Origin: Taeniopygia guttata
Taxonomy: Eukaryota; Chordata; Aves; Passeriformes; Estrildidae
Assembly: GCF_048771995.1 (NCBI RefSeq)
Contig: NC_133024.1
Coordinates: 253,001-317,000, forward strand
Length of the DNA: 64,000 bases
Direction: 5' to 3'
The position numbers were made by a program, and so were the translations under genes. The notes under the pieces were generated by a model. It searched no databases. It had not been told where the DNA came from and saw only the letters and a list, made by a program, of their open reading frames with translations. Shown in pieces: positions 1-64,000 of the stretch; positions within the stretch are counted from its first letter, which is position 1; the number at the start of each line of letters is the position of its first letter.

Positions 1-37
1 CGCCGCTCGCCGCGCGCTCCCGCCCCGGCACCGGCGG

Positions 38-72
38 CTGCAGTACCGCCCTCTGCCCACAAGGCGGCAGCA
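38..72. promoter_or_regulatory. CTCF-like composite site, module 1
   Basis: Read on the minus strand, the segment contains GCAGAGGGCGGTA, a good match to the CTCF core. Read on the plus strand, TGCAGTACC (like the CTCF upstream motif) lies a few bases before CCCACAAGGCGGCAGCA, a weaker core-like sequence. Overlapping opposed cores would be unusual. Motif matching was done by eye against the published consensus; occupancy is unknown. Confidence 0.5.
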
Positions 73-103
73 CTTTTCAAGCGAGCCCGCCACCAGGGAC
101 TCG

Positions 104-115
104 CAAGATGGCGGC
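104..115 (+). promoter_or_regulatory. YY1 consensus
   Basis: CAAGATGGCGGC is an essentially perfect YY1 site and lies 32 bases after the CTCF-like module. YY1 sites of this type are usual in CpG-island promoters just downstream of the start, and with CTCF they mark several looping elements. Confidence 0.6.
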
Positions 116-374
116 CCGTGGGGACCTGGACGGAGAGAGGCGTATTACGCCGATGCCCGTCGGCCCCCGCCAAAAACCCGCACGCTCGCGGTGCTGCTGA
201 CCCCACAGCCCCTGTGCACGGCACCGGAACCGCCGCGGGAAATCCCGTCGGGGGGCGCCGGCGTTGGGGACGATTCAGGCAGTGTAGAAAAAACAGACAC
301 GGGTCCTCGAATGCCGACGTCCTCTTTTTCGCGCCATCTCGAGAAGGTCAAGCGAGTCCGCGACAAGCCACTCC

Positions 375-386
375 CAAGATGGCGGC
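375..386 (+). promoter_or_regulatory. YY1 consensus, module 2
   Basis: Second CAAGATGGCGGC in the cassette, here 13 bases before the second CTCF-like composite, so module order is mirrored relative to module 1. Confidence 0.6.
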
Positions 387-399
387 CGCGGGCGGCGGG

Positions 400-434
400 C
401 TGCAGTACCGCCCTCTGCCCACAGGGCGGCAGCA
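400..434. promoter_or_regulatory. CTCF-like composite site, module 2
   Basis: Same TGCAGTACC plus minus-strand GCAGAGGGCGGTA arrangement as module 1. The plus-strand core-like part reads CCCACAGGGCGGCAGCA, one base different from module 1. It is unchanged in the other four cassettes. Confidence 0.5.
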
Positions 435-632
435 CTGCCGCCCGCCACCGCCGGGGGCCGCCGCTCGCCTCGGGGCCGCGGGCGGGGCCGGCGGCAGAAA
501 AGAACGGGCGCGATGCCCTCCGGAACCTGCCCTGCAGCAAATGCCCCAAAACATCCCGCGCGGAAAAGAACGCCAGCAAAAAAACCCTGCCTCTAACCCA
601 ATAGGAACCAAAAGCAAAAACCTTCTCTTTTA

Positions 633-840
633 AACTGCATTTCAAGCTCTTTTATTTTTATATTTTTCATATTTATATTCACATTCGGATTTATAACGTA
701 TATTGATGTGTAATTGTATTTTTATAATTTCTTACATTTATTCCTATTATATTTTATTATATTTTATATTTTTTCACATATCTTAATATATTGCTTATAT
801 ATTTCTATAGTTAGATTTAGATTTCTAAAAGGTTTATATG
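633..840. repeat. AT tail after cassette A1 (degenerate ~260-base repeats)
   Basis: Composition drops abruptly from very GC-rich to AT-rich. Blocks begin with a CCCTGCCTCTAACC-like header (about 585 and again about 853, nearly 270 apart), then a TTTTAAA element and an ATTTATATTCACATT-like stretch. The same blocks follow every other cassette. No coding or RNA signal seen. Confidence 0.75.
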
Positions 841-3800
841 GCTTCAAATAAACACCCTGCCCCTATCCAAGTAAAAATCTTTTTAAAAGCCCCTTTCTTT
901 TATACTTAAAATAACACCTCCTCCCCATAAAGAGACCCATCAACCATTAGACAAAAAGCCCTAGTGCCAGTCTCATGCTTGCACATCTAACAGGAGACCC
1001 TCCCCATAACCAAACAAAAAATCAAAATAACGTACCAAAAGTAGTCCTTACTAACATTAAAAATACAACTCAACCGTATCCAAAAAACCCTCACCTTTAT
1101 TTCCTCCAAACACCAAATACTCTTCAAATTCTAAACAACAAAAACCATCAGAACATACTTCAAATATAGAAAAGCCTAACCATATAAATATTTGTCAAAG
1201 CCCACAAAAACTATAAAACAATCTAATCAATATCCTGCATTAAAAAAAAAAAACCCACTATACAAATTAGTACCATTTGAAATGTAACACAAATAAAAAT
1301 ATTTTCCTAAGAAACATGTCTCCCAATAAGTAAAACCACCCTGTAAAGATATAAGTAATAATCATAACTCAGCAAGCTAAAATTTCTTCAAAACCAAAAG
1401 ACTTAAAAAACCTTCAATATTTATAAGTAATAACATTTAATATGTTAAGTATTAATGAAATCAAACAAAATTAAATGTCAATACATTTAAACAAATACAT
1501 TTTCTTTTTATCAATTAAAATTAAGTTTATTATTCCTTACTATCAAAATTCATTCAGTCTAAATTTAAATGTTATTTAATATAACTTATGCTAAATTTTA
1601 TTAAAAATCATTTCTCTAAACTATACAGTATATGGTCAATTTTCTTAAAAAAATAAAACACCTCCAATTAAAACAACTAAAAGAAAACACTAACAAACGC
1701 CTATTCAGAAGTAAAAAAAAGTACACTGTATTATATCATCAATTTCATCAAAAATTCTGTACTTCATTACAATCTCTACTCTTATCTTTTAGAAGCGACA
1801 CCAAAAAATAGCAATTACTATTCATATCATGCTGTTTGAAAATTTTACTCTATTTCCTGAATATATAAATATTTTTTAAAAGTTATCCTAACTTCTTCAA
1901 ACACTTACCACTAATATACTAATTATATTATATCAATATATAAGCTTTTATAATAAACAATATTTATTAAATATTGTTATGATATTTACAACCAACTTTC
2001 ATATACTTTATTATCTCTTTATAGAATGATCTAAAAAACACACATAAAATTTCTAATTCCTACTTTTTTATTCTCAACTTATACAGCGCTTAAACCAAGT
2101 TAACTCTCTAACTAATCTCTACACTAACTCTATAATTTAACTTAATGTTATATCATAATTTTAACTATTTTTCAAGATTAAAAAGGTATTCCATTAAAAA
2201 CCTCCTCCAAACTGTTAAACTTATCACTTTCCTCAGTTATTATTACAAAATCACTTGAATACAAAATCCAACTACAACATTAATTTCTTTTTCTAAGTTT
2301 CACACTAAGTAATCACTCTCTCATACATTTCCTGCACCTTCACACTCTCAATATCCAAATCCAAACTCACAATCCTGTCCATAACCACTTTCAAATCTTT
2401 AAAAAGAAGTTTACTATATTCAAAGCATCTCAATTCTAAAAAACTTCTAAAAAAATCCAATTATTAAATAATGTAATTAATCTTTAATCCTAACATTTTT
2501 ACTCTTAAGTACTATTTTTAAAAACATTATATAAAAATATATTAAATAACATTCACCAATTAAAATTTAAACTATAACCTAACCCTAACTCTACCTAAAT
2601 AAAATAATTAACAACAAACCCAAATATTTTCTACGTCAAAAATAAATTCAAATAATTTTAACTTAACAATTTAACTTTAACAATATAACAAATAAACTTA
2701 TTTTTAAAATAAACTTGAAAAATCATTATCCACACATAATTATTTAACTTACCACTAATTTAATATTTATCAACTGTTATAAACTCTAAAAGTATGTACA
2801 ATCTTTTAATACTTACTAATTATATAATTTCACCTATGTTACTAATTATAGATATTACCTAAGTAATTCCTAATTATTATCAATTTCTTCTTTACTACAT
2901 ACATTATTTTACTCTTATATTTCTTCATACTTATAACTGAAAAATTATAACAACTTATATCATTATTTCTCATATCAAAACATAAAGTTTACTTATATCT
3001 CAACAAGTACAAAAACCCAAGTAAATTTCAATAAGAAACATAAAATCAGATCACACAAAAAACACACTCACCGCTCCACAAATAAAACACCAATGTAAAT
3101 ACAAAGACAAATTACACTATGGAAATACAAACGCAGATTACACAAGAATTGCAACTTACACCTAACATCGTGTACTACACCCACCAAAATATATAAACTG
3201 TAAGTTTCTTTATAAATATAAAAAGCAATGTTATAAAAATCTTATTTAGTAACTTACAAATTATGAAATTCTATCAAATATTTTACTTCTACTCTACTTT
3301 ATTTACTTTTAATTATGTCACTTTACCAATTAACCAACCAAAAACAAACATTTAAGTAACTTTAACTAAAGTTTCAAGTTTAAATGCTTTGTATTTATCT
3401 AGCACTACTCAAAAAAATCCATTCTTTACTTACTTACTTAAGATACCAATAAAAACCATTACAAATAGTCCATATAATTAAAAAGCCCTTACATTATTAA
3501 CTCTTAATATTAAAATAGCTACCAATTTAAAACAAAAAAGTCATTTATCCATCAATAGTAATCAAAATATAAAAGTAATTTTAAGCTTTGAAACTTAAAA
3601 TCAAAATGGTAGCATCAGTTTTTATACCACCTATTACTTCAACCACACTAAAACAATTAAATCAATTAAAATATTATCTAAATAAACAATCTAATTCGAC
3701 ATCCCTTACCCTAAATAACTTTTAAACAAATATAAAACTATTAAATACGCAGTTTTACAAAAAACAAAAAAAAAATTATTTTATTAACATACAAATATAA

Positions 3801-4050
3801 AAATTTAATAAAATGTATACATTTATCTAAAACACCAAATCTACTTATTAAAGTGTACAACTTTAAGAAATATCAAAAATAAGAATAACTAATAAAATAT
3901 AACAATAAATAAAATTTAACACCATAATTTAAAAATCTTGTAACAAAAGTATACATTTTAATTATATTATTACAATAATAATACTAATGATAACACCTTC
4001 TGTATGTTAATACATGCAACAAATGCTTAACAAATCCACCAATAAATTTT
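841..4050. other. G-depleted, strand-asymmetric AT-rich tract (copy 1)
   Basis: The + strand nearly lacks G while keeping C: by hand count, 2461-2820 has about 55 C and only 7 G in 360 bases. The bias starts after the second AT-tail block and stops sharply at about 4050, where gene-like DNA begins. No open frame of note and no recognisable element. It carries a 12-base telomere-like fragment near 2578, which I consider chance. The pattern fits C loss on the minus strand; the mechanism is unknown. Confidence 0.8.
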
Positions 4051-4531
4051 TTTTTTCATACAGAGAGAGGGGGAAGACATGGGAATGGGAAAACCAGAAA
4101 CTCCCACAGACACTGAAAGATTTGATCTGCAGCCTCGGGAGAAGCTGGGATTGATGTACCAATACAAGACACGGGCATTACGCAGGAAAAGAATAAAACA
4201 ACATAAAATAACTTCTGTTTCTGTGGCTGTCAGTAGGAGCCTGCCCCGAGTGAGTGAGAGGGGAAACTGTGTGGGCACGATGGGGAAGGGTTTGCAGGGC
4301 AGGGCTGGGGCTGTGTGCGCTACACTGAGAGCTGACAAGTTCCAACAGAAGGCATTGAACAAAAGTACCCTCAGTGCGGCAGAACTGAGCAGAGGTGATG
4401 GGTTCCAAAAGCCAAATAAACCCCGGGGTTAGAAAGTTCTGGCCTGCCTTGGAACAAAGAACTTGTGGCTGCTCCTGAGCCGCAGCAGCTGCTCGCTCTG
4501 CAAACCCTCACGCTCCCAGGCGGGTGCTCAC

Positions 4532-4579
4532 CTGAGCACTGAGTGCTCCCGGCCCAAGAGCAGTCCCATCCCTTCCTTG
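4532..4579 (-). CDS. Candidate exon, gene X (48 nt)
   Basis: On the minus strand a pyrimidine-rich tract ending CTGTTAG precedes 48 nt that stay open in the phase left by the exon at 4848-4890 (reads RKGWDCSWAGSTQCS), followed by GTGAGC. In unit 2 the donor reads GTGAAC, weakening it. Leftmost exon I could link; the region left of it to 4051 shows no clear exon. Confidence 0.35.
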
Positions 4580-4847
4580 CTAACAGCACAGGGAGAAAAA
4601 ATGAAAAAAGATCACTCTGGCCAGCAGGGCTCTCTCTCTCTGCGAGGGTTAGGGGCAGGGCCCTGCAGGGAGCAGGGCGCTCCAGCACCGACAGCCCGAA
4701 TCCAGAGCAGATCCACGGGGGAGCAGCGGGCTGGGGACAGCTGGGGACAGCAATGAGCAGAGCCCATCAGCCTCCCTCTGGGGCTGGGACTGCATTTAGC
4801 ACACAGCTCATACCAGCTGTGGCACTTACACACCTCAGACTCCTTAC

Positions 4848-4890
4848 CACAAACCAGTTCTGATCTAGCTCTCAGGGTGACCTGCACCTC
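4848..4890 (-). CDS. Candidate exon, gene X (43 nt)
   Basis: Minus-strand acceptor (TTTTTGGGGAG) and donor (GTAAGG) bound 43 nt reading EVQVTLRARSELVC, entering in phase 0 and leaving one base, which fits both neighbouring candidates. Short exons need transcript support; the phase agreement across three consecutive candidates is the main argument. Confidence 0.45.
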
Positions 4891-5083
4891 CTCCCCAAAA
4901 ACCACAGGAATTAGAATTTCCTGCTGGTTTTACAAACTTCACGGCAGCTTTGCAAATGCAAATCCCAGCAGGTCCCTGCTTTCCAGAGCACCCATCCTCA
5001 GCCATCTCCACTTCCCTGGAAAACTGCTCCAGCCCCGGGCTGTACCAAGGTGAGCACAAGTCTGGAGAGGTCAGAACCCTCAC

Positions 5084-5113
5084 CTGGACTGCTGCACTCG
5101 GAGTGAGGTCCAG
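5084..5113 (-). CDS. Candidate micro-exon, gene X (30 nt)
   Basis: Acceptor CCATTTGTAG and donor GTGAGGG flank 30 nt reading LDLTPSAAVQ, phase 0 to phase 0, between the phase-compatible exons at 5307-5391 and 4848-4890. Confidence 0.4.
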
Positions 5114-5306
5114 CTACAAATGGAATTCCAGAAACAGCCTCCAAAATGTTCCATAATCACACCTTTAAAATGGCTCCACAGGGCAACAGCTCCAGTGCCA
5201 GAGCAGCACCTGCACGAGTCCTTGTGCCAGCCCTGGCTCCCTGAAAAACACAATAAACCAACATCACACAGGCTTTGTTTGCAGAATTCCTGATCCAAAC
5301 CCTCAC

Positions 5307-5391
5307 CTTTTCTGCCCAGCATTGAGGGAAATCTGACACGGTATTCACAGGTAACCTTTGCTGAGAGCAGCCATCACCCCAGTCCTCCAGC
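5307..5391 (-). CDS. Candidate exon, gene X (85 nt)
   Basis: Strong minus-strand acceptor (CCTTGCCCAG) and donor (AAG then GTGAGGG) enclose 85 nt. One frame is fully open and protein-like (LEDWGDGCSQQRLPVNTV and onward), ending in phase 0. It joins in frame to the micro-exon on its left. Product not recognised. Confidence 0.5.
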
Positions 5392-6314
5392 CTGGGCAAG
5401 GTTTTGCAGTGAATGGACCCAACTTCTAACCCTGAACCTAAATTTCTGTCAGCTTTTGTTGGAAAGAGACTGGAGATTAAAACCTACAACAGATTTAAAA
5501 CAGTGCACAAGGAATAACCGGCCCAGACAAAACCAAACCAGCCCATCTCTGCTCCACCCCATTTCTCCCTGTTCTGGGAGAAATACTGATATAATTTGCA
5601 AATACTCCCCTTCCCTGCTGCACTATCCTTCACTGCACGTCCCTGGAGAGGATTTACTCCATTTTTTGTGCCCAGCAGCACCTCTGCAGCCCAAATCCCA
5701 CTCCTCGCAGACACAGCCTGAGCAGAGCTCAGGCAGTGTTCCCAGCAGCGGATGCAATTCCGAGTTCCCTGGATTGCTCACGGGGCACTCGCAGCAATCT
5801 CCCCTCAGCCCAGACTCTGTGCTCAGAGGGAAGCGCAGCCCGATGGGACACAGCTCTGGCACCACATTCCCCTTGTTCCTGCTGGCCTGGAAAGCCACAG
5901 ATAAACCCAGTCCCTCCGACCCTGCACCCTGAGCGCCGCCCAGCACCCTTCCTCATTTTCCTCCCTCTGCTCCCAAATCCTGCCAGCCCTCCCCTGCAGC
6001 TCCTGCCCCAGCCCCAGCAGAGGCTGGCACCCAGCCCTGCAGCAGCTGGCAGAGCTGGGAATGCACCGAGAGCTCGGCTCCCCGGGCTCCCAGCCCCAGA
6101 CCAGTCCTTGGGTGCCCGAACAATGCCCAGCCTGCCCCCCTGGGCACAGCCAAACACCACAGCTCCGTCAGCCCCAAGGAACTCTGGCATTTGCCTCTTC
6201 CCTGCTGCCCTTTCCCAGCACACAGGGGTACGGCTGGGCTGTCAGAAATGGCATTCCCGAGGCACTTAATCCCAGCAGAGAGGAAAAGGGGAACCCTGCG
6301 TCCCTCTGACTTAC
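5392..6314. other. Intron-like or intergenic DNA, no exon called
   Basis: Non-repetitive, moderately GC-rich sequence with a run of proline- and serine-rich open frames on both strands that I regard as chance. Unit 2 has an extra 72 bases in this stretch (after the base equivalent to 5932). Confidence 0.5.
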
Positions 6315-6362
6315 CCCACAGCGTGGGCAGGACCAGGAGCCCTCCAGTGCACCCCCCTGGTG
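6315..6362 (-). CDS. Candidate exon, gene X (48 nt)
   Basis: Minus-strand acceptor AAGAGGCTTCAG and donor GTAAGTC bound 48 nt with an open frame PGGCTGGLLVLPTLW in a phase compatible with the end of the exon at 7857-8034. It does not join in frame to 5307-5391, so either an exon between them was missed or this one is spurious. Confidence 0.3.
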
Positions 6363-7856
6363 CTGAAGCCTCTTGGCTCTGGCTGCTTAAACACTGAAGC
6401 TTCTGGCAAAGATGGGAGGAGCTTAATGATTTCTCCTGTCCTGAAAGAGAGGAGGAAAAGAGCATTAAGCCCTCTGTGGAAGTCAAAAGATCCCGGCTTT
6501 CACACTTCTGCTGTGATTGCTCACCATGGGGTTTTATCCGTGAGAGGGGACACCAATTCAAATATAAAAGCATTTTTATTCCTAACTATTTCATTAAAAG
6601 GAAGCTCATTTCTCTATTGCATTCTTAGCCTAATTTTAACAGAACCATTTTTATCCATGGCCCCACTTGTCCGTCATTCAATCCTTTACCAAGGGTACTT
6701 TATACAAAGGAAGGGATACCTGGTGCTGTGTCACAAGAAATCCCAAAGAGGAAAGTGTCCAAAACCTCACAGAGAAAGGTTTCAAGGCACTCCAGTGCAC
6801 AGACAGCTGCTCATGCCTTGTCAGGCCACACCAGTTCTGTCACATCCACCTGAGCTGTGCAGGCGAGGCAAAGGCTGCCCTTCCTCCCAGGGAACACTGT
6901 CTGAGACCACAGAGAGCCATCCTGGGTGAAAGGAATGAAATGAAAATGTTTTCTGGCAGAAAATGAGCGTCTGTAATCAGAACCTCTGGACAGATTTAGT
7001 AACACCACTTTCAGATGATAAATACAGGCCATGCCCATCCTTCCAGGCCAGGTGAAACCAGGAAGGAGAACTACAGGAAAAGCAGGAAGACAGAGCCCCT
7101 TATTTGGATATATATAGAATGCCCCTGGTTTGGTGGTTTGCCTTTGCTCCTAAGCTTTGGCTTCACCCCTCTCCAGAGGAGCAGGGAATTCCTCCAGGGT
7201 GAGGGGGAGTCTGGTCCCACTCCAGGATGTGTCCAGTAAAGGAGGGAATTTGTTTAGAGTAAGTGAGCAGTGTTTTTGTTACACACAAAAATCAAACCAA
7301 ACAAACACTGAATTGGACTACACCGAGCTGCAACACAGAGTGTTCACAGCAGGCAGAGGCCAGAGGAGCACACAGCACCCAGAAGTACCATTTCACTTGG
7401 TTCTTCTGCTCTCATGCATTTTAATTCTGCTTCGCTTCACAGCTGCTACTCTGCCAAGGCCATTTCCATTTTCAGAAGCCTGTGTCACCTGTAGCCAAGG
7501 CTTAAACATCACAGGATCTATGTGCACTTCAGTGATCTTACACTAAGTACCTCAGAAACCAAAAGAATAAATCCAAGACTTCAGCTGGGTTAAAAATACC
7601 AGAACAACAAATAAGCAAACAAAAACCCAAACCCGCCTTTCCACTAGTTTTAAAAACAGAAGTCTTTACAACCAGCATAAAATGAATGTAACATTTGGAT
7701 CCAAGCAGAGGTACAATTTAAATGCCAGTATTCTGGAACTGCTAATAACTCTGCAAGTATTTACATGGGTGGATGTGTTACTGGATGGAAAGAATATAAT
7801 GCACGAAAGAGAAGATTAGCTGTGTTTAGGATGGGAAGAAGATGACTAAAAAATAC
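6363..7856. other. Non-repetitive stretch, possible introns or 3' end
   Basis: No exon I can chain. At 7400-7490 the minus strand has an acceptor-like CTACAG followed by a short open frame ending in TGA (reads SENGNGLGRVAAVKRSRIK), a possible alternative last exon, but its phase does not fit its neighbour. A minus-strand AATAAA lies near 6572. Confidence 0.35.
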
Positions 7857-8034
7857 CTATTGTCTGGACGCTCATGCAATCATCTTCTCTTGACCTCAGG
7901 ATGGCTGCCAAAAATAGAGAGTGCTGTGTGACCACCATGTGTAGTTTGGAGAGCTTGACTACGCTCTTAGTGAGGATTCTTTCATGTATAGTAACTGGAT
8001 GGCAACGTTCAGGACCTTCAGAAATGTTTCATCT
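7857..8034 (-). pseudogene. Gene X exon with an internal frameshift (178 nt)
   Basis: Entry is phase-compatible with 8209-8267. The first half reads DETFLKVLNVAIQLLY in the inherited frame and then meets TAG near 7961. The second half is open and equally protein-like in another frame (KLSKLHMVVTQHSLFLAA), as if one base were missing. Leucine-rich helical character suggests HEAT/ARM-type repeats (inference). The lesion is present in both tandem copies, so it predates duplication or homogenisation, making gene X a probable pseudogene here. Confidence 0.55.
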
Positions 8035-8208
8035 CTGTAACGGTACCTTTGGGAGAAGGATCACAGAGAAGTCAGACTGTAACCAAACCCAAGAAAACCC
8101 ACTTGAAGCTACAAGTTGGGTAAGAAATGAGAACTTGGCAAAGAAAATTAACTTGGCAAAGAAAATGAACTTGGTGAAACCAAACCAAATTCAAATGAAA
8201 GCACTTAC

Positions 8209-8267
8209 TTGAGCCCTGTCTTCACAAGGTCACACCAGTCATCTGGGTCCACTTCTTCAACCACACA
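8209..8267 (-). CDS. Gene X exon (59 nt)
   Basis: Minus-strand acceptor (GCTGCACACAG) and strong donor GTAAGTG bound 59 nt reading CVVEEVDPDDWCDLVKTGL in phase 0, leaving two bases. Upstream exon 9324-9501 ends in phase 0 and downstream exon 7857-8034 supplies the one base needed, so three exons chain without conflict. Acidic, Trp/Cys-containing peptide; family not recognised. Confidence 0.65.
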
Positions 8268-9323
8268 CTGTGTGCAGCAAGTAAAAACAGGTGTTGGTTT
8301 ACATTTGGCACATGGAGCTTCTACAGCAATTTTTGTTCAAGGGACACACTAAGAACACGCAAGCCAAACGCTCACGTGGGATGATCTGAGGTTAACAGGG
8401 AAAAAAGCTCTTGGATACAACAATCCTAATTCCTGGCTCAAAAGAAACTTGTTGGTCTGGGAGCAGGGGCTGTATGGAATCAAAAAGCAAGCTGGGCTGT
8501 AGGTTCCAAAAACCCAGCGGCTCAATACTCTTCAAACGCCTCAAGTGCAAAAGGATTCGCAACTTGACAAGTCAAAGCGAGAGCCTGGAGCAGACTGACA
8601 GCTGCACATCCCAACAGTCCTGGGAATGCAGGTGCCAACCTCGCCAGGCTGGAAACACCCTCAGGATGGGATGGACCCTGTGAGGTGGCCCCAGGGCCTG
8701 CAGAGTCAGCCAGGTCCTACAAGGGAGTCTCAGCAAAAGCCATGAGAGCGCAAAGGCATTCACTGCCCAGGGACCTTCAGTGTTGCGTGTCACAGGGATC
8801 TGTGTTCACTGAACTCAAACCAAGGCAACAGTATACAGAGGGAGTGACCAAGTAGTGTTCTTCAAGATCAAAGTCTGATTTCTATTCCTGATCAACCAGA
8901 CTTTTGCCCCAGACTTCAGATGGCATGGCAGATGGGTCTTGGCACAAGTATCTCTATCAGCTTCTTTTAAAAAAGAAGGTGATAACTTAAATTTAAAAAA
9001 TTAAATTAATTAATTTATAATAATTAATTAATTTTAACTTCTTTTTTTTTTTTTTTAATTCCACTGGTAACCTTTGATTTCTTTCTCCTAAATACCTCAA
9101 GCTCACACATTCAAAGGGGATTCGTACCAGAAAGTCATCATCAAGAACACAAAACTGCCTCGTATAAAGGATTCTCAGGACTCGGAAAAAGCTATGAAAA
9201 CTCCATGGAAACCAGAATCCATAAAACAGGAAATCGAGTCCAATCTGTATTTACAAAATTACAACTGCCCAATCACACATATGCATACAGTCCCTCTGTG
9301 GCAAAGCAGATAAGCAGTCTCAC
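8268..9323. other. Intron-like DNA with an AT-rich palindromic patch
   Basis: Between two well-supported exons. It holds a TTAATTAATTT-type palindromic run and a T-tract (about 8988-9058) that differs slightly in length in unit 2. A 73-codon minus-strand frame at 8572-8793 lacks convincing splice sites and is not called. Confidence 0.6.
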
Positions 9324-9501
9324 CAATAATTCCTCTAACCTCAGCAGCACGGACCTCTCCACTTCTTGCTTGCCTTCATCTTTACTGCTGCTGTACATGG
9401 CAACTAACCCCTTTACGCAGGCTGAGAAGAGATGTCTCCTCCAGGAATGCAGCTCCTCTGAGTTTTTGAGCACCGTGGATATGGCATCTGCCACGGCCCA
9501 G
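9324..9501 (-). CDS. Gene X exon (178 nt), helical protein
   Basis: Bounded on the minus strand by TCTCTGCAG and GTGAGAC. The open frame (WAVADAISTVLKNSEEL, later KQEVERSVLLRLEELL) is rich in Leu, Glu and Lys with heptad-like spacing, as in alpha-solenoid repeats. The first base completes a Ser codon begun by exon 9702-9931; the exon ends in phase 0. Identical in effect in unit 2. Best evidence in the window for a real former or present gene, though I cannot name it. Confidence 0.7.
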
Positions 9502-9673
9502 CTGCAGAGAGATAGTTGTTGATTTTCTTATTAACATTTTAACTTGGTTTTGTATATCTTAAAGATGTCTTGCTGCCAAAGTGCAAAGCAACAGATTCTC
9601 GGAGGAGAGGACGCTGTTAATGCTCCCATTCCTATCACACTGATTCCCAGGACAAACTGAGCCCTGGGGGAGG

Positions 9674-9692
9674 CACACACACACACACACAC
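9674..9692. repeat. CA microsatellite
   Basis: Run of CA dinucleotides beside the donor of exon 9702-9931. It is longer in unit 2 (27139-27161), an easy marker for telling the copies apart. Confidence 0.95.
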
Positions 9693-9701
9693 GCTGCCCA
9701 C

Positions 9702-9931
9702 CTCTCCTCATTGCCTGCTCTCTCCGGAGCAGCAGGAAGGCAGTCCATCAGGTTGTGCAGCCCTTTGCTTCCCGGAGGTGGCAACAGCTTGGAAAGAATT
9801 TGCAGTTTCACAGTGGCCTCAGGGTCCTGAATTGCGGCACCGAGCTCCTTCCACAGGGCTTTCCTCAGGACAGGTGTGACAGCCGAGACAGCTGTGGGGA
9901 GAGCAGAAGGCACAGGTTCCTCCACCTGCAG
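9702..9931 (-). CDS. Gene X exon (230 nt)
   Basis: Acceptor TTGTTTAACAG and donor GTGGGC (weaker, next to the CA repeat) enclose 230 nt, open throughout: VEEPVPSALPTAVSAV, then VLRKALWKELGAAIQDPEA and KLQILSKLLPPPG. It leaves two bases that pair correctly with the next exon. The helical VLRKALWKEL...KLQILSKLL pattern again suggests a HEAT/ARM-like solenoid. Upstream exon not found; the CpG island at 10.2-10.65 kb is a candidate promoter. Confidence 0.65.
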
Positions 9932-10229
9932 CTGTTAAACAACACACTAAACCTAATTTTTTTCTAATCCAGCCCCAGACCACTCAATGTCTAGGAAATG
10001 ATGCTACAGCAGCTGCTAATCTGTTACAGAGAAGTGCTACACAGAGGCTCACTTCTTTACCCATCCTCTACTTCCCAGGGTCTGACAAGGCCTTATCACT
10101 GCTTGACCTCGTAGCAGAGCTACAGCCCCATTCAGCCTGTTCCTGTCAGAACAACTGACATTTGTTTACAAACCAACAAAATCGTTATCCCTACCTAAAT
10201 ACACCCATAATGCCTCAACCCATTCCCAG

Positions 10230-10449
10230 GAGGGCGGCAGGAGGGGCGGGCGCAGCCCTGTTCCGACGCCGCTCCACCCCGGCCCGGGAGCGCCGCGACC
10301 GCGCCTCCGCCGCCCGCCGGTACCGGCCCCGCCGGGCCGCCCTCGCGGCTGCCATCCTTCCCCGGCGCTGCCGCGGAGCCGCCTTCACCGCTTCCCTTTT
10401 ACTCACACACACCGCCCCGCTCGCCGCCGCCCCGCGCCCCTCCGGGCCC
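10230..10449. promoter_or_regulatory. CpG island upstream of gene X exons
   Basis: Abrupt rise to CpG-dense sequence directly right of the gene X exon cluster and running into cassette B1. Its position fits a promoter for the minus-strand gene X; no TATA element seen. A 357-codon plus-strand open frame crosses it but looks like GC-driven chance. Confidence 0.45.
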
Positions 10450-10640
10450 GTCTCGGTGGTAATTGGAGCCGCTCTTGCCACTTCCGCCACAACTCGGTGG
10501 TTTTTGGGCCGCTCTGGCCGCTTCCGCCCCGTCTCGGTGGTTTCTGTGGCCGCTCTTGCCGCTTCCGCCCCGTCTCGGTGGTTTTGGGGCCGCTCTGGCC
10601 CCCCCGCGCCGTCTCGGTGGTTTTCGGCCCGGCGCTGGCC
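10450..10640. repeat. 41-base CpG minisatellite (about 5 units)
   Basis: Units start with TCTCGGTGG-like sequence at about 10450, 10491, 10532, 10574 and 10611 (spacing 41, 41, 42, 37-38) and continue with GGCCGCTCTGGCCGCTTCCG-like sequence. Last unit is truncated where cassette B1 begins. Confidence 0.85.
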
Positions 10641-10646
10641 GGGGAG

Positions 10647-11235
10647 CTGCAGTACCGCGCTCTGCCCACAAGGCGGCAGCACTTTTCAAGCGACCAGAGA
10701 CTCGCAAGATGGCGGCCCGTGGGGACCTGGACGGAGAGAGGCGTATTACGCCGATGCCCGTCGGCCCCCGCCAAAAACCCGCACGCTCGCGGTGCTGCTG
10801 ACCCCACAGCCCCTGTGCACGGCACCGGAACCGCCGCGGAAAATCCCGTCGGGGGGCGCCGGCGTTGGGGACCATTCAGGCAGTGTAGAAAAAACAGACA
10901 CGGGTCCTCGAATGCCGACGTCCTCTTTTTCGCGCCATCTCGAGAAGGTCAAGCGAGTCCGCGACAAGCCACTCCCAAGATGGCGGCCGCGGGCGGCGGG
11001 CTGCAGTACCGCCCTCTGCCCACAGGGCGGCAGCACTGCCGCCCGCCACCGCCGGGGGCCGCCGCTCGCCTCGGGGCCGCGGGCGGGGCCGGCGGCAGAA
11101 AAGAACGGGCGCGATGCCCTCCGGAACCTGCCCTGCAGCAAATGCCCCAAAACATCCCGCGCGGAAAAGAACGCCAGCAGAAAAACCCCTGCCTCTAACC
11201 CAACAGGAACCAAAAGCAAAAACCTTCTCTTTTAA
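10647..11235. promoter_or_regulatory. GC cassette B1: CTCF-like/YY1 modules
   Basis: Close copy of cassette A1 but joined to a different left flank (the 41-base minisatellite). Module 1 carries GCTCTGCCC instead of CCTCTGCCC, which damages the minus-strand CTCF core, while the plus-strand half and the YY1 site are kept. Module 2 (composite at 11001-11035) is intact. Confidence 0.65.
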
Positions 11236-11955
11236 ACTGCATTTCAAGCTCTTTTATTTTTATATTTTTCATATTTATATTCACATTCGGATTTATAACG
11301 TATATTGATGTGTAATTGTATTTTTATAATTTCTTACATTTATTCCTTTATTACAATTTATATTTTTATGCATTGCTTAATACATTGCTTACATATTTCT
11401 ATAGATAGATTTCTATTTCTAAAAGGTTTCTATTGCTTAAAATAAACCCCTGCCTCTATCCAAGTAAAAATCTTTTAAAAACCCCTTTTCTTTTAAACTG
11501 CGTTTAAATTTATCTCTATATTTCGCATTTATATTCAAATTTACGTTTAAAATGTAGATTGATGTATGGTGTTATATGAAAGTATAAAATAGAAATGAAA
11601 ATAAATATTCAGAAGAGATAGAATAGAAAAATCTCTGCATACATTGAATATATATTTCTATATTTAGAATGATATCAAAATAAAAGGTATATTCATTTTT
11701 CTTCCATTAAAACCCTGCCTCTAACCAAATAAAAAGCAAAAAAAAAGCCCCTTCTTTAAACGATACTTGAATATTTATATATTGTTTTCATCATTATAGT
11801 CACATTTGCATTTCTACTTTATAGTGACGTATTTAGAAATATATATATATTAGGGTAGCAAGATAGACAAATTATTATTTATATTATATTTCACACATAC
11901 TGCTAATACTTATTTTTACTTACCTTTGAATTTTTTATATAGATCCCCAGCAACA
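11236..11955. repeat. AT tail after cassette B1
   Basis: Three degenerate repeats with CCTGCCTCTA-like headers near 11187, 11446 and 11711 (spacing about 260). Each ends in TATTGATG- or AGTGACG-like sequence. Not G-depleted, unlike the tail of cassette A1. No gene seen. Confidence 0.75.
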
Positions 11956-13217
11956 ATATTTAGAGCATCTGCAAATAAAAGACTGGGAAACAGTTATTTT
12001 ACTCCATCAGAACTTGGGAAAGGCCAGATTTAGATCTCTCCAAAGGGTCAAAGCTACATAACACCAGTTAATACCATTTACTGTAGAAGCTGAACTGATT
12101 TTGGTCTACACATAAGTTTCCTGTTTCTGCCAAACTTCTGCATGAATATTAAAAGTCTGAAGAATGACCACAAGCAGATCACCTAAACCGACAAGCTCAC
12201 TGTTTCCCATTTTTAACCATGCCAGGATCTTCTCTTTTGATCACGTGAGTGGACATTTCCCTCTAAAACCTTCTGACCTAACCAAGAAGTCTCACCATTA
12301 CCAAAGTTTCACACCAAAAGCAAAGCACCTCTGTCTGTATCATGCCTGCTGATGGTGCCAGCACACAGTATGGCCCAAGGTGTCTGCCCCATGGATTTCC
12401 CCGGGGTATTCACACTTTTCCAAAGGTAGCCAGCACCTACGCTGACTCTGAAAACAATTGCCCTTGCAAGAAGGGTCCATGGCAGCTCGGGGCACTCGTG
12501 GTCAGCCACAGGGCCTTGACACACAGAACAGGATAAAGGGACTTGGAGGATTCCCACAGCTGGCCTGCACTGACAGATAGAGCAAGTCCCTTGGGATTGT
12601 GGAGTGAATTCTGCCTCCCAAGGACTGCAGGCTCACATCCACACCCAGGACTATTCAGAAGAGCTGCAGCAAGAGCAGACATCGGGCAGCTCAGGGTTTC
12701 TCTAAGCCCAGTCCTACAAGCCTGTGGGAGCCACAGGTAGCCAGGAAGTTCCTGAGAAATCCAGACCCTCAGCCAGCAGCACAAAGTCCCAGAGCTGCCA
12801 AATCAGAGAGAACTGCCTTCCACCTCTTTTCGCTCACACACTGGTGCTGAAAACTGCCAGACAGGCTAAAAGTCACTCAGGGAGATATAGAGGGTGTTAC
12901 TGATAAAGAGTTCTAGGGAAGCTGGATGGCCAGCATCCATCAAACTATCTTCTGGGAATCCCAGCTGTCACATTTCACTCCACTTTTCCCTTTAACTCAG
13001 GCTTTCCCCTTCCAGAATCAATTCTTCCTCCCCACCCTCTCCCACTCCCTGTGCAGATAGCTGGCAACACGCACAAGCTGGATCCACATGTGGTCACTGA
13101 AATTTGGCTGCACAGCTGACCTTTGCTGCTGCCAAAGGGAGGGAATTCCAGGCCAGAGCACCCCTCTCTGCCTGCCCTTCACTTTTCAGAGCTAATTGGC
13201 TTTTCTATCCCTTTCAG
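11956..13217. other. Non-repetitive stretch without a called gene
   Basis: Ordinary-composition sequence with short open frames on both strands but no splice-bounded exon I could support. Probably intronic or intergenic. Confidence 0.5.
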
Positions 13218-13425
13218 CACAGCACAGCATGGCCTCGTGGAGCTTGAAAAGCAGCAGTGGTTTTTATCACCATGGTGCAACGGAGAGAAGACTTCAGAGC
13301 ATTTTCTGGGAACGCCACATACAGTTATATTACACTTGCAGAATTGTCTGGCTATTGTGTCTCCTAAGTCACACAGTGGACTACAAACAGTGCTGTTTCA
13401 GGGAAACTCTCTACAACCACTGAAA
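13218..13425 (+). CDS. Candidate plus-strand exon, frame ambiguous
   Basis: Good acceptor (CTATCCCTTTCAG) and donor (AAA then GTAAGT) bound 208 nt. Two frames are open: one (TAQHGLVELEKQQWFLSPW and onward) runs through and ends in phase 0; the other starts at an ATG (MASWSLKSSSGFYHH) and stops just before the donor. In unit 2 one G-to-T change puts a stop in the first frame but only a substitution in the second. Opposite strand to genes X and Y. Product unknown. Confidence 0.4.
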
Positions 13426-13786
13426 GTAAGTCACTAACTCTGTTAGAGCAGGCAATGGACTCACATGTTCACAAAAACTGACTACACATGCTAAAGCCAG
13501 ACGCTTTGTAGGTAAATGAGAAACACCTCTGGTTTGGGGCCCATCCCTCAGGCAGCAGGTTTTTTTTGCATGGACAGGATGATTACTACTTGCGGGGCTA
13601 TATGAAACATTTACCTTTTTATCCAAGTTATGAAAGAATAGCTTTGAAAAGCACAGTAATCCAAGGCCAAAAAGACAGGCAGACAAATGGACAGATTTCA
13701 GCCACTCGTTTGGTTTTCTTGGCGAGAGCTTTTTGCTCTTCCAAGGGCTGACCTTATGCATTTGCCAGGTCTGGATGATCCACTTG

Positions 13787-13812
13787 AAAAAAAAAAAAAA
13801 AAAAAAAAAAAA
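13787..13812. repeat. A26 homopolymer
   Basis: Uninterrupted run of 26 A, the same length in unit 2 (31297-31322). No target-site duplication or retroposed body recognised beside it. Confidence 0.9.
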
Positions 13813-14130
13813 GGCTTAAAGGAAATTTCAACAGCAGACTCTTCTGGAGGTGTCTTCTGTCAATCTCCAGCTTCCCACAGGACTTGGTGCTTGTCTGGGG
13901 CTTTTGAGGAACAGCTCATAAATTGCTGCTATTCAGCCACTGGCAGTTGAATCCTGCTTTATTTAGTTTTTGGAATCTTGTAGTGGATCCTCCCTGCTTC
14001 CTTCCTCCAGTCCCTGCTCACATTTAGTTTCAGTTTCCTGGAGCTAAGAGTGTTGACCCCTTTAAAAGCAGCAGCAGCAGCAAGAAAACCACAAAGCAAG
14101 AAAACCGTGTCCTGACCATAAATGTTGTAC

Positions 14131-14234
14131 CCTCTGCATAGAGAGAAACTCCACCAACTTTTCAGGAAGAAGATGCAACAAACTCTTTTGCAGCATATCC
14201 TGCTATGACAGCCTTGCAGCATACAGAATCCAGC
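14131..14234 (-). pseudogene. Gene Y exon candidate, stop in this copy
   Basis: Very strong pyrimidine tract and CTAG acceptor, donor GTACAA. 104 nt in phase 2-in, 0-out. The protein-like frame reads WILYAARLS, a TAG stop, then QDMLQKSLLHLLPEKLVEFL. Unit 2 has TAT (Tyr) at that codon and is open. A second frame is also partly open, so the assignment is uncertain. Confidence 0.35.
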
Positions 14235-14433
14235 CTAGCAAGGAAAAAAATAAAAAAAAAAAGTGTTGTGTTAAAAGAAATGCACAAGGAAAAGGTGCTA
14301 TTTTACATGGATCACAGTAAAGCCACAACAACCTAAGGGTTAATTTCTTCATGAGAATGTTTGAAGTCTAAATTTGAAATCTGTTGTCAACTGCAGCTGG
14401 CTAAAATGGAAAGGGCTACATTTCTTTGCTTAC

Positions 14434-14496
14434 CTTGATGCCTACTGGGATCTGCTTTAGGGCCAATTTTGCATGAAGCTCCTGGGAATTACTCAT
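14434..14496 (-). CDS. Gene Y exon candidate (63 nt)
   Basis: Donor GTAAGC; acceptor ...AAGACAG is weak. 21 open codons read MSNSQELHAKLALKQIPVGI, phase 0 to 0, joining in frame with 14607-14710. Family not recognised. Confidence 0.4.
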
Positions 14497-14606
14497 CTGT
14501 CTTCTTGCATGAGATGAAATATATCTGTTAGAAGGTTGCAAAATGTGTTAGGATGCATTGCAGTGCTGTGCTCTTCCAGGACAGAGGCACAAAGTCTGAT
14601 TCTTAC

Positions 14607-14710
14607 CGTAGCTGGGACTTTGGGGATTCCCAGAGCCATTTTCATGGCATCTAATTTTAGGTCCTTTTCAGACAGATTTGTAATGACAATTTGGTTTATA
14701 GCCCCTCCCT
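14607..14710 (-). CDS. Gene Y exon candidate (104 nt)
   Basis: Minus-strand acceptor CCCTGGCACAG and donor GTAAGA bound 104 nt. The open frame GGAINQIVITNLSEKDLKL then DAMKMALGIPKVPAT looks coding and ends in phase 0. It lies just left of the GGAATTCC minisatellite. Upstream exons may sit within the minisatellite DNA toward the NRF1 promoter at 17.1 kb (inference). Confidence 0.5.
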
Positions 14711-14743
14711 CTGTGCCAGGGGCAGGAAAGTCTATCAAAGCAA

Positions 14744-15340
14744 ATGAGGGAATTCTTCATCCTGGAATTCTGCAGGAATTCCCAATCCCGGAAATCCGGG
14801 AATTCCCCATCCTGGAATTCCGGGAGTTCTCAACATTGGAAATCTGGGAATTCTCAATCCTGGAATTCCCCAGCCTGGAATTCCGGGAATTCCCGCTGCT
14901 CCCTTTGCCTTTGGAGCTGCCCTTCCTGGCAGAATTCCCAGATTTCCTGGCGGAATTCCCGGATTTCCTGGCGGAATCCCCGGATTTCCCGCCGGGATTC
15001 CGGAATTTCCTGTCGGAATTCCGGGTTTTTTCCGGGATCTCTCCGTGCCCCAGCAGCTCCCGGAGCCGTTTCCACTCCGGGGGGTCCCGGTAATTCCGGC
15101 TCCCGTAAAACTGAGCCACGGAAAGTTGGGAACGCACCGGGATTCCCGGAATTCCCGGATTTCCTGACAGAATTCCCGGATTTCCTGATGCCATTCCTGC
15201 ATTTCCAGCCAGGAGTCCCGAATTTCCCGTTGGAATTCCTGAATTTCCAACTGGAATTCCCGAATTTCTTTCTGGAATTCCTGAATTTTCCGCCAGAATT
15301 CCTGAATTTCCTGTCGGAATTCCCGGATTTCCGGCGGGGA
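14744..15340. repeat. GGAATTCCCGGATTTCCTG minisatellite
   Basis: Dozens of degenerate units of about 20-24 bases centred on GGAATTCC, itself palindromic and containing an EcoRI site. Interrupted near 15040-15115 by a less repetitive GC segment (minus-strand frame FYGSRNYRDPPEWKRLREL with an acceptor-like CTCAG but no donor). Long open frames through it in three frames are composition-driven. Confidence 0.85.
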
Positions 15341-15540
15341 TCTGCAGCCTCCGGGCCGGCGCCGCTTTCTCCACGATTTCCTGGGAATTTTGGGAATTTT
15401 TTTGGGTATTTTCTGGAGCTGCTCGGAGCCGTTTGGGCGGGGGGGTCCGGAATTCCCAGCGGGAGCTGAAAAAAAAAAAACGGGAATGAGGGAGGGGGGA
15501 GGGGCGGGAATTCCCAAATCCCAAAATTCCCAAATCCCCA

Positions 15541-16800
15541 ATTTAGGGGATTTTTGGGGAATATTTGGGTTTTTTTGGGATTTAGGGGATTTGGGTGTTT
15601 GGGATTTTGGGGATTTTTGGGGGATTTTTGGATTTAGGGGATTTTTGGGGTTTGGGATTTTGGATTTAGGGGATTTTTGGGGGATTTTTGGAGCATTTTG
15701 GGGTTTGGGGGGATTTAGGGGATTTTGGGGTTTGGGATTTGGGGATTTTTGGAGGATTTTGGGGTTTGGGGGATTTTTGGGGGGGATATTTGGGGGGTTT
15801 TGGGGATTTGGGGGACTTCAGGGGGGATTTTTAGGGGATTTTGGGGGTTTGGGATCTGGGGGATTTTTGGGGTTTGGGATTTTGGAATTGAGGGGATTTT
15901 TGGGGAATATTTGGGGTTTTTGGGGATGTAGGGGATTTGGGGGTTTGGGATTTTGGGGATTTTTGGGGGATTTTTGGAGGATTTTGGGATTTAGGGGATT
16001 TTTGGGGTTTGGGATTTTGGATTTAGGGGATTTTTGGGGGATTTTTGGAGCATTTTGGGGTTTGGGGGGATTTAGGGGATTTTGGGGTTTGGGATTTGGG
16101 GATTTTTGGAGGATTTTGGGGTTTGCGGGATTTTTGGGGGGGATATTTGGGGGGTTTTGGGGATTTGGGGGACTTCAGGGGGGATTTTTAGGGGATTTTT
16201 GGGGTTTGGGATCTGGGGGATTTTTGGGGTTTGGGATTTTGGAATTGAGGGGATTTTTGGGGAATATTTGGGGTTTTTGGGGATGTAGGGGATTTGGGGG
16301 TTTGGGATTTTGGGGATTTTTGGGGGATTTTTGGAGGATTTTGGGATTTAGGGGATTTTTGGGGTTTGGGATTTTGGATTTAGGGGATTTTTGGGGGATT
16401 TTTGGAGCATTTTGGGGTTTGGGGGGATTTAGGGGATTTTGGGGTTTGGGATTTGGGGATTTTTGGAGGATTTTGGGGTTTGGGGGATTTTTGGGGGGGA
16501 TATTTGGGGGGTTTTGGGGATTTGGGGGACTTCAGGGGGGATTTTTAGGGGATTTTGGGGGTTTGGGATCTGGGGGATTTTTGGGGTTTGGGATTTTGGA
16601 ATTGAGGGGATTTTTGGGGAATATTTGGGGTTTTTGGGGATGTAGGGGATTTGGGGGTTTGGGATTTTGGGGATTTTTGGAGGATTTTGGGGTTTTGGGT
16701 TTTTTTGAGGTCTAGTGTTTTTTGGGGGGGTTTGGGGGGGGGGGTTTGGGAATTTGAAATTTAGGGGATTTTTGGGGGATGTTTGAGGTTTAGGGGGATT
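15541..16800. repeat. G-rich minisatellite with 357-base higher-order unit
   Basis: Short GGGGATTTTTGGGG-type units organised into a 357-base repeat: the same segments recur at 15725, 16082 and 16439. Nearly every unit has runs of four or more G on the + strand, so G-quadruplex potential is high. The 441-codon open frame across it (Gly/Phe/Trp only) is an artefact. Unit 2 keeps only about 1.5 units. Confidence 0.9.
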
Positions 16801-16821
16801 TTTGGGGGATTTGGGGTTTCA

Positions 16822-16916
16822 GGCTCACCCGGGCGGGTCCCGGCTCCGTTTCGAGGCGGTTCCGGAGCTGCTGCGGATCCGGGAGAGGCTGAGCAGGGCC
16901 GGGATCCCGGGAACCC
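16822..16916. other. GC-rich island between inverted minisatellite arms
   Basis: About 95 bases of ordinary GC-rich sequence between the G-rich array and its C-rich inverted counterpart. Splice-like borders exist on both strands (plus: TTTCAG at its left edge; minus: GTGAGCC donor at the same edge). The plus frame FEAVPELLRIRERLSRAG looks helical. It may be an old exon, but I cannot choose a strand. Confidence 0.3.
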
Positions 16917-17034
16917 GAACCCCAAATCCCCAAATCCCCAAAATCCCAAACCCCAAATTCCCAAATCCCCAAAACCCCCCAAACTCCCAAAACACCAAAT
17001 TTCCAAAAATCCCAAACCCCCAAAAAACAGATGG
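16917..17034. repeat. C-rich inverted arm of the G-rich minisatellite
   Basis: CCCCAAATCCCCAAAATCCC-type sequence, the complement of the array at 15541-16800. The two arms face each other across about 95 bases and could fold back on one another. Confidence 0.8.
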
Positions 17035-17039
17035 CAAGG

Positions 17040-17403
17040 TTCTCCCCCCCCCCCGCAGTGCGCATGCGCGGTTCCCTTTGCAGGACGCCCGCTTTGCGCA
17101 TGCGCACTGGAATTTCCGTACAGCATAATGGCCGCCTTCCTACAGCAGAGTTCCATTTTCCGTACAGTGTCATGGCCGCCCTGCGCATGCGCACTGGAAT
17201 TTCCGTACAGCATCATGGCCGCCTTCCTACAGCAGAGTTCCATTTTCCGTACAGTGTCATGGCCGCTAGGCGCATGCGCACTGGAAATTCCTCTTCTGCG
17301 CGCAAAGCACCAAGCTTGTTTCCTGACCAGAGCTTGTTTTTGAGGCTCGGGCCGCCCGAGCCGCCGCCGCCCCCCGCCCTGCGCTCACAGACACCGCCCC
17401 GCG
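17040..17403. promoter_or_regulatory. NRF1/YY1-type CpG promoter with 87-base tandem repeat
   Basis: Four NRF1 palindromes (GCGCATGCGC core) at 17059-17070, 17095-17106, 17182-17193 and 17270-17280. The middle ones head an 87-88-base repeat that also carries TTTCCGTACAG and ATGGCCGCC (close to a YY1 core). CpG-dense, TATA-less and probably bidirectional. It could drive gene Y leftward and read into cassette A rightward (inference). Confidence 0.65.
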
Positions 17404-17440
17404 CGCCGCTCGCCGCGCGCTCCCGCCCCGGCACCGGCGG

Positions 17441-18037
17441 CTGCAGTACCGCCCTCTGCCCACAAGGCGGCAGCACTTTTCAAGCGAGCCCGCCACCAGG
17501 GACTCGCAAGATGGCGGCCCGTGGGGACCTGGACGGAGAGAGGCGTATTACGCCGATGCCCGTCGGCCCCCGCCAAAAACCCGCACGCTCGCGGTGCTGC
17601 TGACCCCACAGCCCCTGTGCACGGCACCGGAACCGCCGCGGGAAATCCCGTCGGGGGGCGCCGGCGTTGGGGACGATTCAGGCAGTGTAGAAAAAACAGA
17701 CACGGGTCCTCGAATGCCGACGTCCTCTTTTTCGCGCCATCTCGAGAAGGTCAAGCGAGTCCGCGACAAGCCACTCCCAAGATGGCGGCCGCGGGCGGCG
17801 GGCTGCAGTACCGCCCTCTGCCCACAGGGCGGCAGCACTGCCGCCCGCCACCGCCGGGGGCCGCCGCTCGCCTCGGGGCCGCGGGCGGGGCCGGCGGCAG
17901 AAAAGAACGGGCGCGATGCCCTCCGGACCCTGCCCTGCAGCAAATGCCCCAAAACATCCCGCGCGGAAAAGAACGCCAGCAAAAAAACCCCTGCCTCTAA
18001 CCCAATAGGAACCAAAAGCAAAAACCTTCTCTTTTAA
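17441..18037. promoter_or_regulatory. GC cassette A2: CTCF-like/YY1 modules
   Basis: Unit-2 copy of cassette A1 at an offset of 17403. Both CTCF-like composites (17441-17475 and 17803-17837) and both YY1 sites (17507-17518 and 17778-17789) are unchanged. Confidence 0.7.
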
Positions 18038-18243
18038 ACTGCATTTCAAGCTCTTTTATTTTTATATTTTTCATATTTATATTCACATTCGGATTTATAA
18101 CGTATATTGATGTGTAATTGTATTTTTATAATTTCTTACATTTATTCCTATTATATTTTATTATATTTTATATTTTTTCACATATCTTAATATATTGCTT
18201 ATATATTTCTATAGTTAGATTTAGATTTCTAAAAGGTTTATAT
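18038..18243. repeat. AT tail after cassette A2
   Basis: Same degenerate ~260-base repeat blocks as at 633-840, practically identical. Confidence 0.75.
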
Positions 18244-21200
18244 GGCTTCAAATAAACACCCTGCCCCTATCCAAGTAAAAATCTTTTTAAAAGCCCCTTT
18301 CTTTTATACTTAAAATAACACCTCCTCCCCATAAAGAGACCCATCAACCATTAGACAAAAAGCCCTAGTGCCAGTCTCATGCTTGCACATCTAACAGGAG
18401 ACCCTCCCCATAACCAAACAAAAAATCAAAATAACGTACCAAAAGTAGTCCTTACTAACATTAAAAATACAACTCAACCGTATCCAAAAAACCCTCACCT
18501 TTATTTCCTCCAAACACCAAATACTCTTCAAATTCTAAACAACAAAAACCATCAGAACATACTTCAAATATAGAAAAGCCTAACCATATAAATATTTGTC
18601 AAAGCCCACAAAAACTATAAAACAATCTAATCAATATCCTGCATTAAAAAAAAAAAACCCACTATACAAATTAGTACCATTTGAAATGTAACACAAATAA
18701 AAATATTTTCCTAAGAAACATGTCTCCCAATAAGTAAAACCACCCTGTAAAGATATAAGTAATAATCATAACTCAGCAAGCTAAAATTTCTTCAAAACCA
18801 AAAGACTTAAAAAACCTTCAATATTTATAAGTAATAACATTTAATATGTTAAGTATTAATGAAATCAAACAAAATTAAATGTCAATACATTTAAACAAAT
18901 ACATTTTCTTTTTATCAATTAAAATTAAGTTTATTATTCCTTACTATCAAAATTCATTCAGTCTAAATTTAAATGTTATTTAATATAACTTATGCTAAAT
19001 TTTATTAAAAATCATTTCTCTAAACTATACAGTATATGGTCAATTTTCTTAAAAAAATAAAACACCTCCAATTAAAACAACTAAAAGAAAACACTAACAA
19101 ACGCCTATTCAGAAGTAAAAAAAAGTACACTGTATTATATCATCAATTTCATCAAAAATTCTGTACTTCATTACAATCTCTACTCTTATCTTTTAGAAGC
19201 GACACCAAAAAATAGCAATTACTATTCATATCATGCTGTTTGAAAATTTTACTCTATTTCCTGAATATATAAATATTTTTTAAAAGTTATCCTAACTTCT
19301 TCAAACACTTACCACTAATATACTAATTATATTATATCAATATATAAGCTTTTATAATAAACAATATTTATTAAATATTGTTATGATATTTACAACCAAC
19401 TTTCATATACTTTATTATCTCTTTATAGAATGATCTAAAAAACACACATAAAATTTCTAATTCCTACTTTTTTATTCTCAACTTATACAGCGCTTAAACC
19501 AAGTTAACTCTCTAACTAATCTCTACACTAACTCTATAATTTAACTTAATGTTATATCATAATTTTAACTATTTTTCAAGATTAAAAAGGTATTCCATTA
19601 AAAACCTCCTCCAAACTGTTAAACTTATCACTTTCCTCAGTTATTATTACAAAATCACTTGAATACAAAATCCAACTACAACATTAATTTCTTTTTCTAA
19701 GTTTCACACTAAGTAATCACTCTCTCATACATTTCCTCCACCTTCACACTCTCAATATCCAAATCCAAACTCACAATCCTGTCCATAACCACTTTCAAAT
19801 CTTTAAAAAGAAGTTTACTATATTCAAAGCATCTCAATTCTAAAAAACTTCTAAAAAAATCCAATTATTAAATAATGTAATTAATCTTTAATCCTAACAT
19901 TTTTACTCTTAAGTACTATTTTTAAAAACATTATATAAAAATATATTAAATAACATTCACCAATTAAAATTTAAACTATAACCTAACCCTAACTCTACCT
20001 AAATAAAATAATTAACAACAAACCCAAATATTTTCTACGTCAAAAATAAATTCAAATAATTTTAACTTAACAATTTAACTTTAACAATATAACAAATAAA
20101 CTTATTTTTAAAATAAACTTGAAAAATCATTATCCACACATAATTATTTAACTTACCACTAATTTAATATTTATCAACTGTTATAAACTCTAAAAGTATG
20201 TACAATCTTTTAATACTTACTAATTATATAATTTCACCTATGTTACTAATTATAGATATTATCTAAGTAATTCCTAATTATTATCAATTTCTTCTTTACT
20301 ACATACATTATTTTACTCTTATATTTCTTCATACTTATAACTGAAAAATTATAACAACTTATATCATTATTTCTCATATCAAAACATAAAGTTTACTTAT
20401 ATCTCAACAAGTACAAAAACCCAAGTAAATTTCAATAAGAAACATAAAATCAGATCACACAAAAAACACACTCACCGCTCCACAAATAAAACACCAATGT
20501 AAATACAAAGACAAATTACACTATGGAAATACAAACGCAGATTACACAAGAATTGCAACTTACACCTAACATCGTGTACTACACCCACCAAAATATATAA
20601 ACTGTAAGTTTCTTTATAAATATAAAAAGCAATGTTATAAAAATCTTATTTAGTAACTTACAAATTATGAAATTCTATCAAATATTTTACTTCTACTCTA
20701 CTTTATTTACTTTTAATTATGTCACTTTACCAATTAACCAACCAAAAACAAACATTTAAGTAACTTTAACTAAAGTTTCAAGTTTAAATGCTTTGTATTT
20801 ATCTAGCACTACTCAAAAAAATCCATTCTTTACTTACTTACTTAAGATACCAATAAAAACCATTACAAATAGTCCATATAATTAAAAAGCCCTTACATTA
20901 TTAACTCTTAATATTAAAATAGCTACCAATTTAAAACAAAAAAGTCATTTATCCATCAATAGTAATCAAAATATAAAAGTAATTTTAAGCTTTGAAACTT
21001 AAAATCAAAATGGTAGCATCAGTTTTTATACCACCTATTACTTCAACCACACTAAAACAATTAAATCAATTAAAATATTATCTAAATAAACAATCTAATT
21101 CGACATCCCTTACCCTAAATAACTTTTAAACAAATATAAAACTATTAAATACGCAGTTTTACAAAAAACAAAAAAAAAATTATTTTATTAACATACAAAT

Positions 21201-21454
21201 ATAAAAATTTAATAAAATGTATACATTTATCTAAAACACCAAATCTACTTATTAAAGTGTACAACTTTAAGAAATATCAAAAATAAGAATAACTAATAAA
21301 ATATAACAATAAATAAAATTTAACACCATAATTAAAAAATCTTGTAACAAAAGTATACATTTTAATTATATTATTACAATAATAATACTAATGATAACAC
21401 CTTCTGTATGTTAATACATGCAACAAATGCTTAACAAATCCACCAATAAATTTT
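18244..21454. other. G-depleted, strand-asymmetric tract (copy 2)
   Basis: Same G-poor tract as in unit 1 with only a few substitutions seen by eye (for example around 19738 and 20271). The depletion was therefore complete before the duplication or last homogenisation. Confidence 0.8.
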
Positions 21455-21935
21455 TTTTTTCATACAGAGAGAGGGGGAAGACATGGGAATGGGAAAACCA
21501 GAAACTCCCACAGACACTGAAAGATTTGATCTGCAGCCTCGGGAGAAGCTGGGATTGATGTACCAATACAAGACACGGGCATTACGCAGGAAAAGAATAA
21601 AACAACATAAAATAACTTCTGTTTCTGTGGCTGTCAGTAAGAGCCTGCCCCGAGTGAGTGAGAGAGGAAACTGTGTGGGCACGATGGGGAAGGGTTTGCA
21701 GGGCAGGGCTGGGGCTGTGTGCGCTACACTGAGAGCTGACAAGTTCCAACAGAAGGCATTGAACAAAAGTACCCTCAGTGCGGCAGAACTGAGCAGAGGT
21801 GATGGGTTCCAAAAGCCAAATAAACCCCGGGGTTAGAAAGTTCTGGCCTGCCTTGGAACAAAGAACTTGTGGCTGCTCCTGAGCCGCAGCAGCTGCTCGC
21901 TCTGCAAACCCTCACGCTCCCAGGCGGGTGTTCAC

Positions 21936-21983
21936 CTGAGCACTGAGTGCTCCCAGCCCAAGAGCAGTCCCATCCCTTCCTTG
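21936..21983 (-). CDS. Candidate exon, gene X copy 2
   Basis: Counterpart of 4532-4579. Here the donor reads GTGAAC instead of GTGAGC and there is one further base change, so splicing at this edge would be weaker. Confidence 0.3.
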
Positions 21984-22251
21984 CTAACAGCACAGGGAGA
22001 AAAAATGAAAAAAGATCACTCTGGCCAGCAGGGCTCTCTCTCTCTGCGAGGGTTAGGGGCAGGGCCCTGCAGGGAGCAGGGCGCTCCAGCACCGACAGCC
22101 CGAATCCAGAGCAGATCCACGGGGGAGCAGCGGGCTGGGGACAGCTGGGGACAGCAATGAGCAGAGCCCATCAGCCTCCCTCTGGGGCTGGGACTGCATT
22201 TAGCACACAGCTCATACCAGCTGTGGCACTTACACACCTCAGACTCCTTAC

Positions 22252-22294
22252 CACAAACCAGTTCTGATCTAGCTCTCAGGGTGACCTGCACCTC
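22252..22294 (-). CDS. Candidate exon, gene X copy 2
   Basis: Counterpart of 4848-4890 with the same splice borders and frame. Confidence 0.45.
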
Positions 22295-22487
22295 CTCCCC
22301 AAAAACCACAGGAATTAGAATTTCCTGCTGGTTTTACAAACTTCACGGCAGCTTTGCAAATGCAAATCCCAGCAGGTCCCTGCTTTCCAGAGCACCCATC
22401 CTCAGCCATCTCCACTTCCCTGGAAAACTGCTCCAGCCCCGGGCTGTACCAAGGTGAGCACAAGTCTGGAGAGGTCAGAACCCTCAC

Positions 22488-22517
22488 CTGGACTGCTGCA
22501 CTCGGAGTGAGGTCCAG
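22488..22517 (-). CDS. Candidate micro-exon, gene X copy 2
   Basis: Counterpart of 5084-5113, unchanged. Confidence 0.4.
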
Positions 22518-22710
22518 CTACAAATGGAATTCCAGAAACAGCCTCCAAAATGTTCCATAATCACACCTTTAAAATGGCTCCACAGGGCAACAGCTCCAGT
22601 GCCAGAGCAGCACCTGCACGAGTCCTTGTGCCAGCCCTGGCTCCCTGAAAAACACAATAAACCAACATCACACAGGCTTTGTTTGCAGAATTCCTGATCC
22701 AAACCCTCAC

Positions 22711-22795
22711 CTTTTCTGCCCAGCATTGAGGGAAATCTGACACGGTATTCACAGGTAACCTTTGCTGAGAGCAGCCATCACCCCAGTCCTCCAGC
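22711..22795 (-). CDS. Candidate exon, gene X copy 2
   Basis: Counterpart of 5307-5391, unchanged in sequence and splice borders. Confidence 0.5.
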
Positions 22796-23336
22796 CTGGG
22801 CAAGGTTTTGCAGTGAATGGACCCAACTTCTAACCCTGAACCTAAATTTCTGTCAGCTTTTGTTGGAAAGAGACTGGAGATTAAAACCTACAACAGATTT
22901 AAAACAGTGCACAAGGAATAACCGGCCCAGACAAAACCAAACCAGCCCATCTCTGCTCCACCCCATTTCTCCCTGTTCTGGGAGAAATACTGATATAATT
23001 TGCAAATACTCCCCTTCCCTGCTGCACTATCCTTCACTGCACGTCCCTGGAGAGGATTTACTCCATTTTTTGTGCCCAGCAGCACCTCTGCAGCCCAAAT
23101 CCCACTCCTCGCAGACACAGCCTGAGCAGAGCTCAGGCAGTGTTCCCAGCAGCGGATGCAATTCCGAGTTCCCTGGATTGCTCACGGGGCACTCGCAGCA
23201 ATCTCCCCTCAGCCCAGACTCTGTGCTCAGAGGGAAGCGCAGCCCGATGGGACACAGCTCTGGCACCACATTCCCCTTGTTCCTGCTGGCCTGGAAAGCC
23301 ACAGATAAACCCAGTCCCTCCGACCTTGCACCCTGA

Positions 23337-23408
23337 ACCCCAGGAGAGCCGGAGCTGACCCCAGATCCCGGCGCCCTGCACGGCTGCGCTGACACCAGCA
23401 CAGGCTGA
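23337..23408. other. 72-base segment present only in unit 2
   Basis: Follows CCCTGA and ends in GGCTGA; unit 1 has a single CTGA at the junction, so a deletion in unit 1 across a 4-base microhomology explains it well. Intron-like DNA of gene X. Confidence 0.85.
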
Positions 23409-23790
23409 GCGCCGCCCAGCACCCTTCCTCATTTTCCTCCCTCTGCTCCCAAATCCTGCCAGCCCTCCCCTGCAGCTCCTGCCCCAGCCCCAGCAGAGGC
23501 TGGCACCCAGCCCTGCAGCAGCTGGCAGAGCTGGGAATGCACCGAGAGCTCGGCTCCCCGGGCTCCCAGCCCCAGACCAGTCCTTGGGTGCCCGAACAAT
23601 GCCCAGCCTGCCCCCCTGGGCACAGCCAAACACCACAGCTCCGTCAGCCCCAAGGAACTCTGGCATTTGCCTCTTCCCTGCTGCCCTTTCCCAGCACACA
23701 GGGGTACGGCTGGGCTGTCAGAAATGGCATTCCCGAGGCACTTAATCCCAGCAGAGAGGAAAAGGGGAACCCTGCGTCCCTCTGACTTAC

Positions 23791-23838
23791 CCCACAGCGT
23801 GGGCAGGACCAGGAGCCCTCCAGTGCACCCCCCTGGTG
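23791..23838 (-). CDS. Candidate exon, gene X copy 2
   Basis: Counterpart of 6315-6362, unchanged; same phase doubt. Confidence 0.3.
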
Positions 23839-25332
23839 CTGAAGCCTCTTGGCTCTGGCTGCTTAAACACTGAAGCTTCTGGCAAAGATGGGAGGAGCTT
23901 AATGATTTCTCCTGTCCTGAAAGAGAGGAGGAAAAGAGCATTAAGCCCTCTGTGGAAGTCAAAAGATCCCGGCTTTCACACTTCTGCTGTGATTGCTCAC
24001 CATGGGGTTTTATCCGTGAGAGGGGACACCAATTCAAATATAAAAGCATTTTTATTCCTAACTATTTCATTAAAAGGAAGCTCATTTCTCTATTGCATTC
24101 TTAGCCTAATTTTAACAGAACCATTTTTATCCATGGCCCCACTTGTCCGTCATTCAATCCTTTACCAAGGGTACTTTATACAAAGGAAGGGATACCTGGT
24201 GCTGTGTCACAAGAAATCCCAAAGAGGAAAGTGTCCAAAACCTCACAGAGAAAGGTTTCAAGGCACTCCAGTGCACAGACAGCTGCTCATGCCTTGTCAG
24301 GCCACACCAGTTCTGTCACATCCACCTGAGCTGTGCAGGCGAGGCAAAGGCTGCCCTTCCTCCCAGGGAACACTGTCTGAGACCAGAGAGAGCCATCCTG
24401 GGTGAAAGGAATGAAATGAAAATGTTTTCTGGCAGAAAATGAGCGTCTGTAATCAGAACCTCTGGACAGATTTAGTAACACCACTTTCAGATGATAAATA
24501 CAGGCCATGCCCATCCTTCCAGGCCAGGTGAAACCAGGAAGGAGAACTACAGGAAAAGCAGGAAGACAGAGCCCCTTATTTGGATATATATAGAATGCCC
24601 CTGGTTTGGTGGTTTGCCTTTGCTCCTAAGCTTTGGCTTCACCCCTCTCCAGAGGAGCAGGGAATTCCTCCAGGGTGAGGGGGAGTCTGGTCCCACTCCA
24701 GGATGTGTCCAGTAAAGGAGGGAATTTGTTTAGAGTAAGTGAGCAGTGTTTTTGTTACACACAAAAATCAAACCAAACAAACACTGAATTGGACTACACC
24801 GAGCTGCAACACAGAGTGTTCACAGCAGGCAGAGGCCAGAGGAGCACACAGCACCCAGAAGTACCATTTCACTTGGTTCTTCTGCTCTCATGCATTTTAA
24901 TTCTGCTTCGCTTCACAGCTGCTACTCTGCCAAGGCCATTTCCATTTTCAGAAGCCTGTGTCACCTGTAGCCAAGGCTTAAACATCACAGGATCTATGTG
25001 CACTTCAGTGATCTTACACTAAGTACCTCAGAAACCAAAAGAATAAATCCAAGACTTCAGCTGGGTTAAAAATACCAGAACAACAAATAAGCAAACAAAA
25101 ACCCAAACCCGCCTTTCCACTAGTTTTAAAAACAGAAGTCTTTACAACCAGCATAAAATGAATGTAACATTTGGATCCAAGCAGAGGTACAATTTAAATG
25201 CCAGTATTCTGGAACTGCTAATAACTCTGCAAGTATTTACATGGGTGGATGTGTTACTGGATGGAAAGAATATAATGCACGAAAGAGAAGATTAGCTGTG
25301 TTTAGGATGGGAAGAAGATGACTAAAAAATAC

Positions 25333-25510
25333 CTATTGTCTGGACGCTCATGCAATCATCTTCTCTTGACCTCAGGATGGCTGCCAAAAATAGAGAGTGC
25401 TGTGTGACCACCATGTGTAGTTTGGAGAGCTTGACTACGCTCTTAGTGAGGATTCTTTCATGTATAGTAACTGGATGGCAACGTTCAGGACCTTCAGAAA
25501 TGTTTCATCT
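25333..25510 (-). pseudogene. Gene X exon copy 2, same frameshift
   Basis: Counterpart of 7857-8034. The frame change and in-frame TAG are shared with unit 1, so the damage is ancestral to the two copies. Confidence 0.55.
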
Positions 25511-25684
25511 CTGTAACGGTACCTTTGGGAGAAGGATCACAGAGAAGTCAGACTGTAACCAAACCCAAGAAAACCCACTTGAAGCTACAAGTTGGGTAAG
25601 AAATGAGAACTTGGCAAAGAAAATTAACTTGGCAAAGAAAATGAACTTGGTGAAACCAAACCAAATTCAAATGAAAGCACTTAC

Positions 25685-25743
25685 TTGAGCCCTGTCTTCA
25701 CAAGGTCACACCAGTCATCTGGGTCCACTTCTTCAACCACACA
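25685..25743 (-). CDS. Gene X exon copy 2 (59 nt)
   Basis: Counterpart of 8209-8267, unchanged peptide and splice sites. Confidence 0.65.
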
Positions 25744-26788
25744 CTGTGTGCAGCAAGTAAAAACAGGTGTTGGTTTACATTTGGCACATGGAGCTTCTAC
25801 AGCAATTTTTGTTCAAGGGACACACTAAGAACACGCAAGCCAAACGCTCACGTGGGATGATCTGAGGTTAACAGGGAAAAAAGCTCTTGGATACAACAAT
25901 CCTAATGCCTGGCTCAAAAGAAACTTGTTGGTCTGGGAGCAGGGGCTGTATGGAATCAAAAAGCAAGCTGGGCTGTAGGTTCCAAAAACCCAGCGGCTCA
26001 ATACTCTTCAAACGCCTCAAGTGCAAAAGGATTCTCAACTTGACAAGTCACAGCGAGAGCCTGGAGCAGACTGACAGCTGCACATCCCAACAGTCCTGGG
26101 AATGCAGGTGCCAACCTCGCCAGGCTGGAAACACCCTCAGCATGGGATGGACCCTGTGAGGTGGCCCCAGGGCCTGCAGAGTCAGCCAGGTCCTACAAGG
26201 GAGTCTCAGCAAAAGCCATGAGAGCGCAAAGGCATTCACTGCCCAGGGACCTTCAGTGTTGCGTGTCACGGGGATCCCTGTTCACTGAACTCAAACCAAG
26301 GCAACAGTATACAGAGGGAGTGACCAAGTAGTGTTCTTCAAGATCAAAGTCTGATTTCTATTCCTGATCAACCAGACTTTTGCCCCAGACTTCAGATGGC
26401 ATGGCAGATGGGTCTTGGCACAAGTATCTCTATCAGCTTCTTTTAAAAAAGAAGGTGATAACTTAAATTTTAAAAATTAAATTAATTAATTTATAATAAT
26501 TAATTAATTTTAACTTCTTTTTTTTTTTTTTTTAATTCCACTGGTAACCTTTGATTTCTTTCTCCTAAATACCTCAAGCTCACACATTCAAAGGGGATTC
26601 GTACCAGAAAGTCATCATCAAGAACACAAAACTGCCTCGTATAAAGGATTCTCAGGACTCGGAAAAAGCTATGAAAACTCCATGGAAACCAGAATCCATA
26701 AAACAGGAAATCGAGTCCAATCTGTATTTACAAAATTACAACTGCCCAATCACACATATGCATACACAAAGCAGATAAGCAGTCTCAC

Positions 26789-26966
26789 CAATAATTCCTC
26801 TAACCTCAGCAGCACGGACCTCTCCACTTCTTGCTTGCCTTCATCTTTACTGCTGCTGTACATGGCAACTAACCCCTTTACGCAGGCTGAGAAGAGATGT
26901 CTCCTCCAGGAATGCAGCTCCTCTGAGTTTTTGAGCACCGTGGATATGGCATCTGCCACGGCCCAG
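26789..26966 (-). CDS. Gene X exon copy 2 (178 nt)
   Basis: Counterpart of 9324-9501. A deletion of about 12 bases lies in the adjoining intron, just outside the donor. Confidence 0.7.
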
Positions 26967-27138
26967 CTGCAGAGAGATAGTTGTTGATTTTCTTATTAAC
27001 ATTTTAACTTGGTTTTGTATATCTTAAAGATGTCTTGCTGCCAAAGTGCAAAGCAACAGATTCTCGGAGGAGAGGACGCTGTTAATGCTCCCATTCCTAT
27101 CACACTGATTCCCAGGACAAACTGAGCCCTGGGGGAGA

Positions 27139-27161
27139 CACACACACACACACACACACAC
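27139..27161. repeat. CA microsatellite, longer allele
   Basis: Counterpart of 9674-9692, a few bases longer. Confidence 0.95.
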
Positions 27162-27170
27162 GCTGCCCAC

Positions 27171-27400
27171 CTCTCTTCATTGCCTGCTCTCTCCGGAGCA
27201 GCAGGAAGGCAGTCCATCAGGTTGTGCAGCCCTTTGCTTCCCGGAGGTGGCAACAGCTTGGAAAGAATTTGCAGTTTCACAGTGGCCTCAGGGTCCTGAA
27301 TTGCGGCACCGAGCTCCTTCCACAGGGCTTTCCTCAGGACAGGTGTGACAGCCGAGACAGCTGTGGGGAGAGCAGAAGGCACAGGTTCCTCCACCTGCAG
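27171..27400 (-). CDS. Gene X exon copy 2 (230 nt)
   Basis: Counterpart of 9702-9931; the single change seen, near the donor, is synonymous (GAG to GAA). Confidence 0.65.
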
Positions 27401-27699
27401 CTGTTAAACAACACACTAAACCTAATTTTTTTCTAATCCAGCCCCAGACCACTCAATGTCTAGGAAATGATGCTACAGCAGCTGCTAATCTGTTACAGAG
27501 AAGTGCTACACAGAGGCTCACTTCTTTACCCATCCTCTACTTCCCAGGGTCTGACAAGGCCTTATCACTGCTTGACCTCGTAGGCAGAGCTACAGCCCCA
27601 TTCAGCCTGTTCCTGTCAGAACAACTGACATTTGTTTACAAACCAACAAAATCGTTATCCCTACCTAAATACACCCATAATGCCTCAACCCATTCCCAG

Positions 27700-28110
27700 G
27701 AGGGCGGCAGGAGGGGCGGGCGCAGCCCTGTTCCGACGCCGCTCCACCCCGGCCCGGGAGCGCCGCGACCGCGCCTCCGCCGCCCGCCGGTACCGGCCCC
27801 GCCGGGCCGCCCTCGCGGCTGCCATCCTTCCCCGGCGCTGCCGCGGAGCCGCCTTCACCGCTTCCCTTTTACTCACACACACCGCCCCGCTCGCCGCCGC
27901 CCCGCGCCCCTCCGGGCCCGTCTCGGTGGTAATTGGAGCCGCTCTTGCCACTTCCGCCACAACTCGGTGGTTTTTGGGCCGCTCTGGCCGCTTCCGCCCC
28001 GTCTCGGTGGTTTCTGTGGCCGCTCTTGCCGCTTCCGCCCCGTCTCGGTGGTTTTGGGGCCGCTCTGGCCCCCCCGCGCCGTCTCGGTGGTTTTCGGCCC
28101 GGCGCTGGCC
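27700..28110. promoter_or_regulatory. CpG island and 41-base minisatellite, copy 2
   Basis: Counterpart of 10230-10640, including five 41-base units at 27920-28110. Confidence 0.6.
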
Positions 28111-28116
28111 GGGGAG

Positions 28117-28703
28117 CTGCAGTACCGCGCTCTGCCCACAAGGCGGCAGCACTTTTCAAGCGACCAGAGACTCGCAAGATGGCGGCCCGTGGGGACCTGG
28201 ACGGAGAGAGGCGTATTACGCCGATGCCCGTCGGCCCCCGCCAAAAACCCGCACGCTCGCGGTGCTGCTGACCCCACAGCCCCTGTGCACGGCACCGGAA
28301 CCGCCGCGGAAAATCCCGTCGGGGGGCGCCGGCGTTGGGGACCATTCAGGCAGTGTAGAAAACAGACACGGGTCCTCGAATGCCGACGTCCTCTTTTTCG
28401 CGCCATCTCGAGAAGGTCAAGCGAGTCCGCGACAAGCCACTCCCAAGATGGCGGCCGCGGGCGGCGGGCTGCAGTACCGCCCTCTGCCCACAGGGCGGCA
28501 GCACTGCCGCCCGCCACCGCCGGGGGCCGCCGCTCGCCTCGGGGCCGCGGGCGGGGCCGGCGGCAGAAAAGAACGGGCGCGATGCCCTCCGGAACCTGCC
28601 CTGCAGCAAATGCCCCAAAACATCCCGCGCGGAAAAGAACGCCAGCAAAAAAACCCCTGCCTCTAACCCAATAGGGACCAAAAGCAAAAACCTTCTCTTT
28701 TAA
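28117..28703. promoter_or_regulatory. GC cassette B2: CTCF-like/YY1 modules
   Basis: Counterpart of 10647-11235, with the same damaged minus-strand CTCF core in module 1. Two A are missing from an A-run near 28360. Confidence 0.65.
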
Positions 28704-29329
28704 ACTGCATTTCAAGCTCTTTTATTTTTATATTTTTCATATTTATATTCACATTCGGATTTATAACGTATATTGATGTGTAATTGTATTTTTATAATTT
28801 CTCACATTTATTCCTTTATTACAATTTATATTTTTATGCATTGCTTAATACATTGCTTACATATTTCTATAGATAGATTTCTATTTCTAAAAGGTTTCTA
28901 TTGCTTAAAATAAACCCCTGCCTCTATCCAAGTAAAAATCTTTTAAAAACCCCTTTTCTTTTAAACTGCGTTTAAATTTATCTCTATATTTCGCATTTAT
29001 ATTCAAATTTACGTTTAAAATGTAGATTGATGTATGGTGTTATATGAAAGTATAAAATAGAAATGAAAATAAATATTCAGAAGAGATAGAATAGAAAAAT
29101 CTCTGCATACATTGAATATATATTTCTATATTTAGAATGATATCAAAATAAAAGGTATATTCATTTTTCTTCCATTAAAACCCTGCCTCTAACCAAATAA
29201 AAAGCAAAAAAAAAGCCCCTTCTTTAAACGATACTTGAATATTTATATATTGTTTTCATCATTATAGTCACATTTGCATTTCTACTTTATAGTGACGTAT
29301 TTAGAAATATATATCATATATATATATCT

Positions 29330-29364
<35 letters not shown>

Positions 29365-29440
29365 GTAGCAAGATAGACAAATTATTATTTATATTATATT
29401 TCACACATACTGCTAATACTTATTTTTACTTACCTTTGAA
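28704..29440. repeat. AT tail after cassette B2, with expanded AT microsatellite
   Basis: Counterpart of 11236-11955. A short ATATAT tract in unit 1 (about 11850) has grown into a run at 29307-29360, which accounts for most of the local offset change. Confidence 0.8.
29307..29360. repeat. AT microsatellite
   Basis: Alternating AT with a few C interruptions, about 54 bases, against roughly 12 in unit 1. Confidence 0.9.
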
Positions 29441-30727
29441 TTTTTTATATAGATCCCCAGCAACAATATTTAGAGCATCTGCAAATAAAAGACTGGGAAA
29501 CAGTTATTTTACTCCATCAGAACTTGGGAAAGGCCAGATTTAGATCTCTCCAAAGGGTCAAAGCTACATAACACCAGTTAATACCATTTACTGTAGAAGC
29601 TGAACTGATTTTGGTCTACACATAAGTTTCCTGTTTCTGCCAAACTTCTGCATGAATATTAAAAGTCTGAAGAATGACCACAAGCAGATCACCTAAACCT
29701 ACAAGCTCACTGTTTCCCATTTTTAACCATGCCAGGATCTTCTCTTTTGATCACGTGAGTGGACATTTCCCTCTAAAACCTTCTGACCTAACCAAGAAGT
29801 CTCACCATTACCAAAGTTTCACACCAAAAGCAAAGCACCTCTGTCTGTATCATGCCTGCTGATGGTGCCAGCACACAGTATGGCCCAAGGTGTCTGCCCC
29901 ATGGATTTCCCCGGGGTATTCACACTTTTCCAAAGGTAGCCAGCACCTACGCTGACTCTGAAAACAATTGCCCTTGCAAGAAGGGTCCATGGCAGCTCGG
30001 GGCACTCGTGGTCAGCCACAGGGCCTTGACACACAGAACAGGATAAAGGGACTTGGAGGATTCCCACAGCTGGCCTGCACTGACAGATAGAGCAAGTCCC
30101 TTGGGATTGTGGAGTGAATTCTGCCTCCCAAGGACTGCAGGCTCACATCCACACCCAGGACTATTCAGAAGAGCTGCAGCAAGAGCAGACATCGGGCAGC
30201 TCAGGGTTTCTCTAAGCCCAGTCCTACAAGCCTGTGGGAGCCACAGGTAGCCAGGAAGTTCCTGAGAAATCCAGACCCTCAGCCAGCAGCACAAAGTCCC
30301 AGAGCTGCCAAATCAGAGAGAACTGCCTTCCACCTCTTTTCGCTCACACACTGGTGCTGAAAACTGCCAGACAGGCTAAAAGTCACTCAGGGAGATATAG
30401 AGGGTGTTACTGATAAAGAGTTCTAGGGAAGCTGGATGGCCAGCATCCATCAAACTATCTTCTGGGAATCCCAGCTGTCACATTTCACTCCACTTTTCCC
30501 TTTAACTCAGGCTTTCCCCTTCCAGAATCAATTCTTCCTCCCCACCCTCTCCCACTCCCTGTGCAGATAGCTGGCAACACGCACAAGCTGGATCCACATG
30601 TGGTCACTGAAATTTGGCTGCACAGCTGACCTTTGCTGCTGCCAAAGGGAGGGAATTCCAGGCCAGAGCACCCCTCTCTGCCTGCCCTTCACTTTTCAGA
30701 GCTAATTGGCTTTTCTATCCCTTTCAG
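29441..30727. other. Non-repetitive stretch without a called gene, copy 2
   Basis: Counterpart of 11956-13217; no supported exon. Confidence 0.5.
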
Positions 30728-30935
30728 CACAGCACAGCATGGCCTCGTGGAGCTTGAAAAGCAGCAGTGGTTTTTATCACCATGGTGCAACGGAGAGAAG
30801 ACTTCAGAGCATTTTCTGGGAACGCCACATACAGTTATATTACACTTGCAGAATTGTCTGGCTATTGTGTCTCCTAAGTCACACAGTGGACTACAAACAG
30901 TGCTGTTTCAGTGAAACTCTCTACAACCACTGAAA
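30728..30935 (+). pseudogene. Candidate plus-strand exon copy 2, one frame interrupted
   Basis: Counterpart of 13218-13425. A G-to-T change near 30912 makes TGA in the through-reading frame and only Arg-to-Ser in the ATG-initiated frame. Which frame is real is unresolved. Confidence 0.35.
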
Positions 30936-31296
30936 GTAAGTCACTAACTCTGTTAGAGCAGGCAATGGACTCACATGTTCACAAAAACTGACTACACATG
31001 CTAAAGCCAGACGCTTTGTAGGTAAATGAGAAACACCTCTGGTTTGGGGCCCATCCCTCAGGCAGCAGGTTTTTTTTGCATGGACAGGATGATTACTACT
31101 TGCGGGGCTATATGAAACATTTACCTTTTTATCCAAGTTATGAAAGAATAGCTTTGAAAAGCACAGTAATCCAAGGCCAAAAAGACAGGCAGACAAATGG
31201 ACAGATTTCAGCCACTCGTTTGGTTTTCTTGGCGAGAGCTTTTTGCTCTTCCAAGGGCTGACCTTATGCATTTGCCAGGTCTGGATGATCCACTTG

Positions 31297-31322
31297 AAAA
31301 AAAAAAAAAAAAAAAAAAAAAA
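31297..31322. repeat. A26 homopolymer, copy 2
   Basis: Same length as in unit 1. Confidence 0.9.
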
Positions 31323-31640
31323 GGCTTAAAGGAAATTTCAACAGCAGACTCTTCTGGAGGTGTCTTCTGTCAATCTCCAGCTTCCCACAGGACTTGGTGC
31401 TTGTCTGGGGCTTTTGAGGAACAGCTCATAAATTGCTGCTATTCAGCCACTGGCAGTTGAATCCTGCTTTATTTAGTTTTTGGAATCTTGTAGTGGATCC
31501 TCCCTGCTTCCTTCCTCCAGTCCCTGCTCACATTTAGTTTCAGTTTCCTGGAGCTAAGAGTGTTGACCCCTTTAAAAGCAGCAGCAGCAGCAAGAAAACC
31601 ACAAAGCAAGAAAACCCTGTCCTGACCATAAATGTTGTAC

Positions 31641-31744
31641 CCTCTGCATAGAGAGAAACTCCACCAACTTTTCAGGAAGAAGATGCAACAAACTCTTTTG
31701 CAGCATATCCTGATATGACAGCCTTGCAGCATACAGAATCCAGC
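31641..31744 (-). CDS. Gene Y exon candidate copy 2, open
   Basis: Counterpart of 14131-14234 with Tyr where unit 1 has a stop; reads WILYAARLSYQDMLQKSLL and on to EKLVEFLSMQR. The copies therefore differ in coding potential here. Confidence 0.4.
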
Positions 31745-31945
31745 CTAGCAAGGAAAAAATAAAAAAAAAAAAAAGTGTTGTGTTAAAAAAAATGCACAAG
31801 GAAAAGGTGCTATTTTACATGGATCACAGTAAAGCCACAACAACCTAAGGGTTAATTTCTTCATGAGAATGTTTGAAGTCTAAATTTGAAATCTGTTGTC
31901 AACTGCAGCTGGCTAAAATGGAAAGGGCTACATTTCTTTGCTTAC

Positions 31946-32008
31946 CTTGATGCCTACTGGGATCTGCTTTAGGGCCAATTTTGCATGAAGCTCCTGGGAA
32001 TTACTCAT
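31946..32008 (-). CDS. Gene Y exon candidate copy 2 (63 nt)
   Basis: Counterpart of 14434-14496, unchanged. Confidence 0.4.
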
Positions 32009-32118
32009 CTGTCTTCTTGCATGAGATGAAATATATCTGTTAGAAGGTTGCAAAATGTGTTAGGATGCATTGCAGTGCTGTGCTCTTCCAGGACAGAGGC
32101 ACAAAGTCTGATTCTTAC

Positions 32119-32222
32119 CGTAGCTGGGACTTTGGGGATTCCCAGAGCCATTTTCATGGCATCTAATTTTAGGTCCTTTTCAGACAGATTTGTAATGACA
32201 ATTTGGTTTATAGCCCCTCCCT
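32119..32222 (-). CDS. Gene Y exon candidate copy 2 (104 nt)
   Basis: Counterpart of 14607-14710, unchanged. Confidence 0.5.
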
Positions 32223-32255
32223 CTGTGCCAGGGGCAGGAAAGTCTATCAAAGCAA

Positions 32256-32861
32256 ATGAGGGAATTCTTCATCCTGGAATTCTGCAGGAATTCCCAATCC
32301 CGGAAATCCGGGAATTCCCCATCCTGGAATTCCGGGAGTTCTCAACATTGGAAATCTGGGAATTCTCAATCCTGGAATTCCCCAGCCTGGAATTCCGGGA
32401 ATTCCCGCTGCTCCCTTTGCCTTTGGAGCTGCCCTTCCTGGCAGAATTCCCAGATTTCCTGGCGGAATTCCCGGATTTCCTGGCGGAATCCCCGGATTTC
32501 CCGCCGGGATTCCGGAATTTCCTGTCGGAATTCCCGGAATTCCGGGTTTTTTCCGGGATCTCTCCGTGCCCCAGCAGCTCCCGGAGCCGTTTTCGCTCCA
32601 GGGGGTCCCGGTAATTCCGGCTCCCGTAAAACTGAGCCACGGAAAGTTGGGAACGCACCGGGATTCCCGGAATTCCCGGATTTCCTGACAGAATTCCCGG
32701 ATTTCCTGATGCCATTCCTGCATTTCCAGCCAGGAGTCCCGGATTTCCCGTTGGAATTCCTGAATTTCCAACTGGAATTCCCGAGTTTCTTTCTGGAATT
32801 CCTGAATTTTCCGCCAGAATTCCTGAATTTCCTGTCGGAATTCCCGGATTTCCGGCGGGGA
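32256..32861. repeat. GGAATTCC minisatellite, copy 2
   Basis: Counterpart of 14744-15340 with one extra 9-base unit near 32530 and a few substitutions in the GC interruption. Confidence 0.85.
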
Positions 32862-33060
32862 TCTGCAGCCTCCGGGCCGGCGCCGCTTTCTCCACGATTT
32901 CCTGGGAATTTTGGGAATTTTTTTTGGTATTTTCTGGAGCTGCTCGGAGCCGTTTGGGCGGGGGGGTCCGGAATTCCCAGCGGGAGCTGAAAAAAAAAAA
33001 ACGGGAATGAGGGAGGGGGGAGGGGCGGGAATTCCCAAATCCCAAAATTCCCAAATCCCC

Positions 33061-33610
33061 AATTTAGGGGATTTTTGGGGAATATTTGGGTTTTTTTGGG
33101 ATTTAGGGGATTTGGGTGTTTGGGATTTTGGGGATTTTTGGAGGATTTTGGGATTTAGGGGATTTTGGGGGTTTGGGATTTTGGATTTAGGGGATTTTTG
33201 GGGGATTTTTGGAGCATTTTGGGGTTTGGGGGGATTTAGGGGATTTTGGGGTTTGGGGATTTTTGGAGGATTTTGGCGATTGGGGGATTTTTGGGGGGGA
33301 TATTTGGGGGGTTTTGGGGATTTGGGGGACTTCAGGGGGGATTTTTAGGGGATTTTGGGGGTTTGGGATCTGGGGGATTTTTGGGGTTTGGGATTTTGGA
33401 ATTGAGGGGATTTTTGGGGAATATTTGGGGTTTTTGGGGATGTAGGGGATTTGGGGGTTTGGGATTTGGGGATTTTTGGAGGATTTTGGGGTTTTGGGTT
33501 TTTTTGAGGTCTAGTGTTTTTTGGGGGGGTTTGGGGGGGGGGGTTTGGGAATTTGAAATTTAGGGGATTTTTGGGGGATGTTTGAGGTTTGGGGGGATTT
33601 TTGGGGGATT
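33061..33610. repeat. G-rich minisatellite, contracted copy
   Basis: Counterpart of 15541-16800, reduced from about three 357-base units to roughly one and a half. This is the main length difference between the macrosatellite copies. Confidence 0.9.
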
Positions 33611-33715
33611 TGGGGTTTCAGGCTCACCCGGGCGGGTCCCGGCTCCGTTTCGAGGCGGTTCCGGAGCTGCTGCGGATCCGGGAGAGGCTGAGCAGGGCCG
33701 GGATCCCGGGAACCC

Positions 33716-33822
33716 GAACCCCAAATCCCCAAAATCCCAAACCCCAAATTCCCAAATCCCCAAAACCCCCCAAACTCCCAAAACACCAAATTTCCAAAAA
33801 TCCCAAACCCCCAAAAAACAGA
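33716..33822. repeat. C-rich inverted arm, copy 2
   Basis: Counterpart of 16917-17034, about one short unit shorter. Confidence 0.8.
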
Positions 33823-33837
33823 TGGCAAGGTTCTCCC

Positions 33838-34193
33838 CCCCCACGCAGTGCGCATGCGCGGTTCCCTTTGCAGTACGCCCGCTTTGCGCATGCGCACTGG
33901 AATTTCCGTACAGCATAATGGCCGCCTTCTTACAGCAGAGTTCCATTTTCCGTACAGTGTCATGGCCGCCCTGCGCATGCGCACTGGGTTTTCCGTACAG
34001 CATCATGGCCGCCTTCCTACAGCACAGTTCCATTTTCCGTACAGTGTCATGGCCGCTAAGCGCATGCGCACTGGAAATTCCTCGTCTGCGCGCAAAGCAC
34101 CAAGCCTGTTTCCTGACCAGAGCTTGTTTTTGAGGCTCGGGCCGCCCGAGCCGCCGCCGCCCCCCGCCCTGCGCTCACAGACACCGCCCCGCG
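33838..34193. promoter_or_regulatory. NRF1/YY1-type CpG promoter, copy 2
   Basis: Counterpart of 17040-17403. The NRF1 palindromes are kept at 33849-33860, 33885-33896, 33972-33983 and 34060-34070, despite substitutions between them. Confidence 0.65.
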
Positions 34194-35560
34194 CGCCGCT
34201 CGCCGCGCGCTCCCGCCCCGGCACCGGCGGCTGCAGTACCGCCCTCTGCCCACAATGGGGGCAGCACTTTTCAAGCGAGCCCGCCACCAGGGACTCGCAA
34301 GATGGCGGCCCGTGGGGACCTGGACGGAGAGAGGCGTATTACGCCGATGCCCGTCGGCCCCCGCCAAAAACCCGCACGCTCGCGGTGCTGCTGACCCCAC
34401 AGCCCCTGTGCACGGCACCGGAACCGCCGCGGAAAATCCCGTCGGGGGGCGCCGGCGTTGGGGACAATTCAGGCAGTGTAGAAAAAACAGACACGGGTCC
34501 TCGAATGCCGACGTCCTCTTTTTCGCGCCATCTCGAGAAGGTCAAGCGAGTCCGCGACAAGCCACTCCCAAGATGGCGGCCGCGGGCGGCGGGCTGCAGT
34601 ACCGCCCTCTGCCCACAGGGCGGCAGCACTGCCGCCCGCCACCGCCGGGGGCCGCCGCTCGCCTCGGGGCCGCGGGCGGGGCCGGCGGCAGAAAAGAACG
34701 GGCGCGATGCCCTCCGGAACCTGCCCTGCAGCAAATGCCCCAAAACATCCCGCGCGGAAAAGAACGCCAGCAAAAAACCCCTGCCTCTAAACCAACAGGA
34801 ACCAAAAGCAAAAACCTTCTCTTTTAAACTGCATTTCAAGCTCTTTTATTTTTATATTTTTCATATTTATATTCACATTCGGATTTATAACGTATATTGA
34901 TGTGTAATTGTATTTTTATAATTTCTTACATTTATTCCTATTATATTTTATTATATTTTATATTTTTACACATATCTTAACATATTGCTTGTATATTTCT
35001 ATAGTTAGATTTAGATTTCTAAAAGGTTTATAGGGCTTAAAATAAACCCCTGCCTCTATGCAAGTAAAAATTTTTTAAAAACCCCTTTCTTTAAACTCCG
35101 TCTAAATTTATCATTATTTTTCGCATTTATGTTCAAATGTACATTTTTATTGTAGATTGATGTATGGTGTTATTTATAGTCTATCTCTTCCTCATACTTA
35201 TTTTTATTTACATTTTATATTTGTATATTTATCTGTATACATTGATTATCTATTTCCATATTTAGAAAGATACCAAAACAAAATGTATATTCATCATTTT
35301 TCCATTAAAACCCTGCCTCTAATCAAAAAAAAGCAAAAAAATCCCTTTCTTTAAACGCTACTTGAATATTCATATATTTTTTCATCATTATAGTCACATG
35401 CACATTTCTCCTTTATATTGATGTATCTATAAATATATATTATATAGATAATAAGGTAGCAAGATAGATAAATTTTCATTTTAATTCTATTGTACATACC
35501 ACTAATACTTATAGTTACTTACCTTTGAGATTTTATATAGCTCTTAACGTATTTAGGATA
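34194..35560. repeat. Truncated third macrosatellite copy
   Basis: The cassette-A start recurs at 34194 and stays collinear with units 1 and 2 through the cassette (to about 34827) and the first AT-tail block. From about 35035 the tail follows the cassette-B type instead, so this copy is mosaic, and it then fades into diverged AT-rich DNA. The first CTCF-like site is altered here (around 34254). Confidence 0.9.
34231..34827. promoter_or_regulatory. GC cassette A3, first CTCF-like site altered
   Basis: Third copy of cassette A. In module 1 CACAAGGCGGCAG has become CACAATGGGGGCAG (around 34252-34265), which disrupts the plus-strand core, while the minus-strand core, module 2 and both YY1 sites stay intact. 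It borders the end of the macrosatellite array. Confidence 0.65.
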
Positions 35561-36370
35561 TATTTCTATACATAGATTTCTAATTTTATTTTATTTATAT
35601 TTATCATTTTCTAATAAAACCCCAACCTACTACCAAATAGACAATTAAAATCCCCTTTACTTTAAACTATATTTAGATATTTCTTTATTTCTATTTTCGA
35701 TTTTCACAAGTACTTATATATTCTATCACAGTATCTTGAGGTACTATATTTCGAGCTATAATTCCTATGACATATAATGTGTCATAATAAGACATATACA
35801 GTAAAATATGCATTATGTACTGTATTGATTCCTATTATTTAGTCATATTTATATATCCACATGTATTAATTATACGTTTCTAAATGCATATTTATAATCT
35901 ACATGTATATGTATATAAACATATAAAATACCCTATATCAAACAATATAATACCTAATAGTAATGGATAACATTATTCATGTTACATGTTTTATTTATAT
36001 GTTTTCCGTTCATATTTAAAATTGAAGTTTTATATTCCTATTTTCATATTTATGCATTCCTTTTGTTTCATTAGAGTTAAAACTTTGCAGTTCTAATCCA
36101 GTTCCTCAAACTAAAATGCCAAAACAGCATCAAATTCCCAACAATGCCGTCCAAAATATTCAGAAAGGTTCCACAGCCAACCAACTACCGGCAAAAAAAC
36201 CCGCACTACACTTCTTTCACTAGCGGTTCTTATCACATCACAAAAATGACACACATATTTTTAAGAAGACCTATAGAATGGTAGTGAGGGTGGGGGGAGG
36301 TAGGTGATTCCCAGGAACAATTAGCTATTTAACATTTCAATGTCAGTACTTAGCCCAAGCCAAGTGTCGC
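34828..36370. repeat. AT-rich degenerate ~260-base repeats
   Basis: Headers near 34775, 35046, 35310 and 35620 mark successive, increasingly diverged blocks. The stretch 35618-35945 is homologous to 63652-64000 on the far side of the satellite array. From about 36065 to 36370 the sequence is mixed in composition, with nothing recognisable. Confidence 0.7.
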
Positions 36371-37150
36371 AGCCAAGCGAAACCCACACAGCAAATCACA
36401 AAAAAACATTAAGAAAAAAAAAAAGCCAACTAACTCACTATACTCCAAACCATACAACAGACCCCGAACGTTTCTTAGAAAAAAAATAAAAAATCAAACC
36501 CCAAAACTCTACCACTACACTAACTCATAAAGAGAACCCAATACTCTATAAAATGAACGAAAAAAACCCACCAAATAATTACCGATATAACAAAATCGGA
36601 ACCACGAAGAAAGAAAAGATTCACCACCCAAATAAAACAACTACCTAAAAAGATCCACCATAGAAATACCCACGTTCCCAAAAACAAAACTAATAAAAAG
36701 CAACAACCAAATACATCAAACTACCAAAAAAAAAATCATATTAACAACAACAAAATAATTATTCCTAACTCAATAAACCCATAATGCCTCAAACCATCAA
36801 AACACAAATACCACTTAGAAATAAGCACGTCGCCAAAAGAGAAATGTAACCATAAACAATAACTCCCAAATTCCCTGCAACAATAAAACACACACGGCAA
36901 TCAAATAAGCCAAATGAATAAAACCCCTATAATATAATAAACAAGAATACAATCATCAATATAAAAAAAAAAAAAAAACTAATTAAGTACAGGACACTAC
37001 CTCAAGCCACCAAAACAAACACTACGCACTCACGCCAATAAAAGCCTCCACAACCGAATTGAAAACCTACCCTCTACTTCATGCTACGACCCAGAAAAAC
37101 CATTGTAAGCCTTTAAAAACACATCCTTTAAAAACATAAGAAACGATCAA
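36371..37150. other. A/C-rich, G-poor tract
   Basis: The + strand is mostly A and C; by hand count 36421-36600 has about 48 C and 12 G in 180 bases. A 16-base identity (36777-36792 with 10203-10218) with similar flanks suggests it is a diverged relative of the pre-promoter DNA of the macrosatellite. No gene seen. Confidence 0.6.
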
Positions 37151-37289
37151 AAAGAAATCCAACAACAACACTCAAGCCAAAAAAACCCCTTGTCATCAGC
37201 GCCCGAAGCGAGAACCGTAACAACCAAAAAGTGCCCCACGGCCCTTCTCCTACACCAACTCCGGACAACAGAAAACGATCCGATGAGTT

Positions 37290-37760
37290 CCCCAGAACCA
37301 CCTCACAGCCACCCCAGGCAGGAAGGCTGGAAAATGAGAAGCCGCGCTCCCGGCAGGAAAGCGGCTCCTCGGGCAGGCACAGGCGGCGCCGCGCCGGGAG
37401 ACCCCCGCCCGCTCCCCCCGGCCCGGCGGGGCCGGCACCGGGCCCGGGGGGCCCCGGCGGCGCCCGAGCCCCGCGCCCGGAGCGGACGGAGCGGCGGCAC
37501 CGGCCGGCACCGGCGCAGCGCCCGCGCCGCCTGCCCCGCCCGCCGGCCCGGCCAAAGCTCCCCTCGGCTCCGCACGGCTCGCACCGGCGCGGCTCCGGCA
37601 GTCCCGCGGCAGCCCCGCCGCGCCAAACTCCCCTCCCGCCTCGGCCATCCCCAGCCACTGCCAGCGGGGCTCCCGCGCCGGACCCTTCGCTGCCGGGCCA
37701 GGGGCAGAAGCAGCACCCCAAATGCAGCGGCACAGCCCCATGCCCACCCTGCCAGCGCTG
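37290..37760. promoter_or_regulatory. CpG island left of the satellite array
   Basis: Very GC- and CpG-rich block with open frames in all registers and no TATA. No splice-bounded coding exon could be supported. Probably a promoter or former promoter. Confidence 0.5.
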
Positions 37761-38299
37761 CCACAGCTGTGCCTCCCTTCCTTTGAAGCCCCGAAACTGA
37801 CGCCACGCTCGGGCGCTCACCCCACTGCAACAAGGGCAAAGAAATGTGGGCTCCCCTTCCATCGCATCCCCTAGAAATAGAAAAGAAGGGGCTTGCCTCA
37901 AATGATGGCAAAAGGCAGAATTTTACCTCAATCCAAACCCCTTAAAAGGAGGGACAACAGGGCAGCCCCCTCATTTCAACTTCAGGAGGACGAAATTCAA
38001 AAGGGAAAGGAGAAAAGTCCCCACTACAAAGGCGCACCGGCTCACCTATTTGGCCGCTGCTTCTCGGCACAAAGGTTTGTCCCTCGGCGCCTCCTTCGAG
38101 CAATGCTCCACGTCCCCAGGTGCGTATCCAGGCGATCCCCCGGACCCTGTCCGAAGCGCTCACCGTCCTTCCATGAAACAGCCCCGGGAGCCCCCCATAA
38201 ACTCCTCTTCTCCAGCAGCTCTGTGCAAAAGCCCGTGGCGGCAAACCCTCGCCCTAAAACAACCTCCCACCCGGCAGGAGCCGCCCCCTCCCTCCTCAT
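37761..38299. other. GC-rich flank with minus-strand donor-like sites
   Basis: Minus-strand GTGAGC donors occur near 38157 (GGACG then GTGAGC) and near 38043 (AATAG then GTGAGC), the latter after an open frame. They could belong to non-coding first exons of a leftward transcript; no matching acceptors found. Treated as unresolved. Confidence 0.25.
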
Positions 38300-38405
38300 C
38301 CTCACAGCTCGCACCTGGGGCTGCTCTGAGCCCTCCTCATCCTCACAGCTCACACCTGCGGCTGTTCTGAGCCCTCCGCATCCTCACAGCTCACACCTGT
38401 CACAG
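38300..38405. repeat. 41-base tandem repeat (about 2.5 copies)
   Basis: CCTCACAGCTC recurs at 38300, 38341 and 38382 with GCTGCTCTGAGCCCTCC-like sequence between. Unrelated in sequence to the 41-base repeat at 10450. Confidence 0.85.
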
Positions 38406-38496
38406 TTGCAACTCTCCAACAGCGGCTCTCCTTCTCCAGCACACAGCCCACTTCTCACAGACACAGATCCAACAGAAACCTGCTACGGGTGTTGGC

Positions 38497-38508
38497 TTTT
38501 ATTAATCC
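38497..38508 (-). terminator. Minus-strand AATAAA at the left array edge
   Basis: GCTTTTATTAATCC on the + strand gives AATAAAAGC on the minus strand just outside the array. It could end any leftward transcript that crosses the array. Confidence 0.3.
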
Positions 38509-38565
38509 ATCTGGTTACACGATTAAAACATATACACATACCATACATCCTGTTCTAGTTTCAGT

Positions 38566-38727
38566 CACAAGGCCAGCCCCAGAGTCCCAGTGCCAGCCCC
38601 AGAGTGACTTTGCCCCCAGCCCCACTGGTGGCGTCGCAGACCATAAGCATATGAGTGCATTGGAGTGTTTTTCAAGCACAATGTTAGAGCCCCATCTCCT
38701 CCCTACAGATCCTGTTCTAGTTTTAGT
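38566..38727. repeat. Example 162-base satellite monomer
   Basis: From CACAAGGCCAGCCCC to the next such point at 38728. 162 is a multiple of three, so open frames run through consecutive monomers on both strands. No Kozak or splice context supports translation. Confidence 0.9.
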
Positions 38728-39024
38728 CACAAGGCCAGCCCCAGAGTCCCTGTGCCAGCCCCAGAGTGACTTTGCCCCCAGCCCCACTGGTGGCGTCGCA
38801 GACCATAAGCATATGAGTGCATTGCTGTGTTTTTCAGGCGCAATGTTAGAGCCCCATCTCCTCCCTACAGATCCTGTTCTAGTTTCAGTGACAAGGCCAG
38901 CGCCAGAGTGCCAGTGCCAGCCCTTCGGTTCCTATGGTGTGTGCAGTCCCTTTGCCAGGCCAGCAGTGATTAGAGCACCCACCCTACAAATGCCCTTTCC
39001 CAGCCCCAGTGATCTCAGCTTTTG

Positions 39025-39050
39025 ACCCACAAGCTTTATTATACTGCCAG
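39025..39050 (-). terminator. Minus-strand poly(A) signal in satellite linker (first of about 25)
   Basis: AAGCTTTATTATACTG on the + strand gives TATAATAAAGCTT on the minus strand, a canonical AATAAA. It recurs in every linker about 16-30 bases right of the landmarks listed for the array. Use as a polyadenylation site is unproven. Confidence 0.4.
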
Positions 39051-40316
39051 CTCTCTTCTTCAGCTCCAGCTCTGCGTTTCTCCAGCTTCACAGGGGTGAT
39101 CTTGGCCTTGTCTCCAGCTCAGCGGCACTTCAGCTCAGCCCGCGGGGTGTCTAAACCCAGCCCACCATCAATAACCCAGCCCGCAGGGATCTGACTGCCA
39201 CCCAGCAATGGCCAGCCACTATGTGTGCCCCTGTATCACTTGAATTCAAGGCCCACAACCCTGTTCTCAGCCATAGAATTCCTTATCCGTTTTCAGTAAC
39301 AAGGCCAGCTGCAGAGCCCCTGTGCCAGCCCCAGAGTGACTTTGCCCCCAGCCCCACTGGTGGCGTCGCAGACCAAGAGCATATGAGTGCATTGCTGTGT
39401 TTTTCAGGCGCAATGTTAGAGCCCCATCTCCTCCCTACAGATCCTGTTCTAGTTTCAGTCACAAGGCCAGCTGCAGAGTGCCTGTGCCAGCGCCAGAGTG
39501 ACTTTGCCCCCAGCCCCACTGGTGGCGTGGCAGACCAAGAGCATATGAGTGCATTGGGGTGTTTTTCAGGCGCAATGTTAGAGCCCCATCTCCTCCCTAC
39601 ACATGCTGTTCTAGTTCCAGTCACAAGCCCAGCCATAGCATCTGTGTCAGAGGCGTAAAGGGATGTCGCCGCAAGCAGCCCATATTCCCTGTGCCAGCGC
39701 CAGAGTGACTTTGCCCCCAGCCCCACTGGTGGCGTCGCAGACCAAGAGCATATGAGTGCATTGCTGTGTTTTTCAGGCGCAATGTTAGAGACCCATCTCC
39801 TCAGTACAGATCCTGTTCTAGTTTCAGACACAAGGCCAGCCCCAGAGTGCCAGTGCCAGCCCTTCGGTTCCTATGGTGTGTGCAGTCCCTTTGCCAGGCC
39901 AGCAGTGATTAGAGCACCCGCCCTACAAATGCCCTTTCCCAGCCCCAGTGATCTCAGCTTTTGACCCACAAGCTTTATTATACTGCCAGCTCTCTTCTTC
40001 AGCTCCAGCTCTGCGTTTCTCCAGCTTCACGGGGTGATCTTGGCCTTATCTACAGCTCAGCAGCACTTCAGCTCCAGGCGTGGGGTCTCTAAAGCCAGCC
40101 CACCATCAATATCCCAGCCCGCAGGGATCTGACTGCCACCCAGCAATGGCCAGCCACTATGTGTGCCCCTGAATCACCTGAATTCAAGGCCCACAACCCT
40201 GTTCTCAGCCATAGAATTCCTTATCCGTTTTAGGTAACAAGGCCAGCTGCAGAGTCCCTGTGCCAGCCCCAGAGTGACTTTGCCCCCAGCCCCACTGGTG
40301 GCGTCGCAGACCAAGA

Positions 40317-40523
40317 GCATATGAGTGCATTGGGGTGTTTTTCAGGCGCAACGTTAGAGCCCCATCTCCTCCCTACACATGCTGTTCTAGTTCCAGTCAC
40401 AAGCCCAGCCATAGCATCTGTGTCAGAGGCGTAAAGGGATGTCGCCGCAAGCAGCCCATATTCCCTGTGCCAGCCCCAGAGTGACTTTGCCCCCAGCCCC
40501 ACTGGTGGCGTCGCAGACCAAGA
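40317..40523. repeat. Example 207-base long monomer
   Basis: From one AGCATATGAG landmark to the next; carries the extra 45-base segment with GCGTAAAGGGATGTCGCC. In most higher-order units exactly one long monomer occurs. Confidence 0.85.
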
Positions 40524-42663
40524 GCATATGAGTGCATTGGGGTGTTTTTCAGGCGCAACGTTAGAGCCCCATCTCCTCCCTACACATGCTGTTCTAGTTC
40601 CAGTCACAAGCCCAGCCATAGCATCTGTGTCAGAGGCGTAAAGGGATGTCGCCGCAAGCAGCCCATATTCCCTGTGCCAGCCCCAGAGTGACTTTGCCCC
40701 CAGCCCCACTGGTGGCGTCGCAGACCAAGAGCATATGAGTGCATTGGAGTGTTTTTCAGGCGCAATGTTAGAGACCCATCTCCTCCCTACAGATCCTGTT
40801 CTAGTTTCAGTGACAAGGCAAGCCCCAGAGTGCCAGTGCCAGCCCTTCGGTTCCTATGGTGTGTGCAGTCCCTTTGCCAGGCCAGCAGTGATTAGAGCAC
40901 CCGCCCTACAAATGCCCTTTCCCAGCCCCAGTGATCTCAGCTTTTGACCCACAAGCTTTATTATACTGCCAGCTCTCTTCTTCAGCTCCAGCTCTGCGTT
41001 TCTCCAGCTTCACAGGGGTGATCTTGGCCTTATCTCCAGCTCAGCAGCACTTCAGCTCCAGGCGCGGGGTCTCTAAAGCCAGCCCACCATCAGTATCCCA
41101 GCCCGCAGGGATCTGACTGCCACCCAGCAATGGCCAGCCACTATGTGTGCCCCTGTATCACTGGAATTCAAGGCCCACCACCCTGTTCTCAGCCATAGAA
41201 TTCCTTATCCGTTTTCAGTAACAAGGCCAGCCCCAGAGTGCCTGTGCCAGCCCCAGAGTGACTTTGCCCCCAGCCCCACTGGTTGTGTCGCAGACCAAGA
41301 GCATATGAGTGCATTGCTGTGTTTTTCAGGCGCAACGTTAGAGCCCCATCTCCTCCCTACAGATCCTGTTCTAGTTCCAGTCACAAGCCCAGCCATAGCA
41401 TCTGTGTCAGAGGCGTAAAGGGATGTCGCCGCAAGCAGCCCATAGTCCCTGTGCCAGCGCCAGAGTGACTTTGCCCCCAGCCCCACTGGTGGCGTCGCAG
41501 ACCAAGAGCATATGAGTGCATTGGGGTGTTTTTCAGGCGCAATGTTAGAGCCCCATCTCCTCCCTACAGATCCTGTTCTAGTTTCAGTCACAAGGCCAGC
41601 CCCAGAGTCACTGTGCCAGCCCCAGAGTGACTTTGCCCCCAGCCCCACTGGTGGCGTCGCAGACCAAGAGCATATGAGTGCATTGGGGTGTTTTTCAGGC
41701 GCAATGTTAGAGCCCCATCTCCTCCCTACAGATCCTGTTCTAGCTTCAGTGACAAGGCCAGCCCCAGAGTGCCAGTGCCAGCCCTTCGGTTCCTATGGTG
41801 TGTGCAGTCCCTTTGCCAGGCCAGCAGTGATTAGAGCACCCGCCCTACAAATGCCCTTTCCCAGCCCCAGTGATCTCAGCTTTTGACCCACAAGCTTTAT
41901 TATACTGCCAGCTCTCTTCTTCAGCTCCAGCTCTGCGTTTCTCCAGCTTCACAGGGGTGATCTTGGCCTTGTCTCCAGCTCAGCGGCACTTCAGCTCAGC
42001 CCGCGGGGTGTCTAAAGCCAGCCCACCCTCAATATCCCAGCCCGCAGGGATCTGACTGCCACCCAGCAATGGCCAGCCACTATGTGTGCCCCTGTATCAC
42101 TTGAATTCAAGGCCCACAACCCTGTTCTCAGCCATAGAATTCCTTATCCGTTTTCAGTAACAAGGCCAGCTGCAGAGCCCCTGTGCCAGCCCCAGAGTGA
42201 CTTTGCCCCCAGCCCCACTGGTGGCGTCGCAGACCAAGAGCATATGAGTGCATTGGGGTGTTTTTCAGGCGCAATGTTAGAGCCCCATCTCCTCCGTACA
42301 GATCCTGTTCTAGTTCCAGTCACAAGCCCAGCCATAGCATCTGTGTCAGAGGCGTAAAGGGATGTCGCCGCAAGCAGCCCATAGTCCCTGTGCCAGCGCC
42401 AGAGTGACTTTGCCCCCAGCCCCACTGGTGGCGTCGCAGACCAAGAGCATATGAGTGCATTGGGGTGTTTTTCAGGCACAATGTTAGAGCCCCATCTCCT
42501 CCCTACAGATCCTGTTCTAGTTTCAGTGACAAGGCCAGCCCCAGAGTGCCAGTGCCAGCCCTTCGGTTCCTATGGTGTGTGCAGTCCCTTTGCCAGGCCA
42601 GCAGTGATTAGAGCACCCGCCCTACAAATGCCCTTTCCCAGCCCCAGTGATCTCAGCTTTTGA

Positions 42664-45600
42664 CCCACAAGCTTTATTATACTGCCAGCTCTCTTCTTCA
42701 GCTCCAGCTCTGCGTTTCTCCAGCTTCACGGGGTGATCTTGGCCTTATCTCCAGCTCAGCAGCACTTCAGCTCCAGGCGCGGGGTCTCTAAAGCCAGCCC
42801 ACCATCAGTATCCCAGCCCGCAGGGATCTGATTGCCACCCAGCAATGGCCAGCCACTATGTGTGCCCCTGTATCACTGGAATTCAAGGCCCACCACCCTG
42901 TTCTCAGCCATAGAATTCCTTATCCGTTTTCAGTAACAAGGCCAGCAGCAGAGTGCCTGTGCCAGCCCCAGAGTGACTTTGCCCCCAGCCCCACTGGTGG
43001 CGTCGCAGACCAAGAGCATATGAGTGCATTGCTGTGTTTGTCAGGCGCAATGTTAGAGCCCCATCTCCTCCCTACAGATCCTGTTCTAGTTCCAGTCACA
43101 AGCCCAGCCATAGCATCTGTGTCAGAGGCGTAAAGGGATGTCGCCGCAAGCAGCCCATAGTCCCTGTGCCAGCGCCAGAGTGACTTTGCCCCCAGCCCCA
43201 CTGGTGGTGTCGCAGACCAAGAGCATATGAGTGCATTGCTGTGTTTTTCAGGCGCAATGTTAGAGACCCATCTCCTCAGTACAGATCCTGTTCTAGTTTC
43301 AGACACAAGGCCAGCCCCAGAGTGCCAGTGCCAGCCCTTCGGTTCCTATGGTGTGTGCAGTCCCTTTGCCAGGCCAGCAGTGATTAGAGCACCCGCCCTA
43401 CAAATGCCCTTTCCCAGCCCCAGTGATCTCAGCTTTTGACCCACAAGCTTTATTATACTGCCAGCTCTCTTCTTCAGCTCCAGCTCTGCGTTTCTCCAGC
43501 TTCACGGGGTGATCTTGGCCTTATCTACAGCTCAGCAGCACTTCAGCTCAGCCCGCGGGGTGTCTAAAGCCAGCCCACCATCAATATCCCAGCCCGCAGG
43601 GATCTGACTGCCACCCAGCAATGGCCAGCCACTATGTGTGCCCCTGAATCACCTGAATTCAAGGCCCACCACCCTGTTCTCAGCCATAGAATTCCTTATC
43701 CGTTTTAGGTAACAAGGCCAGCTGCAGAGTCCCTGTGCCAGCCCCAGAGTGACTTTGCCCCCAGCCCCACTGGTGGCGTCGCAGACCAAGAGCATATGAG
43801 TGCATTGGGGTGTTTTTCAGGCGCAACGTTAGAGCCCCATCTCCTCCCTACACATGCTGTTCTAGTTCCAGTCACAAGCCCAGCCATAGCATCTGTGTCA
43901 GAGGCGTAAAGGGATGTCGCCGCAAGCAGCCCATATTCCCTGTGCCAGCCCCAGAGTGACTTTGCCCCCAGCCCCACTGGTGGCGTCGCAGACCATAAGC
44001 ATATGAGTGCATTGGAGTGTTTTTCAGGCGCAATGTTAGAGCCCCATCTCCTCCCTACAGATCCTGTTCTAGTTTCAGTGACAAGGCAAGCCCCAGAGTG
44101 CCAGTGCCAGCCCTTCGGTTCCTATGGTGTGTGCAGTCCCTTTGCCAGGCCAGCAGTGATTAGAGCACCCGCCCTACAAATGCCCTTTCCCAGCCCCAGT
44201 GATCTCAGCTTTTGACCCACAAGCTTTATTATACTGCCAGCTCTCTTCTTCAGCTCCAGCTCTGCGTTTCTCCAGCTTCACGGGGTGATCTTGGCCTTAT
44301 CTCCAGCTCAGCAGCACTTCAGCTCCAGGCGCGGGGTCTCTAAAGCCAGCCCACCATCAGTATCCCAGCCCGCAGGGATCTGACTGCCACCCAGCAATGG
44401 CCAGCCACTATGTGTGCCCCTGTATCACTGGAATTCAAGGCCCACCACCCTGTTCTCAGCCATAGAATTCCTTATCCGTTTTCAGTAACAAGGCCAGCCC
44501 CAGAGTGCCTGTGCCAGCCCCAGAGTGACTTTGCCCCCAGCCCCACTGGTTGTGTCGCAGACCAAGAGCATATGAGTGCATTGCTGTGTTTTTCAGGCGC
44601 AACGTTAGAGCCCCATCTCCTCCCTACAGATCCTGTTCTAGTTCCAGTCACAAGCCCAGCCATAGCATCTGTGTCAGAGGCGTAAAGGGATGTCGCCGCA
44701 AGCAGCCCATAGTCCCTGTGCCAGCGCCAGAGTGACTTTGCCCCCAGCCCCACTGGTGGCGTCGCAGACCAAGAGCATATGAGTGCATTGGGGTGTTTTT
44801 CAGGCGCAATGTTAGAGCCCCATCTCCTCCCTACAGATCCTGTTCTAGTTTCAGTCACAAGGCCAGCCCCAGAGTCACTGTGCCAGCCCCAGAGTGACTT
44901 TGCCCCCAGCCCCACTGGTGGCGTCGCAGACCAAGAGCATATGAGTGCATTGGGGTGTTTTTCAGGCGCAATGTTAGAGCCCCATCTCCTCCCTACAGAT
45001 CCTGTTCTAGCTTCAGTGACAAGGCCAGCCCCAGAGTGCCAGTGCCAGCCCTTCGGTTCCTATGGTGTGTGCAGTCCCTTTGCCAGGCCAGCAGTGATTA
45101 GAGCACCCGCCCTACAAATGCCCTTTCCCAGCCCCAGTGATCTCAGCTTTTGACCCACAAGCTTTATTATACTGCCAGCTCTCTTCTTCAGCTCCAGCTC
45201 TGCGTTTCTCCAGCTTCACAGGGGTGATCTTGGCCTTGTCTCCAGCTCAGCGGCACTTCAGCTCAGCCCGCGGGGTGTCTAAAGCCAGCCCACCCTCAAT
45301 ATCCCAGCCCGCAGGGATCTGACTGCCACCCAGCAATGGCCAGCCACTATGTGTGCCCCTGTATCACTTGAATTCAAGGCCCACAACCCTGTTCTCAGCC
45401 ATAGAATTCCTTATCCGTTTTCAGTAACAAGGCCAGCTGCAGAGCCCCTGTGCCAGCCCCAGAGTGACTTTGCCCCCAGCCCCACTGGTGGCGTCGCAGA
45501 CCAAGAGCATATGAGTGCATTGCTGTGTTTTTCAGGCGCAATGTTAGAGCCCCATCTCCTCCCTACAGATCCTGTTCTAGTTCCAGTCACAAGCCCAGCC

Positions 45601-48600
45601 ATAGCATCTGTGTCAGAGGCGTAAAGGGATGTCGCCGCAAGCAGCCCATAGTCCCTGTGCCAGCGCCAGAGTGACTTTGCCCCCAGCCCCACTGGTGGCG
45701 TCGCAGACCAAGAGCATATGAGTGCATTGGGGTGTTTTTCAGGCACAATGTTAGAGCCCCATCTCCTCCCTACAGATCCTGTTCTAGTTTCAGTGACAAG
45801 GCCAGCCCCAGAGTGCCAGTGCCAGCCCTTCGGTTCCTATGGTGTGTGCAGTCCCTTTGCCAGGCCAGCAGTGATTAGAGCACCCGCCCTACAAATGCCC
45901 TTTCCCAGCCCCAGTGATCTCAGCTTTTGACCCACAAGCTTTATTATACTGCCAGCTCTCTTCTTCAGCTCCAGCTCTGCGTTTCTCCAGCTTCACAGGG
46001 GTGATCTTGGCCTTATCTCCAGCTCAGCAGCACTTCAGCTCCAGGCGCGGGGTCTCTAAAGCCAGCCCACCATCAGTATCCCAGCCCGCAGGGATCTGAC
46101 TGCCACCCAGCAATGGCCAGCCACTATGTGTGCCCCTGTATCACTGGAATTCAAGGCCCACCACCCTGTTCTCAGCCATAGAATTCCTTATCCGTTTTCA
46201 GTAACAAGGCCAGCCCCAGAGTGCCTGTGCCAGCGCCAGAGTGACTTTGCCCCCAGCCCCACTGGTGGCGTCGCAGACCAAGAGCATATGAGTGCATTGC
46301 TGTGTTTGTCAGGCGCAATGTTAGAGCCCCATCTCCTCCCTACAGATCCTGTTCTAGTTTCAGTCACAAGGCCAGCCCCAGAGTGCCTGTGCCAGCCCCA
46401 GAGTGACTTTGCCCCCAGCCCCACTGGTGGCGTCGCAGACCAAGAGCATATGAGTGCATTGGAGTGCTTTTCAGGCGCAATGTTAGAGCCCCATCTCCTC
46501 CCTACAGATCCTGTTCTAGTTTTAGTCACAAGGCCAGCCCCAGAGTCACTGTGCCAGCCCCAGAGTGACTTTGCCCCCAGCCCCACTGGTTGTGTCGCAG
46601 ACCAAGAGCATATGAGTGCATTGCTGTGTTTTTCAGGCGCAATGTTAGAGCCCCATCTCCTCCCTACACATGCTGTTCTAGTTCCAGTCACAAGCCCAGC
46701 CATAGCATCTGTGTCAGAGGCGTAAAGGGATGTCGCCGCAAGCAGCCCATAGTCCCTGTGCCAGTGCCAGAGTGACTTTGCCCCCAGCCCCTCTGGTGGC
46801 GTCGCAGACCAAGAGCATATGAGTGCATTGGGGTGTTTTTCAGGCGCAATGTTAGAGACCCATCTCCTCACTACAGATCCTGTTCTAGTTTCAGTGACAA
46901 GGCCAGCCCCAGAGTGCCAGTGCCAGCCCTTCGGTTCCTATGGTGTGTGCAGTCCCTTTGCCAGGCCAGCAGTGATTAGAGCACCCGCCCTACAAATGCC
47001 CTTTCCCAGCCCCAGTGATCTCAGCTTTTGACCCACAAGCTTTATTATACTGCCAGCTCTCTTCTTCAGCTCCAGCTCTGCGTTTCTCCAGCTTCACAGG
47101 GGTGATCTTGGCCTTGTCTCCAGCTCAGCGGCACTTCAGCTCAGCCCGCGGGGTGTCTAAAGCCAGCCCACCATCAATATCCCAGCCCGCAGGGATCTGA
47201 CTGCCACCCAGCAATGGCCAGCCACTATGTGTGCCCCTGAATCACCTGAATTCAAGGCCCACAACCCTGTTCTCAGCCATAGAATTCCTTATCCGTTTTC
47301 ATTAACAAGGCCAGCGGCAGAGTCCCTGTGCCAGCCCCAGAGTGACTTTGCCCCCAGCCCCACTGGTTGTGTCGCAGACCAAGAGCATATGAGTGCATTG
47401 CTGTGTTTTTCAGGCGCAATGTTAGAGCCCCATCTCCTCCCTACAGATCCTGTTCTAGTTTTAGTCACAAGGCCAGCCCCAGAGTGCCAGTGCCAGCCCC
47501 AGAGTGACTTTGCCCCCAGCCCCACTGGTGGCGTCGCAGACCAAGAGCATATGAGTGCATTGGGGTGTTTTTCAGGCGCAATGTTAGAGCCCCATCTCCT
47601 CACTACAGATCCTGTTCTAGTTCCAGTCACAAGCCCAGCCATAGCATCTGTGTCAGAGGCGTAAAGGGATGTCGCCGCAAGCAGCCCATATTCCCTGTGC
47701 CAGCGCCAGAGTGACTTTGCCCCCAGCCCCACTGGTGGCGTCGCAGACCAAGAGCATATGAGTGCATTGGGGTGTTTTTCAGGCGCAATGTTAGAGCCCC
47801 ATCTCCTCCCTACAGATCCTGTTCTAGCTTCAGTGACAAGGCCAGCCCCAGAGTGCCAGTGCCAGCCCTTCGGTTCCTATGGTGTGTGCAGTCCCTTTGC
47901 CAGGCCAGCAGTGATTAGAGCACCCGCCCTACAAATGCCCTTTCCCAGCCCCAGTGATCTCAGCTTTTGACCCACAAGCTTTATTATACTGCCAGCTCTC
48001 TTCTTCAGCTCCAGCTCTGCGTTTCTCCAGCTTCACAGGGGTGATCTTGGCCTTGTCTCCAGCTCAGCGGCACTTCAGCTCAGCCCGCGGGGTGTCTAAA
48101 GCCAGCCCACCCTCAATATCCCAGCCCGCAGGGATCTGACTGCCACCCAGCAATGGCCAGCCACTATGTGTGCCCCTGTATCACTTGAATTCAAGGCCCA
48201 CAACCCTGTTCTCAGCCATAGAATTCCTTATCCGTTTTCAGTAACAAGGCCAGCTGCAGAGCCCCTGTGCCAGCCCCAGAGTGACTTTGCCCCCAGCCCC
48301 ACTGGTGGCGTCGCAGACCAAGAGCATATGAGTGCATTGCTGTGTTTTTCAGGCGCAACGTTAGAGCCCCATCTCCTCCCTACACATGCTGTTCTAGTTC
48401 CAGTCACAAGCCCAGCCATAGCATCTGTGTCAGAGGCGTAAAGGGATGTCGCCGCAAGCAGCCCATATTCCCTGTGCCAGCCCCAGAGTGACTTTGCCCC
48501 CAGCCCCACTGGTGGCGTCGCAGACCAAGAGCATATGAGTGCATTGGGGTGTTTTTCAGGCGCAATGTTAGAGCCCCATCTCCTCCCTACAGATCCTGTT

Positions 48601-50787
48601 CTAGTTTCAGTGACAAGGCCAGCCCCAGAGTGCCAGTGCCAGCCCTTCGGTTCCTATGGTGTGTGCAGTCCCTTTGCCAGGCCAGCAGTGATTAGAGCAC
48701 CCGCCCTACAAATGCCCTTTCCCAGCCCCAGTGATCTCAGCTTTTGACCCACAAGCTTTATTATACTGCCAGCTCTCTTCTTCAGCTCCAGCTCTGCGTT
48801 TCTCCAGCTTCACAGGGGTGATCTTGGCCTTATCTCCAGCTCAGCAGCACTTCAGCTCCAGGCGCGGGGTCTCTAAAGCCAGCCCACCATCAGTATCCCA
48901 GCCCGCAGGGATCTGACTGCCACCCAGCAATGGCCAGCCACTATGTGTGCCCCTGTATCACTGGAATTCAAGGCCCACCACCCTGTTCTCAGCCATAGAA
49001 TTCCTTATCCGTTTTCAGTAACAAGGCCAGCCCCAGAGTGCCTGTGCCAGCGCCAGAGTGACTTTGCCCCCAGCCCCACTGGTGGCGTCGCAGACCAAGA
49101 GCATATGAGTGCATTGCTGTGTTTGTCAGGCGCAATGTTAGAGCCCCATCTCCTCCCTACAGATCCTGTTCTAGTTTCAGTCACAAGGCCAGCTGCAGAG
49201 TGCCTGTGCCAGCCCCAGAGTGACTTTGCCCCCAGCCCCACTGGTGGCGTCGCAGACCAAGAGCATATGAGTGCATTGGAGTGTTTTTCAGGCGCAATGT
49301 TAGAGCCCCATCTCCTCCCTACAGATCCTGTTCTAGTTTTAGTCACAAGGCCAGCCCCAGAGTCACTGTGCCAGCCCCAGAGTGACTTTGCCCCCAGCCC
49401 CACTGGTTGTGTCGCAGACCAAGAGCATATGAGTGCATTGCTGTGTTTTTCAGGCGCAATGTTAGAGCCCCATCTCCTCCCTACACATGCTGTTCTAGTT
49501 CCAGTCACAAGCCCAGCCATAGCATCTGTGTCAGAGGCGTAAAGGGATGTCGCCGCAAGCAGCCCATAGTCCCTGTGCCAGTGCCAGAGTGACTTTGCCC
49601 CCAGCCCCTCTGGTGGCGTCGCAGACCAAGAGCATATGAGTGCATTGGGGTGTTTTTCAGGCGCAATGTTAGAGCCCCATCTCCTCCCTACAGATCCTGT
49701 TCTAGTTTCAGTGACAAGGCCAGCCCCAGAGTGCCAGTGCCAGCCCTTCGGTTCCTATGGTGTGTGCAGTCCCTTTGCCAGGCCAGCAGTGATTAGAGCA
49801 CCCGCCCTACAAATGCCCTTTCCCAGCCCCAGTGATCTCAGCTTTTGACCCACAAGCTTTATTATACTGCCAGCTCTCTTCTTCAGCTCCAGCTCTGCGT
49901 TTCTCCAGCTTCACAGGGGTGATCTTGGCCTTGTCTCCAGCTCAGCGGCACTTCAGCTCAGCCCGCGGGGTGTCTAAACCCAGCCCACCATCAATATCCC
50001 AGCCCGCAGGGATCTGACTGCCACCCAGCAATGGCCAGCCACTATGTGTGCCCCTGAATCACCTGAATTCAAGGCCCACAACCCTGTTCTCAGCCATAGA
50101 ATTCCTTATCCGTTTTCATTAACAAGGCCAGCTACAGAGCCCCTGTGCCAGCCCCAGAGTGACTTTGCCCCCAGCCCCACTGGTTGTGTCGCAGACCAAG
50201 AGCATATGAGTGCATTGCTGTGTTTTTCAGGCGCAATGTTAGAGCCCCATCTCCTCCCTACAGATCCTGTTCTAGTTTTAGTCACAAGGCCAGCCCCAGA
50301 GTGCCAGTGCCAGCCCCAGAGTGACTTTGCCCCCAGCCCCACTGGTGGCGTCGCAGACCAAGAGCATATGAGTGCATTGGGGTGTTTTTCAGGCGCAATG
50401 TTAGAGCCCCATCTCCTCCCTACAGATCCTGTTCTAGTTCCAGTCACAAGCCCAGCCATAGCATCTGTGTCAGAGGCGTAAAGGGATGTCGCCGCAAGCA
50501 GCCCATAGTCCCTGTGCCAGCGCCAGAGTGACTTTGCCCCCAGCCCCACTGGTGGCGTCGCAGACCAAGAGCATATGAGTGCATTGGGGTGTTTTTCAGG
50601 CACAATGTTAGAGCCCCATCTCCTCCCTACAGATCCTGTTCTAGTTTCAGTGACAAGGCCAGCCCCAGAGTGCCAGTGCCAGCCCTTCGGTTCCTATGGT
50701 GTGTGCAGTCCCTTTGCCAGGCCAGCAGTGATTAGAGCACCCGCCCTACAAATGCCCTTTCCCAGCCCCAGTGATCTCAGCTTTTGA
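42664..50787. repeat. Super-repeat copy 1 (8124 bases)
   Basis: Linker spacings 776, 776, 938, 777, 1101, 939, 777, 1101, 939. The same series, with matching private variants (for example ACAAGGCAAGCCCC near 44082 and 52206), returns at a constant 8124-base offset in the first part of the next block. Confidence 0.9.
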
Positions 50788-53700
50788 CCCACAAGCTTTA
50801 TTATACTGCCAGCTCTCTTCTTCAGCTCCAGCTCTGCGTTTCTCCAGCTTCACGGGGTGATCTTGGCCTTATCTCCAGCTCAGCAGCACTTCAGCTCCAG
50901 GCGCGGGGTCTCTAAAGCCAGCCCACCATCAGTATCCCAGCCCGCAGGGATCTGATTGCCACCCAGCAATGGCCAGCCACTATGTGTGCCCCTGTATCAC
51001 TGGAATTCAAGGCCCACCACCCTGTTCTCAGCCATAGAATTCCTTATCCGTTTTCAGTAACAAGGCCAGCAGCAGAGTGCCTGTGCCAGCCCCAGAGTGA
51101 CTTTGCCCCCAGCCCCACTGGTGGCGTCGCAGACCAAGAGCATATGAGTGCATTGCTGTGTTTGTCAGGCGCAATGTTAGAGCCCCATCTCCTCCCTACA
51201 GATCCTGTTCTAGTTCCAGTCACAAGCCCAGCCATAGCATCTGTGTCAGAGGCGTAAAGGGATGTCGCCGCAAGCAGCCCATAGTCCCTGTGCCAGCGCC
51301 AGAGTGACTTTGCCCCCAGCCCCACTGGTGGTGTCGCAGACCAAGAGCATATGAGTGCATTGCTGTGTTTTTCAGGCGCAATGTTAGAGACCCATCTCCT
51401 CAGTACAGATCCTGTTCTAGTTTCAGACACAAGGCCAGCCCCAGAGTGCCAGTGCCAGCCCTTCGGTTCCTATGGTGTGTGCAGTCCCTTTGCCAGGCCA
51501 GCAGTGATTAGAGCACCCGCCCTACAAATGCCCTTTCCCAGCCCCAGTGATCTCAGCTTTTGACCCACAAGCTTTATTATACTGCCAGCTCTCTTCTTCA
51601 GCTCCAGCTCTGCGTTTCTCCAGCTTCACGGGGTGATCTTGGCCTTATCTACAGCTCAGCAGCACTTCAGCTCAGCCCGCGGGGTGTCTAAAGCCAGCCC
51701 ACCATCAATATCCCAGCCCGCAGGGATCTGACTGCCACCCAGCAATGGCCAGCCACTATGTGTGCCCCTGAATCACCTGAATTCAAGGCCCACCACCCTG
51801 TTCTCAGCCATAGAATTCCTTATCCGTTTTAGGTAACAAGGCCAGCTGCAGAGTCCCTGTGCCAGCCCCAGAGTGACTTTGCCCCCAGCCCCACTGGTGG
51901 CGTCGCAGACCAAGAGCATATGAGTGCATTGGGGTGTTTTTCAGGCGCAACGTTAGAGCCCCATCTCCTCCCTACACATGCTGTTCTAGTTCCAGTCACA
52001 AGCCCAGCCATAGCATCTGTGTCAGAGGCGTAAAGGGATGTCGCCGCAAGCAGCCCATATTCCCTGTGCCAGCCCCAGAGTGACTTTGCCCCCAGCCCCA
52101 CTGGTGGCGTCGCAGACCATAAGCATATGAGTGCATTGGAGTGTTTTTCAGGCGCAATGTTAGAGCCCCATCTCCTCCCTACAGATCCTGTTCTAGTTTC
52201 AGTGACAAGGCAAGCCCCAGAGTGCCAGTGCCAGCCCTTCGGTTCCTATGGTGTGTGCAGTCCCTTTGCCAGGCCAGCAGTGATTAGAGCACCCGCCCTA
52301 CAAATGCCCTTTCCCAGCCCCAGTGATCTCAGCTTTTGACCCACAAGCTTTATTATACTGCCAGCTCTCTTCTTCAGCTCCAGCTCTGCGTTTCTCCAGC
52401 TTCACGGGGTGATCTTGGCCTTATCTCCAGCTCAGCAGCACTTCAGCTCCAGGCGCGGGGTCTCTAAAGCCAGCCCACCATCAGTATCCCAGCCCGCAGG
52501 GATCTGACTGCCACCCAGCAATGGCCAGCCACTATGTGTGCCCCTGTATCACTGGAATTCAAGGCCCACCACCCTGTTCTCAGCCATAGAATTCCTTATC
52601 CGTTTTCAGTAACAAGGCCAGCCCCAGAGTGCCTGTGCCAGCCCCAGAGTGACTTTGCCCCCAGCCCCACTGGTTGTGTCGCAGACCAAGAGCATATGAG
52701 TGCATTGCTGTGTTTTTCAGGCGCAACGTTAGAGCCCCATCTCCTCCCTACAGATCCTGTTCTAGTTCCAGTCACAAGCCCAGCCATAGCATCTGTGTCA
52801 GAGGCGTAAAGGGATGTCGCCGCAAGCAGCCCATAGTCCCTGTGCCAGCGCCAGAGTGACTTTGCCCCCAGCCCCACTGGTGGCGTCGCAGACCAAGAGC
52901 ATATGAGTGCATTGGGGTGTTTTTCAGGCGCAATGTTAGAGCCCCATCTCCTCCCTACAGATCCTGTTCTAGTTTCAGTCACAAGGCCAGCCCCAGAGTC
53001 ACTGTGCCAGCCCCAGAGTGACTTTGCCCCCAGCCCCACTGGTGGCGTCGCAGACCAAGAGCATATGAGTGCATTGGGGTGTTTTTCAGGCGCAATGTTA
53101 GAGCCCCATCTCCTCCCTACAGATCCTGTTCTAGCTTCAGTGACAAGGCCAGCCCCAGAGTGCCAGTGCCAGCCCTTCGGTTCCTATGGTGTGTGCAGTC
53201 CCTTTGCCAGGCCAGCAGTGATTAGAGCACCCGCCCTACAAATGCCCTTTCCCAGCCCCAGTGATCTCAGCTTTTGACCCACAAGCTTTATTATACTGCC
53301 AGCTCTCTTCTTCAGCTCCAGCTCTGCGTTTCTCCAGCTTCACAGGGGTGATCTTGGCCTTGTCTCCAGCTCAGCGGCACTTCAGCTCAGCCCGCGGGGT
53401 GTCTAAAGCCAGCCCACCCTCAATATCCCAGCCCGCAGGGATCTGACTGCCACCCAGCAATGGCCAGCCACTATGTGTGCCCCTGTATCACTTGAATTCA
53501 AGGCCCACAACCCTGTTCTCAGCCATAGAATTCCTTATCCGTTTTCAGTAACAAGGCCAGCTGCAGAGCCCCTGTGCCAGCCCCAGAGTGACTTTGCCCC
53601 CAGCCCCACTGGTGGCGTCGCAGACCAAGAGCATATGAGTGCATTGCTGTGTTTTTCAGGCGCAATGTTAGAGCCCCATCTCCTCCCTACAGATCCTGTT

Positions 53701-56700
53701 CTAGTTCCAGTCACAAGCCCAGCCATAGCATCTGTGTCAGAGGCGTAAAGGGATGTCGCCGCAAGCAGCCCATAGTCCCTGTGCCAGCGCCAGAGTGACT
53801 TTGCCCCCAGCCCCACTGGTGGCGTCGCAGACCAAGAGCATATGAGTGCATTGCTGTGTTTTTCAGGCGCAACGTTAGAGCCCCATCTCCTCCCTACAGA
53901 TCCTGTTCTAGTTCCAGTCACAAGCCCAGCCATAGCATCTGTGTCAGAGGCGTAAAGGGATGTCGCCGCAAGCAGCCCATAGTCCCTGTGCCAGCGCCAG
54001 AGTGACTTTGCCCCCAGCCCCACTGGTGGCGTCGCAGACCAAGAGCATATGAGTGCATTGGGGTGTTTTTCAGGCGCAATGTTAGAGCCCCATCTCCTCC
54101 CTACAGATCCTGTTCTAGTTTCAGTCACAAGGCCAGCCCCAGAGTCACTGTGCCAGCCCCAGAGTGACTTTGCCCCCAGCCCCACTGGTGGCGTCGCAGA
54201 CCAAGAGCATATGAGTGCATTGGGGTGTTTTTCAGGCGCAATGTTAGAGCCCCATCTCCTCCCTACAGATCCTGTTCTAGCTTCAGTGACAAGGCCAGCC
54301 CCAGAGTGCCAGTGCCAGCCCTTCGGTTCCTATGGTGTGTGCAGTCCCTTTGCCAGGCCAGCAGTGATTAGAGCACCCGCCCTACAAATGCCCTTTCCCA
54401 GCCCCAGTGATCTCAGCTTTTGACCCACAAGCTTTATTATACTGCCAGCTCTCTTCTTCAGCTCCAGCTCTGCGTTTCTCCAGCTTCACAGGGGTGATCT
54501 TGGCCTTGTCTCCAGCTCAGCGGCACTTCAGCTCAGCCCGCGGGGTGTCTAAAGCCAGCCCACCCTCAATATCCCAGCCCGCAGGGATCTGACTGCCACC
54601 CAGCAATGGCCAGCCACTATGTGTGCCCCTGTATCACTTGAATTCAAGGCCCACAACCCTGTTCTCAGCCATAGAATTCCTTATCCGTTTTCAGTAACAA
54701 GGCCAGCTGCAGAGCCCCTGTGCCAGCCCCAGAGTGACTTTGCCCCCAGCCCCACTGGTGGCGTCGCAGACCAAGAGCATATGAGTGCATTGCTGTGTTT
54801 TTCAGGCGCAATGTTAGAGCCCCATCTCCTCCCTACAGATCCTGTTCTAGTTCCAGTCACAAGCCCAGCCATAGCATCTGTGTCAGAGGCGTAAAGGGAT
54901 GTCGCCGCAAGCAGCCCATAGTCCCTGTGCCAGCGCCAGAGTGACTTTGCCCCCAGCCCCACTGGTGGCGTCGCAGACCAAGAGCATATGAGTGCATTGG
55001 GGTGTTTTTCAGGCACAATGTTAGAGCCCCATCTCCTCCCTACAGATCCTGTTCTAGTTTCAGTGACAAGGCCAGCCCCAGAGTGCCAGTGCCAGCCCTT
55101 CGGTTCCTATGGTGTGTGCAGTCCCTTTGCCAGGCCAGCAGTGATTAGAGCACCCGCCCTACAAATGCCCTTTCCCAGCCCCAGTGATCTCAGCTTTTGA
55201 CCCACAAGCTTTATTATACTGCCAGCTCTCTTCTTCAGCTCCAGCTCTGCGTTTCTCCAGCTTCACAGGGGTGATCTTGGCCTTATCTCCAGCTCAGCAG
55301 CACTTCAGCTCCAGGCGCGGGGTCTCTAAAGCCAGCCCACCATCAGTATCCCAGCCCGCAGGGATCTGACTGCCACCCAGCAATGGCCAGCCACTATGTG
55401 TGCCCCTGTATCACTGGAATTCAAGGCCCACCACCCTGTTCTCAGCCATAGAATTCCTTATCCGTTTTCAGTAACAAGGCCAGCCCCAGAGTGCCTGTGC
55501 CAGCGCCAGAGTGACTTTGCCCCCAGCCCCACTGGTGGCGTCGCAGACCAAGAGCATATGAGTGCATTGCTGTGTTTGTCAGGCGCAATGTTAGAGCCCC
55601 ATCTCCTCCCTACAGATCCTGTTCTAGTTTCAGTCACAAGGCCAGCCCCAGAGTGCCTGTGCCAGCCCCAGAGTGACTTTGCCCCCAGCCCCACTGGTGG
55701 CGTCGCAGACCAAGAGCATATGAGTGCATTGGAGTGCTTTTCAGGCGCAATGTTAGAGCCCCATCTCCTCCCTACAGATCCTGTTCTAGTTTTAGTCACA
55801 AGGCCAGCCCCAGAGTCACTGTGCCAGCCCCAGAGTGACTTTGCCCCCAGCCCCACTGGTTGTGTCGCAGACCAAGAGCATATGAGTGCATTGCTGTGTT
55901 TTTCAGGCGCAATGTTAGAGCCCCATCTCCTCCCTACACATGCTGTTCTAGTTCCAGTCACAAGCCCAGCCATAGCATCTGTGTCAGAGGCGTAAAGGGA
56001 TGTCGCCGCAAGCAGCCCATAGTCCCTGTGCCAGTGCCAGAGTGACTTTGCCCCCAGCCCCTCTGGTGGCGTCGCAGACCAAGAGCATATGAGTGCATTG
56101 GGGTGTTTTTCAGGCGCAATGTTAGAGACCCATCTCCTCACTACAGATCCTGTTCTAGTTTCAGTGACAAGGCCAGCCCCAGAGTGCCAGTGCCAGCCCT
56201 TCGGTTCCTATGGTGTGTGCAGTCCCTTTGCCAGGCCAGCAGTGATTAGAGCACCCGCCCTACAAATGCCCTTTCCCAGCCCCAGTGATCTCAGCTTTTG
56301 ACCCACAAGCTTTATTATACTGCCAGCTCTCTTCTTCAGCTCCAGCTCTGCGTTTCTCCAGCTTCACAGGGGTGATCTTGGCCTTGTCTCCAGCTCAGCG
56401 GCACTTCAGCTCAGCCCGCGGGGTGTCTAAAGCCAGCCCACCATCAATATCCCAGCCCGCAGGGATCTGACTGCCACCCAGCAATGGCCAGCCACTATGT
56501 GTGCCCCTGAATCACCTGAATTCAAGGCCCACAACCCTGTTCTCAGCCATAGAATTCCTTATCCGTTTTCATTAACAAGGCCAGCGGCAGAGTCCCTGTG
56601 CCAGCCCCAGAGTGACTTTGCCCCCAGCCCCACTGGTTGTGTCGCAGACCAAGAGCATATGAGTGCATTGCTGTGTTTTTCAGGCGCAATGTTAGAGCCC

Positions 56701-59700
56701 CATCTCCTCCCTACAGATCCTGTTCTAGTTTTAGTCACAAGGCCAGCCCCAGAGTGCCAGTGCCAGCCCCAGAGTGACTTTGCCCCCAGCCCCACTGGTG
56801 GCGTCGCAGACCAAGAGCATATGAGTGCATTGGGGTGTTTTTCAGGCGCAATGTTAGAGCCCCATCTCCTCACTACAGATCCTGTTCTAGTTCCAGTCAC
56901 AAGCCCAGCCATAGCATCTGTGTCAGAGGCGTAAAGGGATGTCGCCGCAAGCAGCCCATATTCCCTGTGCCAGCGCCAGAGTGACTTTGCCCCCAGCCCC
57001 ACTGGTGGCGTCGCAGACCAAGAGCATATGAGTGCATTGGGGTGTTTTTCAGGCGCAATGTTAGAGCCCCATCTCCTCCCTACAGATCCTGTTCTAGCTT
57101 CAGTGACAAGGCCAGCCCCAGAGTGCCAGTGCCAGCCCTTCGGTTCCTATGGTGTGTGCAGTCCCTTTGCCAGGCCAGCAGTGATTAGAGCACCCGCCCT
57201 ACAAATGCCCTTTCCCAGCCCCAGTGATCTCAGCTTTTGACCCACAAGCTTTATTATACTGCCAGCTCTCTTCTTCAGCTCCAGCTCTGCGTTTCTCCAG
57301 CTTCACAGGGGTGATCTTGGCCTTGTCTCCAGCTCAGCGGCACTTCAGCTCAGCCCGCGGGGTGTCTAAAGCCAGCCCACCCTCAATATCCCAGCCCGCA
57401 GGGATCTGACTGCCACCCAGCAATGGCCAGCCACTATGTGTGCCCCTGTATCACTTGAATTCAAGGCCCACAACCCTGTTCTCAGCCATAGAATTCCTTA
57501 TCCGTTTTCAGTAACAAGGCCAGCTGCAGAGCCCCTGTGCCAGCCCCAGAGTGACTTTGCCCCCAGCCCCACTGGTGGCGTCGCAGACCAAGAGCATATG
57601 AGTGCATTGCTGTGTTTTTCAGGCGCAACGTTAGAGCCCCATCTCCTCCCTACACATGCTGTTCTAGTTCCAGTCACAAGCCCAGCCATAGCATCTGTGT
57701 CAGAGGCGTAAAGGGATGTCGCCGCAAGCAGCCCATATTCCCTGTGCCAGCCCCAGAGTGACTTTGCCCCCAGCCCCACTGGTGGCGTCGCAGACCAAGA
57801 GCATATGAGTGCATTGGGGTGTTTTTCAGGCGCAATGTTAGAGCCCCATCTCCTCCCTACAGATCCTGTTCTAGTTTCAGTGACAAGGCCAGCCCCAGAG
57901 TGCCAGTGCCAGCCCTTCGGTTCCTATGGTGTGTGCAGTCCCTTTGCCAGGCCAGCAGTGATTAGAGCACCCGCCCTACAAATGCCCTTTCCCAGCCCCA
58001 GTGATCTCAGCTTTTGACCCACAAGCTTTATTATACTGCCAGCTCTCTTCTTCAGCTCCAGCTCTGCGTTTCTCCAGCTTCACAGGGGTGATCTTGGCCT
58101 TATCTCCAGCTCAGCAGCACTTCAGCTCCAGGCGCGGGGTCTCTAAAGCCAGCCCACCATCAGTATCCCAGCCCGCAGGGATCTGACTGCCACCCAGCAA
58201 TGGCCAGCCACTATGTGTGCCCCTGTATCACTGGAATTCAAGGCCCACCACCCTGTTCTCAGCCATAGAATTCCTTATCCGTTTTCAGTAACAAGGCCAG
58301 CCCCAGAGTGCCTGTGCCAGCGCCAGAGTGACTTTGCCCCCAGCCCCACTGGTGGCGTCGCAGACCAAGAGCATATGAGTGCATTGCTGTGTTTGTCAGG
58401 CGCAATGTTAGAGCCCCATCTCCTCCCTACAGATCCTGTTCTAGTTTCAGTCACAAGGCCAGCTGCAGAGTGCCTGTGCCAGCCCCAGAGTGACTTTGCC
58501 CCCAGCCCCACTGGTGGCGTCGCAGACCAAGAGCATATGAGTGCATTGGAGTGTTTTTCAGGCGCAATGTTAGAGCCCCATCTCCTCCCTACAGATCCTG
58601 TTCTAGTTTTAGTCACAAGGCCAGCCCCAGAGTCACTGTGCCAGCCCCAGAGTGACTTTGCCCCCAGCCCCACTGGTTGTGTCGCAGACCAAGAGCATAT
58701 GAGTGCATTGCTGTGTTTTTCAGGCGCAATGTTAGAGCCCCATCTCCTCCCTACACATGCTGTTCTAGTTCCAGTCACAAGCCCAGCCATAGCATCTGTG
58801 TCAGAGGCGTAAAGGGATGTCGCCGCAAGCAGCCCATAGTCCCTGTGCCAGTGCCAGAGTGACTTTGCCCCCAGCCCCTCTGGTGGCGTCGCAGACCAAG
58901 AGCATATGAGTGCATTGGGGTGTTTTTCAGGCGCAATGTTAGAGACCCATCTCCTCACTACAGATCCTGTTCTAGTTTCAGTGACAAGGCCAGCCCCAGA
59001 GTGCCAGTGCCAGCCCTTCGGTTCCTATGGTGTGTGCAGTCCCTTTGCCAGGCCAGCAGTGATTAGAGCACCCGCCCTACAAATGCCCTTTCCCAGCCCC
59101 AGTGATCTCAGCTTTTGACCCACAAGCTTTATTATACTGCCAGCTCTCTTCTTCAGCTCCAGCTCTGCGTTTCTCCAGCTTCACAGGGGTGATCTTGGCC
59201 TTGTCTCCAGCTCAGCGGCACTTCAGCTCAGCCCGCGGGGTGTCTAAACCCAGCCCACCATCAATATCCCAGCCCGCAGGGATCTGACTGCCACCCAGCA
59301 ATGGCCAGCCACTATGTGTGCCCCTGAATCACCTGAATTCAAGGCCCACAACCCTGTTCTCAGCCATAGAATTCCTTATCCGTTTTCATTAACAAGGCCA
59401 GCTACAGAGCCCCTGTGCCAGCCCCAGAGTGACTTTGCCCCCAGCCCCACTGGTTGTGTCGCAGACCAAGAGCATATGAGTGCATTGCTGTGTTTTTCAG
59501 GCGCAATGTTAGAGCCCCATCTCCTCCCTACAGATCCTGTTCTAGTTTTAGTCACAAGGCCAGCCCCAGAGTGCCAGTGCCAGCCCCAGAGTGACTTTGC
59601 CCCCAGCCCCACTGGTGGCGTCGCAGACCAAGAGCATATGAGTGCATTGGGGTGTTTTTCAGGCGCAATGTTAGAGCCCCATCTCCTCCCTACAGATCCT

Positions 59701-60057
59701 GTTCTAGTTCCAGTCACAAGCCCAGCCATAGCATCTGTGTCAGAGGCGTAAAGGGATGTCGCCGCAAGCAGCCCATATTCCCTGTGCCAGCGCCAGAGTG
59801 ACTTTGCCCCCAGCCCCACTGGTGGCGTCGCAGACCAAGAGCATATGAGTGCATTGGTTTGTTTTTCAGGCGCAATGTTAGAGCCCCATCTCCTCCCTAC
59901 AGATCCTGTTCTAGTTTCAGACACAAGGCCAGCCCCAGAGTGCCAGTGCCAGCCCTTCGGTTCCTATGGTGTGTGCAGTCCCTTTGCCAGGCCAGCAGTG
60001 ATTAGAGCACCCGCCCTACAAATGCCCTTTCCCAGCCCCAGTGATCTCAGCTTTTGA
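50788..60057. repeat. Super-repeat copy 2 (9270 bases, one extra unit)
   Basis: Spacings 776, 776, 938, 1146, 777, 1101, 939, 777, 1101, 939: identical to copy 1 except for an inserted 1146-base unit ending at 54423, after which the offset becomes 9270. The extra unit equals a 939-type unit plus one 207-base monomer. Confidence 0.9.
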
Positions 60058-61185
60058 CCCACAAGCTTTATTATACTGCCAGCTCTCTTCTTCAGCTCCA
60101 GCTCTGCGTTTCTCCAGCTTCACAGGGGTGATCTTGGCCTTATCTCCAGCTCAGCAGCACTTCAGCTCCAGGCGCGGGGTCTCTAAAGCCAGCCCACCAT
60201 CAGTATCCCAGCCCGCAGGGATCTGACTGCCACCCAGCAATGGCCAGCCACTATGTGTGCCCCTGTATCACTGGAATTCAAGGCCCACCACCCTGTTCTC
60301 AGCCATAGAATTCCTTATCCGTTTTCAGTAACAAGGCCAGCCCCAGAGTGCCTGTGCCAGCGCCAGAGTGACTTTGCCCCCAGCCCCACTGGTGGCGTCG
60401 CAGACCAAGAGCATATGAGTGCATTGGAGTGTTTTTCAGGCGCAATGTTAGAGCCCCATCTCCTCCCTACACATGCTGTTCTAGTTCCAGTCACAAGCCC
60501 AGCCATAGCATCTGTGTCAGAGGCGTAAAGGGATGTCGCCGCAAGCAGCCCATAGTCCCTGTGCCAGCGCCAGAGTGACTTTGCCCCCAGCCCCACTGGT
60601 GGCGTCGCAGACCAAGAGCATATGAGTGCATTGCTGTGTTTTTCAGGCGCAATGTTAGAGCCCCATCTCCTCCCTACAGATCCTGTTCTAGCTTCAGTGA
60701 CAAGGCCAGCCCCAGAGTGCCAGTGCCAGCCCCAGAGTGACTTTGCCCCCAGCCCCACTGGTGGCGTCGCAGACCAAGAGCATATGAGTGCATTGGGGTG
60801 TTTTTCAGGCGCAATGTTAGAGCCCCATCTCCTCACTACAGATCCTGTTCTAGTTTTAGTCACAAGGCCAGCCCCAGAGTCCCTGTGCCAGCCCCAGAGT
60901 GACTTTGCCCCCAGCCCCACTGGTGGCGTCGCAGACCAAGAGCATATGAGTGCATTGCTGTGTTTTTCAGGCGCAATGTTAGAGCCCCATCTCCTCCCTA
61001 CAGATCCTGTTCTAGTTTCAGTGACAAGGCCAGCCCCAGAGTGCCAGTGCCAGCCCTTCGGTTCCTATGGTGTGTGCAGTCCCTTTGCCAGGCCAGCAGT
61101 GATTAGAGCACCCGCCCTACAAATGCCCTTTCCCAGCCCCAGTGATCTCAGCTCTTGACCCACAAGCTTTATTTTACTGCCAGCT

Positions 61186-61560
61186 CTTCTATTTCACTTG
61201 CCCCTCAACACCCTCCCAGCAGTGCTAGATAACACTGATTCTGGCTCTCAGGGACGGATATTTGTTTTAGCTCTAGCTCTGTGTGATTTTAGTTCAGCTC
61301 TTGAGCCTATATTCCTGCCCCACCTAACATTCCCTTCCTGCCCTCCCAAACAGCTCTACAGTCTCTATCGGAGCCCTTTAAGGAATTTCAGCTCCAGCCA
61401 TGCAATTCCCATCCCAGCTCCATATTCCCTATCCCAGCTCCACAGGGGTTTTACCCCAAACCCTACCACATTTCTGTCTCCTCCGGCTCTGCTGCCTCAG
61501 CTCCAGCTCCTCAGCTTCCTACTGCCTGTAGCTAAAAGTTGCTCCTGCTTCTCACTGCAG
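61186..61560. repeat. Degenerate right edge of the array
   Basis: Linker-like phrases persist but decayed, for example TTCAGCTCCAG near 61387 and CAGCTCCACAGGGG near 61435, matching linker GCTTCACAGGGGTGATC. Typical of array borders that escape homogenisation. Confidence 0.6.
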
Positions 61561-62239
61561 CCTGAAGCTGTTGATAAGGGAACAAATCAGTTACTGTCGT
61601 AATTTCAATGTCTCTTGCAGCTATCCCACCCACTGTAATGGGATCCCAGCTTTGGGGACCCTTGAGGCCTGAAGCCAAACAGCTACTCCCGCCCCCTGGG
61701 TCTCAGCCCAGCACCTCCCCAAAAGCCCCCTCACCTCTCCCAGGCAGCCCCAGGGGCTGAGAATAGCCACTGGGCCCCTGCTCCCACCTCCCAAAAGGTG
61801 CCCTTGGGCTGATGCGTGGGCCCTGGAACCCTCCGAGCCCCCACACCCTCAGCCTCTGCTTGGTACCAAGGGGCAGGCGCTGGGAACCCCCAGGCATCTT
61901 CTGCGGGCCCCGCACTGCAGCTCCACACCCCTCTCCCCAAGGCATTTATCCAACTCCAGCCCCAGCATTTCCACTGCCCCACATTGTTTTGGGCCCGACT
62001 CGTGCCGAAGTCCTTATTCCACACCCTGGGCCTTTATATCTCCGGTGACCTCACAACCCGTGATTCAGCCCCAGCCCCACAACCCTTACTAAATTCACAT
62101 CAGATAAAGAAAACACAAGCAAACAAACTAAATTTAATAAAACGAACAAAACAGGAAAATAATGCAATACAGCAAAAATTATTAAGTAAACGCAAAATCA
62201 AATAATAAGAAAGCAAACAACCAGCTTTATTCCCAGTAT
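61561..62239. other. Unique flank between array and CpG island
   Basis: Non-repetitive, moderately GC-rich, then A-rich from about 62090. No exon with supported splice sites; would be the first intron of the minus-strand transcript proposed below. Confidence 0.45.
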
Positions 62240-62428
62240 TCTCAGCGTTACTTTAAATCTAGAAACCGCGAAACGGCTACTCCCCAGTGACAGCAGCCGG
62301 TCGCCCCCCGCGCCACTCCAGGCCCCGCACCCGCCTCTGGCCGCCCGAGCCGGGCAGGGCGCAGCGCAAACAACTGGACACCGCCGGCCCCCGGCGCAGG
62401 CAGACGCGGGAGTCGCGTCCGTGCTCAC

Positions 62429-62535
62429 CAGCGCTCCTCGGATCGGCAGCCGCGGGGGGCCCGTCCCGGCGCAGCGGCGCTCCTCGGAACGCGCATCCGC
62501 AGCTCCCGTGGCCTCCAGCTCCGCCGCCGAACTGA
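62429..62535 (-). other. Candidate first exon of a minus-strand transcript
   Basis: From the inferred start to a good donor (GAGCGCTG then GTGAGCAC). An ATG at 62496 (minus) opens a frame MRVPRSAAAPGRAPRG that runs into the donor; a second frame is also open. Coding status unknown. The transcript would run left into the satellite array. Confidence 0.4.
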
Positions 62536-62540
62536 CGTCG
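62533..62540. promoter_or_regulatory. CRE-like site
   Basis: TGACGTCG, seven of eight bases of the palindromic CRE, close to the inferred start site. Confidence 0.45.
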
Positions 62541-62560
62541 CCGCCAGCCCGACGCACGCT

Positions 62561-62570
62561 ACTTATACCT
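62561..62570 (-). promoter_or_regulatory. TATA-like element, minus strand
   Basis: AGGTATAAGT on the minus strand, 19 bases past a CCAAT-type box (62589-62593). A start site around 62535 would follow. Confidence 0.45.
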
Positions 62571-62626
62571 CAGCGCCGGGCCCGCTAGCCAATCACAACC
62601 CGAGGCAGCGCCCGCCCATTCCCCGC

Positions 62627-62692
62627 GCGCTCGCCTCGTGACCACCTCGCGCTCGCCTCGTGACCACCTCGCGCCCGCCTCGCGACCACCCC
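62627..62692. repeat. 22-base CpG tandem repeat (3 copies)
   Basis: GCGCTCGCCTCGTGACCACC-like units starting at 62627, 62649 and 62671. Lies within the CpG island. Confidence 0.85.
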
Positions 62693-63540
62693 GCGCTCCC
62701 CCTCACGCGCCGCTCCCGCCGCCGCCATTGCAGGGGCCGGGTCCGCCCGCTCCCCGCCGGCACCCGTTTCCCTGGGAGAAATCCCGGTCGGCGCCTGAAC
62801 GGGAAGCTCCCGCCCGCCCTTCCCGGCTCCAGCGCCTGCCGAGGCTGCGGCAGCAGGGATGATAGGGCTCCGCCGGCTCCCAAAGCGGCGGCGGGAGCGG
62901 CGCCTCTGGCGCACGGGGGAGCGGGGCCAGGCTGAGGAGCCGGGCCGCGACTGAGCGGGCTGAAATGGCAGGAACCGCGCCCGGATTGAAAGGGCGGCTG
63001 TGATTGGACAGGGCGGGGAAAGGCGGGCCGGGATTGGCGGGGCTCGGGAGCTGCGCGGCCGCGGCCCGTGGCAGCGTGGGGCGGAGCCCGCGCTGCTCGA
63101 AGGGCCCGCGGGCGCCCCGGGTCCCGCTCGGAGACCCCCTGGCCCCTTCTCCGGCCCTTGCTCGTGCCCGGCTTCCGGCGAAAAGGGCCCCGCAGAGCCC
63201 GTACTGCAGCCGTCCGTCGGCACTCGCGGCAGGGGAGGGGCGCAGCCCGGCAAAGGCGGACTCTGCGATTGCAGCTCGGATCGGGGAGCGGCGGCGACGC
63301 GGCGCGGAGGCGGCTCGGTGGTGGGGAATGGGGAGGGCGCGCAGAGCCCGCTGCGGGCTCTCGACGCCTCTTCCCCCGCAGCGTTTCCCGCTTCTGCGGG
63401 GACTTGTCCTGCCCCGACTGGCCGAGATCAGCACCCTGGCCAAAACAGCGAAGTGCCCGCGTCCCCCTGCCCGCCCTCCGCCTGTTGCGGGCCCGCTCTG
63501 CTCGCCCTCCTTCTCCCCCACGGTCGTCCGATTTTATAGA

Positions 63541-64000
63541 GGAGAAAATAATATTGACTTTCACATTCAGAGATCAGCTTTTTGCATCACAAGTATTTCG
63601 ATATGGTACAACTTACTTTTAACTGCTTTGTACAGTATAATTTTTATAATAAAACCCCTACCTACTAACAAATAGAAAATAAGAATCCCCTTTATTTTAA
63701 GCTATATTTGAAAACATCTATATTTCTATTTTTGATTTTAACAAGTTTTTGTCTATTAAATTACAATATATTGATGTACTCTATTTAGATACATAATATT
63801 TATGACATATAATGTGCTATAAGAAGACATATACAGTAAAATATGCATTATGAACGATATTGCTTCCTATTATTTTGTAATACTTATATTTATATACCCA
63901 CATGTATTAATTATACATCTCTAGACGGATATTTTGTTTATATTTATAATCTATATTTATATGTATTTATATAAAGATAGAAAATACTCTATAGCAAACA
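63541..64000. repeat. AT block homologous to the left side of the array
   Basis: From 63652 on it aligns with 35618-35945 (shared AAAACCCC.ACCTACTA header, GACATATACAGTAAAATATG and CCACATGTATTAATTATAC) with clear divergence. It repeats the rule seen at every cassette: GC island first, AT-repeat tail to its right. Continues past the window. Confidence 0.8.

Follow-up and report, generated by a model that had tools for sequence, protein, structure and literature searches.

The window analysed here is a 64,000-nucleotide stretch of the zebra finch (Taeniopygia guttata) genome, positions 253,001–317,000 of contig NC_133024.1 (C1 below). It holds the inner end of a macrosatellite array that spans ~99.2 to 288.5 kb of C1, about 189 kb with one interruption, and so reaches beyond the window; the part in C1:200,001–253,000 is known through probe matches only. 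Self-BLAST aligns window positions 1–5932 with 17404–23336 (99.8% identity), 5929–11850 with 23405–29319 (99.4%) and 11830–16090 with 29340–33618 (98.1%), which confirms the two full copies and the beginning of a third one given in a preliminary description of this DNA. There, the third copy was said to end at 34830; the break is actually at about 35,539. The ~17 kb tandem repeat proposed is real, but module spacings on the left end of C1, which are 6.1–7.5 kb or 10.6–10.7 kb plus a single 19.3-kb step, show that the 17.4-kb period is a dimer: an S segment (~7 kb) and an L segment (~10.7 kb), joined at CpG modules. The features of the window are as follows.

1..17403, + strand: macrosatellite copy 1 (S+L dimer), from self-BLAST; the phase is arbitrary and begins within CpG island 1
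904..11945, − strand: L segment with module, colinear with interstitial C7:12,696,783–12,708,213
8209..8267, − strand: another exon-like stretch, having both acceptor and donor, read by eye
9702..9891, − strand: exon-like ORF with splice sites, encoding a 63-aa peptide
10230..11230, no strand: CpG island 2, 40-bp repeats and CTCF/YY1 module, located 5' of the L segment's exon-like ORFs
10648..10681, + strand: predicted two-part CTCF cassette of island 2, upstream TGCAGTACC, 6-bp gap, core of 14.2 bits
10706..10716, + strand: YY1 consensus AAGATGGCGGC; further ones start at 10977, 17508 and 17779
11002..11035, + strand: second CTCF-like cassette of island 2, weaker core (9.5 bits)
12000..14700, no strand: S segment body (probe 12000–13700)
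15540..16820, + strand: G-rich minisatellite, variable in length among copies, whose G-quadruplex motifs are on the + strand
16831..17950, no strand: CpG island 1, NRF1 block and CTCF/YY1 module
17060..17279, no strand: NRF1 block of 87-bp tandem repeats containing four GCGCATGCGC
17404..34193, + strand: macrosatellite copy 2, 98–99.8% identity in the main aligned pieces; G-rich minisatellite shorter
17442..17475, + strand: predicted two-part CTCF cassette in island 1, 14.2 bits; many other family copies lack it or have it in broken form
17804..17837, + strand: second CTCF-like cassette of island 1, weak core (9.5 bits)
34194..35539, + strand: third copy, broken off, which is the inner end of the C1 array; first CTCF cassette degenerate

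Rfam and tRNA scans of the window gave no match, and ongoing strand-biased deamination was rejected as the origin of a G-poor block.

Two CpG islands are present in each 17.4-kb unit. Both islands hold two CTCF-like/YY1 cassettes, which makes four per unit, and the NRF1 block is confined to one of them. The earlier account of two cassettes and one NRF1-rich CpG promoter per unit is correct as to the single NRF1 island, but not as to the number of cassettes. The island repeats have periods of 87/44 and 40/81 bp, and a 31-mer of the NRF1 block has 60+63 matches genome-wide. When unit 1–17403 was compared with 200 dinucleotide shuffles, GCGCATGCGC and AAGATGGCGGC were each found four times versus 0.005 expected, so that the YY1 and NRF1 motifs first reported, the former as exact sites and the latter as a block, lie far above shuffle expectation. 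In the same comparison, CTCF cores of at least 14 bits numbered two versus 0.22 expected, with up to three in one shuffle, and a CTCF call from the 19-bp core alone was set aside as weak. The two-part site, which combines the 14.2-bit core with the upstream motif at 6 bp, occurred in 0 of 3,000 shuffled islands.

The repeat is widespread at chromosome ends. Searching with a 68-mer of the module gives 105 matches, 100 of which are listed near 15 ends of 11 contigs, two of these being of Z and W size, and all 100 listed matches share inward polarity relative to the chromosome end. The S probe (12000–13700) has at least 40 matches, from 40 candidates scored out of 61. Twelve copies of the module, including seven top-scoring matches on six other contigs, differ by 0–6 substitutions in ~601 bp, and further short pieces of the repeat are 97–99% identical. 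This very high identity, together with N blocks near some chromosome ends, is what duplication during assembly would produce; such an artefact is nevertheless highly improbable, as the copies vary in substitutions, indels and S/L order and are present on many contigs.

The strong two-part CTCF site is predicted in four of the five window modules and in 10 of 15 modules in the examined C1 sequence. It is missing from some copies. The strong cassette is listed beside 28 of the 65 listed modules on C1–C5 and at one of the 19 modules on the right end of C4. At 18 further places, fetched because no such site was listed there, it was missing from all 18, an extra base breaking it at 11, and the idea that every family member has the strong site was rejected. 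The L-type modules on the left end of C1 keep it in 8/8 cases, versus 6/13 for the other modules there. The motif columns differ from the module copy on C7 at 2 of 68 positions versus 48 of 447 elsewhere in the module (p=0.046, with the columns selected post hoc), which hints weakly that the predicted sites are under constraint.

The position and polarity of the sites bear on a boundary function. Here, inward-facing CTCF/YY1 promoter arrays would halt cohesin arriving from the arm and insulate terminal heterochromatin, by analogy with the tandem CTCF sites of DXZ4. On C1 the order is telomere and 191-bp satellite, then the array, then the arm; all 35 CTCF cassettes listed on its left end are on the + strand and point inward, as do the listed module matches elsewhere. 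The rarity of the two-part site in shuffled islands agrees with this, and the motif spacing is a known one, with the site reported in use in chicken (PMC9004084, PMC5504073). Yet a single polarity is also predicted by plain exchange, one cassette close to the right-hand end of C4 faces outward, and multimerised D4Z4 is described as losing CTCF binding (PMC2639723). Because the strong CTCF site is not constant, the boundary function was downgraded to fairly unlikely. The same result lowered a broader proposal to quite unlikely, namely that inward CTCF/YY1 promoter arrays at many ends, both sex-chromosome-size contigs included, serve as hubs or as barriers that stop cohesin in one direction. These would form a multi-chromosome, largely autosomal counterpart of DXZ4 spread by subtelomere exchange, with strong sites at the L-rich ends (C1 left, C2 right) and weaker ones elsewhere.

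The L segment has a likely relative, a gene-like locus, inside C7. Identity between the two is 95–96% over most of their length and 86–89% in the module and at the far end. As the module differs more from the C7 copy than the adjoining DNA does, the window unit and the C7 copy may not be simple orthologues; we infer that the C7 locus could be the source of the L segment and modules. The L segment might instead be retained for protein-coding gene copies, as in a D4Z4-like gene array. None of the 53 genomic matches to the 63-aa exon peptide contains a stop, copies of it are numerous on the Z- and W-size contigs, and the three changes between the window unit and the C7 copy fall at third positions only. 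Against this, exon-like pieces are the only gene content recognised in the segment, a Pfam search with it found no match and the PDB gave nothing useful for naming it. In addition, the arrays on the right ends of C4 and C7 are nearly S-only: on the former, the exon peptide has one match (all 54 candidates scored) versus at least 17 for the S probe. Retention for the gene is unlikely.

CpG decay was measured between the window unit and the C7 copy with GpC sites as the control, a test that rests on few changes. Transitions at CpG versus GpC sites were 5/202 versus 5/239 in the module and 22/323 versus 21/1566 in the gene part; that is, decay is not elevated in the module and is 5-fold in the adjoining DNA. 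Taken across the entire island, the ratio comes to 1.9 (14/438 versus 8/481, p=0.14). These values fit a module that would be an unmethylated island in the germline.

On balance, we slightly favour a subtelomeric macrosatellite that is homogenised between chromosome ends and whose CpG islands derive from the gene-like locus on C7. S and L segments follow one another head to tail, and every junction holds a CpG module. From this anatomy, unequal exchange between modules would yield arrays that are S-rich or S+L, and exchange from one chromosome end to another would keep the copies alike and in one polarity. The L segment is a copy of the gene-like locus, whose promoter seems to have given rise to the modules. 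These carry YY1 sites, the NRF1 block in S segments and a CTCF site whose strong form is found mainly in L-type modules. As germline-unmethylated islands they would probably start germline transcripts, and some would bind CTCF. The repeat is explicable without a chromosome-wide architectural job, and a role in folding or insulating chromosome ends is possible.

Among known systems, DXZ4 was the parallel initially drawn. Its tandem units have a promoter element that pairs CTCF and YY1 sites, with CTCF in one polarity (PMC6985041), and the cassettes listed on the left end of C1 share the common polarity. At the level of sequence prediction, the tandem units of the window resemble it in having CpG islands that pair CTCF and YY1 sites. 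The likeness fails in that the zebra finch repeat lies on many chromosomes, has an NRF1 block and includes many copies that have no strong CTCF site; its presence near 15 ends of 11 contigs rules out a DXZ4-like single locus. In its setting the repeat is more like human D4Z4 and subtelomeric TERRA promoters. D4Z4 is likewise a subtelomeric tandem macrosatellite linked to CTCF and YY1 (PMC2639723) and carries the gene DUX4 (PMC5849414). Its unit is 3.3 kb versus 7/17.4 kb here, where 15 chromosome ends are involved, and the ORFs and frames scanned, part of the frames of the unit, contain no homeobox, the domain that DUX4 has in double form.

Human subtelomeric TERRA promoters (61-29-37 repeats) are CpG islands in which repeats with NRF1 sites lie near a CTCF site (PMC6600276), and by sequence the window has the same combination, with its own repeat periods. 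This human parallel raises the idea that the modules are promoters of subtelomeric noncoding RNA. Less than 0.4 kb separates the NRF1 repeats from a CTCF cassette, and transcription along the exon direction would head toward the telomere. However, the telomere tract on the left end of C1 is more than 90 kb from the nearest unit sequence, with 66 kb of 191-bp satellite between them, and the outermost listed modules are 21–701 kb from contig ends, which makes TERRA-like promoters very unlikely. Among songbird satellites, the 14-kb crowSat1 of the hooded crow (PMC6115840) also has a very long unit, a likeness by description only. No title or abstract found describes a unit such as this one; coverage of subscription papers was incomplete and absence is unproven.

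If the arrays do not bind CTCF, they would still be a shared 7/17-kb subtelomeric repeat with exchange between ends and a likely relative inside C7. If they do, tandem CTCF/YY1 promoters would extend beyond the mammalian X macrosatellites from which they are known to the autosomal ends of a non-mammal, and ends with strong versus broken sites would provide natural test cases within one genome.

The window covers C1:253,001–317,000. The macrosatellite lies near the left end of contig C1 (115.9 Mb; the assembly comprises 1.14 Gb in 41 contigs), where its unit sequence extends over C1:99,236–288,539, broken at about 110–128 kb; the stretch C1:200,001–253,000 was placed through probe matches alone. 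Self-comparison of the window bore out the preliminary description of two copies followed by the beginning of a third. The ~17-kb repeat proposed there also stands, but not as a single basic unit. The 17.4-kb period is a dimer of an S segment (~7 kb) and an L segment (~10.7 kb), as follows from the spacings of the CpG modules at the S/L junctions and from probe counts. The unit's two modules (unit 31–906 and 10,639–11,499) are about 95% identical. Module spacings at C1-left are 6.1–7.5 or 10.6–10.7 kb, a single 19.3-kb step spanning the interruption. C4-right carries 19 modules among the matches listed, with a single 10.7-kb spacing among others of 6.4–7.5 kb; C7-right likewise has one of 10.7 kb, the others being 6.8–8.2 kb, and spacings at C2-right are mixed. 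The L-segment exon peptide matches C4-right once (54 of 54 candidates scored), versus at least 17 matches for the S probe (40 of 61 scored). S-only arrays would arise through recombination between modules.

C1 begins with 5 kb of N followed by CCCTAA repeats, and N blocks also adjoin the telomere repeats of C2-right. A 191-bp satellite (C1:23,422–89,864, about 348 copies) stands between telomere and array, and was present in one of eight slices sampled 42–61 kb from other contig ends (C4-right). Directly inward of the macrosatellite is a 162-bp satellite with higher-order repeats (window 38500–61100). Within the interruption, C1:110,850–114,208 is a 97% copy of the inner-end flank C1:288,252–291,582. 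A G-poor block (window about 950–4050 and in copy 2) has 4.8% G and 18.3% C, with TpC at 0.57 of expected on the C-poor strand; no sign of ongoing G-to-A bias was found between copies. The contigs examined are presumably sized like songbird chromosomes, C40 (82.2 Mb) and C41 (33.8 Mb) like Z and W; eight of 11 sizes are multiples of 2,500.

The macrosatellite is spread over many chromosome ends with a fixed polarity. A 68-mer that covers the second cassette and its YY1 site matches the genome 50 times forward and 55 times in reverse (≤3 mismatches; control 0 and 0). Among 100 matches listed, the 48 on the + strand all lie no farther than 2.6 Mb from a left end and the 52 on the − strand no farther than 0.63 Mb from a right end, the outermost modules being 21–701 kb from contig ends. 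A CTCF cassette 35-mer has 100 + 102 matches genome-wide (≤2 mismatches; control 0); 100 listed include eight interstitial ones of mixed orientation (C2, 59.7–62.2 Mb) and one outward-pointing near the C4 right end (114,993,814). An NRF1-block 31-mer has 60 + 63, of which 100 listed fall mostly at module-bearing ends, and also on C14 and at C4:1.21 Mb. Twelve module copies differ by 0–6 substitutions; seven of them, on other contigs, ranked as top matches (40 of 160 candidates scored). Pieces at C22-right and C3-right show about 97% identity to the unit. Sequence has probably been exchanged between chromosome ends. On C40 and C41 (0.6–2.6 Mb), L-segment exon copies form mostly +/− pairs about 27 kb apart, recurring along both contigs.

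CTCF-like, YY1 and NRF1 motifs had been noted in the units. Exact NRF1 and YY1 sites are indeed far above expectation (200 dinucleotide shuffles), but a strong CTCF site is not in every copy, being found in 10 of 15 modules of C1 sequence examined (the remaining five include a truncated one). All remain predicted sites. The strong core scores 14.2 bits, with a per-position p of 5.5e-6 under uniform base composition and of 2.8e-5 at 72% GC; the core of the second cassette scores 9.5 bits. Each is preceded at 6 bp by TGCAGTACC, which we take, by its consensus, to be an upstream CTCF motif. The combination occurred in 0 of 3,000 shuffled islands, and none was found in C1:5–99 kb or window 34.9–64 kb. 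Passages of PMC9004084 describe the two motifs at 5- or 6-bp spacing, of PMC5504073 their use in chicken, and of PMC12885311 a link to insulators. Cores at C1-left read forward, so under the orientation rule in passages of PMC12885311 and PMC6985041 it is DNA from the chromosome interior that would be reeled into loops.

Modules with a strong CTCF cassette, among the matches listed
C1-left: 14 of 21
C1-right: 0 of 2
C2-left: 1 of 1
C2-right: 8 of 12
C3: 2 of 3
C4-left: 0 of 2
C4-right: 1 of 19
C5-right: 2 of 5

Arrays at chromosome ends could be read as a CTCF boundary. This reading is weakened by the loss of predicted CTCF sites in many copies: strong cassettes stand beside just 28 of 65 modules listed on C1–C5 (exact matches, in a listing that reaches C5:73.656 Mb, short of the last C5 module), and at 0 of 18 inspected places on C1, C3, C4, C5, C7, C9, C10, C22, C40 and C41, all chosen because none was listed there. 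The core is broken by an extra base at 11 of these, and seven have other sequence at the site. Ten of the 11 extra-base cassettes are identical and one differs by one base; this near-identity on several ends indicates that the broken variant is itself common to chromosome ends. It was seen in modules of C4-right, C7-right, C5-right, C10-right, C1-right and C4-left. At C1-left the strong site is kept in 8/8 L-type modules versus 6/13 others (listed matches), and thus goes with the gene-side module, where CTCF would be predicted to bind.

Unit 904–11945 is colinear with an interstitial gene-like locus, C7:12,696,783–12,708,213, which has three 15.6-bit CTCF cores and YY1 sites; no NRF1 site was found in the region scanned. 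The 63-aa L-segment exon has 53 genomic matches, none with stop codons (54 of 54 candidates scored), and a Pfam search returned no family. Transitions at CpG sites that separate the unit from the C7 copy were counted with GpC sites as control. They do not exceed the control in the module (5/202 vs 5/239, p=1) or significantly in the whole island (14/438 vs 8/481, p=0.14), whereas they do in the gene part (22/323 vs 21/1566, p=2e-7). On these small counts, the module is consistent with an island that escapes methylation in the germline; modules would then be candidates for germline transcription. Motif columns differ at 2/68 vs 48/447 other module columns (p=0.046, columns chosen afterwards).

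Unlike DXZ4, a single locus, the macrosatellite is found near many chromosome ends, and unlike D4Z4 it has no homeobox gene within the sequence scanned; it may still work like one or the other.
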